The position numbers and the translations under genes are program-made. The notes under the pieces are model-generated. The model was not told where the DNA came from and made no database searches. It worked only from the letters and a program-made list of their open reading frames with translations. This document shows positions 1-64,000 of a stretch of DNA of 64,000 nucleotides, piece by piece. This DNA is from a candidate division KSB1 bacterium (GTDB lineage Bacteria > Zhuqueibacterota > Zhuqueibacteria > Zhuqueibacterales > Zhuqueibacteraceae). Location: positions 62,001 through 126,000 of the forward strand of contig JAPDQB010000007.1 of NCBI GenBank assembly GCA_034506175.1, written 5' to 3'. Positions within the stretch are counted from its first letter, which is position 1. Each line of letters begins with the position of its first letter.

Positions 1-2847
1 CTCGACACGTAGAATCTCGGGCTGTAATTCGATATACAAATTGCGATAATGATTGGGTTCCAGTTCGGACATCTTAATCGCAACAAGCTGCCCGTGACAA
101 TTGCTCCGATTGCAGATGTTTTTTACTGCCACATGCTGCAATCTGCCACAGACGAGGCAACGATAGATGGTGTCCTCATCCGTCACCAATCGAATTCGCC
201 ACCAATCAGGATTCAAGCGTTTGGCGTCGGTGATCTCATAAAAAATGGCTTCATGTGAAGATCGAGCTTTTTGATCTGTTTCTGAGAATGATTGCCAAAT
301 AGCGCGCAAGACCTCACCCGCTTTTGTTCGTGCAGCAGATTTTTCCATTCCGGCATGCTCGAAGAGTTTAGCCAGCCAGCGCGCTCTTCTCCCTCTGAGA
401 CCGTCCCAGCTACGGACAAAATGTTGGCTTCCAGGTTCGCCGATACGAATTTTCATTTGCGGCGATTGCAGCCCGAGGTCTTTCCAATTTAAGTTGACGA
501 GCGGTGGCAGATTTAGGTTGACAGCTTTATCAAGCCGAACGAAATTCAGTAAAGTTTCCAGTAGAATGAGCTTTTCCGAGTCGGATAAATCCAATGGCAA
601 ATCATTCAAAAAGCTTTCAAGCTTAAACCAAGAGGGCCATTTCATGACATAACGAATCAGGCCAACGCCTTCCAGGGATTGATTCGTTTCTTCAGCTAAA
701 AATTCAGAGTAGATTTGTTTCCAAATTGTGTTTGCTCGCTCGAGGTCGCCTGTAGTTTCCCGAAATAGGCGATGTTCTTCGTAGGAATTAGACAAAACAC
801 TGGCAAGTTCGCTAAAAGTGATTGGACCAGTGGGAGCAAGTTTCCTGAGCGCATTCAAAATCAAGACACGTGAAAGGAGGTTTTGATAACTATCGTCAAG
901 ATACCAGGCAAAAAAAGCAGCCTGTTGCCGACTATCGGCAAATGCCAAAATTTTCTTTTTTTCTACGGACAAATTTTGCACAAGAGCTGTGGCAATGACG
1001 GCGTTGGGGCCATCCGAGCCGTGCACGATTTCGCGTACGGGGTCTGCAGCTTGATAACCACAGGCTGCGCACTTCGAAATCTGATCTGGATGCTTTTTTG
1101 AGGCATCCTGCTGTTCAACTAATATGCTTGTCGTATGGTTACAAGCCAGTGGTGTGGGATGTCGCGAAATCACGGCACAAGTCAAACAAAGCTGATACAG
1201 ATTGTTTCGGTTGAGTTCTTCCTCGTCGTTTTGTTCAACAAATGAAAGATCAACAGGCCGGAAAAAATTGGCACCAAAATCGATATCTCCAGGGTCACGT
1301 ATGGCCTCGCTTAATCTACCGTTGCTTACTTTGCCAACAAGATAGTGCTGTCCACATTCCCGACAAATTGCGATTTCAAAAAAAGCATATCCTTTCTGCA
1401 CGCTCGTTCGATCCAGCAAGATTTTTTGTGTGAGAGGCTGATCCTTTGTACCTGCGAGCGATAGATATGCTCCCTCCAATGAGCGGAGGAAAAAATGGAA
1501 ACGTGCTGTCAACAGAGGCGAGCCATCAACTGGATTCTGCGCAGCGGCCAACAGACGAATGAGCCGAATTAAAGCGTCGATTTGTTTCCGTTCCTCAAGT
1601 TTGGGAAAAATATTTAACGCGACGTCCTCAACCTTTATTGCTTGCCCTGTCACTTGTTCGAGTAACTTAGTTGTGCGAGAATCGTTGTGAAGAATAATGT
1701 AAATAGCCTCTTCCCACTTGCAAGCCTTAGCCAAATCGATCCCATGCTGTGCAGCAAGCGAAGACAATTTCACCTTCATTTCTGCAATCGAATTTGGCTG
1801 TGTACTTTCCAACAGTTCATAGTCTTCAGGTAATAACGTATATCGATGTCCCCCTATTAATTCTTCAAATTTTCCTGTAATGATATGCTCTGGCTCAAAA
1901 GTTTCCCCAAATAAGTCCTTCGCAAATTGTGCCACACGGCCAACATCTTTGTTGTCACTTGCCAAAGTTGCACTAGTCGCAATACATTGAAACCCCTTCT
2001 GTCGTCCTCCTTCACACAATCGTTGCTTCAGGCGGCGGAGCAGCATACCCATTTCCATGCCTTTCGTGCCACGGTATTGATGTGCTTCGTCCAACACAAT
2101 GAATTTCCACCATTGAGCGTTGCCGTTATCAAAAAGTGGAGTATCTTGGGGGCGAAGCAACATGAATTCGAGCATCGAATAATTCGTCAATAGAATATGA
2201 GGTGGGGTGGCGCGCATTTGTTCGCGAAACACCAATTCACCTGGCAGTCTATTATCCCAAGCTTCGCGGGCATTTCGATATTGATCATTGCGGTCTTCAG
2301 GAGTGTCACCGACATATTGGCCAAAAGTAAATCGAAATCTCGAATGATGTGCTTCCAGTTTTCTACAAATTTCTCCTAAACGTTCACGTTGGTCAAAAGC
2401 CAAGGCATTCATCGGATAAAGAACGAGAGCGCGTACACCGTTTCCTAACTGACCAGACACAAATTCTTTGTACAGATGAAGCAAAATGGGCAACAAGAAA
2501 GCCTCGGTTTTGCCGCTGCCTGTTCCTGTAGCGATGACGACATTCTTGCCCTGCTCCGTAAATCGGATTGAGTTTTCTTGATGGCAATACAACTGGCGTT
2601 CGCCATCCACAGCTTGCACGAAGCCTTGTTCCGGCTCAAATCCGAGAATTGCTGTGAGAATCTCAGCAGTTTTGTTGGCTCTTTTGAAAATGGGCGTGGC
2701 TTCTAAATAAGGACCATTGGAAAGATGTCCGGTGTTAAGCGCTTCCCCAAATGATCTGCGCAGACCATCATCTTTGAAATAGAACATGGTTTTAAGATAT
2801 TGCAGATATTTCTCTTCAACCTTTTCAGCAAGAATATAAGGATTCAT
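1..2847 (-). CDS. DEAD/DEAH-box superfamily 2 helicase, DUF1998-helicase type, 3' end outside window
   Basis: An open frame of 949 codons with no stop runs from the ATG at 2847 to base 1, so the C-terminus lies outside the window. Helicase motifs are clear: Walker A GTGSGKTE (residues 108-115), a YPMNALAFDQ motif (near 144), TNYSMLE (221-227), DEAH (253-256) and SAT (292-294). After an insert carrying zinc-type CxxC pairs (495/498, 554/557, 593/596) comes the motif FADSRQQAAFFA (636-647). This motif and the inserts resemble the large helicases that often end in a DUF1998 domain and occur in defence loci (DISARM DrmA/DrmB, Druantia DruE, DpdJ). The exact family is not settled. Another CxxC pair lies close to the left edge. 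The gene starts 28 nt after the zinc-finger gene in the same direction, so one operon with the two upstream genes is likely. Confidence 0.88.
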   Translation of the reverse strand, partial: MNPYILAEKVEEKYLQYLKTMFYFKDDGLRRSFGEALNTGHLSNGPYLEATPIFKRANKTAEILTAILGFEPEQGFVQAVDGERQLYCHQENSIRFTEQGKNVVIATGTGSGKTEAFLLPILLHLYKEFVSGQLGNGVRALVLYPMNALAFDQRERLGEICRKLEAHHSRFRFTFGQYVGDTPEDRNDQYRNAREAWDNRLPGELVFREQMRATPPHILLTNYSMLEFMLLRPQDTPLFDNGNAQWWKFIVLDEAHQYRGTKGMEMGMLLRRLKQRLCEGGRQKGFQCIATSATLASDNKDVGRVAQFAKDLFGETFEPEHIITGKFEELIGGHRYTLLPEDYELLESTQPNSIAEMKVKLSSLAAQHGIDLAKACKWEEAIYIILHNDSRTTKLLEQVTGQAIKVEDVALNIFPKLEERKQIDALIRLIRLLAAAQNPVDGSPLLTARFHFFLRSLEGAYLSLAGTKDQPLTQKILLDRTSVQKGYAFFEIAICRECGQHYLVGKVSNGRLSEAIRDPGDIDFGANFFRPVDLSFVEQNDEEELNRNNLYQLCLTCAVISRHPTPLACNHTTSILVEQQDASKKHPDQISKCAACGYQAADPVREIVHGSDGPNAVIATALVQNLSVEKKKILAFADSRQQAAFFAWYLDDSYQNLLSRVLILNALRKLAPTGPITFSELASVLSNSYEEHRLFRETTGDLERANTIWKQIYSEFLAEETNQSLEGVGLIRYVMKWPSWFKLESFLNDLPLDLSDSEKLILLETLLNFVRLDKAVNLNLPPLVNLNWKDLGLQSPQMKIRIGEPGSQHFVRSWDGLRGRRARWLAKLFEHAGMEKSAARTKAGEVLRAIWQSFSETDQKARSSHEAIFYEITDAKRLNPDWWRIRLVTDEDTIYRCLVCGRLQHVAVKNICNRSNCHGQLVAIKMSELEPNHYRNLYIELQPEILRVE

Positions 2848-2875
2848 TTTCGGCCTAAGGGTATTTTAAGTGACG

Positions 2876-4876
2876 TCATTTCCACTCAAGAATTTCATTT
2901 CGATGAGATTGCAGCAAATGGGCAAAAATTTCTTCATTCAAACCACTTTCAGGCTTTTTGTAGAAGTTATGGCAGTAGAGACATTCGACCCAGATCGGAA
3001 GATTGGATATGTGAACTGAGCGAATTTCTTCCGCGTCTTCAACGACGCGAAAACGTATTTGAAAGTAACCGCCGTGGGCTTGTCTTCGGGCATCCACACA
3101 TTCACGTTGGATATGATCGATGATGGTGCTGGTGGGATTGTCTGCAAATGAAGTGGCATTGACGAAATGTTGAGGATTATACCCACATTGATAAATTATT
3201 TGAGGGAATTGTTGACCGTATAAGCCATTTTTTTGCGCTTCACCGTAAGGCAAAACCCTGTAGCCATGTGGAGAGTGAGTTTTTCTGAAATGAGATTCTG
3301 CATTGTGCAAATCTTGCGACACAAATGAGCAACCAGAAATTTTGCAGTGCCAAGTCTTCGTTTTGATTTCAAGCGCAGCAACTTTGTGTTCGCGCTTCGA
3401 ATCCCAGATCCATAAATAGAAAATTGCACCATTTTTACGAAGCTCCTCAGCATCACAAAACTCTCGTAAGGCAATTGGAAATATTCCTCTTTTGCGGCGA
3501 AGTTTTCGAGGTTTGAAACCAGCATGAATTGAATCGATGTAGGTGGCCTCTGGTATATGCACCCAAAGCGCTTCTGATGAAGTAGCTGCAAAGCGTGATT
3601 CTTCAATTTCAATCGGTTTGTTTTGCCAACTCATTCTAGGTTCTCCGGCATGGATATTTGCGATTCCCCACCGAAGTCGATTGGGGTCAAAATGATGAAG
3701 AGGAATTGCATGCCGACCGAAACTAATCCAATTGCATGTTATTTCAACTCCCCTGGCAGTTTTAAAGCGGGGAAAATCTTCCGTCTTTTGATCAACATGT
3801 ATCAAATAGCCTTGCCAACGATCAACGGCAAGTAGTTCTTGTTCTTGAAACACAAAACAAGGGGAGGTGAGATTCAAGCATTTCCAACTTGCAGGAACGA
3901 CTAAGAGACTGATTCCAGCAGTTACCCGTTTCGCCAAACGCCCGCGATTCAGGCTTTCGTCTGATAACTTAAACCAAATGATCTTTCGCGGAATGTTAAA
4001 TGCCGAACACTCGTCGCCGTTTTCGTTGAAAAATCGCCAAGAAATACCATATCTCTCGCAAAGAGTAGGTGGCAGGAAGGCATTTGTGTGATTAAAGATT
4101 TTCAGTGCAACTAGTGGAGCAAAATCTCGCCAGTTTTGAATCACTGAAACAATCTTGATATTGACAATGTGGATCCTTGCTTTGATCGTGGTGCTACTGA
4201 ACTTTTCAAATTTGATTAAGGTGGCTAATAACTGTGAAGCCTCGAGAATCTCACAGTGTGGTATTTGTAAAACAGATTCGATCTTGACGGTTGTGCCCTC
4301 GTCAAGATGGCCTTCATAGTATTGCACGACACCCCTATTCACAACTATTTCATTTGGATCGATTTGATTAACTTGCGCATTGATAATTCCATTAGCCCGA
4401 TCCACACCGGAAAAAACGGTTGGTGTGACCCCTGTGGAAATTAAGGTTAACCCATGACCCTCGAAATTATCGAACGACAACGGCTGGACTACCGCGTGCT
4501 TCAGTTTGAATCCATCGGCCCGAAGAATATTGATTCTCCACGGATTTGCACAGCTAAAAATAGAAGGAATGATAAGTTCGTGGCCGACTTTGACGGTGGC
4601 ACAATCAATTGATTCAATTGGGACAGCATTTATCCGTGGGGACAAAAAATGGCAACTCGATAAAAAAACAGGCAAGCTCTCAAAAGTAACGGCCTTCATG
4701 TTCAGCCGTTTAATGGCGGGTGCTATGGCAAGCTCACTCTCTACGAGCACAATCTTTGGCGGTTTTTCGCCGGTAGGCCGGCTGACTTTCAAACAACGCG
4801 CGCTGACCCGAGGTACAAGCACACGATGAACTTGCGGCTTTGCGAAAGGAAAGAGCCTATGTATCAACTCTTTCAT
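2876..4876 (-). CDS. Unknown 666-aa protein with two C-terminal C2H2 zinc fingers, helicase-operon partner
   Basis: I do not recognise the family. The first 500 residues are mixed alpha/beta with no signal peptide or membrane segment, so it is probably cytoplasmic. The C-terminus has two zinc-finger patterns: C511-x4-C516-x12-H529-x4-H534, which matches the classical C2H2 spacing, and C632-x2-C635-x17-H653-x4-H658. A degenerate Cys/His stretch lies between them. C2H2 fingers are uncommon in bacteria and suggest nucleic-acid binding. The start ATG overlaps the stop of the 169-aa upstream gene (4873-4876), indicating translational coupling. The helicase follows 28 nt downstream. By context this may be the recognition or adaptor subunit of a helicase-based system; that is inference. 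Long antisense frames exist here but lack domain sense. Confidence 0.8.
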   Translation of the reverse strand: MKELIHRLFPFAKPQVHRVLVPRVSARCLKVSRPTGEKPPKIVLVESELAIAPAIKRLNMKAVTFESLPVFLSSCHFLSPRINAVPIESIDCATVKVGHELIIPSIFSCANPWRINILRADGFKLKHAVVQPLSFDNFEGHGLTLISTGVTPTVFSGVDRANGIINAQVNQIDPNEIVVNRGVVQYYEGHLDEGTTVKIESVLQIPHCEILEASQLLATLIKFEKFSSTTIKARIHIVNIKIVSVIQNWRDFAPLVALKIFNHTNAFLPPTLCERYGISWRFFNENGDECSAFNIPRKIIWFKLSDESLNRGRLAKRVTAGISLLVVPASWKCLNLTSPCFVFQEQELLAVDRWQGYLIHVDQKTEDFPRFKTARGVEITCNWISFGRHAIPLHHFDPNRLRWGIANIHAGEPRMSWQNKPIEIEESRFAATSSEALWVHIPEATYIDSIHAGFKPRKLRRKRGIFPIALREFCDAEELRKNGAIFYLWIWDSKREHKVAALEIKTKTWHCKISGCSFVSQDLHNAESHFRKTHSPHGYRVLPYGEAQKNGLYGQQFPQIIYQCGYNPQHFVNATSFADNPTSTIIDHIQRECVDARRQAHGGYFQIRFRVVEDAEEIRSVHISNLPIWVECLYCHNFYKKPESGLNEEIFAHLLQSHRNEILEWK

Positions 4877-5382
4877 GACGACGGGGGTGGGTTGGTCGAG
4901 TCTTTGGTGGATTGCTGATTCGGCTCCCGACTGTGCACTTGAAGAATCACTTTTTGAATGCGCTCAAATGGTTCGAAGAGATTTTGCTTTTGCGAAATTT
5001 TCTTGAGTTCTGCAATAGAACCGTTTTGATTTTCCGAAATGCTTTGAACTTCGTTCCTTGCTGATATCAAAACGACAGGATAATCAAGAGCGCCTTCCAG
5101 ATACTGAAAGATGTCCAGGTCTTTGGTAATTACCGCATCTGGTTTTTCTGCTAGAGCCTCCAACAAAGGTTTGCCAAAAACTTCAACCTTCAAGTGGCGC
5201 TCAAAAATAGCGCCGTAAAGTAACTTTTGGGCGGTCGTGGGGCGAACACAATCGGTCAGATGAAATTCAAGTGGAACGGTATCCGGCTTTGTAAGCAAAA
5301 CACCGGCGCGGAGAGCTTTGCCATCTTCCAAAGCGATAATATCAAAAAAAGCCAAGCGATTGATATTCATTGTTGAACTCAA
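4873..5382 (-). CDS. Unknown 169-aa protein, first gene of the helicase operon
   Basis: The family is not recognised. The protein begins MSSTMNINRLAFFDI and has an alpha/beta N-terminal half (about residues 8-115) with several hydrophobic strands, including a PDAVITKD segment. That layout loosely recalls RNase H-like or Rossmann-like folds, but I cannot assign one. The C-terminal 50 residues are polar and end in a Pro/Ser-rich tail, probably disordered. No signal peptide or membrane helix is present. Its stop overlaps the start of the zinc-finger gene by 4 nt, so the two are translationally coupled and precede the helicase. An alternative start four codons later (MNINR) is possible. Its position suggests a small accessory subunit. 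Confidence 0.7.
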   Translation of the reverse strand: MSSTMNINRLAFFDIIALEDGKALRAGVLLTKPDTVPLEFHLTDCVRPTTAQKLLYGAIFERHLKVEVFGKPLLEALAEKPDAVITKDLDIFQYLEGALDYPVVLISARNEVQSISENQNGSIAELKKISQKQNLFEPFERIQKVILQVHSREPNQQSTKDSTNPPPSS

Positions 5383-5784
5383 TTATTAAGAAAACCCCAA
5401 AATGAATAACCATAAACTAAGATAGGCTCCGTCGGCTGAAAACAATTTTAAAAATCGAACATTAAACCCGTTGGGTTTTAGAAGCGCCTCTCGACAAGTC
5501 AATACTCAAAATTAGTATACCAGCGAACGATTGATTCGCGGAGGATATTTGCAAGGAAAGTCTTTAATTTTTAAATATCTGAAGCGCTGGTATTGACATC
5601 AAGCGACGCTGGTTGGCTTGCTTATGAAAGCCCCGGTTTCGACTTGGGTTTATTTTAATTTCAGGGACTCGAGTGGATGAAATTCAAAGCGGAGAACTCA
5701 TTGCATTTCACTTTTCTGAGAAAATTTGAGAAAAAATTCTCACTTTATAATAAATATATCCGTGTGAAAGGTTTTACTTTTGTT
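5383..5784. other. Intergenic region upstream of the helicase operon
   Basis: AT-rich spacer between the start of the helicase operon and a possible gene remnant. It must hold the operon promoter on the minus strand, but I see no convincing -35/-10 pair. A small hairpin with AAACCC/GGGTTT arms and a GTT loop lies at about 5464-5478. A plus-strand frame starting at 5677 has no domain features and runs antisense to the remnant, so I do not call it. Confidence 0.5.
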
Positions 5785-5991
5785 CTACTGCTCCGCCACC
5801 ACGATCAAAAATTTTTTTTTGTTGATTTCCACCGGACGCAATGCCAAATCCTTGAGCATAGTCAAGATCATCTCTTCGGTGATGAAATGCACGCGCATGT
5901 GCGGAGGGAATCGCTGAGCTTTATTATATTCCAGCGCCATCTCTTTGAAAAGCTCGAAATGATGAACGAAATTGTAGAATGAAATAATCAT
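5785..5991 (-). CDS. Short 68-aa ORF, possible C-terminal remnant of a SAM-dependent methyltransferase
   Basis: The frame encodes 68 residues and starts 51 nt after the stop of the DPM-like glycosyltransferase, on the same strand. Its pattern (hydrophobic helix, HFITEEMI, then a basic strand KKKFLIVVAEQ) resembles the last third of small class I methyltransferases found in glycan loci, where a THxxxFT-type motif precedes the final strands. The SAM-binding N-terminal half is absent. It may therefore be a decayed fragment, or an unrelated small protein. No clear ribosome-binding site is seen. Confidence 0.35.
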   Translation of the reverse strand: MIISFYNFVHHFELFKEMALEYNKAQRFPPHMRVHFITEEMILTMLKDLALRPVEINKKKFLIVVAEQ

Positions 5992-6042
5992 TACGCCTTA
6001 TTATAATTTGAAGTTCAACTTTTTATTTAAGAAAAAGGTTTG

Positions 6043-6729
6043 TCACGCTTTGATTTTGTATTTGATGATACACCACAATGCCCGGAGGCCGTCTTTGAGC
6101 TTGATTTTTTTGCCTTCCTCGTAGGTGCGGCCATAATACGAAATCCCCACCTCATAGATCCGGCAACGCTTTTTGGCGATTTTGGCGGTCACTTCCGGCT
6201 CGAACCCGAAGCGCTGCTCTTCCAACCTCAAGCTTTGGATAAGCTCGCGGCGAAACACCTTGTAACCGGTTTCGATATCGGACAGATTCAAATCCGTAAA
6301 CATATTGGAGAGCAGCGTCAACAGCTTGTTGCCGACGTAATGCCAAAAAAACAGCACCCGGTGCTCGGAGGCGCCCATGAAGCGCGAGCCATACACGACG
6401 TCGGCGTTGCCCTCGAGAATCGGCTTGATCAGGCGAGGGTACTCCGCCGGGTTGTATTCCAAATCGGCATCTTGGATGATGACGATGTCGCCGCGTGCGA
6501 CTTGGATGCCGGTGCGCAAAGCGGCGCCTTTGCCGCGGTTGCGCTCATGAAAAATAATCCGCAGCGCCGGATCGTTCATGGCCTTGAGGATTTCTCGCGT
6601 CCCGTCGGTAGAGCCGTCATCGACCACAATGATTTCTTTGTCGATTTCGACGCGTTTGATTCGCCGCAGAATTTCAGGAATCGTGCGGATTTCGTTATAG
6701 ACCGGAACAACGACAGAGAGTAAAGGCAT
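6043..6729 (-). CDS. Glycosyltransferase family 2, dolichyl/polyprenyl-phosphate sugar synthase-like
   Basis: A 228-aa GT-A enzyme. It begins [13 protein letters not shown], followed by the nucleotide-binding [10 protein letters not shown] (residues 35-44) and the metal-binding QDADLEYNP (about 86-94), then GSRFMG and the ETGYK/FRRE region typical of dolichol-phosphate mannosyltransferase-like GT2 proteins. No C-terminal membrane helices follow, as in the soluble DPM1 type. It would transfer a sugar from an NDP-sugar to a polyprenyl-phosphate carrier on the cytoplasmic face. The GT39-type transferase lies immediately upstream (18-nt spacing), and such enzymes use polyprenyl-phosphate sugars as donors. 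The pair is therefore probably one donor/acceptor module. The exact sugar cannot be told. Confidence 0.9.
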
Positions 6730-6747
6730 GGCGGGTCGTCTGGCTCC

Positions 6748-8325
6748 TTAAAGGGATTTGAAAATAATCAGAATCTTGTTTTGGCGATTGGGGATGCGGC
6801 GCACTTCCCGGTAATTCATGTCAAGCGCAGCGCCATAAGGCGCCGCGGACAGCTCATTTTCTTTTCCAAAAAAAATGAAGTACCGGTAGAATCTTTGTTC
6901 AAATTTGGCGGCTATTTCTTCCGGTTTGTCCTCGAGGTAAATGGTGTAAACATCGAATTCCGGAAGATAATAGTTCACCGTCGGCAGATAGCCAAAACTC
7001 ACCAGCACCCGATCATCGTGACGGCCCTCGCTTTGCAGTACTTGAAAGGCGGTCCGGAACGGCGACACATCTTCGCGCCGCTCAAAGCGCTCGAACGCGA
7101 TGTTGCCAATTGCAATCGCAACCATTGCTATCGCCACGGCCCGCTGCCGAATTACAGCGCCGCCGCGGCCTTGATGTTGACTCCAATGAACCAGACCTGC
7201 TGCTGCGAAAATCAATAAAAGCGGATAAAGCGAAAGCACGTAGGTGTTGAAGGCCGCTTTATTGAGGAGGTTCACGAAAAAGATTACGATCGGATAAATG
7301 AGCAAAGGAAGCAGGGCTTTTTCCAATTGCTTGGAAAGAAAACCATAAAGGCCGAATCCGGCGCCAAAAATAATCACGATAAATTCAACCGGATCGGCGA
7401 GAAATCGCGACAGACAAATCTGCGCCAGCGATTGCGAGCCGTAAGCCAATTCCTTTTTTACAAATGCAAAATAGGCAAAGAATAAATAGCTTTTGACCGC
7501 CGAGAGCTTGAGAAATCCTGCCGGCCACAGCAGGAAAAAGACCAGCGCTCCGAGCAGCATTCCACCGAAGAAATGGCAGCCGACGAGAAGCTTGCCCCGC
7601 TGCCAGGAGAGAATGTCATTCGGAACCAAAAGAAAACCGAGCAGACACGCCCCGAGCAGAAAGAGCGCATACTCATTGGCCAAAAAAGCCAAGGCCAACA
7701 AGCCGGCAAAGATATAAAAATCCCTGATTCTTCGCGTTTGAAAATATCGTGCCTGCGCGGCGACGGTCATCAGCGCCAGCGCGACGTACAAGGCATGCAC
7801 AGAGATCGCTACGGAGGTGGTGTACATCATCGGGGAGACTGCGACCAGCAGCGCCGAGAGAAAGCCAATCCATTTTCCTTGCTCACCAAAGACCCGGCGC
7901 ACACTCCAGTAGGTGGCGGGAATGATCAACACGGCGCTCAGCAACGCCACTATGCGAAAGACCATCTCGCTCGTTCCCCCAAGACTTCCAGCGATCGCCA
8001 GCAGATAGAACATCAGCGGCGCGTGGTAATGGCGATAAAAATTGATGTCATGGCGCTCGCGGATTTCCTTGGCGAGCGAGCCGTGCTCCCCGAGCAACAC
8101 GTCCCGCGCTCCCTTTTTGAAAAATTCGCCCGTCGGAATCGCGGTGGCGTCAAGATAATTTGCGCGGAAACCTAGCCGGGCCGCGGTGGCGTAATCGGCT
8201 TCGTCGTACTGCAGCAATCCTTTGTCAAGATTGATATAAAGCAGAACGGCGCCGATAAGAGCCGGCAAAAGCCAACCCAGCGGATTCCAGCGCGGCGAGA
8301 ACAAGAAGGCATGCAGGAAGCTCAT
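6748..8325 (-). CDS. GT39/ArnT-like polyprenyl-phosphate-dependent glycosyltransferase, integral membrane
   Basis: A 525-aa polytopic membrane protein with about 10-12 hydrophobic segments. The first large loop carries the acidic motif QYDEADYA (about residues 38-45) of GT-C fold enzymes (ArnT/PMT, PF13231 type). An RHYHAP motif near residue 98 resembles the conserved lumenal loop. The C-terminal 100 residues form a soluble periplasmic domain. The family transfers a sugar from a polyprenyl-phosphate carrier to lipid, protein or glycan in the periplasm. The DPM-like GT2 lies 18 nt downstream and could make the donor. A divergent FkbM gene starts 161 bp upstream, so the intervening AT-rich stretch should hold both promoters. 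Confidence 0.88.
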   Translation of the reverse strand: MSFLHAFLFSPRWNPLGWLLPALIGAVLLYINLDKGLLQYDEADYATAARLGFRANYLDATAIPTGEFFKKGARDVLLGEHGSLAKEIRERHDINFYRHYHAPLMFYLLAIAGSLGGTSEMVFRIVALLSAVLIIPATYWSVRRVFGEQGKWIGFLSALLVAVSPMMYTTSVAISVHALYVALALMTVAAQARYFQTRRIRDFYIFAGLLALAFLANEYALFLLGACLLGFLLVPNDILSWQRGKLLVGCHFFGGMLLGALVFFLLWPAGFLKLSAVKSYLFFAYFAFVKKELAYGSQSLAQICLSRFLADPVEFIVIIFGAGFGLYGFLSKQLEKALLPLLIYPIVIFFVNLLNKAAFNTYVLSLYPLLLIFAAAGLVHWSQHQGRGGAVIRQRAVAIAMVAIAIGNIAFERFERREDVSPFRTAFQVLQSEGRHDDRVLVSFGYLPTVNYYLPEFDVYTIYLEDKPEEIAAKFEQRFYRYFIFFGKENELSAAPYGAALDMNYREVRRIPNRQNKILIIFKSL

Positions 8326-8486
8326 GTTGATGTTGCTTCGGTTTGTGAGACTGGAATGAAATTCTAAAAAATAAGTTCAGAAAAAAATCGGCAAAAATCC
8401 ATATAAATTTCAACTTGCGAATGAGAAAAAAATATGTGAAATTTTATGGTAATGACAATCTTTAAAATAAAAAAAGCTGGTTGGTG

Positions 8487-9290
8487 ATGAAAAATCCTCT
8501 TCACATATATTTGACAAAATTACTCTATTTGGCAAGGCGCTTGGGAATCCGCGGCGCGTTCGTTTTTCTATTCAAAGAAAAATTTTTCCGCGCCTTTTCC
8601 CGCGCCGTGGGCCGGCGGGTAGATTCGTCATCTTATTACCTTTACTCTCCGGAAAGTCAATTTCCGCTTCTCTGCCGAACCAGGAGCAGCGACCGGCAAG
8701 TCTTTGGGCAAATTTTCATCGATCGCGAGTACGGCGGTTTGGATCATCTGCGCCAGCCGAGATTCATTCTCGATTGCGGCGCCAATGTCGGATATGCTGC
8801 GGCTTTTTTTCTGACGCAGTTTCCGCGCGCCAACGTTTTGGCGGTTGAGCCGGATGAGCGGAACTTTGCCGTGCTGCAGCGCAACCTCGCGCCTTATGGA
8901 AACCGCGCGCAAGCGCTGCTTTCGGCCGTGTGGTCCCATCAAACCGGGCTGAAAGTATGCCGGGGCCAATATGGTGATGGACAGGAATGGGCGACTCAAG
9001 TTCGGCCCTGCCTGGAGGGCGAAGGCCCCGATGTGGTAGCCGCTGATATTGGCGCTTTGCTCTCCAGTTCGGGATTTGACCGAATCGATATTTTAAAAAT
9101 GGATGTGGAAGGCGCTGAGGCGGTGGTTTTCTCGAGCAACTATGAATCGTGGATTGACAAGGTCGATTGTTTCATGATCGAGCTGCACGATGAGCGATGC
9201 CGGCAAGCATTTTTTCATGCGCTGGAAGGGCGCGCGTTTACGTTCTCGCGCTCGGGCGAGCTGACCGTGGCGCAGCGCCTGGGATGGTGA
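8487..9290 (+). CDS. FkbM family SAM-dependent methyltransferase
   Basis: A 267-aa protein with the FkbM core: the SAM motif LDCGANVGYAA, then VLAVEPDERN, and the motif ILKMDVEGAE. FkbM enzymes O-methylate sugars or small molecules and are frequent in glycan loci. I use the ATG at 8487; TTG and GTG codons lie 6 and 3 nt upstream, and no strong ribosome-binding site discriminates among them. The gene is the only plus-strand member of the locus, between the GT39 and GT2 genes. Its stop faces the end of the GT2 gene 78 nt away. It likely decorates the surface glycan. Confidence 0.88.
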   Translation: MKNPLHIYLTKLLYLARRLGIRGAFVFLFKEKFFRAFSRAVGRRVDSSSYYLYSPESQFPLLCRTRSSDRQVFGQIFIDREYGGLDHLRQPRFILDCGANVGYAAAFFLTQFPRANVLAVEPDERNFAVLQRNLAPYGNRAQALLSAVWSHQTGLKVCRGQYGDGQEWATQVRPCLEGEGPDVVAADIGALLSSSGFDRIDILKMDVEGAEAVVFSSNYESWIDKVDCFMIELHDERCRQAFFHALEGRAFTFSRSGELTVAQRLGW

Positions 9291-9367
9291 AGACAACCTT
9301 TTCCAGATGTTGATTTAAAAAAGCTCAAAGTGAATTTTGCGCGAAAAAACCTTTCAGATTTTTTCAT

Positions 9368-10330
9368 CTATGATTTTGTCGAGACTAAACTGCACAAGCC
9401 ACGCTTGAAACCTCGCAGAGGCAGGAGCGAGCGTTGAGAAAGGGTTTTGATCAAAGCCACCCCAAAGTAGCCAAGCAAGGACCATTGATAAGCGACGCGA
9501 TACTTTATTTTCCGCCCCAGCGCACGATTAACAAGAAAATAATTGTGAATCTTGGCGGCAAGAAGGTTTTCTTCATCCGCCCTGGCCGGGAAAACTTTGT
9601 GATGGATGCCATGCGCCGCCATCACCCGATAGTTTTTGCACCCACTTTGTTTCAATCGTATGCTCAGGTAAACATCTTCTCCCAGGGAGTAACCGCCCCA
9701 ACGTTGCAAAGCTTTATTAAAATAAAAACTCAAATTCTCTTCAAGCATTTTCACCGGCAAAAACATGCAACACCCGGATAACCAGACAACCTCCAGCAAG
9801 GCGTCGCCCTCCTGCAAGGCATATTCGTGGAGCCAGGTATTCGCGCCGGAAGGCAGCACTTTCTTGACGGCGGCTTGATGCGGCAATAAAAAAATTTTTT
9901 TGATGAGGCCAAGCAGGGCGCCATCTTCAGCCCTTTTTGCCTCCAGGCCATATAAAAGCGTTTTAAAGTTCAGCTCGAAAGCAACGCGAGCAGGCATGCG
10001 AGAAGCGACAGCGCAGAGAATTTCAAAAGCCTTTTCATGCAGCTCAAAATCATCATCCAGAAAAAGTACATAATCGACCTCGTGAAGCTCCTCAAACGCC
10101 TGCATTCTTTGCGCCACCAATCCGCGCTCCCGCGCACGATGATAAATCAGATTTTTTACTGATGTTTTAAATGACTGGCAGAGTTGTTGGGTTTTATTGT
10201 CGTGACTTCCATCAACAACAATCACCTTGTCGGGTTTCAGAGTTTGCCGTAAATAACACTCCAACAATCGTTTGAGGTCCAGGGGCCGGTCGCAGGTGGG
10301 AACAGCCCACGCGGTGATTAGTCTCGACAT
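9368..10330 (-). CDS. Glycosyltransferase family 2
   Basis: A 320-aa GT-A glycosyltransferase: N-terminal strand with TCDRPLDLKRLLEC, nucleotide motif VIVVDGSHDN, and the DXD-type metal motif LFLDDDFE near residue 110. The C-terminal part carries LGEDVYLSIRL, equivalent to the catalytic ED motif of inverting GT2 enzymes. A short hydrophobic C-terminal stretch may associate with the membrane. It starts 7 nt after the GT4 stop codon and is the last gene of the leftward glycan operon. The sugar specificity is unknown. Confidence 0.88.
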   Translation of the reverse strand: MSRLITAWAVPTCDRPLDLKRLLECYLRQTLKPDKVIVVDGSHDNKTQQLCQSFKTSVKNLIYHRARERGLVAQRMQAFEELHEVDYVLFLDDDFELHEKAFEILCAVASRMPARVAFELNFKTLLYGLEAKRAEDGALLGLIKKIFLLPHQAAVKKVLPSGANTWLHEYALQEGDALLEVVWLSGCCMFLPVKMLEENLSFYFNKALQRWGGYSLGEDVYLSIRLKQSGCKNYRVMAAHGIHHKVFPARADEENLLAAKIHNYFLVNRALGRKIKYRVAYQWSLLGYFGVALIKTLSQRSLLPLRGFKRGLCSLVSTKS

Positions 10331-10337
10331 GTTTGAT

Positions 10338-11474
10338 TCATTTTACTGAGATCAGCTCATCGTAAACGGCGTCGTGCAGCGCCAGCATTTTTTGCTGATC
10401 AAAGTTGGCTTTAACAACGGCCCTGGCCTTGGCGGCAAGACGTTCTCGCAAGGTCATATCATCGAGCAACTCTTGCAAGCGCAGAGCCAGCGCCTCCACG
10501 TCATTGGGGGGCGCCAAAAGCCCGGTTTTTAAATCGTCAATTAATTCGGGAATGCCGCCGCTGCGCGCGGCGACAACGGGCAACCCCATCGCCATCGCCT
10601 CGAGCAGTGAAAGCGGCAGACCCTCGTTCAATGACGGCAAAACAAAAACATCCATTGCCGCCAGAAATGGCCGGGGGTCTGCTTGATGTCCGGCAAAGAT
10701 GACCGCCGAATCAAGCTGCAACTGCCGGCTCAAGGATTCCAATTCCGCACGACTGGGACCATCGCCGACAAGCAAAATTTTAAAATGAGCTCGGCGCCGG
10801 CGGCAAATCGCCAGCGCGCTCAATAAAATATGCTGCCCCTTTCCTTTTACCAATCTTGCGACTTCGCCGATCACTACGGCATCATTCAAACCGTAGCGCT
10901 GCCGCACTTCCCGGCGAAACTGCTGCCTGATTTCTTGTGGCAGCATAAAGCGCTCGATGTCGATGCCGTTTTTGATCAGGCAATTTTTTTTTATCGGCAG
11001 CAGTTGCGATTTTCTTTCGCGATGAATTTTTTCCGAGACGGCAATCACCCGATCACAAAAATGCACTGGCACAAGATGAAGCAGCCACAAGGCGAAGGAT
11101 TTCAACACCGATTCGTCACGATTGAAATAAGCCGAATGAAATGTTGACACGAGTTTAATGTTTCTGCAAAGCAGTTTGATGATTGGCGCCAGCGCGACGA
11201 GTCGCCGGCCGTTGAGATGAATGATTTGGATTTGCTTTTGATGAACGAGCCGGCTGATTTTAACCAGGAGCTGAGGAAAGCGCCTGTACGTCATCACAGC
11301 TTTTGTTATCACGACTTCCGGGGCATCACGCTGAAGATATTCCAGCATTTCAGCGGAGGGATGAAGCAGCAGATGCACGGTGTGGCGACGGACGAGATGC
11401 CGGATGATCTTGACAAGATAAATTCCCGAACCGCCGACATATTCTTCGGGGCTAACCAAGAGTATTCTCGCCAT
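10338..11474 (-). CDS. Glycosyltransferase family 4 (GT-B fold)
   Basis: A 378-aa GT-B transferase. The N-terminal domain begins MARILLVSPEEYVGGSG, with the glycine-rich donor loop of GT4 enzymes. The C-terminal domain has GEVARLVKGKGQ, the ADPRPFLAAMDVF region, and the retaining motif NEGLPLSLLEAMAMGLP with the E-x7-E pair. I chose the ATG at 11474. An upstream in-frame ATG at 11498 would add eight residues before the usual beta-strand start. The start overlaps the 3' end of the ligase/polymerase gene by 23 nt. Role: addition of a sugar to the lipid-linked repeat unit. Confidence 0.9.
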   Translation of the reverse strand: MARILLVSPEEYVGGSGIYLVKIIRHLVRRHTVHLLLHPSAEMLEYLQRDAPEVVITKAVMTYRRFPQLLVKISRLVHQKQIQIIHLNGRRLVALAPIIKLLCRNIKLVSTFHSAYFNRDESVLKSFALWLLHLVPVHFCDRVIAVSEKIHRERKSQLLPIKKNCLIKNGIDIERFMLPQEIRQQFRREVRQRYGLNDAVVIGEVARLVKGKGQHILLSALAICRRRRAHFKILLVGDGPSRAELESLSRQLQLDSAVIFAGHQADPRPFLAAMDVFVLPSLNEGLPLSLLEAMAMGLPVVAARSGGIPELIDDLKTGLLAPPNDVEALALRLQELLDDMTLRERLAAKARAVVKANFDQQKMLALHDAVYDELISVK

Positions 11475-12876
11475 CGTTAAAAACCAACCTCTCTTCACAT
11501 GCCCACGTTGAGACCACCAATGCCAGAGACAAAATTATCCAAAATGGCGGATCAAAAAGTTGATCGAGAAACAAGCTCAAAAGCAAAAAGGCCAGTATGG
11601 AGACGAACAGGCCAAACAATAAGGTTTTCCAGTATGAGGGGATATTGGCTTGCAGGCCGTTATGGAAATGCCGGAGCAAGCTGGCGATGAAAATCAGCCC
11701 GGCGCCAAATCCGATGACGCCGGTTTCAGCCAACATCCGCAGTGGGGTGCTGTGGGCCGAACGTGCTTGTCCGGTTGAAAAGTTGCCTCGTTGATAATCA
11801 TTAAAAACCATTTCAAATGTTCCAAAACCGACGCCGATCACGGGATGAGCCGTGATCATGCGTGTGGCCACTTCAAGAATGGTCAAACGCTGCTCAAATG
11901 ATCTGTCTCTGCCGCTGAAGGCGGATTGCACGCGGTGCACCAGGGCAATAACATCGACGGTTTTGCGGCCGGTTTCCGTAAAAACGGCCCATCCAATGAG
12001 TGCGACGAAAACCGCAAGCAGGCTGAGACTGAACAATTTTTTCACGCCCCTCAATTTTCGGAACATGTAGAAGGTGTAAATGAGCAAAATAAAAAATAGC
12101 GCCACCATCGCCGAGCGGGAAACCGTCAGCACAATCGAAAAAAACAAGCCGGCAAGGGCCGCTAAAAACAGCAATTTTTGCCAGCGCTTTTTTTCCGCCA
12201 AGAATAACGCGTAAGCCAACGGCACGGCCAAGATTAAATACGAGGCGTAATAATTCACTTCCGGAAACAAGCCGAATTGAATGCGGCCGATAAAAGCGCT
12301 GAACAGGGGGCGATTGGCGTACGCGTCGTAGATGCCGTACAGGCCGATGAGAACGGTTTCGATGACGAAGACGAAGAGAATCATTCGGACCAGCCTGACG
12401 CTGCGCTGCTGCCAGACGGCATCATAAAGCGCCCAGGCCAGCATGATCGGATACAAGAAGCGCAAAAAGCCGAGCAGGCTCGCTCCATAATGTTTTGTGT
12501 TCAACACGCTCGGAATGAAGGCGACGAGCATGATGGCGGTCCAGCCGAGAACCGGAACTCGATCAAAGCGCAGGCCTTCATAAAATTTACGCAAGATGAA
12601 AAGCAAAATAAAAAAAACGGCGTAGAGATCAAAAAGGCCAAAGCCCGACAGCTCGAAGCCGAGGCCGCTGTAAACCAGCGGCATGAGCACAATCAACCCC
12701 CACAGCCGGAGGCGAGGATGGATGATGGCCACTAGAAACGCTATGCCGGCAAAAATCCTCAGGACGTTGCCTTCTTTGAAAATTGCCATGAGTGCCAAAC
12801 CCAAGGCGGCGAAGAGCAACGGGATGGCATGGATAAACAGGGAGGGTCGAGCAAGTATTGGAGCGGTTTTTATCAT
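11452..12876 (-). CDS. O-antigen ligase/polymerase family membrane protein (WaaL/Wzy type)
   Basis: A 474-aa membrane protein with about 10-12 helices. The large periplasmic loop has the Wzy_C signature HPVIGVGFGTFE followed by a conserved His region (ARSAHSTPLRMLAETG), typical of O-antigen ligases and Wzy polymerases. It either polymerises the lipid-linked repeat or ligates it to an acceptor; sequence alone does not decide. The ATG at 12876 overlaps the flippase stop codon by 4 nt (12873-12876), which fixes this start over a longer upstream frame lying within the flippase gene. Confidence 0.88.
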   Translation of the reverse strand: MIKTAPILARPSLFIHAIPLLFAALGLALMAIFKEGNVLRIFAGIAFLVAIIHPRLRLWGLIVLMPLVYSGLGFELSGFGLFDLYAVFFILLFILRKFYEGLRFDRVPVLGWTAIMLVAFIPSVLNTKHYGASLLGFLRFLYPIMLAWALYDAVWQQRSVRLVRMILFVFVIETVLIGLYGIYDAYANRPLFSAFIGRIQFGLFPEVNYYASYLILAVPLAYALFLAEKKRWQKLLFLAALAGLFFSIVLTVSRSAMVALFFILLIYTFYMFRKLRGVKKLFSLSLLAVFVALIGWAVFTETGRKTVDVIALVHRVQSAFSGRDRSFEQRLTILEVATRMITAHPVIGVGFGTFEMVFNDYQRGNFSTGQARSAHSTPLRMLAETGVIGFGAGLIFIASLLRHFHNGLQANIPSYWKTLLFGLFVSILAFLLLSLFLDQLFDPPFWIILSLALVVSTWACEERLVFNDGENTLG

Positions 12877-14336
12877 AGCAATTCCATTCGCAAGCGCGAC
12901 CAATAGCCGTGGCGCTGCATGAACCAAAACCACAGGATGCCGTAACTGATGACAAAAAACAGCCATTGCCGCAGCGACCAAATCAGGCTCTGCTGAAAAG
13001 CGCCTTCGAGCGGATAGGGAAACCGTTTAAACAAAATCAGCAGAATCGCGATGCTGAAGAAAAACGGCGCATAAAGTTTCAGCATGATTTTAACCAGAGC
13101 TGAAGGCGGATATTCCGCTGTTTTATAACAGACCAACAATAACAGCGTGGCAAAAAGAAAAAAGCCGGCTGCGGTCACGATGGCGACGGTGATGATCGTG
13201 GGCGCGATTTTCAATCCCGCCAGAAAGCTCGAGGCAGCGATTAGAATCACAACGGCTTCGATGATGATGAAGCGGCGATTATTTTCCGTGGCGACCAGGA
13301 AGCTGGTGGGCAATTGAACAATCGTGAAAAAGTAAGCTCCCGGCAGCAGGATCAAAACCGCCGGAATCGCTTCGGCGTACGCCGGCAAAAACCCCGTGAT
13401 GACGGCAGGCGCGGCAAGAAAAACAGTGGTGACGAGAAGCGGCGCCAAATAGATTGTCATCGTGAGAATCTTTGAGAAAAACGGCGTGACCTCTTTCACG
13501 TCGCCGTGACGGCCAAATTGTTCGCTCAGTCGCGGATAAATGACAAAGCCGACGGCCTGCACGGCGTTGAACGGAACGGCAACCAATAAAGCCGCCAAGC
13601 CATACAAGCCGAGGTCGTGTGATGACAACGCCATTGCGGCTGCCAATCTATCCAAATTCGTGAGCAGAATAAATAACAAGCCGTTGATGAATAGCGGCAG
13701 GCTCATGGGCACAAGTGTTTTGAGCGTTTGCCAGTGCCAGCGCGGGCGATAAGCCGCGCGATATCGCCAACTCAGGTAAATCGCCATCAGCAAGGCGCTG
13801 GCGGCCATTCCGATCAGCGCGCCCGGCAGCGCAAAGAAGATGACGCCGGCAATTAATAACAAGGTGCGCAACAACTCGGAAGACGATTCGATTTTGCTGG
13901 TGAGAACAAATTCGTGATGGGCGCGCATGATCATGTAATAAAAACGATTGACCTGATCCGCGATTATGATGCTGCCGGCGATCAAAAAAATTATTTTTGC
14001 GCCGTCGCTTCTCCCGCTGGTGACGGCGACAAAGATGACCAGAAGGAAAAATGCAATGACGGAAAAAAGCAGAACGCCGCCCAAAATGTTGTTGGCCAGT
14101 TCGGCGGTCGTCTCGCCGCGGCCGCGGCGAAAGGGAATTTCCTTGTCGCCGAGGTGGCGCAAACCGCAATGAACCTGATCGCCGTAAATTAAAACCAGCA
14201 TGATAATCACCCAGACGCCGTATTCAGCCGGGCTGAGGAATTTGGCGATGAGGACGTTGCGCGCGAATCCCAGGCCCAAAATGAGATAACGGCTCGCGGA
14301 AAAGAAAGAACTGTCTTTAAGCAGTTGGCGCAGCAT
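12873..14336 (-). CDS. Wzx-like lipid-linked oligosaccharide flippase
   Basis: A 487-aa protein with about 12-14 membrane helices. The N-terminus (SSFFSASRYLILGLGFARN, then LSPAEYGVW) matches the polysaccharide biosynthesis/MOP-superfamily flippase pattern. Such proteins move undecaprenyl-linked glycan units to the periplasmic face. It sits between the chain-length regulator and the ligase/polymerase, as expected for a Wzx/Wzy-type pathway, and is coupled to the latter by an ATGA overlap. A 128-nt spacer separates it from the Wzz-like gene upstream. Confidence 0.9.
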   Translation of the reverse strand: MLRQLLKDSSFFSASRYLILGLGFARNVLIAKFLSPAEYGVWVIIMLVLIYGDQVHCGLRHLGDKEIPFRRGRGETTAELANNILGGVLLFSVIAFFLLVIFVAVTSGRSDGAKIIFLIAGSIIIADQVNRFYYMIMRAHHEFVLTSKIESSSELLRTLLLIAGVIFFALPGALIGMAASALLMAIYLSWRYRAAYRPRWHWQTLKTLVPMSLPLFINGLLFILLTNLDRLAAAMALSSHDLGLYGLAALLVAVPFNAVQAVGFVIYPRLSEQFGRHGDVKEVTPFFSKILTMTIYLAPLLVTTVFLAAPAVITGFLPAYAEAIPAVLILLPGAYFFTIVQLPTSFLVATENNRRFIIIEAVVILIAASSFLAGLKIAPTIITVAIVTAAGFFLFATLLLLVCYKTAEYPPSALVKIMLKLYAPFFFSIAILLILFKRFPYPLEGAFQQSLIWSLRQWLFFVISYGILWFWFMQRHGYWSRLRMELL

Positions 14337-14464
14337 GCTCGGCCCAATTGGTTCCGTAAAGACGTTTGAGCGCGACGCCGAGACGCCGGCCGCCCATCAA
14401 TCCCGCCAGCAAATCGAAAACCGGGATGATCACGCTGATTTTGGGCGAATGTGGCGGCATGATG

Positions 14465-15625
14465 TCAACGCGAACTTGATTTGGCCGGCCGAGTTCCCGG
14501 TATCAAGCGGCGAAATTCTCTCCAAAGGTTTTGCAGTTTTTCGTATTCGGCATGGTTTTCCTGTTTTAGCTTGGTGATATATTCGGCGAGGAAAACGACG
14601 GCGATGCTGATGATGAAAGCCAGCGCCGCAAAGATGAGGGTGATGATCGATTTTCTCGGCCAAATATGCCGCTCCGGCGCGACGGCTTGGTCGAGCACCA
14701 AAAGCGTCGGCGTATCGCGTTTTTCTTCGAACTTGGCTTGTTCCCACAACGGGACGATGACTTCGTGAATGCGATTTTGAATCACGTATTCACGATAAAG
14801 CCGCGCGTATTCCATGCCGAGGTCCGGAACATCTTTGAGCTTGGCGGAAAGCGCCTCAAGCTCGTTGCGCGTTGATTGCAGAATGGGATTGTCGCGCGCC
14901 AGCGAGCGCTCCAGCAAATTGAGCTGAATTTCTTTTTTGGTTTTTTCGGCATAAAGCTGGCCGATGGCGGAAATCGAGGCCTGCTGCTCTTGCGGCATCA
15001 TGATGATGCCGTGATGTTCCTGGAATTTCTTGATCGCTTCCTCCGCTGCCGTTAAATCCGCGCGATTTTTCTCAATGCGGCGCTCGATAAATTCGCGATT
15101 GCTGCGCGTTTCACGAGTGGTGAGCTCGATATTGAGCTGCTGCAAAAGCTCGACGAGATAATTGGCCATTTCGGCGGCGCGCTGCGGGTCACGATCGGTT
15201 ACGCCGATGCTCAACGAGCCTTCTTCTTCGATCTTGAAGGTGAGATGCTGTTTGAGCGCTTTGACGGCTTTTTCCATCGATGGCTTGTTGATCTCATAAA
15301 CCTTGATGAGATCGAAGCGCTGCACCACGCGTTCCAGCGCGGTGCGGCTTTTTAAAATGGTGATGTAATTATAGAAATCCGCTCCCGCCCCGCCGCCCAA
15401 CGACACGCCGGGCAGATTGCGGAGCAGCGAGGAAACTTCAGGGAAGCCACCGAATAATCCTTTTTGCTTGGGAGGCAGAATCGAGGTGCTGGCGTAATAT
15501 TCTTTGGGCAATAAAAAGCTGATTAACAAAGCGACGACGGCAACGATGAAGACGTTGAGGAAAATGAATTTTCGCCATTTAAGCAAAGTCTGCAGGTAAT
15601 CCCAAAAGTTGATTGGTTGCGGCAT
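14465..15625 (-). CDS. Wzz-type polysaccharide chain-length determinant / co-polymerase
   Basis: A 386-aa protein with a cytoplasmic N-terminus (INFWDYLQTLLKWRK), TM1 around residues 20-41, a long periplasmic coiled-coil domain (Wzz domain with the NREFIERRI segment), and TM2 near residues 330-352 preceded by a Pro-rich PERHIWPRK region. No C-terminal tyrosine kinase domain is present, so this is PCP1/PCP2a-like. It sets glycan chain length with the polymerase and works with the Wza-like exporter, whose stop codon is 11 nt upstream. Confidence 0.9.
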   Translation of the reverse strand: MPQPINFWDYLQTLLKWRKFIFLNVFIVAVVALLISFLLPKEYYASTSILPPKQKGLFGGFPEVSSLLRNLPGVSLGGGAGADFYNYITILKSRTALERVVQRFDLIKVYEINKPSMEKAVKALKQHLTFKIEEEGSLSIGVTDRDPQRAAEMANYLVELLQQLNIELTTRETRSNREFIERRIEKNRADLTAAEEAIKKFQEHHGIIMMPQEQQASISAIGQLYAEKTKKEIQLNLLERSLARDNPILQSTRNELEALSAKLKDVPDLGMEYARLYREYVIQNRIHEVIVPLWEQAKFEEKRDTPTLLVLDQAVAPERHIWPRKSIITLIFAALAFIISIAVVFLAEYITKLKQENHAEYEKLQNLWREFRRLIPGTRPAKSSSR

Positions 15626-15636
15626 AGTCTTGATGA

Positions 15637-17418
15637 TTATTTTGTCACTTGCCGGTAGAGCAGATAAACGGTTGCCAAACTGGCCGTGGTTTGCAAAATA
15701 TCCCGGACGGCGTTAAAGTATGTCGAGGCCGGGCGCGGCATTTTGCGCGACACAAAAATCTGATCGCCGGGTTCCAGCTTGGCCTCCCCGGGTTTCAGCC
15801 AGGCGTTGGTCTCGCGCTTCAAGATGCGCACCTTGTTGTGATCGGCGGTGGCGCTGAAACCGCCGGCCTTTTCGATGTAATAGCGCGTTTCCATTCCCTC
15901 CACAAAGGTGACATAACCGGGGTTGATCACCTGGCCAAAGACATTGATGGTTTGGCGCAGCGTCGGCACGTAAATCTCATCGCCATCCCAAACTTCGACG
16001 TCGGCGGCTTTGTCATGATGATTGAACAGCCGGGCAAAATCGACGGCGACGAAACCGCGCTTGAGCGCCGCTTCATAGTTGAAGTAATCGCGGTCTTCAG
16101 TTTTGAGATCGGTCAGCCGCATTTCGAGCAGGCGCGCGTAATCGGGATTCTTGAGCTGCGCATCCGGATTTTTGTACGTCCGAATGACTTTGGATTCTGC
16201 AATCGAGGCATCGGCATTGAAACCGCCGGCGCGTTCGATCATTTCGGAAAGCATGTTGCGTTCATGAACGAGGGCGTACTCGCCGGGCCGCGCCACGGCG
16301 CCGGAGATGCGAATCATGCGCTCCTTTCGCAATTCCGGATTTTCGCGAATAAAAACGCGGTCGTTGCGCTGCAAGGCCATGTCTGGCGTGTGGCCATTTT
16401 GCCCGGCTTTAAGATTGAAATGAATGATTTCCTGCTGGCGGCCATCCGGCAAAAAGCGGACGATCTCAACGTGTTCGAGATTCGCCAGCGCTGTCGGGCC
16501 TTGCGCCATGCGCAGCAAAGCTTGCAAGCTGTCGCCGGGGTGAAATTCAAAAACGCCCGGCTGACGCACGCCGCCGTAAATGCCCACACTGTTGCCGGGC
16601 AAATTTTCCGCCGGCACGAAAATCACATCGCCGTCGCGGAGATACGGATTATAACGCGTGTCGCCGGTTGTCTGATATCGCACGAGATCAATATTGATTG
16701 TATCGCTTTTGACGCGAAACAATTTAATGTTACGCCGTGAGATGGGCAGTGGCGATTTTGTCGCGGGCTTGAAAGAAACAGCCGGCGTTTCCGCAGTGGC
16801 GTTCACATCGGATTCGTTGCGATTGGCAAGGCCTACGACGTAGTCAACACGGTCAACCGGCGTGACGGTGTAAGCGCCGGGATTGGTCACGGCGCCAACC
16901 ACTGAAACTTTAAAAGTCCGCAGGGCCAGCAAATGCACGCCGACCTCGGCGGTTTTGTAACGTTTTCGCATGACGTTGCGAACATCTTTTTTCACCTCCA
17001 GCAGCGTCGAGCCGGCAACGGTAACTTCGCCGACCAGCGGAATCACAAATGTTCCTTCCGGCGTGACGGCTGCCGTATGCGAAAACGGCGCCACGCCGCC
17101 GATAGTGACAGCCAATACATCCGAAGGCCCGACGATATATTCCGCCGGATCAATCGGCCCCTCGAGGGGAAAGGTTCCTGGAATTTGCGTGAGCAATTTG
17201 GCCGGATCTTGTGATCCGGCGTTGGAGCGAGGGGAGTTTTTCTTGTCTTGTTGACGAGCCTGTTGTTGATAAAAATCCTGCAACAGGTCGAATGTCTCAA
17301 AAGAGCCCGGATTCAAATAACGGTTGGGTTCGGCATTTTTTTCTTTTGGGGTTTGGGCGAAAGACGGCTGAACCAAAGGAGAAAAGATGACGATACTGAC
17401 AACGATAAACTTCCGCAT
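15637..17418 (-). CDS. Wza-like outer-membrane polysaccharide export protein with multiple SLBB domains
   Basis: A 593-aa secreted protein. It has a signal peptide ending at about A21 (VQPSFA), then a Poly_export domain starting around EYIVGPSDVLAVTIGG. Several SLBB repeats follow, each seen as a V-x-GxVxxPGxY pattern: VVGAVTNPGAY, IYGGVRQPGVF, ISGAVARPGEY and VFGQVINPGYV. A C-terminal hydrophobic stretch ends the protein. The family forms the periplasmic/outer-membrane channel for polysaccharide export. It is the first gene of the leftward operon, and a ribosome-binding site (CAGGAG) lies about 10 nt before its ATG. Its SLBB content is higher than in E. coli Wza, as is common in non-proteobacterial exporters. 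Confidence 0.92.
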   Translation of the reverse strand: MRKFIVVSIVIFSPLVQPSFAQTPKEKNAEPNRYLNPGSFETFDLLQDFYQQQARQQDKKNSPRSNAGSQDPAKLLTQIPGTFPLEGPIDPAEYIVGPSDVLAVTIGGVAPFSHTAAVTPEGTFVIPLVGEVTVAGSTLLEVKKDVRNVMRKRYKTAEVGVHLLALRTFKVSVVGAVTNPGAYTVTPVDRVDYVVGLANRNESDVNATAETPAVSFKPATKSPLPISRRNIKLFRVKSDTINIDLVRYQTTGDTRYNPYLRDGDVIFVPAENLPGNSVGIYGGVRQPGVFEFHPGDSLQALLRMAQGPTALANLEHVEIVRFLPDGRQQEIIHFNLKAGQNGHTPDMALQRNDRVFIRENPELRKERMIRISGAVARPGEYALVHERNMLSEMIERAGGFNADASIAESKVIRTYKNPDAQLKNPDYARLLEMRLTDLKTEDRDYFNYEAALKRGFVAVDFARLFNHHDKAADVEVWDGDEIYVPTLRQTINVFGQVINPGYVTFVEGMETRYYIEKAGGFSATADHNKVRILKRETNAWLKPGEAKLEPGDQIFVSRKMPRPASTYFNAVRDILQTTASLATVYLLYRQVTK

Positions 17419-17585
17419 AAACTATAACTCCTGACCACCTCGATTTTGATTTTCCCGGAAAGCGACGGAAATCGGGGTTGGTTTGGTGGAATTGCAAAAC
17501 AAGTGTAAACACGACAATTTTCAATACGAGTTTTAATATAACCAGTCACAAATAGAATCGCAATAAAAATCTTTGCGAAAAGTTG

Positions 17586-17614
17586 TTGCAAATCGCAGTC
17601 TGATTCGTTATTTT
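17586..17614 (+). promoter_or_regulatory. Possible sigma-70-type promoter for the ATP-grasp gene
   Basis: TTGCAA at 17586-17591, a 17-nt spacer, and TATTTT at 17609-17614, about 30 nt before the GTG start. This matches the TTGACN-N17-TATNTT form seen upstream of the tRNA and proS genes, though the -35 is weaker. Confidence 0.4.
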
Positions 17615-17645
17615 AAAATCCGGACATCAATTCTAAGGACGAATC

Positions 17646-18662
17646 GTGACCGACGCTGCAACAGACGTCTTGAAAAGAGCCGGGGATTTCCAGGACATTC
17701 TTACAGAAGAACCAACGAGCAGAACAGACGTTCATCGTGTCGACCTCGGCATTGCGTGGGAGTGGGAGTACGATGCCGAATTTGTCGGCAAGCTTGAACG
17801 CGCTTGCAAAGGATGCGGGCTTTCAGTCTGTATTGTCAACCCAACCAACGTTGCCAACCTCACCGCCAGATATTTCAACGAAAAAATTTTTTTTCGCTAC
17901 TACCTTGACCGCGGTTCCGACGCGCGCCGGGAGTTTGAGCGGCTCGCCCAGCTTGTTGCCTCCGGAGAGACGCACATCATCAACCATTATCGTTATTTGA
18001 GGCACTGCCTCGACAAGGCCACGATGCATCTCGAGTTTCTCACCGCCGGTTTGAATGTGCCGTATACGATCATTCTCTCGCCTTACAAAACCGAGCCGGA
18101 AATCAAAATTACAGATTTGGCGCGACTGGGCCGGTCGTTTATCATTAAGCCAGCCGTGGGCGGCGGCGGCGCTGGCGTGGTCGTCGGCGCCGAAACCTTG
18201 GCCGATGTTTTGAAAGCGCGGCAGAGCCAACATGATCAAAAATTCCTTTTGCAGGAAAAAATTGAGCCGGCAATCTTGGGCGGTGAGCGCGCCTGGTTCC
18301 GCGTTTACTACGTGCTCGGACAAACATTTTTGACCTGGTGGAATGATATTACCCATGTATACAGACGAGTAGAGCCTACCGAAGAGATTGGATTCTATCT
18401 TTCACCGATGAGGACAATCATAAAGAAAATTGCTCAAGTGTCCCGTTTGGATTTCTTCTCGGCAGAGATCGCCCTCACGGCGAATGGCCGGTTTGTTGTG
18501 GTTGATTATGTCAACGACATTTGCGATATGCGGTTGCAATCCCGGCATCCCGATGGGGTACCGGACCGTGTGATTGATGAAATCGTCGCGGCCATCACTA
18601 ATTTTGTCATGTCGGGCCGATTTTATGGGACATTGGACGAAAGAAATCCCGCAGCAATTTGA
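17646..18662 (+). CDS. ATP-grasp domain protein of unknown substrate
   Basis: A 338-aa cytoplasmic protein. The central part (about residues 125-310) shows an ATP-grasp layout: the beta-strand lysine RSFIIKPAVGGGGAGV, a glycine-rich loop, the second nucleotide segment FLLQEKIEP, and an acidic metal-binding end (FFSAEIALTANGRFVVVDYVN). ATP-grasp enzymes ligate a carboxylate to an amine or thiol via acyl phosphate. The substrate here is unknown. The start is GTG at 17646 with AAGGA a few nt upstream. It is divergent from wza with a 227-bp intergenic region, so it may or may not belong to the glycan locus. Confidence 0.78.
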   Translation: MTDAATDVLKRAGDFQDILTEEPTSRTDVHRVDLGIAWEWEYDAEFVGKLERACKGCGLSVCIVNPTNVANLTARYFNEKIFFRYYLDRGSDARREFERLAQLVASGETHIINHYRYLRHCLDKATMHLEFLTAGLNVPYTIILSPYKTEPEIKITDLARLGRSFIIKPAVGGGGAGVVVGAETLADVLKARQSQHDQKFLLQEKIEPAILGGERAWFRVYYVLGQTFLTWWNDITHVYRRVEPTEEIGFYLSPMRTIIKKIAQVSRLDFFSAEIALTANGRFVVVDYVNDICDMRLQSRHPDGVPDRVIDEIVAAITNFVMSGRFYGTLDERNPAAI

Positions 18663-19535
18663 GCAACAAAGCCTAAATTTCGGTAAAATAAAAGATTAAC
18701 ATAGAAAGTATTTTCTGAAGCCAAAAAGCTCCAAAATAAAAAAATTTCAATCTTGCCACATTTTTTTCTTGCTTTCTGTCATTTTATTTCTTATATTTCG
18801 ACACTTTCAGTTACTTCGAATAAAAAAATACACTGAAAAACGCTTTATAACGCTGAAACCTGAACGCCATGGTCATCCAAGTTTTCCCTCCAAGGAACAT
18901 CACTGCGGGGAATGGCAGAGCAGAAATGCTCACCTCTGCAGGCGAAAAAGCTTTTTTGAAATTTAAAAAATCCCTTCGGTAATACCTGAAGGGATTTTTT
19001 TTTGACCAGTTTTCCCAGGCAAAAGCAGGTTAGGCGTTAAAAATCGCAGTTCCCGAGTAAACAAGCACTAAAAACGGGTTGGACGACCCCGGTTTAGGCG
19101 CAAATACCGTAGCCGATGCAAAAAACGGTGGTAAACGCAACCGGGTTGCACTGCTCACACAAGTATCCTGCCATTCCAGCCCACTTACCGTTGGTCCAAA
19201 CTTCTTTTTTAGAGGAAACGCCGGTTTTTCTTATAGAGGAGGAAAAACCGGGGAGTCGACTGAAGCTCAGGGTAGTGTTTCAGCACGATTCCTTGCACGA
19301 TAACTGTCGCCATTAGTCATACGCGAGATGGGAATCTTCGCATGTGGCTGAATGGTTGTCCGCCAAGTTCTCGAAACGGCCTCAGGGAGGCTGGTTTTAA
19401 TCCGCTCGTTTGATAAATGTCCAACTTGAGGAGGTTGGTTTCATTTGTGAATCGGCGGGTGGACGAGAGAGGAGGACACATTGTGGAGTGAGTTTTGGGG
19501 TTGTAGGGTAAGGAGGTGCAGTGAACGTATGAGGT
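18663..19535. other. Gene-poor intergenic region of about 870 bp
   Basis: No frame in this stretch shows recognisable domains or a good ribosome-binding site. It contains a terminator-like hairpin (18965-19003) and a perfect 10-bp hairpin at 19221-19251 with CCGGTTTTTC and GAAAAACCGG arms; the loop carries a Shine-Dalgarno-like AGAGGAG. G-rich sequence with several AGGAGG-like runs precedes the next gene. I looked for tmRNA, RNase P RNA, SRP RNA and common riboswitch cores and saw none. An unrecognised small RNA ending at the terminator is possible. Confidence 0.5.
18965..19003 (+). terminator. Rho-independent terminator
   Basis: Hairpin arms AAAAAATCCCTTC (18965-18977) and GAAGGGATTTTTT (18988-19000), with an inner GGT/ACC pairing and a single unpaired T, followed by a run of T to 19003. 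It lies about 300 nt after the ATP-grasp stop codon. It could end that transcript or an unannotated small RNA just upstream. The A-tract on the left arm makes it potentially bidirectional. Confidence 0.8.
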
Positions 19536-20219
19536 ATGGAGAAGTTAACCATGCGTGCAGAATTATCCCATGCCGCCCGCCGGTTGATTACAGCCGGCGC
19601 TGCGATGGTGGCCCTGTTCTTTGTCGCCTGCGCCGATTCGCCGACCGACCAACTGAACCGGGCTGAAAATTTGCTGGCCGAATTGAAGAGCAATGGCGCC
19701 GAAGCCTATCTGAAATATGAGTTGGCCGGCGCCAGGCAAAAGCTCGAAGAGGCAAAGAAATTCATCCGCAAAAACCGTTTCGATTTGGCCAGCGAGTATT
19801 TAAGCAGTGTTTGCTCGACGTTGGACAGTTGCAGCGTGGTCTTTGTGCAGATGCGTCAGGACGCCGAACAGAAGTGCCAGCAAATGATGGTGGGTTTATC
19901 CAGCACCATCGAAACGTTGAGCCAAAAAATGACCAGCCTGCCCCGCCAAAGCTACATTGATCAAAACCGATACGACATTTACACGCATCGTTTGCGCCGC
20001 TTTCGCGAAGAGATGGGCATCCTGGAAAAGCTTTTTGCGCAACAAGATTTTACAACAGCCTTGCAAAGAAGTTACCGGCTTGATTTCCAAGTCAAACAAT
20101 CTTTGACCGGCCTCCTGAGCGTGGAGCCGATACCCGAGCGGGTAACGCAGAAAACGATGTTGAAAGAAGAGTTGCCCAAACCATTCGCAGCTTCATCTGG
20201 CCGTCCCGGCAGCCACTGA
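19536..20219 (+). CDS. Putative envelope lipoprotein, helical
   Basis: A 227-aa protein with a hydrophobic N-terminal segment (about residues 17-31) ending in VACAD, so C32 is a probable lipidation site. The mature part is mostly charged alpha helix (repeated Leu/Glu/Lys/Arg patterns with TPR-like ARQKLEEAKKFI) and may form a coiled coil. The family is not recognised. The start is uncertain between the ATG at 19536 and an in-frame ATG at 19551; a strong AGGAGG at about 19511-19516 is rather far from both. It is followed by 160 bp and a tRNA gene. Confidence 0.65.
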   Translation: MEKLTMRAELSHAARRLITAGAAMVALFFVACADSPTDQLNRAENLLAELKSNGAEAYLKYELAGARQKLEEAKKFIRKNRFDLASEYLSSVCSTLDSCSVVFVQMRQDAEQKCQQMMVGLSSTIETLSQKMTSLPRQSYIDQNRYDIYTHRLRRFREEMGILEKLFAQQDFTTALQRSYRLDFQVKQSLTGLLSVEPIPERVTQKTMLKEELPKPFAASSGRPGSH

Positions 20220-20335
20220 GGCCAAACATCAGTTTGGGGAATCTCATCAAGCGTTGCTTTTTTGAAATATGATGGCAACAGAAGGGATATTTTTTTCAAG
20301 ATAAACACCAGCATTTTCATAGCGCGACATTTCAC

Positions 20336-20364
20336 TTGACTTTTGCGCGCTGATTTCCTATTTT
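20336..20364 (+). promoter_or_regulatory. Sigma-70-type promoter of the tRNA-Val gene
   Basis: TTGACT at 20336-20341, 17-nt spacer, TATTTT at 20359-20364. The predicted transcription start is about 10 nt before the tRNA 5' end. A near-consensus -35 with optimal spacing makes this convincing. Confidence 0.7.
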
Positions 20365-20381
20365 CGAATGTCTGAAAATTC

Positions 20382-20455
20382 GGGCGATTAGCTCAGTTGG
20401 TTAGAGCGCCAGTATCACAAACTGGAGGTCACTGGTTCAATTCCAGTATCGCCCA
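20382..20455 (+). tRNA. tRNA-Val (anticodon CAC)
   Basis: A 74-nt cloverleaf. The acceptor stem GGGCGAT pairs with ATCGCCC, the D-arm is GCTC-AGTTGGTTA-GAGC, the anticodon stem is CCAGT/ACTGG around a loop ATCACAA with anticodon CAC, and the T-arm contains GGTTCAA. The discriminator base is A. The CCA end is not fully encoded (CCG follows). Anticodon CAC reads the valine codon GTG. Confidence 0.95.
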
Positions 20456-20457
20456 CC

Positions 20458-20823
20458 GTGAACGCAGAGCCTCGCAAAATTCCCCACGCTGTATTTTTCC
20501 GTCCGGCGCGAATTATTAAATATCTGCTTTTAAGCGTAAGCTCGAGATCTTTGCTTTGGACATCGCTGCCTTCATTTATTAATTGGCCTGGAAATGTCCG
20601 CGAGCTTGATCATGCCATCGAACACGCGGTGACCTTGTCGAACAATGAAATGATCCAACCCAACGATCTCCCGGCGCCGATCGCGCAGCCACAAACTTTG
20701 ATCAACGCCATAAAAAAGGCGGATCGGGAATACCATAAAGGCAGTTTGGCCGAGGTGGAAAAAGCCTGCATTTTCAAAGTCCTGCAAGACACCCGGTGGA
20801 ATCAAAAGAAAATATTTCGGTGA
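20458..20823 (+). pseudogene. Remnant of an NtrC-family sigma-54-dependent regulator (C-terminal part)
   Basis: From about residue 42 the frame reads NWPGNVRELDHAIEHAV and then PNDLPAPI, which is the end of a sigma-54 AAA+ activator domain. It continues with VEKACIFKVLQDTRWNQKK, the first helices of a Fis-type helix-turn-helix, and then stops before the recognition helix. Intact family members exceed 400 residues, so at least 300 residues of the receiver/AAA+ domains are missing. The first 40 residues of the frame have no counterpart in the family. Sequence just after the stop is non-coding in character. The fragment begins directly after the tRNA-Val gene, a common place for integration and deletion scars. 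Confidence 0.8.
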
Positions 20824-20953
20824 TCTCGGCACAAGAAACGACTGCGACGATCACGCCACAGCTTTGATGATGCGCTCGACTTTGGAGAATATTAGCCGCT
20901 GAAAGCATGGTGTACGTATTTACAATCGAAAACCTTTTGACAAGACAAACCCC

Positions 20954-20982
20954 TTGACAAAAACATTGATGAGTGGTATATT
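20954..20982 (+). promoter_or_regulatory. Strong sigma-70-type promoter upstream of proS
   Basis: TTGACA at 20954-20959, exactly 17 nt, then TATATT at 20977-20982. It is about 140 nt before the proS start, leaving a leader of roughly 130 nt that contains the structured element described next. Confidence 0.8.
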
Positions 20983-21024
20983 TTATCTACTTGTTTTCGA
21001 TACGTAGTCGGATTAGAACTTTAA

Positions 21025-21111
21025 ATGGACAGTTGAGCGGAGCTCTCCCGGCGGGTATAGCCTGTTTGGGGACGGGGAAAGACAAGCGCAGGAACTGTCC
21101 ATATTTTTTTT
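21025..21111 (+). promoter_or_regulatory. Structured 5' leader with terminator-like T-tract before proS
   Basis: A perfect 10-bp outer stem (ATGGACAGTT at 21025-21034 with AACTGTCCAT at 21093-21102) encloses about 58 nt. The inside can form further helices, e.g. GAGC-GGA-GCTC at 21035-21045, and CCTG (21061-21064) with CAGG (21089-21092). A run of eight T follows at once (21104-21111), ten nt before the proS ATG. Promoter, closed structure and T-tract together look like a transcription attenuator or riboswitch-type leader, or a separate small RNA of about 120 nt. It does not match a T-box (no T-box core sequence) or any riboswitch core I know. Confidence 0.6.
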
Positions 21112-21120
21112 GGAAAAACT

Positions 21121-22626
21121 ATGGCACAAAAAAATAATGCAGGAGCACAAACCAACTCAGGAGCGGAGAGTGAACAGCTAAAAAGCAGTGGTCGGATTAC
21201 TAAACGCGATGAAGATTATTCGCGCTGGTACCAGGATGTGATCGCGGCTGCGGAATTGGCCGATTATGCGCCGGTAAAAGGCTGCATGGTGATTCGGCCC
21301 AACGGCTATGCCATTTGGGAAAAGATGCAGGCCGGTTTGGATAAACTTTTCAAAGAAACCGGCCACGTGAACGCTTATTTCCCATTGTTCATTCCCGAGA
21401 GTTTCATGCGCAAAGAAGCCGATCACATCGAAGGCTTCGCGCCGGAATGCGCCGTGGTGACACACGGCGGCGGCAAGAAACTCGAAGAACCTCTCTTTGT
21501 ACGTCCCACCTCTGAGACGATCATCTGGTCGATGTACAAACGCTGGATTCAATCCTATCGTGATCTGCCGATCTTGATCAATCAGTGGGCGAATGTGGTG
21601 CGATGGGAAATGCGGACGCGATTATTCCTGCGCACAACGGAATTTCTCTGGCAGGAAGGCCACACGGCGCACGCGACTTACGACGACGCCGAAAAGGAAA
21701 CGCTGCAAATGCTCGAGGTTTACCGCACCTTTGCGGAGAGCTACATGGCCGTGCCGGTGATCCCGGGCGTGAAAACCGACAAGGAAAAATTTGCCGGTGC
21801 CATCAGAACGTATTGCATCGAAGCGATGATGCAGGATCGCAAAGCCTTGCAAGCCGGCACCTCGCACAACCTCGGACAAAATTTTGCCAAAGCGTTTGAC
21901 GTGCAATATCTCAGCGAACAGGGCAAGCAAGAATACGTTTGGGCCACGAGCTGGGGCGTGTCGACGCGGCTCGTCGGCGCGTTGATCATGACGCACAGCG
22001 ACGACAATGGCTTGGTGGTGCCGCCTAAACTTGCGCCGTTGGAAGCCGTGCTCGTGCCGATTTGGAAAGGCCCAGACGAGCAGGCAGCAGTTTTGGAGCG
22101 CGCCCATAAAATCGTCGCGGAGTGGAAAGGCAAATTCAGTTTTAAGCTCGACGACCGCGACAATTATCGCCCCGGTTTTAAATTCAACGAATGGGAAAAA
22201 CGCGGCGTGCCGATTCGCATCGAAATGGGCCCCAAGGATTTGCAAAATAATACCGCCGTGCTCGTTCGCCGCGACACCGGCGCCAAGCGCGCCGTGGCGC
22301 AGACAGATTTGGCCGGTGAGATTCTCCGGACGCTCGAGCGGATGCAAGCTGATTTGTACAACCGCGCCCTGGCTTTTCGCGAGCAACATTCCTGGGCGAT
22401 TGACGATTATCAAAAATTTAAAAAAGAGATCGAGGAACCGGGCGGTTTTTTCTGGACGCATTGGTGCGGCAATCAAGCCTGTGAAGATCGTCTGCAAGAA
22501 GAAACCAAAGCCACGATACGGTGCCTTCCTCGCATCACGACCAACATTCAGTTGGAAAAAGAAGGCAAATGCCTGCTCTGCGGCGGAGCCGCAAAAGAGC
22601 AGGTGGTGATTGCCAAGGCATATTAA
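21121..22626 (+). CDS. proS: Prolyl-tRNA synthetase, type 3 (archaeal/eukaryote-like)
   Basis: A 501-aa class II aminoacyl-tRNA synthetase that charges tRNA-Pro. It shows motif 1 around [14 protein letters not shown], motif 2 ([20 protein letters not shown]) and motif 3 ([17 protein letters not shown]). The C-terminus has the ProRS type 3 domain with cysteine motifs (WCGNQAC and CLLCGG) that may bind zinc. The length fits type 3 enzymes, which lack the editing INS domain of long bacterial ProRS. The first 20 residues are a low-complexity extension rich in Asn/Gly/Ser. The ribosome-binding site is weak and lies right after the T-tract of the leader, consistent with leader-mediated control. Confidence 0.95.
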
Positions 22627-22693
22627 TGAGGTTTTGTCGAATGGATTCGAGTTTTTTGTTCATTGGCAAATCAAATATCTCGGAGGAGGAAGA

Positions 22694-23407
22694 GTGAGAA
22701 AATCGTTGTTTGTGACCGTGCTGTTGACTGTTGCGTGCGGCATGATGTGGATTTTGTTCCTGGCCGCCACGCATCGGAGCCCGGTGCTGGATGCCGGCGA
22801 GATGGTGCGCGTCGAGGGCGGCGAGTGGGTCGATTCGGATCAGCCGGATCGCAAAATCCATGTACTGCCGTTTTTGATCGACAAATACGAAGTGACCAAC
22901 GCGCAATTCGCCCGCTTTCGCCCGGATTACAAGTTTCCGGAACAGCAAGAAGATTTTCCGGTGACCAACATAACGTGGGAAGAAGCGGCTGCCTATGCCA
23001 GATGGGCCGGCAAACAGCTTCCGACCGAGGCCGAATGGGAACTCGCGGCCGGCGTTGCGGAAAACCGGCGTTATCCTTGGGGAAACGAAAAAAGAGCGCC
23101 CGATTTAAAAGACCCGAAGACCTGCCAGAAAGTCGGCAGCTATCGGGCTAATCTCAGCCCTGCCGGTTGTTACGATATGGAAGGCAGTGTTTGGGAATGG
23201 ACGGCGGATAATTTTTCACAGACAGCAGCCGGCGCGATGGCCAACGGTGCTGCGGCGCCTCAAAAAATTCTCAAAGGCGGCTGGCAGTTCAAAAAATTCG
23301 TGGTGCCGGCGGCGATCAAAGAACAAATCGCGTTGGACCCGCAGAAAGGTTATTCCCACGTCGGTTTTCGCTGTGTGCGGCGTTTGCAGCCCGGCCAAAA
23401 CCAATAA
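22694..23407 (+). CDS. Formylglycine-generating enzyme / SUMF1-like domain protein
   Basis: A 237-aa protein with an N-terminal membrane anchor or signal (about residues 5-24) and a SUMF1/FGE-sulfatase fold. Visible motifs are VRVEGGEW, DKYEVTNAQFARF, VTNITWEEAAAYARWAG, LPTEAEWE, RYPWGN, DMEGSVWEWT, LKGGWQ and HVGFRCVR. The catalytic cysteine pair of true formylglycine-generating enzymes is not evident, so it is more likely a non-catalytic or divergent member. I chose GTG at 22694 because GGAGGAGG ends 4 nt before it. It starts 67 nt after proS and may be cotranscribed. Confidence 0.85.
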   Translation: MRKSLFVTVLLTVACGMMWILFLAATHRSPVLDAGEMVRVEGGEWVDSDQPDRKIHVLPFLIDKYEVTNAQFARFRPDYKFPEQQEDFPVTNITWEEAAAYARWAGKQLPTEAEWELAAGVAENRRYPWGNEKRAPDLKDPKTCQKVGSYRANLSPAGCYDMEGSVWEWTADNFSQTAAGAMANGAAAPQKILKGGWQFKKFVVPAAIKEQIALDPQKGYSHVGFRCVRRLQPGQNQ

Positions 23408-23426
23408 GCTTTTTGTAAAATTCACT

Positions 23427-23485
23427 GACCGGTCACTTGATATGCAAGGAATGTTTTGTATTTCAAGCATTTTAAGTGGCCGGTC
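23427..23485. repeat. GACCGGTCAC-type intergenic inverted repeat, copy 1
   Basis: GACCGGTCACTT (23427-23438) is inverted as AAGTGGCCGGTC (23474-23485), a 12-bp stem with one G-T pair around a 35-nt loop. The same core occurs in compact form at 42435-42463 and 63394-63422, and as a single arm at 50447-50460. It lies just after the SUMF1-like gene. Confidence 0.75.
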
Positions 23486-23682
23486 TTGTTTTTGCACGTG
23501 TGTTGCATGCGCGTGACAAAGTTGTTGCAGTATCGTCGCCAAAAAAATTGTTCAGCCTCTCGGCGAATGAGCGCACTGCGTGTACAATCTAAAAGTGTAA
23601 AAAACGGGAAGTTCTCAGAACTTGCATCCCGACGGACGTAGTCTTATGGACGTAGTGTTGGAGACACGCACCGAGCTTAACC

Positions 23683-24828
23683 GTGAACGACAATTTCGTG
23701 GAAAAATTGACTATTTCGCCAGAGCCAGGAAAGCCGGCCTCCAAGAGCTTTTCGGGGCAAAAACATCATGCGCCGCATGATGAACCTGCCACCCCGACAC
23801 GCCTCAACTTGGCTGAGGAGGGCAAGTCGGAAGAAAGTGTGGAGGTTACTGAACAAGATGAACCGGCCAACGGCTCATCAAAAAATAACCATCTCGCCGC
23901 TCATCAAATGCCGGCGAGCTCATCTGAACGCGACACCGCGCCATTTCGATGCGGTTACGTCGCCATTCTCGGCCAGCCCAACGTCGGCAAATCGACACTG
24001 CTGAATGCGCTGTTGCATTTTAAACTGTCGATTGTCTCGCCCAAACCGCAAACCACGCGCAGGCGTATTCTCGGTATTTTGAACCGTCCCACTAGCCAGA
24101 TGATTTTTTTTGACACCCCGGGGATTCTGGAAGCGCATTATCGTCTGCAGCAGGCGCTAGTTCGCGCCGCGTTTCAAGCGATGCGGGAAGCCGACGTTCA
24201 AATCATGATGATCGAGCCTTCCGCCTCGCCCCGCAACAGCGGGACCGATATGGCGATTCTCAATCGTCTGGCGGACACCGGCAAACCGATTGTGTTGGTC
24301 ATTAACAAGATTGACACGATAGCCAAAGATCATTTGCTGCCGATTATCGCAACGTTTCAGAATAAACCCAATGTGAAAGAGATCGTGCCAGTCTCCGCGT
24401 TGCATCAAGACGGCGTCGAGGCGCTGACCGAGGTTTTGGAGAAGTATCTGCCGGTGCAAGAGCCGTTTTACGACAGCGGGCTGATCACCGATCATCCGGA
24501 GCGGTTTTTGGCGGCTGAGATCGTCCGCGAGAAAATTTTTCTGCGGTACGGTGAAGAGATTCCCTATTCGACCAGCGTGCAAATCGAAGAGTTTGTCGAG
24601 CGGCCGGGCCACAAAGATTACATTCGCGCCATCATTTTTGTCGAGCGCGAATCGCAGAAGGGCATCCTGATCGGCAAAGGCGGGCAGGCGCTCAAACAGG
24701 TCGGCAAGCTGGCGCGCGAGGAATTGGAGCAATTGCTCGGCCGGCCGGTTTATCTTGAATTGTTCGTCGCTGTCAAAGAAAGATGGCGCGAACGCGAGTC
24801 GGAGTTGCGCAGCCTCGGTTATTTGTAA
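23683..24828 (+). CDS. era: GTPase Era with unusual N-terminal extension
   Basis: Era binds the 3' end of 16S rRNA and helps assemble the 30S subunit. GTPase motifs: G1 GQPNVGKST (97-105), the switch I region PQTTRRRILGI, G3 DTPG, G4 NKID and G5 SALHQDG. A C-terminal KH domain follows with GKGGQALKQVG. Typical Era proteins are about 300 residues; this frame has some 85 extra polar residues before the G domain. The upstream start is GTG at 23683 with poor ribosome-binding context, and an internal ATG (residue 76) gives a near-normal length, so the true start is uncertain. Confidence 0.92.
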   Translation: MNDNFVEKLTISPEPGKPASKSFSGQKHHAPHDEPATPTRLNLAEEGKSEESVEVTEQDEPANGSSKNNHLAAHQMPASSSERDTAPFRCGYVAILGQPNVGKSTLLNALLHFKLSIVSPKPQTTRRRILGILNRPTSQMIFFDTPGILEAHYRLQQALVRAAFQAMREADVQIMMIEPSASPRNSGTDMAILNRLADTGKPIVLVINKIDTIAKDHLLPIIATFQNKPNVKEIVPVSALHQDGVEALTEVLEKYLPVQEPFYDSGLITDHPERFLAAEIVREKIFLRYGEEIPYSTSVQIEEFVERPGHKDYIRAIIFVERESQKGILIGKGGQALKQVGKLAREELEQLLGRPVYLELFVAVKERWRERESELRSLGYL

Positions 24829-24829
24829 A

Positions 24830-24896
24830 GCAAAAAAGCAAGCCGCAAAAGACCATGATTTATCGCTTGCTTTTTGCAGTTTGCTTTTTATATTTT
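24830..24896 (+). terminator. Terminator-like hairpin after era
   Basis: GCAAAAAAGCAAGC (24830-24843) pairs with GCTTGCTTTTTGC (24865-24877), with one bulged base. T-rich sequence (CTTTTTATATTTTT) follows. It begins right after the era stop codon. Confidence 0.6.
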
Positions 24897-24918
24897 TGTA
24901 ACGAACGTACAAACAACG

Positions 24919-25251
24919 ATGAGATTTTCTTTTTTCAAACCCAAGTCGGAATGGCCGCCCCCTCCGCCGGAATTTGGCCAGGCGGTTCCTGATAGAAGAA
25001 GGTTTCTGCGCAACCGCGCCGCCGGATTGGCCACTGTTTTTCTGTTTGGTTTTTTAATTTACGCCGTTGAAGGCGCCGCGTGGATGAAACGGCTCACCAT
25101 GGGCGTGCTGTTTTGTGGTTTGATTTACATGCGCGACGACTCACCCTCCGGACGCTGGCTCACCATCGCCATTATTGCCATTGGCACTCTCCTTTCCATT
25201 TTCCTGCCGTTGTTTGGAATCGGTGACGATCTTCTCCGCAGCAGTTTTTGA
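24919..25251 (+). CDS. Small membrane protein of unknown function
   Basis: A 110-aa protein from the ATG at 24919. A polar, Pro-rich N-terminus (SEWPPPPPEFG) precedes three short hydrophobic segments at roughly residues 35-55, 58-70 and 82-100. No family is recognised. It lies 90 nt after era, past the predicted terminator, and converges with the retropepsin-like gene 12 nt away. A longer frame from 24874 has no better start signal. Confidence 0.55.
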   Translation: MRFSFFKPKSEWPPPPPEFGQAVPDRRRFLRNRAAGLATVFLFGFLIYAVEGAAWMKRLTMGVLFCGLIYMRDDSPSGRWLTIAIIAIGTLLSIFLPLFGIGDDLLRSSF

Positions 25252-25263
25252 AATTTTCGGCCC

Positions 25264-25638
25264 TCATATCCGAAGTTTGGTTGCTTTCGGATCAATGATG
25301 ACCTCCTCATTCTCTAAATCGAGCTTGATTCGCCAGGCTTGCATGGTTTTAGCGCCGATAATGGTTTCTTCAGAGAGACCGGGAACGACCATAAAATCAT
25401 CTAAAAATTCGTAACCATTAATACGAAATTGCAAACTAACAAGCTCGTTCACTTGCAGTTTCTTGCCTCTTGCGGCAGTTCCCAACTTGACCGGTAGAAC
25501 AAGCGGCGTGACCACCCCTAATTTCTTGGCAAGCCCCGGCGGGATACACGAAAAGCTTGCCCCGCTGTCAAATAGCGCTTCGACCTTTGCCCTTCCTTTT
25601 GAACCGATAAGCTCGATTTTTCTTGAGATGATAGACAT
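25264..25638 (-). CDS. Retropepsin-like aspartic protease domain protein
   Basis: A 124-aa single-domain protein with a catalytic-type motif ALFDSGASFSCI (D-S-G near residue 24), a central hydrophobic beta region, and the second psi-loop-like motif ETIIGAKTMQAW. This is the pattern of bacterial retroviral-type aspartyl proteases (RVP/gag-asp superfamily), which act as homodimers. There is no signal peptide, so it is cytoplasmic. Substrates in bacteria are mostly unknown. It has its own upstream region and no clear operon partner. Confidence 0.8.
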   Translation of the reverse strand: MSIISRKIELIGSKGRAKVEALFDSGASFSCIPPGLAKKLGVVTPLVLPVKLGTAARGKKLQVNELVSLQFRINGYEFLDDFMVVPGLSEETIIGAKTMQAWRIKLDLENEEVIIDPKATKLRI

Positions 25639-25727
25639 AATCTTTCCCCTACGCCTTACTGTGGTTCAAGCAAATTTGCTTTTTGGTTTATAAAAATATA
25701 TTGTTTTTTTTCACAAAAACAAAGGTT

Positions 25728-26597
25728 TTAAATTTTAGCACGCTTGAAAAGATTGATCAACCCCTGCGTTCCCTGTTCCCCCAGCCCTTGTTCAACCGCT
25801 TGGGTGAATAATGAATACGTCAAAGCCGTGCCGGGAAAATTTTCACCAAGCGCCGCGATCGCTTCCGAGGCAAGCCGCAAATCTTTTTGCTGCAATTTGA
25901 TCATGAAGCCGGGGAGAAAATCATTTTGCAAAATGCGCGGCGCCAGGTTGCTCAACATCCATGAGCCGGCGGCACCGCTGGAGACAACCTGCAGCACTTT
26001 TTCGCCGTCCAATCCCAGGCTCTCCGCCAACTGCAGGCCTTCGCTCATCGCCAAAATATTCAACGCGCAAATGACTTGATTCACCAATTTGACGCGCTGG
26101 CCGTTGCCGCTGGCGCCAAAATGTGCGATGTTCTTTCCCATCGCCTGAAACAACGGTAAGCATTTTTGAAACGCCTGCTCATCACCGCCAACCATGATCG
26201 TCAGCGTTCCGGCAATGGCGCCGTTCTCCCCACCGCTCACCGGCGCATCAAGCAACTCACATTTTTTCCCGCGCAAACGTTCGGCAAAATTGACCGTCGC
26301 CTCGGGCGAGATCGTGCTCATATCGACAACGATTTGGCCGGCGCGCAAACCTTCGTAAACGCCATTTTTGTCGAACAACACGGCTTCGACATCCGGCGTG
26401 TCGGGCAACATAGTAATGATGATCTCACTACCGGCGGCGACCGCAGCGGGCGACTCGGCGAGTTTCGCGCCCATCGCCACCAACGTTTGCGCTTTGCGTG
26501 CAGTACGATTATAAACAGTCAGAGAAAACCCTGCTTCCAACACATGCCGCGACATTGGCTGCCCCATGATTCCCAAGCCGATGAAACCGACGTTCAT
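25728..26597 (-). CDS. NAD(P)-dependent beta-hydroxyacid dehydrogenase (tartronate semialdehyde / 3-hydroxyisobutyrate type)
   Basis: A 289-aa enzyme with N-terminal Rossmann motif GFIGLGIMGQPM, the substrate motif DAPVSGGENGAIAGTL, the catalytic lysine region GQRVKLVNQ, and the C-terminal cofactor motif KDLRLA. The family reduces 2-hydroxy-3-oxopropionate or oxidises 3-hydroxyisobutyrate; GLYR1/GarR-like members are close. The start ATG at 26597 is preceded by AAGGAG 6 nt upstream on the coding strand, which rules out the 11-residue-longer frame. It is monocistronic here, so the pathway cannot be deduced. Confidence 0.88.
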   Translation of the reverse strand: MNVGFIGLGIMGQPMSRHVLEAGFSLTVYNRTARKAQTLVAMGAKLAESPAAVAAGSEIIITMLPDTPDVEAVLFDKNGVYEGLRAGQIVVDMSTISPEATVNFAERLRGKKCELLDAPVSGGENGAIAGTLTIMVGGDEQAFQKCLPLFQAMGKNIAHFGASGNGQRVKLVNQVICALNILAMSEGLQLAESLGLDGEKVLQVVSSGAAGSWMLSNLAPRILQNDFLPGFMIKLQQKDLRLASEAIAALGENFPGTALTYSLFTQAVEQGLGEQGTQGLINLFKRAKI

Positions 26598-27122
26598 GTA
26601 TACTCCTTGATGCCTCGAAGTTATCGACAAACCAATGGCCAGATCAGCCGGCCCTTTGCTGAAAATATCTTCATGACAACAAGACCGGTAGAATGGCTTT
26701 AAGCCGGAAAAGAAAATTTTTTAACATGGTTTTAGCTGGATCGTTACAAAATTCGTATTGAGAAATTTATCAGACCAGTGCCTTCTAAAAATACAAGACC
26801 TTGCCGTCAAACTCAAGCGTTATTTTTCCCGGCGAGCTGGTACAAATTTGTAACTGCCGACAACCACCGCTGGCAAAAAAGGGTATGGCAGGTTTTATCA
26901 AACCTGTTTTACGTATCCGCCGCACATGGTTTGTACAATTAAAATTAAGAGGAAAGATCAGTCCGTGGCGGAGGAGTCAGCGCGCGCGATCGAGGGCTTG
27001 CCAGGGAGGCCGATGCCCATAGCTTATGAAGCGAATGGCGCGATCACAACATGAAGTCGTGGTTTGCCTGCCCCTGTTCCTAGTCATGCGGCACATGCAA
27101 TTAAAGCGGACGTCCACCTGCA
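26598..27122. other. Intergenic region between divergent genes
   Basis: About 525 bp separating the dehydrogenase and M23 peptidase genes. It must hold both promoters. A short hairpin with CAGGTTT/AAACCTG arms lies at about 26891-26908. A plus-strand frame at 26801-27022 has no domain character. No RNA gene is recognised. Confidence 0.5.
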
Positions 27123-28373
27123 ATGAGCAAGCCAAGAAGTGATTTGCGACAGGCGATTTCACTGTCGCAGAAATTTCGCCAGTTGTTATTGCCTTCGCAA
27201 CGGAGAACGGTGGGGACACCCACGCGCGGCCGCCAACGGACCCCTATTCACACCACCTCGCCCCGCCGCCGCGTTCGCATTCTGTTCTTTTCAACCTGGG
27301 GCAGCGACTATAAACAATTCGATTTAAGCGCCAAGACTTTTGCCAGTCTGCTTTTCAGTTTTGTGGTCGTTGTCAGCATGTTCATTGTTTTTGCCGCTCA
27401 CGGCCTCAACCGCCTCGTGCAAGAATATCGCCTCGCCTCGCTGAGGGAAAATCATGAAGTTTTGCGCAGCCGATTGAACCAGATTGAAACGCGGGTTCAA
27501 AATTTGTCTGGACGCCTTCAAGGCGCTGAGGAAGAGACAAGTTATGGTTTGACTCAACAATCCGATGCCAATGAGTTGCCGGCCTTGCGCTCCGTACCCG
27601 GTGATGACAGCACTTCGACAGTGGCCTCGATTCAACCAGCGTCTTCCACTGTTAGCAAGCGCGGCCCGCTCGGTTTGCCTTGGCGTGAAGACAGCACCAC
27701 CAGGGCTGAGCGCGAAGCGAAAGAGGCGATTTTTTATGGTCAGGGCGGCGGCGCGTATGTCGATGACGACGACAATATTTACCCGACGCGGCACGAAAAA
27801 GAGCGCGCTGAACTGGCGGCTTCCTCATCAACGGCGAAAGCGAATATTGCCGCCTCAGGGTCGGGCAATGATTTGATTTCACAGTTGGAAGCAAATTTAA
27901 CGCACACACAAGCGCTACAAAAAACCATTATCGAGAAATTCGAAGCGCGCCGCAAGCAGCTCGAGCACATTCCTTCAATCAAGCCATTGCTCAGCGGCCG
28001 CATCACTGATCTCTTTGGCAAGCGCAGGGATCCTTTTATTTACCGCACCCGCCATCATCAGGGTTTGGACATCGGCGCGCCACGCGGCACCGAGGTGTTT
28101 GCGCCGGCCAACGGCGTGGTCGAATTTGTCAAGACGACTTACCGGCGCCATAGCGGTTATGGCAAAGCCGTGGTGATCGACCACGGCTATGGCATCAAAA
28201 CGCTGTACGGCCATCTCTCCGCCATCAACGTCAAAGTCGGGCAAAAAATCGAGCGCTGGGACCTCATCGGCCTTGTCGGCGAAACCGGCCGCGCCACCGG
28301 GCCGCATCTGCACTACGAAGTTTGGGTTGACGGCGAAGCCACAGACCCGATGCGGTTTATTTTGAATAATTAG
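27123..28373 (+). CDS. M23 family metallopeptidase, membrane-anchored with coiled coil
   Basis: A 416-aa protein: a basic cytoplasmic N-terminus, one TM helix around residues 72-97, a coiled-coil stretch (about 100-145), a low-complexity linker, a second helical segment, and a C-terminal LytM/M23 domain. Zinc ligands are visible in HHQGLDIGAP (H-x3-D) and HLHYEV (H-x-H). A GYGKAVVIDHGYG motif with YGHLS completes the domain. With both ligand motifs present it could cleave peptidoglycan cross-links, unlike degenerate EnvC-type members. It meets the EVE gene tail to tail with a 17-nt overlap. Confidence 0.9.
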   Translation: MSKPRSDLRQAISLSQKFRQLLLPSQRRTVGTPTRGRQRTPIHTTSPRRRVRILFFSTWGSDYKQFDLSAKTFASLLFSFVVVVSMFIVFAAHGLNRLVQEYRLASLRENHEVLRSRLNQIETRVQNLSGRLQGAEEETSYGLTQQSDANELPALRSVPGDDSTSTVASIQPASSTVSKRGPLGLPWREDSTTRAEREAKEAIFYGQGGGAYVDDDDNIYPTRHEKERAELAASSSTAKANIAASGSGNDLISQLEANLTHTQALQKTIIEKFEARRKQLEHIPSIKPLLSGRITDLFGKRRDPFIYRTRHHQGLDIGAPRGTEVFAPANGVVEFVKTTYRRHSGYGKAVVIDHGYGIKTLYGHLSAINVKVGQKIERWDLIGLVGETGRATGPHLHYEVWVDGEATDPMRFILNN

Positions 28374-28779
28374 CGCCCGCCATCTTCATCAACACCTGCC
28401 ACTGCTTCTCCGTCACCGGCATCACCGAAAGCCGCGGGATGCGCACAAGATCAAAATTCGCCAATGATTTTTGCTTTTTGATCTCGGCCAGCGGCACCGG
28501 GCGCGGCAGGCGCTTTTTCGGTTTGAGATCGAAGACGACGAGCTTGGGGTCGTTTTGCTTGGGGCCGGGATAGGGATTGCTTGTTATTGTCGCGAGGCCG
28601 ATGACCGCCTTCTCGTCGCCGGAGTGATAAATCAAGGCGAGATCGCCTTTCTTCATCGCGCGGATGTTTTTCAGCGCGGCGTTGCTGCTGACGCCGTCCC
28701 ACACCGTTTTGCCCTCGCGCTCGAGGTCGGCAAAGCTGTAGGTGGAAGGCTCGGTTTTTAGCAACCAAAGATTAGGCAT
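28357..28779 (-). CDS. EVE domain-containing protein
   Basis: A 140-aa single-domain protein, starting MPNLWLLKTEPSTYSFADLE, with the EVE/THYN1 pattern: WDGVSSNAALKNIRAMKKGD, IYHSGDEKAVIGLA and a central PYPGPKQNDPK stretch. EVE proteins are PUA-fold readers of modified bases in DNA or RNA. The start at 28779 is chosen because the family begins at this MPNLWL segment; a ten-residue upstream extension exists. It lies downstream of the HerA-like gene on the same strand (124-nt gap). Confidence 0.88.
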   Translation of the reverse strand: MPNLWLLKTEPSTYSFADLEREGKTVWDGVSSNAALKNIRAMKKGDLALIYHSGDEKAVIGLATITSNPYPGPKQNDPKLVVFDLKPKKRLPRPVPLAEIKKQKSLANFDLVRIPRLSVMPVTEKQWQVLMKMAGANYSK

Positions 28780-28796
28780 GTTGACAAACCGTGTAG

Positions 28797-28846
28797 TTGT
28801 AAATTGCAAATTTTAAATTGGAAATTTTCAATTTAAAATTTACAAT
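28797..28846. repeat. AT-rich inverted repeat
   Basis: Arms GCAAATTTTAAATTG and CAATTTAAAATTTAC form a near-perfect stem around an 8-nt AT loop, between the HerA-like and EVE genes. It lacks GC-rich stem or T-tract on the coding strand, so a terminator role is uncertain; it may be a promoter or protein-binding site. Confidence 0.45.
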
Positions 28847-28903
28847 GCTTTTGATTGCGGCTAAAAGCCGCATGACGATTTATTGGTCCGTGTCATCCGT
28901 TGT

Positions 28904-30454
28904 TCACCACAGCCCCGTCCGCCGCCGTGTTCTTCGCTTCGGTGTCGGGCCTAACAAGCCGAACAGGCCGCGCACGACTTCGCGGCCGATTTGGCGGCCC
29001 AGCGGTGAGTTGATCACATCGGCCACCTTGTCCAACATGCCCTCTTCTTTTGGTTGCGCCGGTTGTCGCTTCGCGATCGGCTCGTCGTCCGGAATGTCCA
29101 TCATCTTTTTTGCCAGCAGCTCGCGCGCGCTTTCACGGTCGATTGGCGTGCTGTATTTTTTGTACAATGGCGAGCTGCGAATGATTTGGTCCATCATTTC
29201 TGGCGGGGCCGGGCCCATAAAAGATTGCGGCGGCCGCAAGACGGTGGCAACCGGCGAAGTGGGCACGCCGCGCGGATCGAGCACGGTGATCAGCGCTTCG
29301 CCAATGCCGAGCGTTGTCAGCGTTTCTTCGAGATCATAAAACTTCGTTATTGGAAAAGTGGCGACCGTCGCTTTCAACGCCTTCGCGTCGTTCGGCGTGA
29401 ACGCGCGCAAGGCGTGCTGCACGCGGTGGCCAAGCTGCGCCAGCACGTCGGTATCGACGTCTTTAGGCGTTTGTGTGACAAAATAGACGCCGACGCCTTT
29501 GGAACGAATGAGGCGCACGACTTGCTGGAGCTGATCCAGGAAAGCTTTGCTGGCGCCGTCAAAAAGAAAATGCGCCTCGTCAAAAAAGAACGCGAGAATC
29601 GGCTTGTCAACGTCGCCGCGTTCCGGCAGGTCGCAATACAGCGCCGCCAGCAGCCACATCATGAAGGTGCTGAACAACATCGGGCGATCTTGCAGATCCG
29701 CTATTTCCAAAATGCTGATGATACCGCGCCCGTCCGGCGCCGTGCGCAGCAAATCATCCGGATCAAATTCCGGCTCGCCGAAAAATTTGTCCCCGCCCTG
29801 CGTTTCCAACTCGACCATTTTGCGCAGCAACACGCCGACGGAAGTGGTTGAAAGCCCGCCGTACGTTTTCAACTCCGCGGCGCCGTCACCGGTCAAATAG
29901 GTGAGCACAGCGCGGAGATCGCTGAAATCCAACAGGGGCAGTTGGCGGTCGTCGCAAAATTTGAAAACCATTGTGAGTGAACTTTGTTGCGTCTCGTTCA
30001 AGCCGAGCACTTTGGAGAGCAAAATTGGGCCAAAGGAGCTAACCGTCGCACGCAACGGAATGCCATTCTTGCCGCTGAGGCTGAGAAATTCCACCGGAAA
30101 TTCGCGGCCTTGAAAACTGATGCCGAGCTTGCTGCAACGATCTTGCAGCTTCGCATTCGTCACACCGGGCTGCGCCAACCCGCTCAAGTCGCCCTTGATG
30201 TCGGCGAGAAAAACCGGCACGCCGTTGAGCGAAAGCTGCTCGGCCATGCCCTGCAACGTGCGGGTTTTGCCGGTGCCGGTGGCGCCGGCAATCAGGCCGT
30301 GGCGATTGCCCAACGCCAGCGGCAAGCGCACGTTGACTTCCGCCAGCCTTTGCGGCTGCCCGGCTTCAGGCGGATACGCGGCGCGGCCCAACTCCAAAGA
30401 CGGCTCACTCCAGCCGTATTGGTTGGCCATGAATGAGGCAAAGGTGGAATCCAT
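28904..30454 (-). CDS. HerA-like P-loop ATPase (DUF853 family)
   Basis: A 516-aa FtsK/HerA-superfamily ATPase. Walker A GATGTGKT lies near residue 57 and Walker B LAFFFDEAHF near 290. An N-terminal segment resembles the HAS-barrel region. Conserved motifs IKGDLSGLAQPG and FVTQTPKDVDTDVLAQLG identify the DUF853 (helicase HerA-like, C-terminal) family. Other HerA proteins pump DNA with NurA nuclease; no NurA gene is nearby. Residues after about 440 are a polar linker and a C-terminal DUF853 tail with basic end (KRRTRRRTG). The function of the DUF853 branch is not established. Confidence 0.9.
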   Translation of the reverse strand: MDSTFASFMANQYGWSEPSLELGRAAYPPEAGQPQRLAEVNVRLPLALGNRHGLIAGATGTGKTRTLQGMAEQLSLNGVPVFLADIKGDLSGLAQPGVTNAKLQDRCSKLGISFQGREFPVEFLSLSGKNGIPLRATVSSFGPILLSKVLGLNETQQSSLTMVFKFCDDRQLPLLDFSDLRAVLTYLTGDGAAELKTYGGLSTTSVGVLLRKMVELETQGGDKFFGEPEFDPDDLLRTAPDGRGIISILEIADLQDRPMLFSTFMMWLLAALYCDLPERGDVDKPILAFFFDEAHFLFDGASKAFLDQLQQVVRLIRSKGVGVYFVTQTPKDVDTDVLAQLGHRVQHALRAFTPNDAKALKATVATFPITKFYDLEETLTTLGIGEALITVLDPRGVPTSPVATVLRPPQSFMGPAPPEMMDQIIRSSPLYKKYSTPIDRESARELLAKKMMDIPDDEPIAKRQPAQPKEEGMLDKVADVINSPLGRQIGREVVRGLFGLLGPTPKRRTRRRTGLW

Positions 30455-30784
30455 GTCAAGCTCTCCTTATTTGTCGTACTATGTTCGTAGTGATGCCTTT
30501 AGACATTCATGCTCAACCGAAAGCACGACGCCTGAAGGCGTAACTGCAAACGTTATTTTCATAAAATCGATTTTCACTGTTGATCATTTTAGATTAATTT
30601 TACTAGAAAGTCAAGCGCGAAATTTGACAGTAATACCCTCACTTATGGGCGAAGAAAACTGTCATCCCGCCGTGTGGGATCTTTTTTATATCCAGCACCG
30701 TGCGTGCAATAAAAAATGTTTCCAACATGACATTACAGTAGTCCACTGGATCACCGACCCCTTACATTTGACAACAGAAAGAAC
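30455..30784. other. Intergenic region upstream of the hendecad-repeat gene
   Basis: About 330 bp between the HerA-like start and a promoter for the next gene. A frame on the plus strand continues through here from inside the HerA gene, but it has no start or coding character and is not called. Nothing else is recognised. Confidence 0.5.
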
Positions 30785-30813
30785 TTGCAGTTTTGGCATT
30801 TTTTTGTTATACT
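30785..30813 (+). promoter_or_regulatory. Probable promoter of the hendecad-repeat protein
   Basis: TTGCAG at 30785-30790, 17-nt T-rich spacer, TATACT at 30808-30813, then 29 nt to the ATG at 30843. A ribosome-binding site GAGGG lies in between. Confidence 0.6.
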
Positions 30814-30842
30814 TTTTCCAACCAATTCACGAGGGAACAAAA

Positions 30843-31481
30843 ATGCCGGTCGCCATTGCCATCAAGCCCGCGCTGAGAAAGGTTCTCGGTGACGAGGCGG
30901 AAGCAGCATTTGTCGACGTTCTGAACCAAATTCAAGCCGATCAGCGGAATGGATTCGAGCGTTCAATCGAAATGCACCTGCAAGCTTTTCGAGAGTATCT
31001 CGATCGTCATTTAATCGAAGCCGACGCCAAGACTGAAAAACGTTTTGCAGAAGCCGACGCCAAGACTGAAAAACGTTTTGCAGAAGCCGACCTCAAGAAC
31101 GAAAAGCGCTTTGCGGAAGCCGACGCCAAGACTGAAAAACGTTTTGCGGAAGCCGACGCCAAGACTGAAAAACGTTTTGCAGAAGCCGACCTCAAGAACG
31201 AAAAGCGCTTTGCGGAAGCCGACGCCAAGAACGAAAAGCGCTTTGCGGAAGCCGACGCCAAGAACGAAAAGCGTTTTAATGAGATCATGCAGGCGATGGA
31301 AAAACGCTTTGCAGAAGCCGACGTTAAAAGTGAAAGACGTTACGCTGCTCTTGAAATCAAAATCGCCCAAAGCCATGCCTCTTTGATCCGCTGGATGTTT
31401 GCGTTTTTTATCGGCATGATTTTTTCACTGGCAAGTCTGCTTTTTGTCTACTTCCAACTCTTGGTCAAAGTCAAGCCCTGA
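30843..31481 (+). CDS. Coiled-coil protein with 11-residue repeats and C-terminal membrane anchor
   Basis: A 212-aa protein. Residues 1-58 form a helical head. Residues 59-146 are eight near-identical 11-residue units of form EADAKTEKRFA or EADLKNEKRFA, and two degenerate units follow to residue 168. A hydrophobic helix at about 185-208 ends the protein. Hendecads give right-handed or straight coiled coils. The architecture (coiled coil plus C-terminal TM) resembles DUF1640/CCDC90-type proteins, which form trimeric stalks. The start is set by the promoter and GAGGG site; the much longer upstream frame is rejected. A degenerate relative follows at once. Confidence 0.75.
   Translation: MPVAIAIKPALRKVLGDEAEAAFVDVLNQIQADQRNGFERSIEMHLQAFREYLDRHLIEADAKTEKRFAEADAKTEKRFAEADLKNEKRFAEADAKTEKRFAEADAKTEKRFAEADLKNEKRFAEADAKNEKRFAEADAKNEKRFNEIMQAMEKRFAEADVKSERRYAALEIKIAQSHASLIRWMFAFFIGMIFSLASLLFVYFQLLVKVKP
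31017..31280 (+). repeat. 33-bp in-frame tandem repeat array (8 units)
   Basis: Eight consecutive 33-bp units, almost identical at nucleotide level, inside the coiled-coil gene. Unit types run A-A-B-A-A-B-C-C (A = EADAKTEKRFA, B = EADLKNEKRFA, C = EADAKNEKRF plus A or N), so a three-unit block was itself duplicated. Such identity suggests recent expansion and likely length variation between strains. Confidence 0.9.
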
Positions 31482-31482
31482 T

Positions 31483-31745
31483 ATGGACCCACATGCTGCC
31501 AGTGCAATTATTTACTGGCCTTCAAAACAAGCCGAAAGCGAAAAACGCTTTGCTGAAACTCTTGGCAATATGGATGAGAGCTTTGGCAAGACAGGAAAGA
31601 CGCTGGATGATTTTTACGTTCGTATAGATAAAGCTACCACAAACCATTATCGCTCTTTGCTCAGCTGGATGTTCATTTTTTCATTTTGCAAGAGCTTTTT
31701 CTCATCGGCTTTTTCATTGCCATGATAAAACTGACGATCAAATAA
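31483..31745 (+). pseudogene. Frameshifted relative of the coiled-coil/TM protein
   Basis: Starts with ATG at 31483, 1 nt after the preceding stop codon. The frame contains one hendecad-like ESEKRFAETL, a helical stretch, and NHYRSLLSWMFIF, which parallels SHASLIRWMFAFF of the upstream protein. It then runs out of frame in a T-rich tract (about 31676-31686). Two nt off, the reading FFILQELFLIGFFIAMIKL restores a complete TM helix, ending in TAA at 31745. This looks like a duplicated gene broken by a homopolymer frameshift. A sequencing error or programmed slippage could also explain it. Confidence 0.6.
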
Positions 31746-31781
31746 TAGCGCTTTCCTTGTCAATCGGTTTCTTTCGAAATC

Positions 31782-31820
31782 AAAAAGGCTGCCGTTCAGT
31801 TTGATGAACGACAGCCTTTT
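31782..31820. terminator. Bidirectional terminator hairpin
   Basis: AAAAAGGCTG-CCGTTCA pairs with TGAACG-ACAGCCTTTT around a short loop, with A-rich and T-rich flanks on the two sides. It sits between the plus-strand coiled-coil relative and the minus-strand TonB receptor stop codon, so it can serve both converging transcripts. Confidence 0.85.
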
Positions 31821-31840
31821 CCGTTTCACCGCTTCAACAC

Positions 31841-34228
31841 TCAAAACGAATAACTCACCCCCACCCTTACATTCCGCGGATTCCCCGGCGTGAAGTGCAG
31901 CTCGGAAACCGGGGCGGTCTCCCCGCGCAAACGCGATTCAGTGTCGAATTGGGCTTCGTTCCAAGCCGTATTCGTCATATTCTCCAAAACCAAACTGATT
32001 CGATAATTTCCCAAACGATATGAAGCGGAAAGATCGAGCACCGTGTAGCCGAGCGCCGTCACGCTATGGTCTTCGTTTGCCGGACGGTCGCCGATGTGGC
32101 GATAGCGCAAGCCGCCTTCGTATTTGGCCTGGCGCACGGTGAGGCCGCCGGTGGAAACCAGCCGCGGCGCCAGCGGAATTTCATTCGCCTCTTTCGGCTC
32201 GTCGCGCAGCTTGCCGGTCGACACGGTGAGATCGACATCGCCGTAGAGCCACGAAAAAATTTTAAGCCGCGTCTCGAAATCCACACCATAACGCCGGGTG
32301 CGGCCGCTCAGCTCCGTGCTGCCTTCATCGCCGATGTAAACAAACTCACGTTCGAGGTCGAGCCACCAGCCGGCAGCGCCGAAATTCAAGCGGTCGCCGA
32401 GGCGGGCGCGAAAGCCCAGCTCGGCGCCGACCGCGCGCGGCAAAGTTTTGGCGTCAAGATGCGTGGGATCGAAATTCAGCGCGGTGAGCGAATCGGCAAT
32501 TTGGCCATCACTCAAGCCGTTGCGCCGCAGCGCTTTTTCCAATTCGTTGACGCGTTGGTCGATGATAACGTCGCGGGCGTCGTTGGAATGAAAGCCGGTG
32601 CCGAAGTTGGCAAACAAATCAAGGCTGTGCGCCGGGCTGATGACGAGATTGGCTTTGGGGCTGAGAATGGTTTCCTGCGCATAGCCGGAAGCGTGCGGCA
32701 AACCGTTGCCGGGTTGCGTATCGAAGCGATCTTCGACATCAAAAGTAAAATAATCGCCGCGCAGGCCGAGCTGCAGGCGAAGCTGGGGGCTGAAGACAAT
32801 CTCTTCTTGCGCCCAGAGAAAGAGATTGCGCTCGGCGATGTTCGCCTCGACGCGCTTTTCGGCGCGCACGCGATTGGGGCTGCGCCACAGCACGACGTCA
32901 ATATCATCAGCGCGATAACCGCCGCCGAAGGTTGTCGTGCCGACGCCGAAACCGAGGTGATGATAAAATTTGTACTTCGTATTCAATCCGAGAATCTGGC
33001 GCGTATCGGTTTGCTCGATCATGTCGCCATTGACCGGGTCATTCAGAAAAAAAGTGAAATTGGAAAACAATTTGAAATTATACCGGCTGGCATAAGCCTG
33101 AATGAGAAATTCGCTGTTGTCTTTGCCGCGGGCTTCATAGGTGAAGTTGAGATTCTGGCGTCCGGTGGTGCCGCCCTCGAGATCGTCGAGCGCGCCGAAA
33201 CGGCCGATCAACCGATTGTCGACCGCGCGCTGCGGAATTTGCCCGGAAGCATTCCACGCCGAGCTGAAGCCGCTGATGTCGAACGACAGCTTGGCGGTTT
33301 CGGAAATATGCGTGTGGAATTTGCCAAACAAGTTGAAGCGGCGAAACCCCTGCGGACTGTCCACCGGGCCGTCGGTGTTGTAAAACTGGCCGGCAAAATA
33401 TGCGTTGTTGTGCGCGCCAGTGGTGGGAATTTGGTAAAGCGTGGTGATCCGGTAGGTATCAAACGCGCCGCCCTCGGCTCTCAGCATGTTGCCGTCGATA
33501 TGCTCGCGTGTGCGAAAAGCCACGGCGCCGGCGGTCGCCAAGTTGCCATATTCGGCGAAATACGGGCCCTTGTAAACGTCGACTTCTTCGATCACGTCGG
33601 GAATCATGAAGTGCAGATCGGCGTAGCCCTGGCCGTGGCCGTGCGACACCATGTTGACCGGAATGCCATCCACCGAAATATTCACGTCGGTGCCATGATC
33701 AGCATCGAAGCCGCGCAAAAAAATTTGCTCGGCCTTGCCGCCACCGGCGTGCTGCGCGATGACAAGGCCAGGCGCGAGCTGCAGCAGGTCTTGCGCCGAG
33801 CGGTTGGGCCGGATCTTCAAATCGAAGTCGCGGACGGCGCGCGACGAGGCGGTGGAGTACGAGCGGTCGGCTTGCACCAGAAGCTCGTCAAGCTCGAGCG
33901 CTTTGGGCACAAGCTGCAATTCAACCGTCGCCTCGCGGCCGGCTTCAACGGTAATGCTGGCGCTGGCGGTTTTATAGCCGATTAGGCTGGCGATGAGAGT
34001 GTAATTGCCGGGCCGAATGCGCGCGATCACGAAACTGCCGTCGCCGGCGGTGCTGGCGCCGCGGCTCGTGCCTTCGATAATGACGTTGGCGCCGGGCAGG
34101 GCGTTGCCGGTATCGGCGTCCTTGATGGTTCCTTTGATCGCGCCCAAAGATTGGGCAGCGGATGAGAAGGGATTGATTAAATAAAACAAAGTGAGGCCGA
34201 TAAATACAACCGTTGCAACTTTGCGCAT
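31841..34228 (-). CDS. TonB-dependent outer-membrane receptor with CarboxypepD_reg-like domain
   Basis: A 795-aa outer-membrane receptor: signal peptide (to about residue 25, SSAAQS), a CarboxypepD_reg-like beta-sandwich at residues 30-110 (GTIKDADTGNALPGANV and SLIGYKTAS motifs), a plug domain (130-240) with LRGFDADHG, and a C-terminal 22-strand-type barrel ending in VSYSF. The leader domain is typical of Bacteroidota/FCB receptors. The ligand cannot be told; a His-rich stretch (MVSHGHGQGYADLH) near residue 190 could bind metal. A GAGGAG ribosome-binding site precedes the ATG. The TPR gene ends 16 nt upstream on the same strand. Confidence 0.92.
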   Translation of the reverse strand: MRKVATVVFIGLTLFYLINPFSSAAQSLGAIKGTIKDADTGNALPGANVIIEGTSRGASTAGDGSFVIARIRPGNYTLIASLIGYKTASASITVEAGREATVELQLVPKALELDELLVQADRSYSTASSRAVRDFDLKIRPNRSAQDLLQLAPGLVIAQHAGGGKAEQIFLRGFDADHGTDVNISVDGIPVNMVSHGHGQGYADLHFMIPDVIEEVDVYKGPYFAEYGNLATAGAVAFRTREHIDGNMLRAEGGAFDTYRITTLYQIPTTGAHNNAYFAGQFYNTDGPVDSPQGFRRFNLFGKFHTHISETAKLSFDISGFSSAWNASGQIPQRAVDNRLIGRFGALDDLEGGTTGRQNLNFTYEARGKDNSEFLIQAYASRYNFKLFSNFTFFLNDPVNGDMIEQTDTRQILGLNTKYKFYHHLGFGVGTTTFGGGYRADDIDVVLWRSPNRVRAEKRVEANIAERNLFLWAQEEIVFSPQLRLQLGLRGDYFTFDVEDRFDTQPGNGLPHASGYAQETILSPKANLVISPAHSLDLFANFGTGFHSNDARDVIIDQRVNELEKALRRNGLSDGQIADSLTALNFDPTHLDAKTLPRAVGAELGFRARLGDRLNFGAAGWWLDLEREFVYIGDEGSTELSGRTRRYGVDFETRLKIFSWLYGDVDLTVSTGKLRDEPKEANEIPLAPRLVSTGGLTVRQAKYEGGLRYRHIGDRPANEDHSVTALGYTVLDLSASYRLGNYRISLVLENMTNTAWNEAQFDTESRLRGETAPVSELHFTPGNPRNVRVGVSYSF

Positions 34229-34244
34229 GGCAATCTCCTCGAGA

Positions 34245-35594
34245 TTATTTCATCGCGTAATCGTTGTCCATCATTTTCGACAGCGCCTGCTGCGCTTCGT
34301 CAACATATAACGGGTGGAGCGAAAGATTTTCAGCGAGAGAACGCTGCAAATGCGTTTTCGCTTTTTCCCGTTGATGGGCGGCGAAATAGATCATGCCTGC
34401 ATGATAAGACAAGGTGGCGCGGCGCGTGTTCAATTTCATCGCCTGCTCGATGAGCGGCACGGCCTCTTGTACATGGCCATTTTTATAAAGTGCCCACGCG
34501 CAGGTTTCGAGCACATCAATATTGTTTGGACGTGCTTCGTATTCGCTTTTGGCCCGCTTCAAAGCCGCCGCAAGATTCATGTTGTGATTGGCGCAGAACA
34601 TCGCGAACTCGCGGTTGATGTTCCAGCCGCCTTGTTCGTGCTGGCCGAAAGTTTTTAAAACTTCCTGGGCGGTGGAATCGGCGCGGCGGGCATCGCCGGC
34701 GGCGCGATAAAGATCAGCAAGCTGCTCGATGAAGCCGTGGTCCGGCACGATTTGATAAGCTTGCTGAAAAAGTCTGATGGCTTCAGCGAAATTTTTCTTC
34801 ACGCTATTAACTTGCGCCAACCCGGCAATAGCATAGGCATAATTGGAGCGCTCCTCTAAAATTCCTTTGAAAATGAACGCCGCCGTGTCTGCCTTGCCTT
34901 GTTGAAGATAAAGCATTCCCAATTGATGCAAAGCCCACGCGCGGCTCTCTTGTCCCGCCACGCCGGCGTCGCAGGCCATCCGCATCGCCGCCATCGCGCC
35001 GTCAAGATCGCCGTGCAGCTCGCGCAAATAAGAAGCCCGGGCATAAGAGCGCAAATCCGGGCGAAGGCTCAACATCTTGTCGCAAATTTTCACCGCCTCG
35101 CCGTATTCGCCCAGCTCGATGAGCGCATCAACGAGCACGCCGTGCGAGAAGGCATTATAAGGAGCGTGAGCGATGGCAATTTGCGCCAGCCGTTTGGCCT
35201 CTTGAAATTGATGCAGCGTCAGCATCAACGAAGCCTTGACAATAGTCGCCTGAAAATTTTTTGGCTCCAGCGCCAAAGCTTTTTCCAGCAACTGCTGCGC
35301 CTCGGGAATATACTGGTGATGATTGCCGGTGACGCGCGCCTCCTGCAAGAAAACCTGCGCCAGCTCGATATAATTCTTCGCCACTTCCGGCTTGCGGCGA
35401 ATTTCAGCTTCATAATACTCGACGGCCTTTTGGGCATTCAAAAATTCCGACGACGGGGTGATTTCAGCGGCGCGTCTGTCGAACTTGGGAAAAGCCGGCG
35501 CCGGCTTTTCATTTTTCAGCGCATAATATCTGCCGGCGATGATCAGCAAAATGATGATGCTGATGGCAGCGGCAATTTTAAAATTTTTGCTCAT
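34245..35594 (-). CDS. Membrane-anchored TPR-repeat protein
   Basis: A 449-aa protein with an N-terminal TM anchor or uncleaved signal (about residues 7-25), followed by tandem tetratricopeptide repeats through the rest of the chain (for example EAQQLLEKALALEPKNFQA and EAVPLIEQAMKLNTRRATL). TPRs mediate protein contacts; the location is likely periplasmic. It lies between the DUF4331 and TonB-receptor genes on the same strand. The three probably act together, since DUF4331 and TPR proteins often accompany receptors, but the shared task is unknown. Confidence 0.88.
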   Translation of the reverse strand: MSKNFKIAAAISIIILLIIAGRYYALKNEKPAPAFPKFDRRAAEITPSSEFLNAQKAVEYYEAEIRRKPEVAKNYIELAQVFLQEARVTGNHHQYIPEAQQLLEKALALEPKNFQATIVKASLMLTLHQFQEAKRLAQIAIAHAPYNAFSHGVLVDALIELGEYGEAVKICDKMLSLRPDLRSYARASYLRELHGDLDGAMAAMRMACDAGVAGQESRAWALHQLGMLYLQQGKADTAAFIFKGILEERSNYAYAIAGLAQVNSVKKNFAEAIRLFQQAYQIVPDHGFIEQLADLYRAAGDARRADSTAQEVLKTFGQHEQGGWNINREFAMFCANHNMNLAAALKRAKSEYEARPNNIDVLETCAWALYKNGHVQEAVPLIEQAMKLNTRRATLSYHAGMIYFAAHQREKAKTHLQRSLAENLSLHPLYVDEAQQALSKMMDNDYAMK

Positions 35595-35633
35595 GGCTTA
35601 TGTTCACGCTCTCGAGTTTCAGTTCGTACTCTT

Positions 35634-35706
35634 TCTCATACTCTTACTCGCTTTTTGGAATTATGCACAGCGAGCAAGAGTATGAGTAGGAGTAGGAGTA
35701 GGAGTA
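35634..35706. repeat. Inverted repeat plus GGAGTA microrepeat between DUF4331 and TPR genes
   Basis: CTCATACTCTTACTCGCT (35634-35651) is inverted at 35669-35686 with 17 of 18 positions matching, around a 17-nt loop. A 6-bp microrepeat (AGGAGT, about four copies) follows at 35686-35706. The hairpin lies inside the probable operon, so it could stabilise or separate mRNA segments. Confidence 0.7.
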
Positions 35707-35734
35707 CGGGCAACAAGAAACCAGCAACCAGTCA

Positions 35735-37924
35735 CTACTTCACCAACAACGCCTTTTTCGCCGGCAGCACCTCGCCCCCGACTTCGAGACGGTAATAATA
35801 AGTGCCGCTCGCAACGTTGCGCGCATCCCAAACGACGCTGTAGGTGCCGGGCGCGTGCGGTTTGTCAACCAGCGTGGTCACCTCCTGGCCGAGCTGATTG
35901 TAAATGCGCAGTTTCACGTTGTCGGAGGTTGAAACGTGATAGCGGATTTCCGTGGTCGGGTTGAATGGATTCGGATAGTTTTGTTCGATGATAAAAGCTT
36001 TGGGAACGCCGATGCCAAGACGATCGCCGGCCACGCCGACCACAAAAGGTTTCGATGCGGTGAGCTGCTTCACGTAATCATAGCCGCGATGCGGGTTCGG
36101 CAGATACGGAAACGCCGGAAGAATGGGCAGATCGTTTGCAGTTGGTCCGGCATTGTAACTCAGCTCCGCCAACAGTTTCGGTGAAGCAAGATCGGAATAG
36201 TTGCCCTGCACGGCGTCGTCAAACGGCAGCCCGACGGCGGCCAACACCAAACCACCGACTGCTTGCAGCTCGATGGTGGTGACGTCGTCTTCCAAACGCC
36301 GGCCGTTCGGAAAGCCGTCCATGTGCGGAATCGCTTGCAAATCTCTCGTGCCGTTGAACCGCGAATCGGTCAAGCCGAGCACGGCGGCCCATACCAACCC
36401 GTAACGCGCAAACTGTTTGTATCTCTCATCCCGTGGCGTCACTGGCGTCGCCATGTTCAAGCGCAGCATGTCGCCGCCCCACAAACCGCCGGCAGGTGTC
36501 AGCGTGATCGGAAGAAAATTGTGAATGAACGGTTTTCCAGGGCTCAGCGGGCCGTTGGTTTTGCCGGTGGCCAGTTGATACGGAATCAGATTGGGCACGC
36601 CAAAATAAAAGATGGGGAAGATATCCACCCGCCGCGGCTCGCCGGCGCCCACCAAAGCCGTGGACAAACCGGTTTGCGCCGGACGAGTCGGCGCTGCGAA
36701 GGCGGTGCCGGTAAAGTCGATGCCGGGAATTTTCGTGGCGGCAAAAGCGCCGTCTTTGCCGTTGCGAAAATCAAATCCGGGAGTCGTGTAAGTCGGAAGA
36801 ATGCCGACCGCCGGATAAGATCGCGTTTGAATGCGCAGCGCGGCAAGCGCCGGCACCGCGCCGCCGAACTGGCTGTCGTCCATGTACAGCGCCAACTCGG
36901 GGTTGACAAAATACTTGACGAAATTTTGCTCGTCGGCGCTGTACGGCGTGACCGCATTCCAGTAATCCTTGTCGCCAATCGGGATCACCGCCTCGTTGGT
37001 CAACGGCATGCCCAAACGAGAAACCTGCACCCAATCGCCGCTGTAGGTCGGCTTGGCGCCTTTGTCGCCGAGTGTGGTCACCCGTGGCCGGCTCGCCGAA
37101 GCCCACACCCCAATCACAAAATCCGGATCGAGAATTTTCGTCGGATCAGGATCCTTGCCATCTTTTTGCAGCATCTTGATCGGAATCTGCATGACAATGG
37201 CATGAGTATTGAACCCAGCCACCGCATCGCGAGCGTTGTCAGGATTGGCGGCATCGGGGCCGAATTTGCTGCGGGTTTGGCCAAGATCGAAGATGCCACC
37301 GAGATCGACGAAGAAAACATCGTCACGCGGACCGCAGAAAATCTTTTCGCCGGTGCTCGCCGTGGCAATGGCCTCCATCACGAGTTGATCGTAGCTTTTT
37401 CCGGTTCCTGCCGGGCTGTCGATCGAGCGCGGGCCGATGTTGTTCGGCGGCACGATGCCCTTGGTGACAATGGGCGTGAAGGTCGCGCCGCCATCGGTGC
37501 TCTTCTCGCAGGTGTAAGTCGTTTTCAAGTTCTGTTTGCCCAAACGAATGTTGAAAAACGTCGTGGGGTCTTCGTTGGTTTGGGTAAACGTGAAGCGGTA
37601 GGTAATGTCATCCTTGGCGCTGCCCAAAGCTCCCATCGAAGTTTTGTTTTTGATGTGAATCTCGTAGCGGATGTTTTCGCCGAAGGTGGCATAATTCGGC
37701 CCGCCTTCGGGAAGCTCCAGCGGGATGTAATTCGCCACGATTGTCACCGTGTTGGGATTATCCGGCGAGCGAAAGGCGTAGAGATCCGTGTTGTCCGCCA
37801 GCGGATCGTTGGCGATCAACGGCGCTTCGCGATGGCTGGAGGCATCGAGATACCGTGATGGCGGCGTGAGAAACAGCGCCAACGCCGCCAGCAGCGCCTC
37901 CGTGAACAGAATAAATCTGCGCAT
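35735..37924 (-). CDS. DUF4331 secreted protein with T9SS C-terminal sorting domain
   Basis: A 729-aa protein: signal peptide (about residues 1-26), a large DUF4331 domain (motifs SSHREAPLIANDPLADNTDLYAF and later VVAGFNTHAIVMQIP-like strands), and a C-terminal type IX sorting domain with NYPNPFNPTTEIRY, LRIYNQLGQEV and SGTYYYRLEV, ending PAKKALLVK. The tail predicts export across the outer membrane by T9SS and surface attachment or release. DUF4331 proteins are widespread but uncharacterised. It heads the DUF4331-TPR-receptor gene row. The tail is one of the best phylum markers here, pointing to an FCB lineage. Confidence 0.92.
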   Translation of the reverse strand: MRRFILFTEALLAALALFLTPPSRYLDASSHREAPLIANDPLADNTDLYAFRSPDNPNTVTIVANYIPLELPEGGPNYATFGENIRYEIHIKNKTSMGALGSAKDDITYRFTFTQTNEDPTTFFNIRLGKQNLKTTYTCEKSTDGGATFTPIVTKGIVPPNNIGPRSIDSPAGTGKSYDQLVMEAIATASTGEKIFCGPRDDVFFVDLGGIFDLGQTRSKFGPDAANPDNARDAVAGFNTHAIVMQIPIKMLQKDGKDPDPTKILDPDFVIGVWASASRPRVTTLGDKGAKPTYSGDWVQVSRLGMPLTNEAVIPIGDKDYWNAVTPYSADEQNFVKYFVNPELALYMDDSQFGGAVPALAALRIQTRSYPAVGILPTYTTPGFDFRNGKDGAFAATKIPGIDFTGTAFAAPTRPAQTGLSTALVGAGEPRRVDIFPIFYFGVPNLIPYQLATGKTNGPLSPGKPFIHNFLPITLTPAGGLWGGDMLRLNMATPVTPRDERYKQFARYGLVWAAVLGLTDSRFNGTRDLQAIPHMDGFPNGRRLEDDVTTIELQAVGGLVLAAVGLPFDDAVQGNYSDLASPKLLAELSYNAGPTANDLPILPAFPYLPNPHRGYDYVKQLTASKPFVVGVAGDRLGIGVPKAFIIEQNYPNPFNPTTEIRYHVSTSDNVKLRIYNQLGQEVTTLVDKPHAPGTYSVVWDARNVASGTYYYRLEVGGEVLPAKKALLVK

Positions 37925-38121
37925 AAAAACCTCTCCTTAAAAAAGTTGAATAAAAATTGATTGGAAACACGACAATGACAATACGAACCAGCCGGGCAAT
38001 CGGATTTAACCTTTTGACAAAAAGATTGCTTGCTTCTGCCGGGAAGATTCTTTAATTTGTTTTAAACGGAAAGGGCCATTTTCTGATCAAGAGGATCAAG
38101 CATTGAAGCAGGAGTTGTTGC

Positions 38122-39369
38122 ATGTTGAAAAAATATTTTGGCGTATTGTTTGTTTTTCTTTTTCTCGCGCCGCCGGCACCGGCTCAATTTAAAATCGAAC
38201 GCGTGCCGAATGATTTTGGGTATGACCTTCCCAAAAAATTCACGCTATACACCGGCACGCATTTTAATCGCGTCGAGGCGCTTTATTTGAATCTCGGTGT
38301 CAAATTCAAGCCCCAGCCCGAAGCAAAAACCGGTCTGGCTTCCGGATTCATGCTTTACGGCGACGCCGGCTACGGTTTTAAAAATGAAAAGAAAAAGCGG
38401 CCACGTTGGACCGCCGGTTTGCAAAAAGATTTTCAGCTTCCGGGCCGGTTGACCCTGGGCGCCGAATATTTCAATAAAGTCGAAACCAACGACCGCTGGA
38501 TCGTCAGCGAATTCGAGAACTCGCTCGCCGGCATTTTTCATCACGAAGATTTCATGGATTTCTTTGGCCGCAAAGGCGGGCGCGGCTTTCTCGATTATCA
38601 GCTTGCCGATGTGCACACGCTGAGAGCCGAGATCAGCGGCTATCGCTACGAAAAATTGCGACGCAACTCGAATTGGAGCTTGTTCGGCGGCAGTAAAGTT
38701 TATCCGGCCAATCCACGGCCTTTTCAATCGCATGGATTTGATGTCGTTGAAGGCGATGAAGTGTCGATCAAATTCACCAGCGTTTTCGATTGGCGCGACA
38801 ATCCGGTGTTCCCCAATGTCGGCTGGCTGGCGGAAGGGTATTTCGAGCGCACCGGAAATGATTTTGAAACCAACGGCTTGTTTCTCGTCTTCAAGCGCTA
38901 TCAACCGACGCTCAGCGATCAAAAGCTGGTGGCGAAATTGATGTTCGGCAGCCGGTCGGGCAGTTTTGCTTATCAACATCTGCTCACGCTCGGCGGCCTC
39001 AGCAGCTTGCGCGCTTACCGTGAAAAGGAGTTTATTGGCAATCGCCTGCTCTTCGCCAACCTCAACTACGTGATCGGCCAGAACGCCTTCGGCGGTTTGC
39101 TGCGCAAATTGCCGCTGCGCTATCTTCCGTTTTGGGAAACGATTTCACTGGGCGCCTTTGCTGAAACCGGTTACGCCTGGCTCGCCGATCCCCGCGATCC
39201 CGATGCCGGACTTTTCGACTTCGGAAATTTTTCCTTCAAAGACTTGCGCAGCGACGTCGGCTTTTCTTTGCTGATGACGGAGGGACTGCTGCGCATCGAT
39301 TTTGCCAAACGCACCGACCGCGGCCATGACGATTGGCGCGTGACGTTTCGGATTTTGGATAAATTTTAA
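38122..39369 (+). CDS. Omp85-like outer-membrane beta-barrel protein without POTRA
   Basis: A 415-aa protein with signal peptide (ending LAPPAPAQ, about residue 22), then amphipathic beta strands to a C-terminal aromatic residue (ILDKF). The region LGGLSSLRAYREKEF (about 290-304) matches the L6-loop area of Omp85/BamA C-terminal domains, where the classical motif is RGY; here it reads R-A-Y. No POTRA domain is present. AGGAG lies about 9 nt before the ATG. It is followed 84 nt later by a POTRA-containing barrel, so the two may form a pair. Confidence 0.82.
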   Translation: MLKKYFGVLFVFLFLAPPAPAQFKIERVPNDFGYDLPKKFTLYTGTHFNRVEALYLNLGVKFKPQPEAKTGLASGFMLYGDAGYGFKNEKKKRPRWTAGLQKDFQLPGRLTLGAEYFNKVETNDRWIVSEFENSLAGIFHHEDFMDFFGRKGGRGFLDYQLADVHTLRAEISGYRYEKLRRNSNWSLFGGSKVYPANPRPFQSHGFDVVEGDEVSIKFTSVFDWRDNPVFPNVGWLAEGYFERTGNDFETNGLFLVFKRYQPTLSDQKLVAKLMFGSRSGSFAYQHLLTLGGLSSLRAYREKEFIGNRLLFANLNYVIGQNAFGGLLRKLPLRYLPFWETISLGAFAETGYAWLADPRDPDAGLFDFGNFSFKDLRSDVGFSLLMTEGLLRIDFAKRTDRGHDDWRVTFRILDKF

Positions 39370-39453
39370 TTAAAACACCTCAACGGATGAAAGCTTTCAT
39401 CCCTTGCGTTGTTTCTATCCGTTGGAAACTCTTAATCTGATTTTTCATCAGAC

Positions 39454-40794
39454 ATGCGTTTTTATTTTCTCTTCCTTCTCATCCTTGGCTACGAGGCAGT
39501 TTGGGCGCAATCTGACATTGATACGGCAGATTCATCGCGATCGGAAATGATCTCAACTCCTATCGTCGCCAAAATTTTTCTGGCGGGAAACCGGCATACC
39601 AAAACCCAGGTGATTCTGCGGGAGATGAAAACGCAAGTCGGCGATACGCTCAACTTCGAAACGCTCCAAGCCGATCAAAAACGCATTCTCAATCTCGGCT
39701 TGTTCAACCGTGTTGAGATCGATACGGTGCATGAAGCCGGCGGCGTGCATCTATTCATCGGCGTCACCGAGCGCTTGTATCTTTTTCCCTTTCCGATTCT
39801 GTTCATCAATGACAAGGATTGGGGCAAAGCTTCTTATGGTGCTGGTGTGGTGCACACCAATTTTCGCGGGCGCAATGAAATCGCCGCCATCTCCGGTTGG
39901 GCCGGTTACAACCCGGCCTTTGCCATCGATTACTCGAATCCCTGGCTGTTCGGCCCGGCGCAAATGTTGACGCGCGTTCGTTTTTCGTTGCAGCGCGTGC
40001 GCAATCGCAGCTTTGCCAATCTCGGCCGGAAAGTCGACGAACAGCGCATTGGCACGGCGTGGACCATCGGCAAACGTTTCGGTTTGTTTACCTACCTCAG
40101 CCTCAATCTCGGTTACACCGAATTGAAGCTCGATCCGGCCGTGGCCGGCAAAACGCTCGATCCTTCCGGGCGTGATCGCCTGCCCAGCGCCGGTCTGGCG
40201 TTTGTTTATGACCGCCGCGATCTTTTTGAGTATCCGCGTTCCGGCGTGCTCGTGAAATTTTGGGGACAGCGCACCGGTTTCAACAGTGCGTACGTGCATT
40301 TCTGGCGTTACGGCGCCGATCTGCGCGGCTACAAAAAAATTTATCGCGGCCTTTCGCTCGGCGCGCGCGCCATGACCGACCTTTCACATGACAAGATTCC
40401 GATTTACGAGCGCGTGTTTCTCGGTTATTCCAATCGCGTCCGCGGCCATTTTACCCGGGCCGAGGACAAAGACGAAGGCGAAAATCTGGCGCTGGCCAGT
40501 GTCGAGTTGCGCTTTCCGATTTTGCCCTGGCGCTATTTCAACGTCGATGAGGTGCCGATATTCGGTTCCTACATGCAAAACATGAAATTCGGCCTCAGCG
40601 CCGGCATGTTTGCGGATTACGGCCGTGTCTGGTTTCAAGATAACAATCGCCCGCGCTTTGCGGATGGCCAGCACGGCTACGGCGCCGGGCTTCACGTTCA
40701 TCTTCCTTTTCCAATTAACTTGCTGCGACTGGAATGGGCCTTTGATGAAGATGGCCGCAGCGAGTGGATCGTGGATATGGGGGTGGCGTTTTAG
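39454..40794 (+). CDS. Omp85/TamA-like barrel with one POTRA domain
   Basis: A 446-aa outer-membrane protein: signal peptide to about residue 19, one POTRA-like domain (residues 40-105; IFLAGNRHTKTQVILREM and ILNLGLFNRVEI are typical), then a 16-strand-type barrel ending VDMGVAF. The L6 motif reads VRGHFTR in place of VRGY. BamA has five POTRAs and TamA three, so this is a reduced member, perhaps FhaC/phospholipase-associated-like, or specialised for a single client. Surface assembly or secretion of the neighbouring outer-membrane proteins is a fair guess. Confidence 0.85.
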   Translation: MRFYFLFLLILGYEAVWAQSDIDTADSSRSEMISTPIVAKIFLAGNRHTKTQVILREMKTQVGDTLNFETLQADQKRILNLGLFNRVEIDTVHEAGGVHLFIGVTERLYLFPFPILFINDKDWGKASYGAGVVHTNFRGRNEIAAISGWAGYNPAFAIDYSNPWLFGPAQMLTRVRFSLQRVRNRSFANLGRKVDEQRIGTAWTIGKRFGLFTYLSLNLGYTELKLDPAVAGKTLDPSGRDRLPSAGLAFVYDRRDLFEYPRSGVLVKFWGQRTGFNSAYVHFWRYGADLRGYKKIYRGLSLGARAMTDLSHDKIPIYERVFLGYSNRVRGHFTRAEDKDEGENLALASVELRFPILPWRYFNVDEVPIFGSYMQNMKFGLSAGMFADYGRVWFQDNNRPRFADGQHGYGAGLHVHLPFPINLLRLEWAFDEDGRSEWIVDMGVAF

Positions 40795-40829
40795 CTGGAT
40801 GCTTGATGCTCGATGCTGGATGCTGGTTG
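40793..40829. repeat. ATGCTxG short tandem repeat
   Basis: Four or five imperfect copies of a 7-8-bp GATGCTNG unit lie directly after the barrel stop codon. Similar GATGCT runs are known as small intergenic repeats in many genomes. No function is evident. Confidence 0.6.
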
Positions 40830-40876
40830 AAGTGAGTAAAAGTTTCTTACGAATTACACCCTTGCGTGATATTCCC

Positions 40877-41644
40877 ATGTCTCGTCGTGAATTTTTCTAC
40901 GCGCCGCCGGAAAATTTCACCGCGGAAACCATCACCCTAACCGGCGATGAACATTCGCATCTCGTGCGCGTTTTGCATCACAAAATCGGTGATCGTGTGA
41001 CGGTGGTGGATGGCGAGGGTTCGGCGGCTGAAAGTGAGATTGTCGAAATCGGCAAAACGGTCACGCGTTTGCGTCCGATCAAAAAAGCGCGGCGGCTCGG
41101 CGAGCCGTTTGTGCATCTCACCCTCGCGCAAGCCGTGCCCAAAGGCAATCGCTTCGATTGGATGATCGAGAAAGCCACTGAGATCGGCGTGTCGGCGTTC
41201 ATCCCGCTGGTTTGCGAGCGCAGCGAAGTCACGCCCGGCGCCGGCAAAAATGATCGTTGGCATCGCCTTGCCCTCGCCGCGATGAAACAAAGCTGCCGCT
41301 CGATTTGTCCGGCGATCAGCGAGCCGGTGATGTTTGGCGCCTTGTGCCGCCGCGCTTCAAGCCTGCCCGCCGGACAATCCGGGCGTTTGCGCGAATTTGA
41401 TTTCGTCCTGCTCGCGCATGAAGGCGCCGGCGACCCGCTGCCGTTGCTCCTCAATCGCTCGCCGAAGCCGCGCCTCGGTTTGATCATCATCGGCCCGGAG
41501 GGCGGCTTCTCCGAAAATGAAATCAAGCTGGCTCGCGAGGCGGGAATAACTTTTTGGGGATTAGGCCCGCGCCGCTTGCGCGCCGAAACCGCGGGCATGG
41601 TCGCTGCCATCAGAATTTTGGCCGCGTTTGGGGAGTTGAGTTGA
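40877..41644 (+). CDS. rsmE: 16S rRNA (uracil1498-N3)-methyltransferase RsmE
   Basis: A 255-aa SPOUT-class methyltransferase that methylates U1498 of 16S rRNA. An N-terminal PUA-like domain (RREFFYAPP, GDEHSHLVRVLH, GDRVTVVDG) is followed by the knotted SAM domain with the signatures KGNRFDWMIEKATEIGV, PLVCERSEV, AAMKQSCRS, IIGPEGGFSENE and LGPRRLRAETAGM. The start at 40877 is chosen because RsmE proteins begin at this RREFF segment; the frame remains open upstream in the repeat and barrel region. No operon partner is evident. Confidence 0.93.
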   Translation: MSRREFFYAPPENFTAETITLTGDEHSHLVRVLHHKIGDRVTVVDGEGSAAESEIVEIGKTVTRLRPIKKARRLGEPFVHLTLAQAVPKGNRFDWMIEKATEIGVSAFIPLVCERSEVTPGAGKNDRWHRLALAAMKQSCRSICPAISEPVMFGALCRRASSLPAGQSGRLREFDFVLLAHEGAGDPLPLLLNRSPKPRLGLIIIGPEGGFSENEIKLAREAGITFWGLGPRRLRAETAGMVAAIRILAAFGELS

Positions 41645-41888
41645 AATCATAAAGTTTAGAAAGTTTACCTCACGTCATTCCACACACTACTGAGCCGGAA
41701 ATATTGGAGGCCTCAGAACCAACCGAGTCAAATAGCTACCCGGGTTTGAGCGCAGACCCAATCTGCCGGGCATTTTCCTTCGTACCTCGAATGAGAACCG
41801 ACAGCGGTCAAGCGAATTCGCGGCGAAAGGAGGAACAGGCAGCCGCCCGCCGCAGGTCGAAAGAATTTCGGCTAAGGGAAACTATCGC
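41645..41888. other. Intergenic region after rsmE
   Basis: Non-coding stretch leading into a probable gene remnant. I see no promoter, hairpin or RNA gene that I can support. Confidence 0.5.
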
Positions 41889-42425
41889 TTGACATTGGCG
41901 GAAGCCGATCGTATATTACAGTTCGATGCGGGGAAATTCGGCAAGATTTTTCTCACTATCCTGCCTTTCCTCACAGAAGTTGGCTGTAACAAGTCTATTT
42001 CGACACGGAGGAGATGCCTTGGCAAGAAGATGGCGGCGAGGTTGGCTATTGTTGGGCGTACAGCACATGAGTCCTCTCCTATAAAAACGGCGACGTTGCC
42101 GCAAGGCTTCCCCCAAGAGTTGCTGTTGACGGCTGTAAAAAATTTGACGCAAGCACCATTAAAACAAACTCAGCGGGGTACAATCAATCCGCATGAAACC
42201 GTCACCCTTGTCGACAAGACGAATGCTCCCGTCGTCATCCAAAGAACGGAGCGGCTGACGAGCATCCTTACCCGCGACCATGACAATGTATTCAACGCCT
42301 CGTTTGGCCTGCGCGTCGCCGCCTCGGAAAAACTGTTGCTGCTCGGCAACGTCGTGGTGCCGCTCAACGACGGTGGGCTGCGGTCGAATGTCGTGCCGAC
42401 CTTCGGCGCGACAGTGAGTTTTTAG
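41889..42425 (+). pseudogene. Remnant of an outer-membrane beta-barrel protein
   Basis: The last 50 residues (VFNASFGLRVAASEKLLLLG, then NVVVPLNDGGLRSNVVPTFG and a terminal SF) match the closing strands of beta-barrel proteins, with a C-terminal phenylalanine. A preceding stretch with VVIQRTERLTSI is consistent with beta structure. The first 60-70 residues look like random sequence, and no signal peptide or ribosome-binding site is present. Most of the gene appears lost. It lies just upstream of the redox cluster and is followed by a GACCGGTCAC element. Confidence 0.5.
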
Positions 42426-42434
42426 TTTGTAAAA

Positions 42435-42463
42435 TTGACCGGTCACTCATGGTGGCCGGTCAA
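42435..42463. repeat. GACCGGTCAC-type inverted repeat, copy 2 (compact)
   Basis: TTGACCGGTCAC (42435-42446), 5-nt loop TCATG, GTGGCCGGTCAA (42452-42463): a 12-bp stem with one G-T pair. Each arm itself contains the palindrome GACCGGTC or close to it. Confidence 0.8.
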
Positions 42464-42572
42464 TGGGAAGTAGTTAAACGCGGGGTTGGTGCCCGGTGAC
42501 TGTTCAATTGATGAAATAAAATTCAAATATCCCCTCGTTAGAAGTCCGTCATCCCAACATGGAGGTGGTGTT

Positions 42573-44252
42573 ATGATGGCCAATTTGCCGAGAGAAAAGA
42601 ACGCTTTGATTCGCCGGCGGCATTGGCGAATCCGCCTTTTTGTTCCTCTGCTTGTTTTCGTTTTGCCGGCGTTTTTGTCGCTGGCCGCATTTTACCTCGG
42701 CTGCGATTCGGTGGAAACCCCGACGATTGCTTTGTCGACGTCTACCGGCATGTTGGAGGTATCCGACGTGCAAACGTTGATCGCGCATGCGGTCGAGCAA
42801 GGCGAACGCCTGGGCGTGAAAGCCAGCATCGCGATCACAGATCGCGAGGGCAATGTGCTTGGGGTTTTCAACATGAATGGAATTCCCAGCCCGGATATCA
42901 CAGTCACCAATCCCATCGTCGGCGCGATTGCCAAGGCGCGCACCGCTGCTTATCTCAGCAGCAACCAGCACGGTTTTTCCACCTTGACCGCCTGCTACAT
43001 CACCCGCAATCATTTTCCCCCGAACATCGACAACACCGCGGCCGGGCCGCTGTTTGGCGTGCCGCGTTCGAGCATCGGCGGCGGCGATATTCAACCGAAC
43101 GGCGATTTGGCAGCCGGGCGGCCGCCTTTGGACGCGCAAGGCCTCACCGGTGTTCCCGGCGGCGTGCCGATTTATAAAAATAATTTGCTTGCCGGCGGAA
43201 TCGGCGTGAGTGTTGACGTTCCGTCACAAGCGGCTTTAGACAAGATTCTTTGTTGCTGCGGCGGCATGCTGCCGGATGAAACCATCGCGCTGGGCGCGGT
43301 GCTGGGCGGCTATGAAACCCCGGTGAATTTGCGCGGCGACGGCATTTTCATCGACGGCATTCGTTTTCTTTTTGCCAACACCGCTCCACCGGCGGCGAAC
43401 TTTACCCTCGCCTTTTCCGCGCTCGGCAGCCGCGGCGCCGTTGATGCACGATTTCCAATTCGCGCCACACCGCCGCCAAAATTCCCGCAAACCCCGGCGA
43501 ACGAACTGTTTCGCGAAGTCAATCTTGGCGCCGGTTTCGATTTCAGAATCCGCGGTGGCACGTCGTTGACGAGCGATGACGTTCGCAAAATTATTACGCA
43601 AGCGGCGACGCAAGCGGCCAAAACCCGCGCCGCCATTCGCCGGCCTGCCGGCGTTCCCGCGCAAGTTTTCATCGCCGTTGTGAATGTCGGTGATGGCCGG
43701 GTTCTCGGCATCGGCCGGACGCCGGACGCCACGTTGTTCAGCTTCGACGTCTCCGCCCAAAAAGCCCGCACCGCTTTGGCCTTCAGCGATCCGGGCAACC
43801 TGCTCGGCCAAATGGTTCGCCGTGAATTGGGATTGGCCGCCAATGCCGGGTTGGCCATCTCTTCGCGCGCGGTCGGTTTTCTGGCGCAGGATTTTTATCC
43901 GCCCGGTATCACACGCGAAGAACAGGCGCTTGATCGGCCAATTGCTCCCGGCCCCTTTTTCATCATGCCACCACAACGCAACGGTGATGAATTCATTTTT
44001 CAAAAAAATCTCGGCACGCAACCTTACGGCAACGGCATCACGATTTTTCCCGGCGGGGTGCCACTGTATAAAGGCAGTCAGCTCGTCGGCGGTATCGGCA
44101 TCAGCGGCGACGGCGTCGATCAGGACGATCTCATTTGCTTTGCCGGCGCGCTGGGCTTCGAGCCGCCGCCGGAAATTCGCTGCGATCAATTCAAATACCG
44201 CGACATCAGATTGCCGTACGTCAAATTTCCGCGCCAGCCGGAGATAAAATGA
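42573..44252 (+). CDS. Tandem GlcG/HbpS (DUF336-type heme-binding) protein
   Basis: A 559-aa envelope protein. An N-terminal hydrophobic segment (about residues 22-42) ends at C44 (YLGCDS), so it may be a lipoprotein, though the lipobox is not canonical. Two GlcG/HbpS domains follow, at about 55-270 and 345-545; each has a DV(Q/R)xxIxxA opening, a GxVLGxxR or GNVLGVF strand and a K-A-R-T-A helix. HbpS-type proteins bind heme or act as sensors. The start ATG at 42573 follows GGAGGTGG. The stop overlaps the next start (44249-44252), so it opens the redox cluster and is coupled to the barrel gene. Confidence 0.82.
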   Translation: MMANLPREKNALIRRRHWRIRLFVPLLVFVLPAFLSLAAFYLGCDSVETPTIALSTSTGMLEVSDVQTLIAHAVEQGERLGVKASIAITDREGNVLGVFNMNGIPSPDITVTNPIVGAIAKARTAAYLSSNQHGFSTLTACYITRNHFPPNIDNTAAGPLFGVPRSSIGGGDIQPNGDLAAGRPPLDAQGLTGVPGGVPIYKNNLLAGGIGVSVDVPSQAALDKILCCCGGMLPDETIALGAVLGGYETPVNLRGDGIFIDGIRFLFANTAPPAANFTLAFSALGSRGAVDARFPIRATPPPKFPQTPANELFREVNLGAGFDFRIRGGTSLTSDDVRKIITQAATQAAKTRAAIRRPAGVPAQVFIAVVNVGDGRVLGIGRTPDATLFSFDVSAQKARTALAFSDPGNLLGQMVRRELGLAANAGLAISSRAVGFLAQDFYPPGITREEQALDRPIAPGPFFIMPPQRNGDEFIFQKNLGTQPYGNGITIFPGGVPLYKGSQLVGGIGISGDGVDQDDLICFAGALGFEPPPEIRCDQFKYRDIRLPYVKFPRQPEIK

Positions 44253-46120
44253 GGAAACGGATCAACATGCGAGAATATAAACAGTTTTTATCGGACCACG
44301 GATTGAAGAATCCCGCTGATGAAACGCTTGGCCTGTGGGATTCTTCAATCGGCGGGAATTGTTGGCTTGGGCGTTTGCCAGGCTTTGCTGCCGTGTGTTT
44401 GATCTTCACTGCGTTCTTCACTTCCAACGTGTTGGCACAGGTACAGCAAGACACCTCCGCGGCGAAAACGCAACCGGCGATGCAAGATACCGCCAAAGCG
44501 CAAAAACTGGAAGATTTTATCATCCGCCACAATCGCTGGGAAGAGATCAAGCCGCCGCCCTACGAGCTGAATGTGCGAGGCCGGCCGATCGATCCCTACA
44601 ATCAGAACAAGCTCAAAGGCGATTATCCGATCATCGGGCAAAACACCTTTCTGGTGCTGACCGCAACGGTCGATAACATCGTCGAAGCCGCGCGCCTGCC
44701 CACGCCCAGCGGGGTGAGCGCCGACGAGCCGCGCAGCCTGGATTTCTTCGAGGAAGGCGAGCGCCTGGCCGTCATCGGCTTGGCCAAGTTGAGCCTGGAG
44801 TTTTACCACGGCGACGTGGCGTTCCGGCCGCGCGATTGGGAGTTTAAAGTGGCCGGCGCGTTCAATTTGAATTTCGTCGATCTGCGCGAGAACAACGCCG
44901 TCAACATCAACCCGCTGAAAGGCACCAACCGCACGGACAGCCATTTCGGTTTGCAGGAGCTGTCGGTGGAGAAGCATCTTTTCAATGTCAGCGACCGCTT
45001 TGATTTCATCTCCCTCAAAGCCGGCATTCAAAAGTTCAACAGCGATTTTCGCGGTTTCATTTTCAACGATTTCAATTTGGGCGCCCGGCTTTTCGGCAGC
45101 TTCAATGCCAATCGCTTTCAGTATAATCTCGCTTTTTTCGACATGCTCGAAAAGGACACCAACAGCGAGCTGAATATCTTCGCGCCCTTCCGTTACAAAA
45201 AGCGCGGCAAGGAGAAGTTCGGATTTTTCAGGTACGATGAACGCAATCAACAGGTGGGCATTTTCAATTTGTACAAACAGGATCTGTTTACGCTGGGCTA
45301 CACCGGCCAGTTGAGCTTTCATTATTTGCACGACAAGGCCAGCTCGCATTTTGACGAGAACGGCTTTCCGGTGCGTCCGGCGGTGATCGGCAACGTCAAG
45401 CCGCACGACATCAAGGCCTATTATCTCGGCTGGACCGGCGACGGCCATTTGGGCCGCTTGAATATCAATCACGCGTTCTATCAGGTTTTGGGCAAGGACG
45501 ATTTCAATTCCGTGGCGGGCCGGCCGTTGAAAAAGATCAACGCGCAAATGGCGGCGCTGGAGCTTTCCATCGATGAGGATTGGAAGCGCTATCGCCTCTC
45601 GGCGTTTTATTCCTCCGGCGATTCCGATCCGGGCGACGACACCGGCAAGGGCTTCGACACGATTTTGGATTTTCCATTTTTTGCCGGCGGGCCGTTCAGT
45701 TTTTGGAATACGCAGGGCATCAAATTGCAGGGCGTGAATTTGGTGAATCGCTTCAGCCTGGTGCCGGATTTGCGCAGCAGCAAGCCCGAAGGCCAGCCCA
45801 ATTTCGTGAATCCGGGCATCATTATTTTGAACGCGGCGCTCGACGCGGAAATCACGCCCAAGCTGAAAACGATTTTTAATTTCAATTATCTGCGTTTCGT
45901 GAACACCGAATCGCTGACGCCGTTTTTAAATCAACCGGCGATTCACAAACAGATCGGGTTGGATTACGGCTTCGGCATCATTTACCGGCCGTTCTTGAAC
46001 AACAACGCGATTTTCACGCTGTCGACAACGGCGTTTACGCCGCTCAACGGCTTTGCGGACATTTTCGAATCGCGGCAGCAGTTGTTCTCGGTGTTCACGT
46101 CGCTGATTTTTACGTATTGA
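44249..46120 (+). CDS. Outer-membrane beta-barrel protein, possible porin of the cytochrome conduit
   Basis: A 623-aa protein whose start overlaps the GlcG-type stop codon (ATGA). An atypically long N-terminus (about 40 polar residues) precedes a signal segment FAAVCLIFTAFFTSNVLAQ; the later ATG at 44270 is possible. The mature chain consists of alternating amphipathic strands with aromatic girdle residues and ends LIFTY, as for barrels. No family is recognised with certainty. Being immediately upstream of a secreted decaheme cytochrome, it may play the porin role of porin-cytochrome (MtrB/OmbB-like) conduits, but no MtrB hallmark is visible. Confidence refers to the barrel call. Confidence 0.72.
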   Translation: MRKRINMREYKQFLSDHGLKNPADETLGLWDSSIGGNCWLGRLPGFAAVCLIFTAFFTSNVLAQVQQDTSAAKTQPAMQDTAKAQKLEDFIIRHNRWEEIKPPPYELNVRGRPIDPYNQNKLKGDYPIIGQNTFLVLTATVDNIVEAARLPTPSGVSADEPRSLDFFEEGERLAVIGLAKLSLEFYHGDVAFRPRDWEFKVAGAFNLNFVDLRENNAVNINPLKGTNRTDSHFGLQELSVEKHLFNVSDRFDFISLKAGIQKFNSDFRGFIFNDFNLGARLFGSFNANRFQYNLAFFDMLEKDTNSELNIFAPFRYKKRGKEKFGFFRYDERNQQVGIFNLYKQDLFTLGYTGQLSFHYLHDKASSHFDENGFPVRPAVIGNVKPHDIKAYYLGWTGDGHLGRLNINHAFYQVLGKDDFNSVAGRPLKKINAQMAALELSIDEDWKRYRLSAFYSSGDSDPGDDTGKGFDTILDFPFFAGGPFSFWNTQGIKLQGVNLVNRFSLVPDLRSSKPEGQPNFVNPGIIILNAALDAEITPKLKTIFNFNYLRFVNTESLTPFLNQPAIHKQIGLDYGFGIIYRPFLNNNAIFTLSTTAFTPLNGFADIFESRQQLFSVFTSLIFTY

Positions 46121-46191
46121 AAACTGAATTGTATTCAGAGCTTTTCTTTGACAGGATTTTAAGAAAAGTAATTCAGTGAGGAGGATTCATC

Positions 46192-46494
46192 ATGATGCAG
46201 TATGGAGAGTTGCGAAAAGCCGGCATCAACGCCGAAAAGAAAAAACCCAACATCGTTTATTATGAAGGAGAAAACTTTGGAGAATTCGAGGCCGACATCT
46301 TGGTTGAAAATGCGATTATTTTGGAACTCAAATCGGTTCGACAATTGGCCAAGGCTCACGAAGTGCAGCTCATCAATTATCTTGTTGCCACCGGCAAGGA
46401 CGTCGGATTACTTTTGAATTTTGGGGAAGAAAAAGTTGACGTAAAGAGAAAAGTAAGGGAACTAAACCAATATTCTAGACAAACGGAAGCCTGA
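46192..46494 (+). CDS. GxxExxY-family protein, N-terminally short
   Basis: A 100-aa protein with the later part of the GxxExxY family (PD-(D/E)XK-like fold): FEADILVENAIILELKSVRQL, AHEVQLINYLVATGK and GLLLNFGEEKV. The eponymous N-terminal G-x2-E-x2-Y segment of usual 120-130-aa members is missing. A GAGGAGG ribosome-binding site precedes the ATG, so it may still be translated. GxxExxY genes are found near intergenic repeats and are suspected mobile. The gene interrupts the redox cluster and is flanked by ACAGGATT-type repeats on both sides. Confidence 0.8.
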   Translation: MMQYGELRKAGINAEKKKPNIVYYEGENFGEFEADILVENAIILELKSVRQLAKAHEVQLINYLVATGKDVGLLLNFGEEKVDVKRKVRELNQYSRQTEA

Positions 46495-46516
46495 AGCTTT
46501 TGGGGCGCAATAACAG

Positions 46517-46615
46517 CTTTTTTTCGACAGGATTAACAAGATCAACAGGATTTTTAAAAAATTAACTTTAGTTTAAGTTTTTATCCTGATAATCCTGTTA
46601 TCCCGTCAAAAATAC
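46517..46615. repeat. ACAGGATTAACA-type repeat region after the GxxExxY gene
   Basis: GACAGGATTAACAAGATCAACAGGATT (46519 onward) is followed after about 35 nt by the inverted form (ATCCTGATAATCCTGTTATCC, to about 46605). A single GACAGGATT also occurs at 46150-46158, before the gene. The arrangement resembles the AACAGGAT repeats that border GxxExxY genes in other genomes. Confidence 0.7.
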
Positions 46616-46686
46616 TTTCAGGAGTTCTCATTAACTTTGTCTTTTCTGGCCATCTCAACAAGCAGTTCTTGATCGGAGAAAGTACT

Positions 46687-49600
46687 ATGAAACGAAATAA
46701 TGGAGTCTGGCTCGTTCTGGTGATCTTGGTTTTTGTTTTGGGCCGATTTCAAGCCGCCCTGGCGCAAGAGCAGGAATCGAAGCTGATCCGGCAAACGCAG
46801 GAAGAAGCCGATCGCAAAAGCAAGGGCTGCCTCACCTGCCATGCGAAAATCGAAAATCCCAACATGCACAAATCCACGGCGATCAAGCTGGGCTGCACGG
46901 ATTGCCACGGCGGCAACGCCGAGGCGACAACGGTGAAAGCCGGCCACGTGAAGCCGCGCTTTGAGGATAAATGGAAAACTTCAGCCAATCCCGTCAACTC
47001 GTATACGCTGTTGAACAAGGAAACCCCGGCGTTTGTGAAGTTCGTCAATCCCGGGGATTTGCGCGCGGCGGATGAAACCTGCGGGCCGTGCCATGCGAAA
47101 CAAGTGTTGCAAGTGAAAAAGAGCATGATGACGACTTCGGCGCTGCTATGGGGCGGCGCGGCGTATAACAACGGCATCATTTCCACCAAAAATTATATTT
47201 TGGGCGAGAGCTACAGCCGTGATGGCTTTCCGCAGCAGATCAACACCGTGCCGGCGCCGACCGCTGATGAGATGAAATACAAGGGAATTTTGCCGGCGCT
47301 CTTTCCGCTGCCGCGTTGGGAAATCACGCAGCCGGGCGATTATTACCGCAGCTTCGAGCGCGGCGGCAAAGTGTTTCGCGGCAATCCCTCGGAGATCGGC
47401 ATTCCCAATCCGCTCGAGGAGCCGGGCAAGCCGGACAACAAGCTCAGCGACCGCGGCAAGGGCACACAATTGCTCATCAGCTCGCCGGTGCTCAATATTC
47501 ACAAAACGCGGTTGAACGATCCGCATCTTTCGTTCATGGGCACCAACGATCATCCCGGGGATTATCGTTCGAGCGGTTGCTCGGCATGTCACGTGGTGTA
47601 TGCCAACGACCGCTCGTTCGTGCATTCCGGGCCGTATGCGAAATTCGGCAATCGCGGCCAAAGCCGGACGGCGGATACGACGATCTCGAAAACGGAATCC
47701 GGGCATCCGCTGAAGCATGTCTTCACGACCTCGATTCCGTCGAGCCAGTGCATGGTGTGTCACATGCACCAACCGAATGCGTTCCTGAACACGTATTTCG
47801 GTTATCAAATGTGGGATTATGAAACCGACGGCGAGGGCATGTATCCGGCAAAGCAAAAGTATCCCTCCAACGCCGAGGCGTTCAAGCTGTTGGCCTCGAA
47901 TCCGGAAGAGGCGGTGCTGCGCGGCAATTGGGGCGATTATGAATTTCTCGCCAAAGTTAGCGAGGCGAATCCCAAGCGGAAGAACAGCCAGTTCTCCGAT
48001 TATCACGGCCACGGCTGGGTTTTTCGCGCGGTGTTCAACAAAGATCGCAAGGGCAATTTGCTGGATAAAGACGGCAAAATCGTTCCGCCGGAATCCGAGC
48101 ATAAATTTCACGGCGTGGTGCCGCTCGAAGATCCGGAGAAAGGTTTTTGCAATGAGGAATGCCGGCAGGCGCAAAAGGCGGTGCATCTGAAGGACATTCA
48201 CGCGGAAAAAGGCATGCACTGCGTCGATTGTCATTTTTCGCGGGACAATCACGGCACCGGCCAGCTCGTCGGCGAGTTTCACAATGCGATTGAAATTCAA
48301 TGCGTCGATTGCCACGGCACCATCACCGAGCGTGCGAGCTTGCGGACTTCCGGCCTCGCCGCGCCACCGGGCGGCACCAATCTCGCGGAGCTGAACACGC
48401 CGTTCGGCGACCGGCGTTTTCTGAGACGCGCCAATCGCATTTTCCAGCGCTCGATGCTTTTTGATACGCTGCGCTGGGAAATTCCGCAAGTGATGGACAT
48501 CATCGATCCCACTTCGCCGCGCTACAATGCCAGGGCGCGCCTGGCCAAACTGATGGGCAAGAACGGCGAGATGACGCCGGCCTCGAACCCGGCGCAGTTG
48601 GCGCATGCGAATGAAAAAATGGAATGCTACACCTGCCACACCTCGTGGATCACGAACTGCTTCGGCTGCCATTTGCCGCAGCAGGCGAATTGGAAGAAGG
48701 ACATGAACCATTACGAAGGCGAGACCTCGCGGAACTGGACGACGTACAACCCGCAGGTGTTGCGCGACGAGGGTTTCATGTTGTGTATCAACGCGACGAC
48801 GAAGGGCAATAAAGTGGCGCCGGCGCGTTCGTCGAGCGCGTTGGTTTTAAGCTCGAAAAATGCCAACCGCGAGCAAATTTATTTGCAGCAGCCACCGATT
48901 TCAGCGCCGGGTTACAGCAGCCAGGCGTTCAATCCGCATTTTCCGCACACCGTACGCACGAAGGAAACCCGCGTCTGCACCGATTGCCATCTTTCTTCCA
49001 AAAACGACAACAACGCCTGGATGGCGCAGGTGCTGTTGCACGGCACCAATCTCGTCAATTTCATTGGCAAATACGCCTACGTCGGCATGGGCAAGCACGG
49101 TTTCGAGGCGGTGCAGGTAACGGTCGATGAAGAGCCGCAGGCGGTGATCGGCAGTTACTTGCACAAGCTGGCGTATCCGGATTATTACAAAAAGCACGAG
49201 CGGGCCGGCAAAAAACTGCAAACCGCTTATCATCACGGCGGCACGAATATTTTGAGCGTGCAGTTGCGCGGCGAGTATCTGTACACGGCGAACGGTGAAG
49301 ATGGTTTTCGCGTTTACGATGTGGCAAATGTTGATAACAAAGGCTTCTCCGAGCGGATGGTTTCAGCACCGGTTTCACCGTTCGGACAGGACACGCAGGT
49401 GAAAACGAAATTCGCCACCGCGGTCGCGCTGCCGACCAACATGCCGGTCGACACCCGGCGTGTGTATCGCCCGGAGAATCAGGAGCAGTGGCCGATTCAT
49501 CCGTCGTACAGCTACGCTTACATCACGGACAAATACGAAGGCTTGATTATCGTTGACGTGATGACCCTGGTGGACGGCGATCCGCGCAACAACTTTTTGA

Positions 49601-50418
49601 AGCGCGCGGTGACGTTCAATCCCAGCGGCGTGTTGAACGGCGCGGTGAATTTGACCGTGGCCGGCAATTACGCTTACATTCTTTGCGATGTCGGGCTGGT
49701 GGTCGTCAGCATCGCCAATCCGCTGCAACCCCGGGTTGTTGGTGGCATTAAATCGCCGGAGCTTAAAAAACCCAGGGCCATCGCCGTGCAGTTTCGTTAT
49801 GCTTTCATTTGCGATGAAGAAGGCGTGAAGGTGGTCGAGATCACCACGCCGGAAAAGCCGCGATTGGTGCCGAACAACCTCGTGAAACTGGCCGAGTCGC
49901 ATGATATTTACGTGGCGCGCACGTATGCCTACGTCGCGGCCGGCAAGCAAGGCCTGGCGATTATCGACGTGGAAAATCCCGAAGCAATGAAGCTCGATCA
50001 AATGTTCACGGCGGACGGCGTGATGAACGATGTGCGCGGCGTCAAAGTCGCGGCGACCAATGCGAGTATCTTCGCGTACGTCGCCGACGGCAAGAACGGC
50101 TTGCGGGTGCTGCAACTGACTTCGCCGGGCGATACGCCGACGTATCTCGGCTTCAGCCCGCGGCCGAATCCGAAACTGATTGCCACGCACAAAGGCCACG
50201 GCGAGGCGATTGCGGTGTCGAAAGGCTTGGATCGCGACCGCGCGGTTGACGAGAGCGGCAATCAGGTGAGCATCTTTGGCCGCCTCGGCTCGCGTCCGTT
50301 CACCCTCGAAGAGCAGCGCCGGTTGTATTGGAAAAATGGCAAGATTTGGACGGTGAGCGACGACGGCAAGGTTAACATGGAACAAGGCGGAAATGGGAGG
50401 GCGATTGGGAGTAAGTAA
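46687..50418 (+). CDS. Secreted decaheme cytochrome c fused to an LVIVD beta-propeller
   Basis: A 1243-aa protein. The signal peptide ends at about residue 26 (AALAQ). Ten CxxCH heme motifs are seen between residues 48 and about 775: CLTCH, CTDCH, CGPCH, CSACH, CMVCH, CVDCH twice, CYTCH, CFGCH and CTDCH. The remaining 450 residues hold LVIVD-type propeller strands (YAYITDKYEGLIIVDV, YAYVAAGKQGLAIIDVENPE, FAYVADGKNGLRVL). LVIVD repeats occur in bacterial surface proteins. ATG at 46687 has GGAG 8 nt before it. It is probably an exported electron carrier, possibly on the cell surface. The stop is followed by a GACCGGTCAC element and the next cytochrome. Confidence 0.9.
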   Translation: MKRNNGVWLVLVILVFVLGRFQAALAQEQESKLIRQTQEEADRKSKGCLTCHAKIENPNMHKSTAIKLGCTDCHGGNAEATTVKAGHVKPRFEDKWKTSANPVNSYTLLNKETPAFVKFVNPGDLRAADETCGPCHAKQVLQVKKSMMTTSALLWGGAAYNNGIISTKNYILGESYSRDGFPQQINTVPAPTADEMKYKGILPALFPLPRWEITQPGDYYRSFERGGKVFRGNPSEIGIPNPLEEPGKPDNKLSDRGKGTQLLISSPVLNIHKTRLNDPHLSFMGTNDHPGDYRSSGCSACHVVYANDRSFVHSGPYAKFGNRGQSRTADTTISKTESGHPLKHVFTTSIPSSQCMVCHMHQPNAFLNTYFGYQMWDYETDGEGMYPAKQKYPSNAEAFKLLASNPEEAVLRGNWGDYEFLAKVSEANPKRKNSQFSDYHGHGWVFRAVFNKDRKGNLLDKDGKIVPPESEHKFHGVVPLEDPEKGFCNEECRQAQKAVHLKDIHAEKGMHCVDCHFSRDNHGTGQLVGEFHNAIEIQCVDCHGTITERASLRTSGLAAPPGGTNLAELNTPFGDRRFLRRANRIFQRSMLFDTLRWEIPQVMDIIDPTSPRYNARARLAKLMGKNGEMTPASNPAQLAHANEKMECYTCHTSWITNCFGCHLPQQANWKKDMNHYEGETSRNWTTYNPQVLRDEGFMLCINATTKGNKVAPARSSSALVLSSKNANREQIYLQQPPISAPGYSSQAFNPHFPHTVRTKETRVCTDCHLSSKNDNNAWMAQVLLHGTNLVNFIGKYAYVGMGKHGFEAVQVTVDEEPQAVIGSYLHKLAYPDYYKKHERAGKKLQTAYHHGGTNILSVQLRGEYLYTANGEDGFRVYDVANVDNKGFSERMVSAPVSPFGQDTQVKTKFATAVALPTNMPVDTRRVYRPENQEQWPIHPSYSYAYITDKYEGLIIVDVMTLVDGDPRNNFLKRAVTFNPSGVLNGAVNLTVAGNYAYILCDVGLVVVSIANPLQPRVVGGIKSPELKKPRAIAVQFRYAFICDEEGVKVVEITTPEKPRLVPNNLVKLAESHDIYVARTYAYVAAGKQGLAIIDVENPEAMKLDQMFTADGVMNDVRGVKVAATNASIFAYVADGKNGLRVLQLTSPGDTPTYLGFSPRPNPKLIATHKGHGEAIAVSKGLDRDRAVDESGNQVSIFGRLGSRPFTLEEQRRLYWKNGKIWTVSDDGKVNMEQGGNGRAIGSK

Positions 50419-50446
50419 ATCAAGCCAAACTTCTGAGCAGGTGGCA

Positions 50447-50460
50447 TTGACCGGTCACTG
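50447..50460. repeat. GACCGGTCAC-type element, single arm
   Basis: TTGACCGGTCACTG matches the left arm of the compact elements, but no second arm is visible within 60 nt. It sits between the two cytochrome genes. Confidence 0.6.
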
Positions 50461-50495
50461 AAACTCCTCGACAAATAACTTGATGGATATCGACG

Positions 50496-51446
50496 ATGAG
50501 CAAACACGCATTTCTCAAAATCTTTGGCTCGGTGATAACGTTGACGTTTTTGCCTGCCAAGAATCTGGCGCAACAATACCAAACCCTCGGCCCGGCGAGC
50601 TGCGGCCTCGGCCAAACCAACTGCCACACGCGGGAAAACGGCTGGTGGACCACCGATGCCCATCACAACAGTCTGGATCGCTTTTATGAACCGGACGAAG
50701 AGTGTTTGCAAATTGCCAAGCTCTACGGCATCACACCGGCAGACATGCTCAAGGGCAACAAAGGCTGTATGCGTTGTCATGGCACGGTGATCTCGGAAAA
50801 AGCCGCGAGAGAATCTGAGTTCGGCGTGAGCTGTGAAAGCTGTCATGGCCCTGGCAGCGGTTACAAGGACCCGCATTCGGAGAAACCCGGCGGTTACGAA
50901 AAAGCGCTGAAATTGGGTTTGGTGGAGCTGAAAAATTTGGACAAGCGCGCCGTGGCGTGCGTTTACTGTCATTATATTACCGAGCCTAAATTGATTTCTG
51001 CAGGCCATTCCACCGGCGAAAAATTCAATTACGTCACCAAGATGAAGACGATTGCCAATCCCAATCACTGGAAACATCCGCTTGAGCCGGCGGAGCAATT
51101 GCGACCGGCGTTCGCCAAAGCGTTGAAAGCGCGAGGGCCGGCGCCAGTGGCGACAGCGCCGCCGGCGCCCAAACCCTCGCCAACGGCTCCAACTCCGCCA
51201 CCTTTAACAGCGACCATAACTGAGGCTCCGTCACCCTCACCGACACCGCGACCACGGCCGGCGCCGCGGCCACCAACGCCGCGGCCGGTCCTACCCGCGA
51301 CGCCGCCGGCGGAAGACGTCCAGCCGCTCACGCTCGATCCGTTTCCAACCGTGAGCGACAGCACGTCGCTGCAGGAACTCATTTTAATTTTGAAAAAGCG
51401 ATTGGAGTATTTATATCAGAAGACCGGAGGAATTGATCAACCATGA
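50496..51446 (+). CDS. Cytochrome c554-like multiheme protein with Pro-rich C-terminus
   Basis: A 316-aa secreted protein. The signal peptide is about residues 1-25 (LPAKNLAQ). Three CxxCH motifs are present: CMRCH, CESCH and CVYCH. The N-terminal CGLGQTNCH could be a fourth heme site with unusual C-x6-C-H spacing, resembling the cytochrome c554/c' family where the first site is canonical. The WWxxDAHHNSLDRF region fits this family. After residue 205 comes a Pro/Ala/Thr-rich linker of about 70 residues and a short helix, perhaps for spanning or docking. The stop overlaps the next start by 4 nt (51443-51446). Confidence 0.85.
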   Translation: MSKHAFLKIFGSVITLTFLPAKNLAQQYQTLGPASCGLGQTNCHTRENGWWTTDAHHNSLDRFYEPDEECLQIAKLYGITPADMLKGNKGCMRCHGTVISEKAARESEFGVSCESCHGPGSGYKDPHSEKPGGYEKALKLGLVELKNLDKRAVACVYCHYITEPKLISAGHSTGEKFNYVTKMKTIANPNHWKHPLEPAEQLRPAFAKALKARGPAPVATAPPAPKPSPTAPTPPPLTATITEAPSPSPTPRPRPAPRPPTPRPVLPATPPAEDVQPLTLDPFPTVSDSTSLQELILILKKRLEYLYQKTGGIDQP

Positions 51447-53122
51447 CTCAGCAAGAGAACATCGCTCTCGAACCGACCGAAGCCAGGCGCCTGGCGCAAT
51501 ACCGCGATCGCTGGAATTCCTTTGGCGTCAACACCGGCATCACAAAGCTTTCCGACAAGCTCTCGCTCGCCGACCTGCGCCAATATGATCTGTTTCAGGA
51601 TTACGACGACGAGTTTCTGGAAAAAATCAGCCCCGATATCGCGATTGCAAGTTGGAAGAAGGGGGCGATCTTATTTGAAGAAGGCGCCTACCTTGATCTG
51701 GCCTTTTTTGTCTTGCGGGGTGCCGTGGAAATTTACGTGGGCCGCTTCCAAGATCAGGCCGAGCTGAGCCGGCCGATTTTCGACATGTCGCGGACGATGA
51801 TGCTCAAACCCTCGGAAACGTTGGCGATGAAACCCAGGCCGGCGTCGCCGGAAACAACAGCCAGCCGAGAAACGATATTGCAAACGCAGATAAAAAAACA
51901 ACGCCCGACTCGGGATTCCAGCGTGCTTTTTTTATCCACGCTCGATTTTGATCTGCCAGCCGGCGGCGGCAAGATGCTGGGGCCGGGCGAAGTGGTGGGA
52001 GAAATCGGCGCGATGAGCGGCTGGCCGCAAGCGGTGACCGCGCGCGCCGCCACCGACTGCGAGTTGCTGCAAATCCGCGTGCCGGCGCTGCGGAAGATGA
52101 AGGACGAGTCGAAAGCCTTCCAGGCCCGGCTCGACAAAGTTTACCGCGAACGGTCGCTGGCGGCGCATCTCAAAACCACGCCGCTGCTGCAAAAGTGCGA
52201 CGAGGCTTTTGTAGATGCCCTCACCCGGCGCGTCGAGCTGGCCTCATTCAAACGCAATCAAGTGATTACCAAAGAGGGCGAACCCGCCGAGGCGTTCTAC
52301 CTGGTGCGTTCCGGTTTTGTCAAGCTCTCGCAGCAATTCGGCGAGGATCAAATCGTGGTATCGTATCTCTCGAAGGGCATGACCCTGGGTGAAATCGAGC
52401 TGTTGCTCGACGGCGTGCAAACGTGGAAATTCACCGCGACCTCGGTCGAATACAGCGATCTCGTGAAAATTTCCCGCGCTGATTTTCGCGAGCTGGTGAA
52501 AAACAATCCGGGTGCGGAAAAGCTGCTGTGGGAAACCGCCGTGGCGCGCATCAAGGAAACCGGCGCCAGTAAAAAGAACATCGGCCAGTCGGAGTTCGTG
52601 CAAGCCGCGCTCGAAACCGGCCTGGTGCAGGGCAACAGCATTTTGGTGATCGATCTGAGTGTTTGCACACGCTGCGATGATTGCGTGCGGGCCTGCGCCG
52701 ACACCCACGGCGGCCGGCCGCGTTTTGTGCGCGAAGGCGACCGCTATGAAAATTTTCTCATCACCAAAGCTTGTTATCATTGCCGCGACCCGATTTGCCT
52801 GGTCGGCTGTCCGACCGGCGCCATTCGCCGCGCCAATATCGGCGCGGTGGTGGAGATCGACGATAATCTTTGCATCGGCTGCAAAGCCTGCGCGACAAAT
52901 TGTCCTTACGACGCCATCGTGATGCACGACACCGGCGCCGTGTGGCCCGACGACGTGCTGCCCGAATATCTGCGCGGCAAGCCACGGTTGTTGGCGAGCA
53001 AATGCGACTTGTGCTCCCAAACCAATCACGGCCCGGCTTGTGTCGGCAATTGTCCGCACGGCTGCGCCTTTCGCTTCGGCAGTCTGGATGAATTTCGCCA
53101 ACTTTTGGAAGGAAGGGCGTGA
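51443..53122 (+). CDS. Two cNMP-binding domains fused to a four-cluster ferredoxin domain
   Basis: A 559-aa cytoplasmic protein. The first cNMP-binding domain (about residues 30-220) is split by a 60-residue insert. The second (about 235-365) has VSYLSKGMTLGEIELL. A DmsB/HybA-like ferredoxin region follows (about 400-555) with four cysteine quartets: C-x2-C-x2-C-x3-C (CTRCDDCVRAC), C-x2-C-x4-C-x3-C, C-x2-C-x2-C-x3-C (CIGCKACATNC) and C-x2-C-x8-C-x3-C. Four [4Fe-4S] clusters are therefore likely. The canonical cAMP-binding arginine of the phosphate cassette is not obvious, so ligand identity is open. It is coupled to the c554-like gene by ATGA and to the cytochrome b gene. Confidence 0.92.
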   Translation: MTQQENIALEPTEARRLAQYRDRWNSFGVNTGITKLSDKLSLADLRQYDLFQDYDDEFLEKISPDIAIASWKKGAILFEEGAYLDLAFFVLRGAVEIYVGRFQDQAELSRPIFDMSRTMMLKPSETLAMKPRPASPETTASRETILQTQIKKQRPTRDSSVLFLSTLDFDLPAGGGKMLGPGEVVGEIGAMSGWPQAVTARAATDCELLQIRVPALRKMKDESKAFQARLDKVYRERSLAAHLKTTPLLQKCDEAFVDALTRRVELASFKRNQVITKEGEPAEAFYLVRSGFVKLSQQFGEDQIVVSYLSKGMTLGEIELLLDGVQTWKFTATSVEYSDLVKISRADFRELVKNNPGAEKLLWETAVARIKETGASKKNIGQSEFVQAALETGLVQGNSILVIDLSVCTRCDDCVRACADTHGGRPRFVREGDRYENFLITKACYHCRDPICLVGCPTGAIRRANIGAVVEIDDNLCIGCKACATNCPYDAIVMHDTGAVWPDDVLPEYLRGKPRLLASKCDLCSQTNHGPACVGNCPHGCAFRFGSLDEFRQLLEGRA

Positions 53123-53124
53123 AC

Positions 53125-53985
53125 ATGGCTGCGAAAAAATCCCAAAAGGGCCTTTGGGCGCGCGTGGAAAAATCAGTGGAATCGCCATTCTGGCTGCGCC
53201 TGTTTATCATCGCAACCGCGCTTTGCTTGCTGGCTTACCTGCTCAACGCCCTCATCGCCGAAATCCGACCCTACAATTGGTGGGGGTTGACGTATGGCAC
53301 GGTGGCCTCGCTTTTAATGGGCGGTGCCGGATTGTACGCGGTGCGCCGGCGGATGACCAAAACCGCTTTGCAGTGGCGTCTGGGCAAAGCCCAGCCCTGG
53401 CTGCAATTTCATGTGTACGGCGGCACGTTGGCGCTGCTGCTCACCTTCATGCACACCGGTTTCAAATTGCCGACCGGCGTCTTAACCTGGTGGCTGTGGG
53501 TTTTGACCATCTACATCACGCTCAGCGGCATTCTCGGCGTGCTGCTGCAAAAATGGATTCCGAAAATTCTGGCTTCCGGTTTGGCGATGGAAGTGGTTTA
53601 CGAGTGGATTCCGGAGTTGATCGATGAAATTCGCGGCAAGTGCGACAAACTGATTCAAACCTGCGCCGACCCGGTGAAAGATTTTTATCGAAAAAACCTC
53701 ATCGTGGCGCTGGCGACGGTGCAGCCGCGCTGGATTTATTGCGTCGACATCACCGGCGGCATCCAATCGCGCCTCAAGCAGTTCGACTATTTGCGCCGCT
53801 TTTTGCCGGCGGATGAAAAAGACAAGCTGGATCGCTTGGAAACGTATTACCGGACGAAGCTCGAGCTCGACGCGCACTACACCCTGCAAACCGCGCTGCG
53901 CTGGTGGATGTACACCCACGTGCCGCTGTCGCTGGTGCTGCTGATTTTGATCGTGTTTCATTTGTTCGCGGTGTTTTACTATTAA
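53125..53985 (+). CDS. Di-heme b-type cytochrome membrane subunit
   Basis: A 286-aa protein with four TM helices: about 25-48, 54-72, 95-141 (two helices) and 262-284. Four histidines are placed as bis-His ligands for two hemes: H96 and H110 in one helix, H265 and H279 in the last, each pair 14 residues apart. A cytoplasmic or periplasmic loop (145-255) lies between. This spacing is typical of cytochrome b561/NarI/FdnI-like quinone-reactive subunits. I use ATG 53125, 8 nt after GGAAGGAAGGG; a GTG six nt earlier overlaps the upstream stop. It is the natural quinone partner of the neighbouring ferredoxin and cytochromes. Confidence 0.88.
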   Translation: MAAKKSQKGLWARVEKSVESPFWLRLFIIATALCLLAYLLNALIAEIRPYNWWGLTYGTVASLLMGGAGLYAVRRRMTKTALQWRLGKAQPWLQFHVYGGTLALLLTFMHTGFKLPTGVLTWWLWVLTIYITLSGILGVLLQKWIPKILASGLAMEVVYEWIPELIDEIRGKCDKLIQTCADPVKDFYRKNLIVALATVQPRWIYCVDITGGIQSRLKQFDYLRRFLPADEKDKLDRLETYYRTKLELDAHYTLQTALRWWMYTHVPLSLVLLILIVFHLFAVFYY

Positions 53986-54083
53986 AGAGGGCCCGTAACT
54001 CAACATTTATGTTGAGAAGAAAAGTTTTTGTTATGTTTTCAGGCAGGATTCCCCCAATTTTGCACAATAACCAGTGAATGTTT

Positions 54084-54320
54084 CTATGTGAGCGATAAAC
54101 TAACTTTGATGAGTTTTTCGATTTCGGCGTTTTCTTTTGCCATCATCTGATATCCTTCCCCCAACAACGCCTCGAAAGCGGCGGAATCAGATTCGATGTC
54201 TTCAAGCACTTTGGCGAGCAGATCGTGAACGAATTCATCGATGGGTTTGGCCGCTCGTTTTGAGGCGGTCTCCAATTTGTGATGGAGATGGTCGGCGAGG
54301 GTAATTTCAAAAGTTTTCAT
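54084..54320 (-). CDS. Antitoxin-like / ribbon-helix-helix-type small protein
   Basis: A 78-aa protein: a beta-strand start (MKTFEITLADHLHHKLETA) followed by helices, resembling the N-terminal RHH-type fold of antitoxins. The remainder is acidic and helical (EDIESDSAAFEALLGEG). No toxin gene lies on either side. It is the only minus-strand gene of the redox region, between the cytochrome b and second decaheme genes. The assignment is by shape only. Confidence 0.5.
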   Translation of the reverse strand: MKTFEITLADHLHHKLETASKRAAKPIDEFVHDLLAKVLEDIESDSAAFEALLGEGYQMMAKENAEIEKLIKVSLSLT

Positions 54321-54491
54321 AGAGGTTGATGATGATAGTTGGTTTCCGGCAAAAGCGGGCGAATAACTCAGTCATCACTCAAAAGTTACATTTAAAGATA
54401 CGATTGATAAATTTGACAGGCAAGTGTTTTTTGGGAAGTGAGATCGAATTGGTTATTTTTTCTATGAGATTCTACTTAGAGGTAAAATCCT

Positions 54492-56138
54492 ATGCCCAAT
54501 CCTAACGACACCAAAAAGAAAGGCGCCTTCGGCGTCGCGCAGCTGCCGGTGGCGCTGAAGTATATTTTTCCGGATCGCCGCCGCACGATGATGGCCATCG
54601 GCGGCGTGGCGTGTCTGGTGCTGCTGGGATATTTTTTAGCCGATTTTTTTCTGCTCAAAAGCAGCTTCACCGCCAGCGGCCCGCTTTCTTCGTATCACGC
54701 CACCTTCGAGAAAGATTGCGCCAAGTGCCACGATCAGCTCAAAGCCGTTAGCGATGCCAATTGCTCGGTTTGCCACGAAAAGGCCGGCGCCAAAACCGAC
54801 GCGGTGACCGGCGACGAGCAGAAGATTTACACCTTCGCAGCGCATTATCTCTACCGCTCCGGAAATGTGGAACAGGTCAAAATGGCGAAGCCGCAATACG
54901 CCGATCGCGAAACGCCCTGTTACATTTGCCATCAGGAGCATAAAGGCCGCGAAGCCAGAATCACGAATGTCCCGGATTCGCGCTGCCTCGACTGTCACCG
55001 CTACGGCTCATTCAACAAAACGCATCCGGAGTTTGATTTTGTCGCCGAAAATATTCCGGATGATTCGACCATGAAGTTCACGCACATCAAGCACGTCCGA
55101 GAGGTCGTGAAGCGTGAAAATCTCGTTGATATCGAGCGGGCGTGCTTGTATTGCCACAATCCGCAGCCCGACGGGAAAAATTTTGGTCTGATTAATTTTG
55201 ATCAGCATTGCGATGCCTGCCACCTGACGACGAGTGTCGCCACCTCGCCATTGAAAATCAAAGACGACGCCGATCCGTTTGCGCCGGGGGTTGAAACGCT
55301 GGAGGCCATTCGCCAGCGGCGCGGGCCCGGCACCTTGTGGGCGTTTTACGCCAATCCCTTCGAATTCAAGCTGCGCGGCAATCGTGTCGTCAAGCAGCCG
55401 CTTTATCATCAAGACCCGTGGATTCTCGAAAATTTGCGGCGGATTCGCCGGCTGCTTTATCCGGATTTGGAGTTCGCCGATTTGTTGAAAGCCGGTGGCA
55501 AGCTGGCCTCACAAAGCCCGCAGGCTTTGTCGGCAACCGTCTATCAAGAGGCCATTCAAACTTTGCAAAATTATTCGCTGCAATTGCGCAATCGCCCGGA
55601 GCCGGAGATTCAGCGCGATCTCGCGCAAATCGATTCGCTGCTCAAAGAGGCGCAAAGCACGCTGCGCCGCCAAACCAACACGATTGCCGGGCCGCCGTTT
55701 CTCGCCCAGCCGGCGCCGCCGAATCCGGCGCTGGATGCGACGCAGATTGCGGACTTGAAAGCCTTTGCCCAGGATGTCGCCGGGCCGCCTTGTCTCGAGT
55801 GCCACATCGTGAGCGAGGCGAATATTCTACGCGTGCAAAAAGACCAGCGTATTTTAAAGCGGGCCGAGTTCGATCACCGCGCGCATATTTTGGAACGGCG
55901 CTGTTTGGAATGTCATACGCAAATTGCCATCACCAAAGAGGTCAACGGCATGACGGTGGTGCGGCCGGTGGATGACGTGTCGAAATGGGAGGACCGCGCC
56001 GCGATTCAAAACATTCCCAACATTGCCAACTGCCGCGAATGCCACAACCCCGCGGAAAGCTCGAATCGCTGCGTGACGTGCCATTATTTTCATCCGAACA
56101 AAACCCAGCGCTCGAGCTTGTTGTTGTATTTGGATTAG
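54492..56138 (+). CDS. Membrane-anchored decaheme cytochrome c
   Basis: A 548-aa protein: a cytoplasmic N-terminal stretch of about 30 residues, one TM anchor (roughly 34-56) and a periplasmic domain. Ten CxxCH motifs are present: CAKCH, CSVCH, CYICH, CLDCH, CLYCH, CDACH, CLECH twice, CRECH and CVTCH. A heme-free helical segment (about 260-430) separates the first six from the last four. The NapC/NrfH-type quinol site is not recognisable. It likely carries electrons between the membrane and periplasmic or extracellular acceptors, close to the cytochrome b. GAGGT precedes the ATG. It is followed by the FHA genes. Confidence 0.9.
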   Translation: MPNPNDTKKKGAFGVAQLPVALKYIFPDRRRTMMAIGGVACLVLLGYFLADFFLLKSSFTASGPLSSYHATFEKDCAKCHDQLKAVSDANCSVCHEKAGAKTDAVTGDEQKIYTFAAHYLYRSGNVEQVKMAKPQYADRETPCYICHQEHKGREARITNVPDSRCLDCHRYGSFNKTHPEFDFVAENIPDDSTMKFTHIKHVREVVKRENLVDIERACLYCHNPQPDGKNFGLINFDQHCDACHLTTSVATSPLKIKDDADPFAPGVETLEAIRQRRGPGTLWAFYANPFEFKLRGNRVVKQPLYHQDPWILENLRRIRRLLYPDLEFADLLKAGGKLASQSPQALSATVYQEAIQTLQNYSLQLRNRPEPEIQRDLAQIDSLLKEAQSTLRRQTNTIAGPPFLAQPAPPNPALDATQIADLKAFAQDVAGPPCLECHIVSEANILRVQKDQRILKRAEFDHRAHILERRCLECHTQIAITKEVNGMTVVRPVDDVSKWEDRAAIQNIPNIANCRECHNPAESSNRCVTCHYFHPNKTQRSSLLLYLD

Positions 56139-56272
56139 TTTTGTAGTTGCGCCCTCGGGCGCCGCATTGACATGGCTGAGTGAGCGATTACTTTCACAAC
56201 AAATCATCACTCATCTTTTCGAAATTTCATCCCCAAAGGGATTGCTGCGAAATTTTCTTGTGAGCAGAAAAC

Positions 56273-57121
56273 ATGAAAGCCAAACTCTTCTGCAAAACCG
56301 GCATTTTATCCGGCGCGAAATATGACATCGGCCGCGAGGCGACGATCGGCAAGGAGCCCGGCAACAGCATCCTGCTGGACACCAAAATTATTTCCGGCCG
56401 GCACGCGCGCATTTTTTTTGATGAAAAAGAACAGGCTTATTTTCTGGAAGATTTACGCAGCCGCAACGGCACCAAATTGGACGGCCTGCCGGTCACGGAA
56501 ACAGAAAAACTGGGTGATTTGCACGTGATCACCCTCGCCGACACGTTTGATTTTATTTTTCAGCTTGTCCAAGGCGATGGCCAGCCGGTGACGCAAAAAG
56601 AGAAATTGCCACCGGCACAACCCGAGAAAAGCCCGGAAGGCAAAACCCGCGTTGCCCAAGAGCCTTTTGCCGCGCCGGCGCCGCCGCGTGAAGAAAAAAC
56701 GGCGGCGCCAACTGGCGACAAGACTCTGATTGGCGCGGCCTTGCCGCCGATTCCGGTTTTCAAATCGCAAACTGAAAGCGTTGTTGCGCCGAAATCGAAA
56801 CCGACGATATCGCGCCCCACTTTTTTCCTCGAAATTAAAAGGCCGGGGCAGGAACCGGTGACGTTTAAATTGAAGGAAGGCGAGAACGTTGTTGGCCGCC
56901 TGGCTGAGTGCGATATTTGTGTCGATGACACTTCCTTGTCGCGGCAGCACGCCGTGGTCACGGTCAAATCCGGAAAAGTGACGGTGAGAGATCTCGGCAG
57001 CAAAAATCACACGTTTGCCGGCGACAAGGAAATCACCTCCGAAGTCGAGATTCGGCTGGATACGCGCCTCAAGTTCGGCGCGGTGGAGGCGCATCTTATT
57101 TACAAAAAAGGTGAATCATGA
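56273..57121 (+). CDS. Protein with two FHA domains
   Basis: A 282-aa cytoplasmic protein. FHA 1 (residues 20-95) has the motif ATIGKEPGN, ISGRHARI and LRSRNGTKLDG. FHA 2 (about 200-270) has VVGRLAECDI, SLSRQHAVV and DLGSKNHTFAG. A Pro/Ala/Glu-rich linker joins them. FHA domains bind phosphothreonine, and both copies retain the R, SxxH and N residues needed. It likely reads phosphorylated partners made by the kinase encoded 3 kb downstream. The stop overlaps the next start (57118-57121), coupling it to the FHA-oxidoreductase. Confidence 0.92.
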   Translation: MKAKLFCKTGILSGAKYDIGREATIGKEPGNSILLDTKIISGRHARIFFDEKEQAYFLEDLRSRNGTKLDGLPVTETEKLGDLHVITLADTFDFIFQLVQGDGQPVTQKEKLPPAQPEKSPEGKTRVAQEPFAAPAPPREEKTAAPTGDKTLIGAALPPIPVFKSQTESVVAPKSKPTISRPTFFLEIKRPGQEPVTFKLKEGENVVGRLAECDICVDDTSLSRQHAVVTVKSGKVTVRDLGSKNHTFAGDKEITSEVEIRLDTRLKFGAVEAHLIYKKGES

Positions 57122-59436
57122 GCACAACTTCTGAATATCGGCGCGACGGCATCTTGATTCTCGACCGCCCCGTTCAACTGCCGGAAGTTTTGGACATCCT
57201 GATCGTCGGCGGCGGGCCGGCCGGAACCGGCGCGGCGTTTCGTGCCAAAGAACTGGGGCTCTCGGCACTGGTGATCGACTACGACGATCTGATGAAGCAG
57301 ATTCGCGATTATCCCAAAAACAAAAAAATTCTGCCCAACTACGGCGTCGGCGACACGGCGAAATTTCCCAAATGCGGCAAGCTGATCGGTTTGCTGCCGT
57401 TTGAGCCGATTGACAAGGATGAGCTGTGCGAACGCTGGAAAGGCTACTATCGCGAGCACAACGTGCCGGCGATCATCGGCTTGGAGCTGATTGACTTGCA
57501 GCGCCAGCCGGACGAAGTCTGGAAGGCGAAAGTGTATAATGCCAATACCAAATCCGAGCAATTTTTTCTCGCGAAGCACGTGGTGTTGGCGATGGGCAAC
57601 GGCGCGCCGCGACCGTTTGACATTCCCGGCAATACCAGGGACATCGCCTATCGCATGGCCGATCCGGCGTTGTACGTGAACGCGCCGGTTTTGGTGATCG
57701 GCGGCGGCACTTCGGCGGCCGAAGCGGTGATTGCCATCTCGAATGAAAAAATCAACAACAACGATGCGTCCGCCGTATTTTGGTCTTATCGCAGCAGCAA
57801 GCTGCCCAAAGTGTCCAAGGCGCTGGCCGATGAGTATTTTGCTGCCTTCGTCGAAAACGGCAACATCCGCACTTGTCCGAACAGCGAACCGGTGGCGGTG
57901 GTCACGGCGGAAGATCGCCAGGAATATCTTTCGATTCGCGTCGACCGGCGCATCATTGCCGGCCGGCCGAATGAAACCGTGCATTTTGAATTTCTCAAAA
58001 AATATTGCCTCGCCTGCATCGGCCAGGAAATTCCGGAAAGTTTTTTGAACAAGCTCGGCATTCCGCTGATGGCGGGCGGACCCAGCGGTAAAAAGCGCAT
58101 CGTCGTGACGCCCCTGCGGGAAAGCCGGCAACCGAATGTTTATTTGATCGGCAGTATGCTGGGACAAACGTATCTCGAAACCGAGGATTTCAATGCCGAT
58201 CCGGCGACGTTTCGGGAAAAGAAATTCGGCGGCAACATCAAGGCCGCGATCACCGATGGCGTTTTCGTGACGGAGGTGATCAAACAAAAGCTGGCGCAAC
58301 AAGCGATCATTCAAGTCGATCTCGCTTTCTACGAAGAGGACGCCGAGCAAAAGGAAATCTCCAGGCTGATGCCAGTGGCGGCACCCATGTTGGTGGAGCC
58401 AGCACCGGTTGAAGCGGCGCCGGCCCCTCGGGCGGCGCTGATTCGAATCTCCGCCAATGACATGGAAGTCGAAAAATTTTCTCTCAACAGCCTGGGCCTC
58501 ACCACCATTGGCCGGAAAGATTGCGATCTTTCTTTTCCGAATGATGCGCTGTTGGCCGACCGGCACGCTTCGATTTCCAGCACGGCTGACGGTTATTTTC
58601 TCCGCGACGATGGCAGCCATTATGGCGTTTTTCTCAAGCTGCGGGCCGCCTCGCCGCTGGAAGTTTCCTCCGGCGACGTCGTGCAGTTGGGAAAACAGTT
58701 TTTGGTGTTTCGATTCGAGAATGAAAATTATACGGTTCTGCATTACGACGCCGCCGGGCAGCTCATGAAACGGCACGCGCTTGAGGAAGGAACGGTGGAA
58801 ATGGGCAGAGCCGCGAGCCTCGTTCTTGACGGCAACGACGCGATTTTGTCGCGGCGCCATCTCGCCGTCACCCGGCGGGCCGGCAAGGTTCTGATTCAGG
58901 ATTTGAATAGCGCCAATGGCAGTTATATAAAAGTCAGAAATGCGGTTCGGCTGGAGCCGGATGATCAATTCCGCCTCGGACAGTTGATCTTTAAATTCGT
59001 TTTACAGCAAGAAGAAACGAAATACAGCGTGATCTTCAAAACGCCGCCGGCGATTGCAGCAAAACCGACAATTGAGAAACCGGCCCCGCCGGCGGCAGCG
59101 AAGCCGGCCCCGGCTGCCGAAGCCAAAGACCTCAAACCGGAAGGCATGGTGGTGGTGTTCAAAAACGCCGGCAAGACGTGTCCGATCGCGAAGCGCGGCC
59201 AGACGATTTGCGACATTGCGGAGAAAAACGGCATTAAAATCAAAGCCGATTGCCACGAGGGCAATTGCGGCAGTGATCCCATTCGCATTCTTTCCGGGGC
59301 GGAAAATTTGAACGATGTGGGCGGCATCGAGCAAACCACGCTGGAAGAGAAAAACAATCTCACGCCCGGCGAATACCGGCTGGCCTGCATGGTCAAGCCG
59401 AAAGGGCCGGTGGTGGTGGAGATTTTGGCGACATAA
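57118..59436 (+). CDS. FAD/NAD(P)-type oxidoreductase fused to two FHA domains and a 2Fe-2S-like domain
   Basis: A 772-aa fusion. Residues 20-380 form a thioredoxin-reductase-like flavoprotein with GGGPAGTGAAF (32-42), a second nucleotide motif VIGGGTSAAEA near 198, and a YLIGSMLGQTYLE closing motif. Two FHA domains follow at about 440-530 (TTIGRKDCDLSF, ADRHASIS) and 550-625 (LSRRHLAV, NSANGSYI). The C-terminal 90 residues look like a plant-type [2Fe-2S] ferredoxin, with ADCHEGNCGSDPIRI and a later LACMV. The usual third ligand cysteine (CxxxxCxxC) is replaced by Asp. The protein thus couples NAD(P)H-linked redox to phospho-dependent binding. ATGA overlap with the double-FHA gene. Confidence 0.9.
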   Translation: MSTTSEYRRDGILILDRPVQLPEVLDILIVGGGPAGTGAAFRAKELGLSALVIDYDDLMKQIRDYPKNKKILPNYGVGDTAKFPKCGKLIGLLPFEPIDKDELCERWKGYYREHNVPAIIGLELIDLQRQPDEVWKAKVYNANTKSEQFFLAKHVVLAMGNGAPRPFDIPGNTRDIAYRMADPALYVNAPVLVIGGGTSAAEAVIAISNEKINNNDASAVFWSYRSSKLPKVSKALADEYFAAFVENGNIRTCPNSEPVAVVTAEDRQEYLSIRVDRRIIAGRPNETVHFEFLKKYCLACIGQEIPESFLNKLGIPLMAGGPSGKKRIVVTPLRESRQPNVYLIGSMLGQTYLETEDFNADPATFREKKFGGNIKAAITDGVFVTEVIKQKLAQQAIIQVDLAFYEEDAEQKEISRLMPVAAPMLVEPAPVEAAPAPRAALIRISANDMEVEKFSLNSLGLTTIGRKDCDLSFPNDALLADRHASISSTADGYFLRDDGSHYGVFLKLRAASPLEVSSGDVVQLGKQFLVFRFENENYTVLHYDAAGQLMKRHALEEGTVEMGRAASLVLDGNDAILSRRHLAVTRRAGKVLIQDLNSANGSYIKVRNAVRLEPDDQFRLGQLIFKFVLQQEETKYSVIFKTPPAIAAKPTIEKPAPPAAAKPAPAAEAKDLKPEGMVVVFKNAGKTCPIAKRGQTICDIAEKNGIKIKADCHEGNCGSDPIRILSGAENLNDVGGIEQTTLEEKNNLTPGEYRLACMVKPKGPVVVEILAT

Positions 59437-59460
59437 AAATTCACCTGAAAATTTTAAATT

Positions 59461-60270
<810 letters not shown>

Positions 60271-60339
60271 GTAAACTGAAAAGACCACAAAAATTTTTTA
60301 TTCGCGTGAATGAGTGGTTGACAACATGGAGGATTGAGC

Positions 60340-62634
60340 ATGATCGGCGGAAAAATTTCTCATTATGAAATTCTGAAGAAAATCGGCGAGGGCGGCATGG
60401 GCGAAGTGTATCTCGCCGAGGACGTCAATCTTCACCGCAAAGTCGCCATCAAAGTCCTGGCCGCGAGGTACACCAGCGATGCAGATTTCAAAGCGCGTTT
60501 CCTGCGCGAAGCCCGGGCCACGGCCGCGCTCAGCCATCCCAACATCGTCACAATCCATGAAGTCGACGAAGAACAGGCCATGTACTACATCGTGATGGAA
60601 TACGTCGATGGCGAATCGTTGAAGGAGTTGATCCGGCGCGAGCCGCTGCCGGTGGCGCGGGTAATCGAGATCGCCAGGCAAATCGGCGACGGACTCGGCG
60701 CCGCGCATCGGGCCGGCGTCGTGCATCGCGATATCAAGCCGGGCAACATTCTCCTGAACAAGGCCGGCCAGGTCAAAATCGTCGACTTCGGCCTGGCCAA
60801 GCTGCAAGGCGCCACCGGCTTGACCCGCGACGGCATGTCGATGGGCACGCCGCATTACATGTCGCCGGAACAGATCAAAGGCGAAGCCACGGATCACCGG
60901 TCGGATATTTTCGCGTTCGGCGTCGTGCTCTCTGAAATGCTCACCCGCCAACTCCCCTTCAAGGGCGAAACAACTCCGGTCGTGATATATGCGATTATAA
61001 ACAAGGCGCCGGAGCCGGCGATCAAACACAATCCGGCGGTGACGAAAGGCTTGCAGAAAATCATTAACCGGGCGCTTGAAAAAAATCCGAAGGCGCGCTA
61101 TCAGCAGATGGAAGACTGCGTCCAGGATTTGATGAAAGAAAAGCACGCGCTGCTGCTGGCAGAGCAGGCAACCAAGACGATGGCCATCGGAGAATCTACT
61201 GTCAAGAAACTTCGTCGCGAAAAAAAATGGCGACCAGTGCTCATCGCCGCCACAGCGTTAGTTTTGCTGGCTCTGGTCATTTGGTTCATACTGGATTGGC
61301 GTCAAGGAAAATCAAGCCTCGCCACGCTATCGATCACCAGCGCGCCGGTTGGCGCCGCGGTTTTTCTGAATGGCGATTCGCTTGGCCTCACGCCGTTGCG
61401 GGCGCCGGTTGACAAAGAGGGGTCAATCTCACTGCGTTTTCGCCAACGCGATTATTTCCCGCTCGACACGACGTTTGCGGTCAAAAAAGGCGTCACCTAT
61501 AATTTTACCGCAGCCCTGCGGCCGGCGGCGCGGGTGGCAATTATGGTTGATCCATCAGATTCTGAAGTGAGGATCGACGGCGAAATCGTCGAACCATCTC
61601 AGCTTGCGGCGCTGCAGTTGCCGGTTGGCGAGCACAGTATCAGCCTGGCGCGGATGGGATATGATTCCAAACAAGAGCGCTTTAGTTTGCAGCAAGGCGA
61701 CAATCCTTCACGCCGTTACGCGCTGGCGAAGCAACCCGGGGTCGAGCCGCCGATAACGGCATTGGGCGTCGTGCAGATCGACTCGCAGCCGCCGGACGCT
61801 GAGGTCGTGCTTGACGGCAGGCGCGTTGGCAGCACGCCGTATCAAGGCAAAAATTTAAAACCCGGCCGTTACACAATTCTCGTGAGCAAGGATGGCTTTG
61901 AAACTTATTCCGGCAGCATCGAGATTCGGCCCGGCCAAACCACGCCGCTCCTGGTTTCGCTCAAAGCCGTGATCTCAGCCGGCCAGATTAGCGTCACATC
62001 CGATCCGGAAGGCGCGACGATTTTGCTGGATGGCCGCGAAGCCGGAACCACGCCGCAAGAACTCACGAACATTCCGGCCGGCGGGCATGAGATCGTCCTG
62101 CGCAAAAAAGGCTATAAAGATTATGCCGCCTCCGTCACCGTCGCGCCGCAGCAAACGCAAAACGTCGTGGCAAATTTGGTGAGGCTCATGGGCAGGTTGC
62201 AAGTTTTGATTAAGCCGTATGGCACGATTTATCTCGACGGCAGTTTGCAAATCAGAGACACCAACGTCCGGTTTACGAAAGAATTGCCGGTTGGGTCGTA
62301 CGAGCTTAAAGTGACGCATCCGAGTTACGGCGTATATTTCAAGATCTTGAATATCGAGGCGAATGCGCCGTTGGATATTTTGGTTGATTTCAACCGGCAA
62401 CTGACGCTTCCAGTGACGTCCACCGATGAAACCGGCGAGAAATTTGTGTGGGGAGAAATTTACGTCGACGGCAAAGCACAAGGCCAAACGCCCAGGCCGC
62501 TGACGCTTCGGCTCGGGCAACATACCATCGAGGTCCGGCGCGAGGGCTACACCTCGCTCGACAAACCGATGACGATTAATTTGGAAGAAGATCGGGGGCA
62601 GCCTTTGAAATTTCGGTTGAAGAAAAAGGAATGA
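60340..62634 (+). CDS. Hanks-type Ser/Thr kinase with TM and PEGA repeats
   Basis: A 764-aa membrane kinase. The kinase domain spans about 1-275: glycine loop GEGGMGEVY, catalytic lysine in VAIKVL, HRDIKPGN, DFG and the activation-loop motif GTPHYMSPEQ. One TM helix is at about 296-318. The extracytoplasmic part has about five or six PEGA-type beta domains, seen as VxIDSQPPDAEVVLDG, SVTSDPEGATILLDG and EIYVDGKAQGQTP. PEGA domains are thought to bind ligands or cell-wall components and may sense the envelope. GGAGG lies 8 nt before the ATG. The PP2C gene directly upstream and the FHA proteins make a complete phospho-signalling set. Confidence 0.95.
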   Translation: MIGGKISHYEILKKIGEGGMGEVYLAEDVNLHRKVAIKVLAARYTSDADFKARFLREARATAALSHPNIVTIHEVDEEQAMYYIVMEYVDGESLKELIRREPLPVARVIEIARQIGDGLGAAHRAGVVHRDIKPGNILLNKAGQVKIVDFGLAKLQGATGLTRDGMSMGTPHYMSPEQIKGEATDHRSDIFAFGVVLSEMLTRQLPFKGETTPVVIYAIINKAPEPAIKHNPAVTKGLQKIINRALEKNPKARYQQMEDCVQDLMKEKHALLLAEQATKTMAIGESTVKKLRREKKWRPVLIAATALVLLALVIWFILDWRQGKSSLATLSITSAPVGAAVFLNGDSLGLTPLRAPVDKEGSISLRFRQRDYFPLDTTFAVKKGVTYNFTAALRPAARVAIMVDPSDSEVRIDGEIVEPSQLAALQLPVGEHSISLARMGYDSKQERFSLQQGDNPSRRYALAKQPGVEPPITALGVVQIDSQPPDAEVVLDGRRVGSTPYQGKNLKPGRYTILVSKDGFETYSGSIEIRPGQTTPLLVSLKAVISAGQISVTSDPEGATILLDGREAGTTPQELTNIPAGGHEIVLRKKGYKDYAASVTVAPQQTQNVVANLVRLMGRLQVLIKPYGTIYLDGSLQIRDTNVRFTKELPVGSYELKVTHPSYGVYFKILNIEANAPLDILVDFNRQLTLPVTSTDETGEKFVWGEIYVDGKAQGQTPRPLTLRLGQHTIEVRREGYTSLDKPMTINLEEDRGQPLKFRLKKKE

Positions 62635-62681
62635 AGCAGCCAGTAACCAGTATTCAGAAACTATTTTTTAAGGGAGGCATT

Positions 62682-63272
62682 ATGTTGACGCACAAAATGG
62701 TTCGTAGCAGCGCCTTCAAGCGCTGGGTGTTCATCGGCCTACTGATCATCTGCATGCCGCTTTCGGTAAAGGTGGCGCAGGCGCAGCAGGATTGTCCGGC
62801 GAAATTGCAGCAAGCCGAGCAGGAATTTACCAACATGCGTTTTGACGAAGCCATTGCTTTGTTGACCGCCTGTTTAGAGAAAGACGGTTTGACCCAGCCC
62901 GACAAGCAGCGCGCGTACAGACTGCTCGGCTTGGCTTATCTGGCGAAAGACTATATCGAGCAAGCCAAGAACGCCATCAATAAATTGCTCGATTTGGCGC
63001 CGATGTATCAACCTGACCCGGACCAGGATCCGCCGATTTTTATCCAAATGTTTGAAAAAGTCAAAAGCGAACGGGAGCAGCGCCAAGCCGGGCAACAGCC
63101 ACCCAAGGAAATCAAACCCAAGAAAGGCGGCGGCGCGAAATGGCTGCTGATCGGTGGCCTTGTCGTCGCGGCTGGAGGCGGTGCGGCATTGGCCCTCGGT
63201 GGCGGTGGCGGAGGTGCTACGACGCCTCCACCGCCAAGTCAAACTCTGCCGCCACCTCCATCTTTGCCATAG
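62682..63272 (+). CDS. TPR-like envelope protein with Gly- and Pro-rich C-terminus
   Basis: A 196-aa protein with a signal peptide (basic N-terminus, hydrophobic to about residue 30, then AQAQQDC). A helical repeat region follows (about 35-120), TPR-like with AEQEFTNMRFDEAIALLTACLEK and AYLAKDYIEQAKNAI. A second hydrophobic, Gly-rich segment (KWLLIGGLVVAAGGGAALAL) is at about 150-170, and the C-terminus is Pro-rich. I use ATG 62682, preceded by AGGGAGG; an earlier ATG overlapping the kinase stop (ATGA) gives 17 extra residues. It probably cooperates with the PEGA kinase in the envelope. Confidence 0.8.
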   Translation: MLTHKMVRSSAFKRWVFIGLLIICMPLSVKVAQAQQDCPAKLQQAEQEFTNMRFDEAIALLTACLEKDGLTQPDKQRAYRLLGLAYLAKDYIEQAKNAINKLLDLAPMYQPDPDQDPPIFIQMFEKVKSEREQRQAGQQPPKEIKPKKGGGAKWLLIGGLVVAAGGGAALALGGGGGGATTPPPPSQTLPPPPSLP

Positions 63273-63393
63273 CACGTGTTTAAATAAAGTCCGGCAGTCC
63301 GGCAGACAGTTGTGTGGATTCGGCCATCTGAGAAATCTACCCATTTAAAAACAAATTGGCCGCCTTCAACTTCACGTTAACCGGTTTATGAAA

Positions 63394-63422
63394 TTGACCT
63401 GTCACTGCGAGTGACCGGTCAA
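63394..63422. repeat. GACCGGTCAC-type inverted repeat, copy 3 (compact)
   Basis: TTGACCTGTCAC (63394-63405), 5-nt loop TGCGA, GTGACCGGTCAA (63411-63422). The spacing equals that of the copy at 42435-42463. It lies between the TPR-like gene and the partial secreted protein gene. Confidence 0.8.
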
Positions 63423-63462
63423 TAATCGGCTAAATAACTACAACAAATTGGGAGCGAGAGTT

Positions 63463-64000
63463 ATGAGGTACTTCATTTTTTCATTTGTCGTCTTGATCAT
63501 AATTTTTTTGATCAGCGGCGCGGCTCATGCGCAGGTTGGGCCGCTTGTGTTTGCCAGCTATAAGATCAATGATGACGATTTTCCGCTGAGCCTTGGCGAC
63601 AATGATGGTCGGCCAGAGAGTTGCGAGACTATCGAGCTCGCTGTTTCTCTAACAAATCTTGGCACGGCCACCGCGACTGACGTCGAGGTGCAAAATCTTT
63701 CATGCTCGGATCCGGATATATCGGTTATTGATACGGATAATTGCTGGGGAAGCATCCCTGGGGGTACCACCAAAGAGAATGAGTGCCAATTCGGTTTCGT
63801 GATCAAATCCAGCTTGACGGCAGGCAAAACGATCACTTTTTCAATGACGATTTTGGCGAGTAATGGTGGGCCCTGGAACAGAACTTTTAATGTCAACATA
63901 TATGTCCAGAATCAGGAACAATTTTTTTGTGACGTCTTCGACGGTTCGCCCGGCGTTAAGAACACTACAGTGACTTGGGCCGATATCATCGGCAATGACG
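63463..64000 (+). CDS. Secreted protein with CARDB-like domain, 3' end outside window
   Basis: An open frame of 179 codons continues past the right edge. It starts MRYFIFSFVVLIII, with a signal peptide ending AAHAQ at about residue 24. The following 120 residues alternate hydrophobic strands with the motif VSLTNLGTATATDVEV, typical of CARDB or DUF11-type adhesion beta-sandwiches. Cysteines at regular intervals may form disulfides. Function is unknown. Such proteins are often long, and a T9SS tail could lie beyond the window. GGGAGCGAGAG precedes the ATG. Confidence 0.7.
   Translation, partial: MRYFIFSFVVLIIIFLISGAAHAQVGPLVFASYKINDDDFPLSLGDNDGRPESCETIELAVSLTNLGTATATDVEVQNLSCSDPDISVIDTDNCWGSIPGGTTKENECQFGFVIKSSLTAGKTITFSMTILASNGGPWNRTFNVNIYVQNQEQFFCDVFDGSPGVKNTTVTWADIIGND

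What the first reader, a model, noticed from the sequence alone, without database searches (positions are those of the whole stretch)
42573..62634. Redox cluster under combined cNMP, FHA and kinase/phosphatase control
Seen: tandem GlcG/HbpS, outer-membrane barrel, decaheme-LVIVD cytochrome, c554-like cytochrome, cNMP/ferredoxin fusion, di-heme cytochrome b, TM decaheme, double FHA, FHA-oxidoreductase-2Fe-2S, PP2C and PEGA kinase, nearly all on one strand with ATGA-type overlaps. Known: porin-cytochrome conduits and quinone-reactive cytochrome b/ferredoxin modules are established, and FHA domains bind phosphothreonine. Inferred: a route from cytoplasmic NAD(P)H through ferredoxin and cytochrome b to exported decahemes, gated by phosphorylation and a cyclic nucleotide. 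I know of no named system with this composition.
Basis: partly seen in the sequence, partly recalled or inferred. Interest (0 to 1): 0.9.

Follow-up and report, generated by a model that had tools for sequence, protein, structure and literature searches.

The report
Phospho-docked transmembrane electron-transfer gene module
A cluster of redox genes in an uncultured KSB1 bacterium turns out to be a conserved, apparently undescribed module, present in many uncultured bacterial groups, that probably carries electrons between the cell interior and heme proteins outside, and it carries four built-in FHA (phospho-threonine-binding) domains that suggest control by protein phosphorylation but not, as first proposed, by a cyclic nucleotide.

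Summary
The core (c554-like cytochrome, degenerate-cNMP/polyferredoxin, 5-TM diheme cytochrome b, TM decaheme, double-FHA protein, flavoprotein-FHA-FHA-[2Fe-2S]) recurs in the same order in MAGs with at least seven phylum-level labels. In the window's phylum, all 12 genomes with the flavoprotein also have the polyferredoxin (16 of 82 genomes). Gene order is rotated, split or fused between lineages, yet the set stays together. Natural fusions give the wiring: polyferredoxin-cytochrome b, and cNMP-ferredoxin-FAD-cytochrome b.

The FHA/kinase part is supported: FHA phospho-threonine residues are largely conserved, the FHA gene persists where the flavoprotein is absent, and a Ser/Thr kinase or PP2C lies nearby in 13 of 27 informative loci. 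The cNMP part is not supported: the phosphate-binding arginine is missing in both domains.

New: the cytochrome b matches no Pfam/NCBIfam family and no solved fold. The [2Fe-2S] domain has Asp for its third cluster Cys. The barrel is about 18-20 strands, AlgE/OprD-like, not clearly MtrB-like. Substrate and direction are unknown. I found no published description. Verdict: a new variant of a known kind (inner-membrane b/c electron conduit), with built-in phosphopeptide docking as its novelty.

The parts
42573..44252 (+). Secreted double HbpS/GlcG-domain protein (context-A partner)
   Evidence: Pfam PF03928, two stretches; next to OMP/LVIVD in the paralogue and in other genomes
44249..46120 (+). 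Outer-membrane beta-barrel, about 18-20 strands, AlgE/OprD-like fold
   Evidence: AlphaFold model with confident barrel part, Foldseek E 1.8e-15 to AlgE; no Pfam family
46687..50418 (+). Exported decaheme cytochrome with LVIVD propeller repeats; distant ExtM relative
   Evidence: 10 CXXCH, PF08309, NCBIfam ExtM 90 bits versus cut-off 800
50496..51446 (+). c554-like periplasmic cytochrome, 3 CXXCH
   Evidence: PF13435; present upstream in 21 of 27 informative loci
51443..53122 (+). Two degenerate cNMP-binding domains fused to a four-cluster [4Fe-4S] polyferredoxin (HycB/DmsB type)
   Evidence: PF00027 and Fer4; 16 Cys invariant in 28/28, phosphate Arg replaced by Gln in 28/28; best PDB match HycB3 of HDCR
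53119..53985 (+). 5-TM diheme cytochrome b of an unclassified family (H98/H112 in TM3, H267/H281 in TM5)
   Evidence: 4 His invariant 35/35 and still invariant with the sister system, 39 sequences; pLDDT 92.7; no Pfam, NCBIfam or PDB fold match
54492..56138 (+). N-terminally anchored periplasmic decaheme cytochrome
   Evidence: 10 CXXCH, PF14522/PF14537; present in 30 of 37 informative loci
56273..57121 (+). Double-FHA protein
   Evidence: PF00498 x2; pThr-contact residues conserved; kept next to the cluster where the flavoprotein is absent
57118..59436 (+). FAD/NAD(P) flavoprotein (YpdA/TrxR-type FNR-like) - FHA - FHA - [2Fe-2S] with Asp720 for the third Cys
59461..60270 (+). Stp1/IreP-type PP2C phosphatase
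   Evidence: NF033484 at 230.5 bits, cut-off 230
60334..62634 (+). Ser/Thr kinase with four PEGA repeats
   Evidence: PF00069 and PF08308

Best explanation
The cluster encodes a transmembrane electron-transfer complex with two interchangeable outer-envelope partners. Inside the cell, a TrxR-fold flavoprotein exchanges electrons with NAD(P)H and passes them through its own [2Fe-2S] domain to a four-cluster polyferredoxin. The polyferredoxin docks on a 5-TM cytochrome b whose two stacked bis-His hemes span the inner membrane. The cytochrome b hands electrons to a membrane-anchored decaheme and then to a c554-like carrier, which feeds (or is fed by) an outer-membrane-associated multiheme cytochrome beside a beta-barrel. 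Four FHA domains (two on a small protein, two inside the flavoprotein) dock the flavoprotein or another partner to the complex when a threonine is phosphorylated by the neighbouring kinase and release it after dephosphorylation by PP2C. The cNMP-like domains act as a scaffold or sense something other than a cyclic nucleotide. Shown by sequence: genes, cofactor ligands, conserved linkage, fusions. Inferred: electron path order, NAD(P)H as donor, phospho-switching, flow towards the outside.
For: Conserved order c554, cNMP-Fd, cyt b, TM decaheme, FHA2, FAD-FHA-Fd across phyla; 12/12 genome co-occurrence; correlated divergence of the five core proteins (not controlled for species relatedness). Fusions: cNMP-Fd + cyt b in one ORF in L060 and L103-L106, L112; cNMP-Fd-FAD and, by eye, cyt b in one 967-aa ORF beside a 30-heme cytochrome in L097. 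Cofactor ligands: 4 His in 35/35, 16 Cys in 28/28. Topology: helices and a positive-inside loop place one heme on each side of the membrane (sequence). FAD domain relates to YpdA and ferredoxin-NADP reductases and lacks the TrxR active-site CxxC. FHA residues: second FHA of the flavoprotein GR/S/N 54/54, H 50/54. Kinase/PP2C nearby in 13/27 informative loci, in both own-genome copies although the genome has only 14-15 kinase matches, and in KSB1 variants without the flavoprotein.
Against: Three KSB1 genomes (and one incomplete one) carry the polyferredoxin-cyt b-decaheme unit with no flavoprotein, so NAD(P)H entry is optional. In the window a 506-bp gap with an antisense ORF separates cyt b from the TM decaheme, so a single transcript is not assured. 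Kinases are absent near about half of the informative loci. No phosphosite, expression or biochemical data exist; direction and substrate are unknown.
Confidence: 0.55

Rival explanations
1. Same electron-transfer core, but the outer part is a reductase for a soluble compound (for example an oxyanion, as proposed for the Geobacter ext cluster): the barrel admits substrate and the decaheme-LVIVD cytochrome reduces it. It is not a conduit to solid minerals.
For: Barrel of about 18-20 strands with AlgE/OprD-like fold; decaheme is a distant ExtM relative and the context-B pentaheme a distant ExtKL relative; ExtI is a porin implicated in selenite/tellurite reduction and not in Fe(III) citrate reduction (PMC5877670).
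Against: Ext matches are far below the family cut-offs; the barrel model is only partly confident (mean pLDDT 65); context B has a different barrel and cytochromes on the same core.
Confidence: 0.3
2. Oxidative direction: electrons from an external or periplasmic donor run inwards through the same wire to reduce ferredoxin or NAD(P)+.
For: All modules are reversible redox carriers; the core occurs in Nitrospirota, including a Troglogloeales MAG, an order with proposed Mn(II) oxidisers.
Against: Inward electron movement through a diheme wire works against the membrane potential (general knowledge); the cited Mn-oxidation models in that order use Cyc2, PCC and complex I (PMC9040806), not this module.
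Confidence: 0.2
3. The FHA domains are phospho-independent structural adaptors that hold the flavoprotein to the complex; kinase and phosphatase neighbours serve other targets.
For: FHA-fold domains can act as structural modules (Pfam Yop-YscD overlap); the first FHA of the flavoprotein has weaker conservation (R 40/54, S 38/54); about half of the informative loci have no nearby kinase.
Against: pThr-contact residues are near-invariant in most of the other three FHA domains; recurrent kinase/PP2C adjacency above expectation.
Confidence: 0.25
4. Cyclic-nucleotide gating.
For: Two domains match PF00027; the ribose-contacting Glu is kept.
Against: Phosphate-binding Arg replaced by invariant Gln196 in domain 1 (28/28) and by no conserved Arg in domain 2 (Trp 27/28 near the site); HMMER alignment to PKA-R and MloK1 chains places the Gln at the Arg.
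Confidence: 0.06
5. Chance neighbourhood of unrelated redox and signalling genes.
For: Window copy is interrupted by a PDDEXK_3 gene and an antisense ORF.
Against: Conserved synteny and fusions across phyla.
Confidence: 0.01

Closest known systems
Geobacter ext cluster (extHIJKLMNOPQS)
   Same: Porin-like barrel, multiheme cytochromes and an inner-membrane b-type cytochrome in one cluster; the decaheme-LVIVD protein is a remote ExtM relative and the context-B pentaheme a remote ExtKL relative
   Different: ext has a Rieske protein and bc-type cytochrome b, and its described genes include no polyferredoxin, flavoprotein, FHA, kinase or phosphatase; scores are far below the curated cut-offs
Porin-cytochrome conduits (MtrCAB, OmbB-OmaB-OmcB)
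   Same: Outer-membrane barrel next to exported multiheme cytochromes, two alternative sets on the same core
   Different: Barrel about 18-20 strands with AlgE/OprD as best fold match; a heme-in-barrel arrangement was not shown
Inner-membrane b/c complexes linking cytoplasm or quinone to multihemes (Hmc, Qrc, CbcL types)
   Same: Periplasmic multiheme plus FeS subunit plus membrane cytochrome b (general knowledge)
   Different: No NrfD or NarI-type subunit seen; the cytochrome b has no Pfam/NCBIfam family or PDB fold match; cytoplasmic flavoprotein with FHA domains
HycB-type polyferredoxins (HDCR, formate hydrogenlyase)
   Same: Four [4Fe-4S] clusters, best sequence match in the PDB
   Different: Preceded by two degenerate cNMP domains; partner is a cytochrome b, not a hydrogenase or formate dehydrogenase
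YpdA / TrxR-fold ferredoxin-NADP reductases
   Same: FAD and NAD(P) Rossmann domains
   Different: No TrxR active-site CxxC; C-terminal FHA-FHA-[2Fe-2S] extension
Sister TM-4Fe4S-FAD / cytochrome b / 17-heme units in KSB1 relatives (L046, L011-L013, L015)
   Same: Related cytochrome b with the same four His, FAD, ferredoxin, multiheme
   Different: No FHA, no cNMP domains, no 2Fe-2S

Membership tests
Cyclic-nucleotide-gated protein | Arg in the phosphate-binding cassette | tested here: not met
   Gln196 in 28/28 (domain 1); no conserved Arg in domain 2; alignment to PKA-R and MloK1
FHA phospho-threonine binding domain | Conserved GR, S..H and N(G) contact residues | tested here: met
   Flavoprotein FHA-2: G/R/S/N 54/54, H 50/54; FHA2 protein: R/K 32/40 and R 38/40, S 37/40 and 39/40, H 38/40 and 40/40; flavoprotein FHA-1 weaker
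Phospho-switched complex | Phosphosite on a component and pThr-dependent binding | not testable with these tools
   Only adjacency of kinase/PP2C seen
Plant-type [2Fe-2S] ferredoxin | C-x4-C-x2-C...C ligand set | tested here: not met
   Third Cys is Asp in 42 of 47 sequences covering the site; an extra Cys698 accompanies it in most
Four-cluster HycB/DmsB polyferredoxin | 16 cluster Cys | tested here: met
   28/28; HycB3 best PDB match
Known diheme cytochrome b families (bc1/b6f, NarI, HydC, b561) | Pfam/NCBIfam match or fold match | tested here: not met
   No family; no PDB sequence relative of this kind; Foldseek best E 0.69 with TM-score below 0.4
Diheme transmembrane cytochrome b (general) | Four His in two TM helices, spaced as stacked bis-His hemes | tested here: met
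   H98/H112 and H267/H281, 35/35; helices in model
Porin-cytochrome conduit | Barrel adjacent to exported multiheme cytochrome | tested here: met
   44249-50418; contexts A and B
Porin-cytochrome conduit | MtrB-like large barrel sheathing a multiheme cytochrome | tested here: inconclusive
   About 18-20 strands, AlgE best match; model only partly confident
Geobacter Ext system | ExtM/ExtKL above curated cut-off plus ExtO/ExtP | tested here: not met
   90 bits versus 800, 52 versus 250; cyt b unmatched
Thioredoxin/bacillithiol disulfide reductase | Active-site CxxC (TrxR) or curated YpdA score | tested here: not met
   No Cys at the aligned CAIC; YpdA 63.7 bits versus 339.9

The most novel reading that the evidence does not exclude
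A widespread, undescribed class of transmembrane redox complex, built on a new cytochrome b family, in which the flavoprotein input is reversibly docked by FHA domains under Ser/Thr kinase and PP2C control: electron flow out of (or into) the cytoplasm switched by protein phosphorylation in bacteria, with an Asp-ligated [2Fe-2S] centre as the handover site.
Probability: 0.35. Interest if true: 0.88.

Novelty: new variant of a known kind. Interest (0 to 1): 0.73.

Why it matters
Control of envelope-crossing electron flow is usually thought of as transcriptional or redox-driven. A module with four FHA domains beside a kinase and phosphatase, conserved across many uncultured phyla, would make post-translational gating of such electron flow directly testable. 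It also gives a function hypothesis to an unclassified cytochrome b family and to several orphan multiheme clusters in metagenomes.

Tried and rejected
Literature searches for FHA, LVIVD, cNMP and KSB1 multiheme combinations gave no description of the module; the Oslofjord KSB1 paper and the Manganitrophaceae paper do not mention FHA or cyclic nucleotide proteins in their main text. Profile search of the cytochrome b against PDB sequences gave only chance hits, as did Foldseek. No PDB sequence relative of the barrel. Promoter and terminator scans gave no usable boundary: terminator-like sites fewer than in shuffles. Rfam found only a tRNA. Considered and rejected: cNMP gating, TrxR-like disulfide reductase, membership in ext. 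The Mantel correlations are reported but do not separate co-inheritance from shared phylogeny. The PDB alignments for the Fer2 and cNMP regions were used to place the missing ligands.
Full report
OBSERVATION. Heme counts are 10 CXXCH in the LVIVD protein, 3 in the c554-like protein and 10 in the TM cytochrome. Five junctions are 4-nt overlaps (GlcG/OMP, c554/cNMP-Fd, cNMP-Fd/cyt b, FHA2/flavoprotein, kinase/TPR). Two interruptions were not reported: a PDDEXK_3 (GxxExxY) gene at 46192-46494, and a 506-bp gap between cytochrome b and the TM decaheme that holds a 78-aa ORF on the other strand at 54084-54320. A single transcript is therefore not assured in this genome.

IS IT MORE THAN CHANCE? The window lies in a 5.86-Mb genome whose relatives include MAGs labelled candidate division KSB1. 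The same genome holds a second copy with rotated gene order: cyt b, TM decaheme, FHA2, flavoprotein, GlcG, OMP, LVIVD decaheme, c554, cNMP-Fd, a 332-aa protein, kinase. A scan of 84,980 species genomes found 51 loci. Among loci with enough upstream DNA and a strong flavoprotein score, FHA2 is present in 38/44, the TM decaheme in 30/37, cyt b in 30/36, cNMP-Fd in 24/29 and c554 in 21/27. Record titles carrying the full core include KSB1, Ignavibacteriae/Chlorobi, Rhodothermales, Zixiibacteriota, Acidobacteriota, Nitrospirota, Gemmatimonadetes and Deltaproteobacteria. All of these records are MAGs or uncultured assemblies.

Within the window's phylum (82 genomes), the flavoprotein occurs in 12 genomes and the polyferredoxin in 16, and all 12 are among the 16. 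By genus this is 7 within 11 of 59, with a hypergeometric value of about 1e-6 that ignores relatedness. In one genus the flavoprotein and PP2C sit on a different contig from the rest, yet both loci are kept in the four genomes examined.

FUSIONS GIVE THE WIRING. The polyferredoxin and cytochrome b are one ORF in a Nitrospirota MAG (L060) and in several KSB1 relatives (L103-L106, L112). In a Polyangiaceae MAG (L097) one 967-aa ORF carries a cNMP-like domain, ferredoxin clusters and an FAD/NAD(P) domain, and its C-terminus has the hydrophobic, His-containing pattern of the 5-TM cytochrome b (that last part by eye from the sequence). It lies beside a 30-heme cytochrome. A simpler sister unit in order- and class-level relatives has a TM-2x4Fe4S-FAD protein, a related cytochrome b with the same four His, and a 17-heme cytochrome.

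ANATOMY OF THE CORE. Cytochrome b: H98 and H112 in helix 91-113, H267 and H281 in helix 231-287, all four invariant in 35 core sequences and in the 39-row alignment with the sister system. The model is confident (pLDDT 92.7) but matches no solved fold (best Foldseek E 0.69), no PDB sequence and no Pfam or NCBIfam family. Foldseek is weak on helical bundles, so 'new family' is safer than 'new fold'. Polyferredoxin: 16 Cys invariant in 28/28; nearest solved relative HycB3 of the hydrogen-dependent CO2 reductase. Flavoprotein: nearest solved relatives are YpdA-type and ferredoxin-NADP reductases of the thioredoxin-reductase fold, and it lacks the TrxR active-site cysteines; FAD and NAD(P) glycine motifs are invariant. 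Its C-terminal [2Fe-2S] domain has Asp720 where plant-type ferredoxins have the third cluster Cys (42 of 47), usually with a new Cys698 14 residues before the first ligand. Four sequences keep the canonical Cys and have Leu at 698, and five have Asp with Leu at 698.

THE cNMP DOMAINS. In both domains the phosphate-binding cassette lacks its arginine: invariant Gln196 in the WPQ motif of domain 1 (28/28), and no conserved Arg in domain 2. The KSB1 copies fetched later show the same pattern where the motif search caught it. HMMER alignments to a PKA regulatory subunit and to MloK1 place Gln196 at the Arg. That this Arg is the key phosphate contact is general knowledge of the family. Cyclic-nucleotide gating is therefore not supported.

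THE FHA DOMAINS AND KINASE. The second FHA of the flavoprotein has G, R, S and N in 54/54 and H in 50/54. Both FHA domains of the small protein are largely complete, and the first FHA of the flavoprotein is weaker. In three KSB1 relatives that lack the flavoprotein, the double-FHA gene is still present, divergently, next to GlcG. A kinase or PP2C lies near the flavoprotein in 13 of 27 loci with enough flank. The own genome has only 14-15 kinase matches, yet each of its two clusters has one. At 40 kinases per genome the 13/27 would have a binomial probability of about 2e-5; at 80 per genome about 0.008. This supports phosphorylation-linked regulation but shows no phosphosite.

OUTER PARTNERS. 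Two alternative sets precede or flank the same core. Context A is GlcG, barrel, decaheme-LVIVD (window, paralogue, several phyla). Context B is a pentaheme, a different ~500-aa protein whose C-terminus looks like a barrel's (inference from sequence), and a 7-8-heme c554-type cytochrome. The context-A barrel models as about 18-20 strands and matches AlgE and OprD-type porins. It is therefore not clearly an MtrB-like sheath, and a substrate channel is a live alternative. The decaheme and pentaheme are remote relatives of Geobacter ExtM and ExtKL, far below the curated cut-offs; the ext porin ExtI is implicated in selenite/tellurite reduction (PMC5877670).

MECHANISM. Most likely, electrons pass NAD(P)H - FAD - [2Fe-2S] - four [4Fe-4S] - two b hemes - decaheme - c554 - outer cytochrome. 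FHA domains dock the flavoprotein or its partners when a threonine is phosphorylated. The order rests on fusions, topology and cofactor counts; the direction and terminal substrate are inferred. The three KSB1 genomes without the flavoprotein show that other donors can serve the polyferredoxin. The genome has three strong heme-copper oxidase matches, so aerobic respiration is likely also present.

NOVELTY. No paper among those searched describes the module. The library is limited to open-access papers. I class it as a new variant of a known kind: inner-membrane b/c electron conduits are known, but the FHA-bearing flavoprotein, the cytochrome b family, the degenerate cNMP-polyferredoxin and the Asp-substituted ferredoxin are not part of any system I could match.

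Noticed in passing
window 46192-46494: GxxExxY/PDDEXK_3 gene inserted between the barrel and the decaheme-LVIVD gene; not seen there in the other copies examined.
   Followed up: partly
window 54084-54320: 78-aa ORF on the minus strand, antitoxin-like by eye, in the 506-bp gap between cytochrome b and the TM decaheme.
   Followed up: no
L097:8975-11878: Polyangiaceae MAG: one 967-aa ORF fusing cNMP-like, 4Fe-4S, FAD/NAD(P) and (by eye) 5-TM cytochrome b parts, beside a 774-aa 30-heme cytochrome.
   Followed up: partly
L046:5223-9015 (also L011-L013, L015): Sister system without FHA: TM-2x4Fe4S-FAD protein, related diheme cytochrome b, 17-heme cytochrome.
   Followed up: partly
L111:4982-7501: Kinase next to a related cluster (G001) carries a formylglycine-generating-enzyme-like (FGE-sulfatase) domain instead of PEGA repeats; the own-genome paralogue has a kinase of similar length (L109:5770-8250).
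   Followed up: no
L104:16084-17328: DUF5777 membrane beta-barrel protein directly after the kinase in a KSB1 relative; similar-sized proteins lie next to the cluster in L103, L105 and L106.
   Followed up: no
L039:5959-9555: Two secreted proteins, one with FlgD_ig/CHU_C-type sorting domain matches, inserted between cytochrome b and the TM decaheme.
   Followed up: no
window 31017-31277: 33-bp tandem repeat (about 8 copies) encoding an 11-residue EADAKTEKRFA repeat in a predicted ORF.
   Followed up: no
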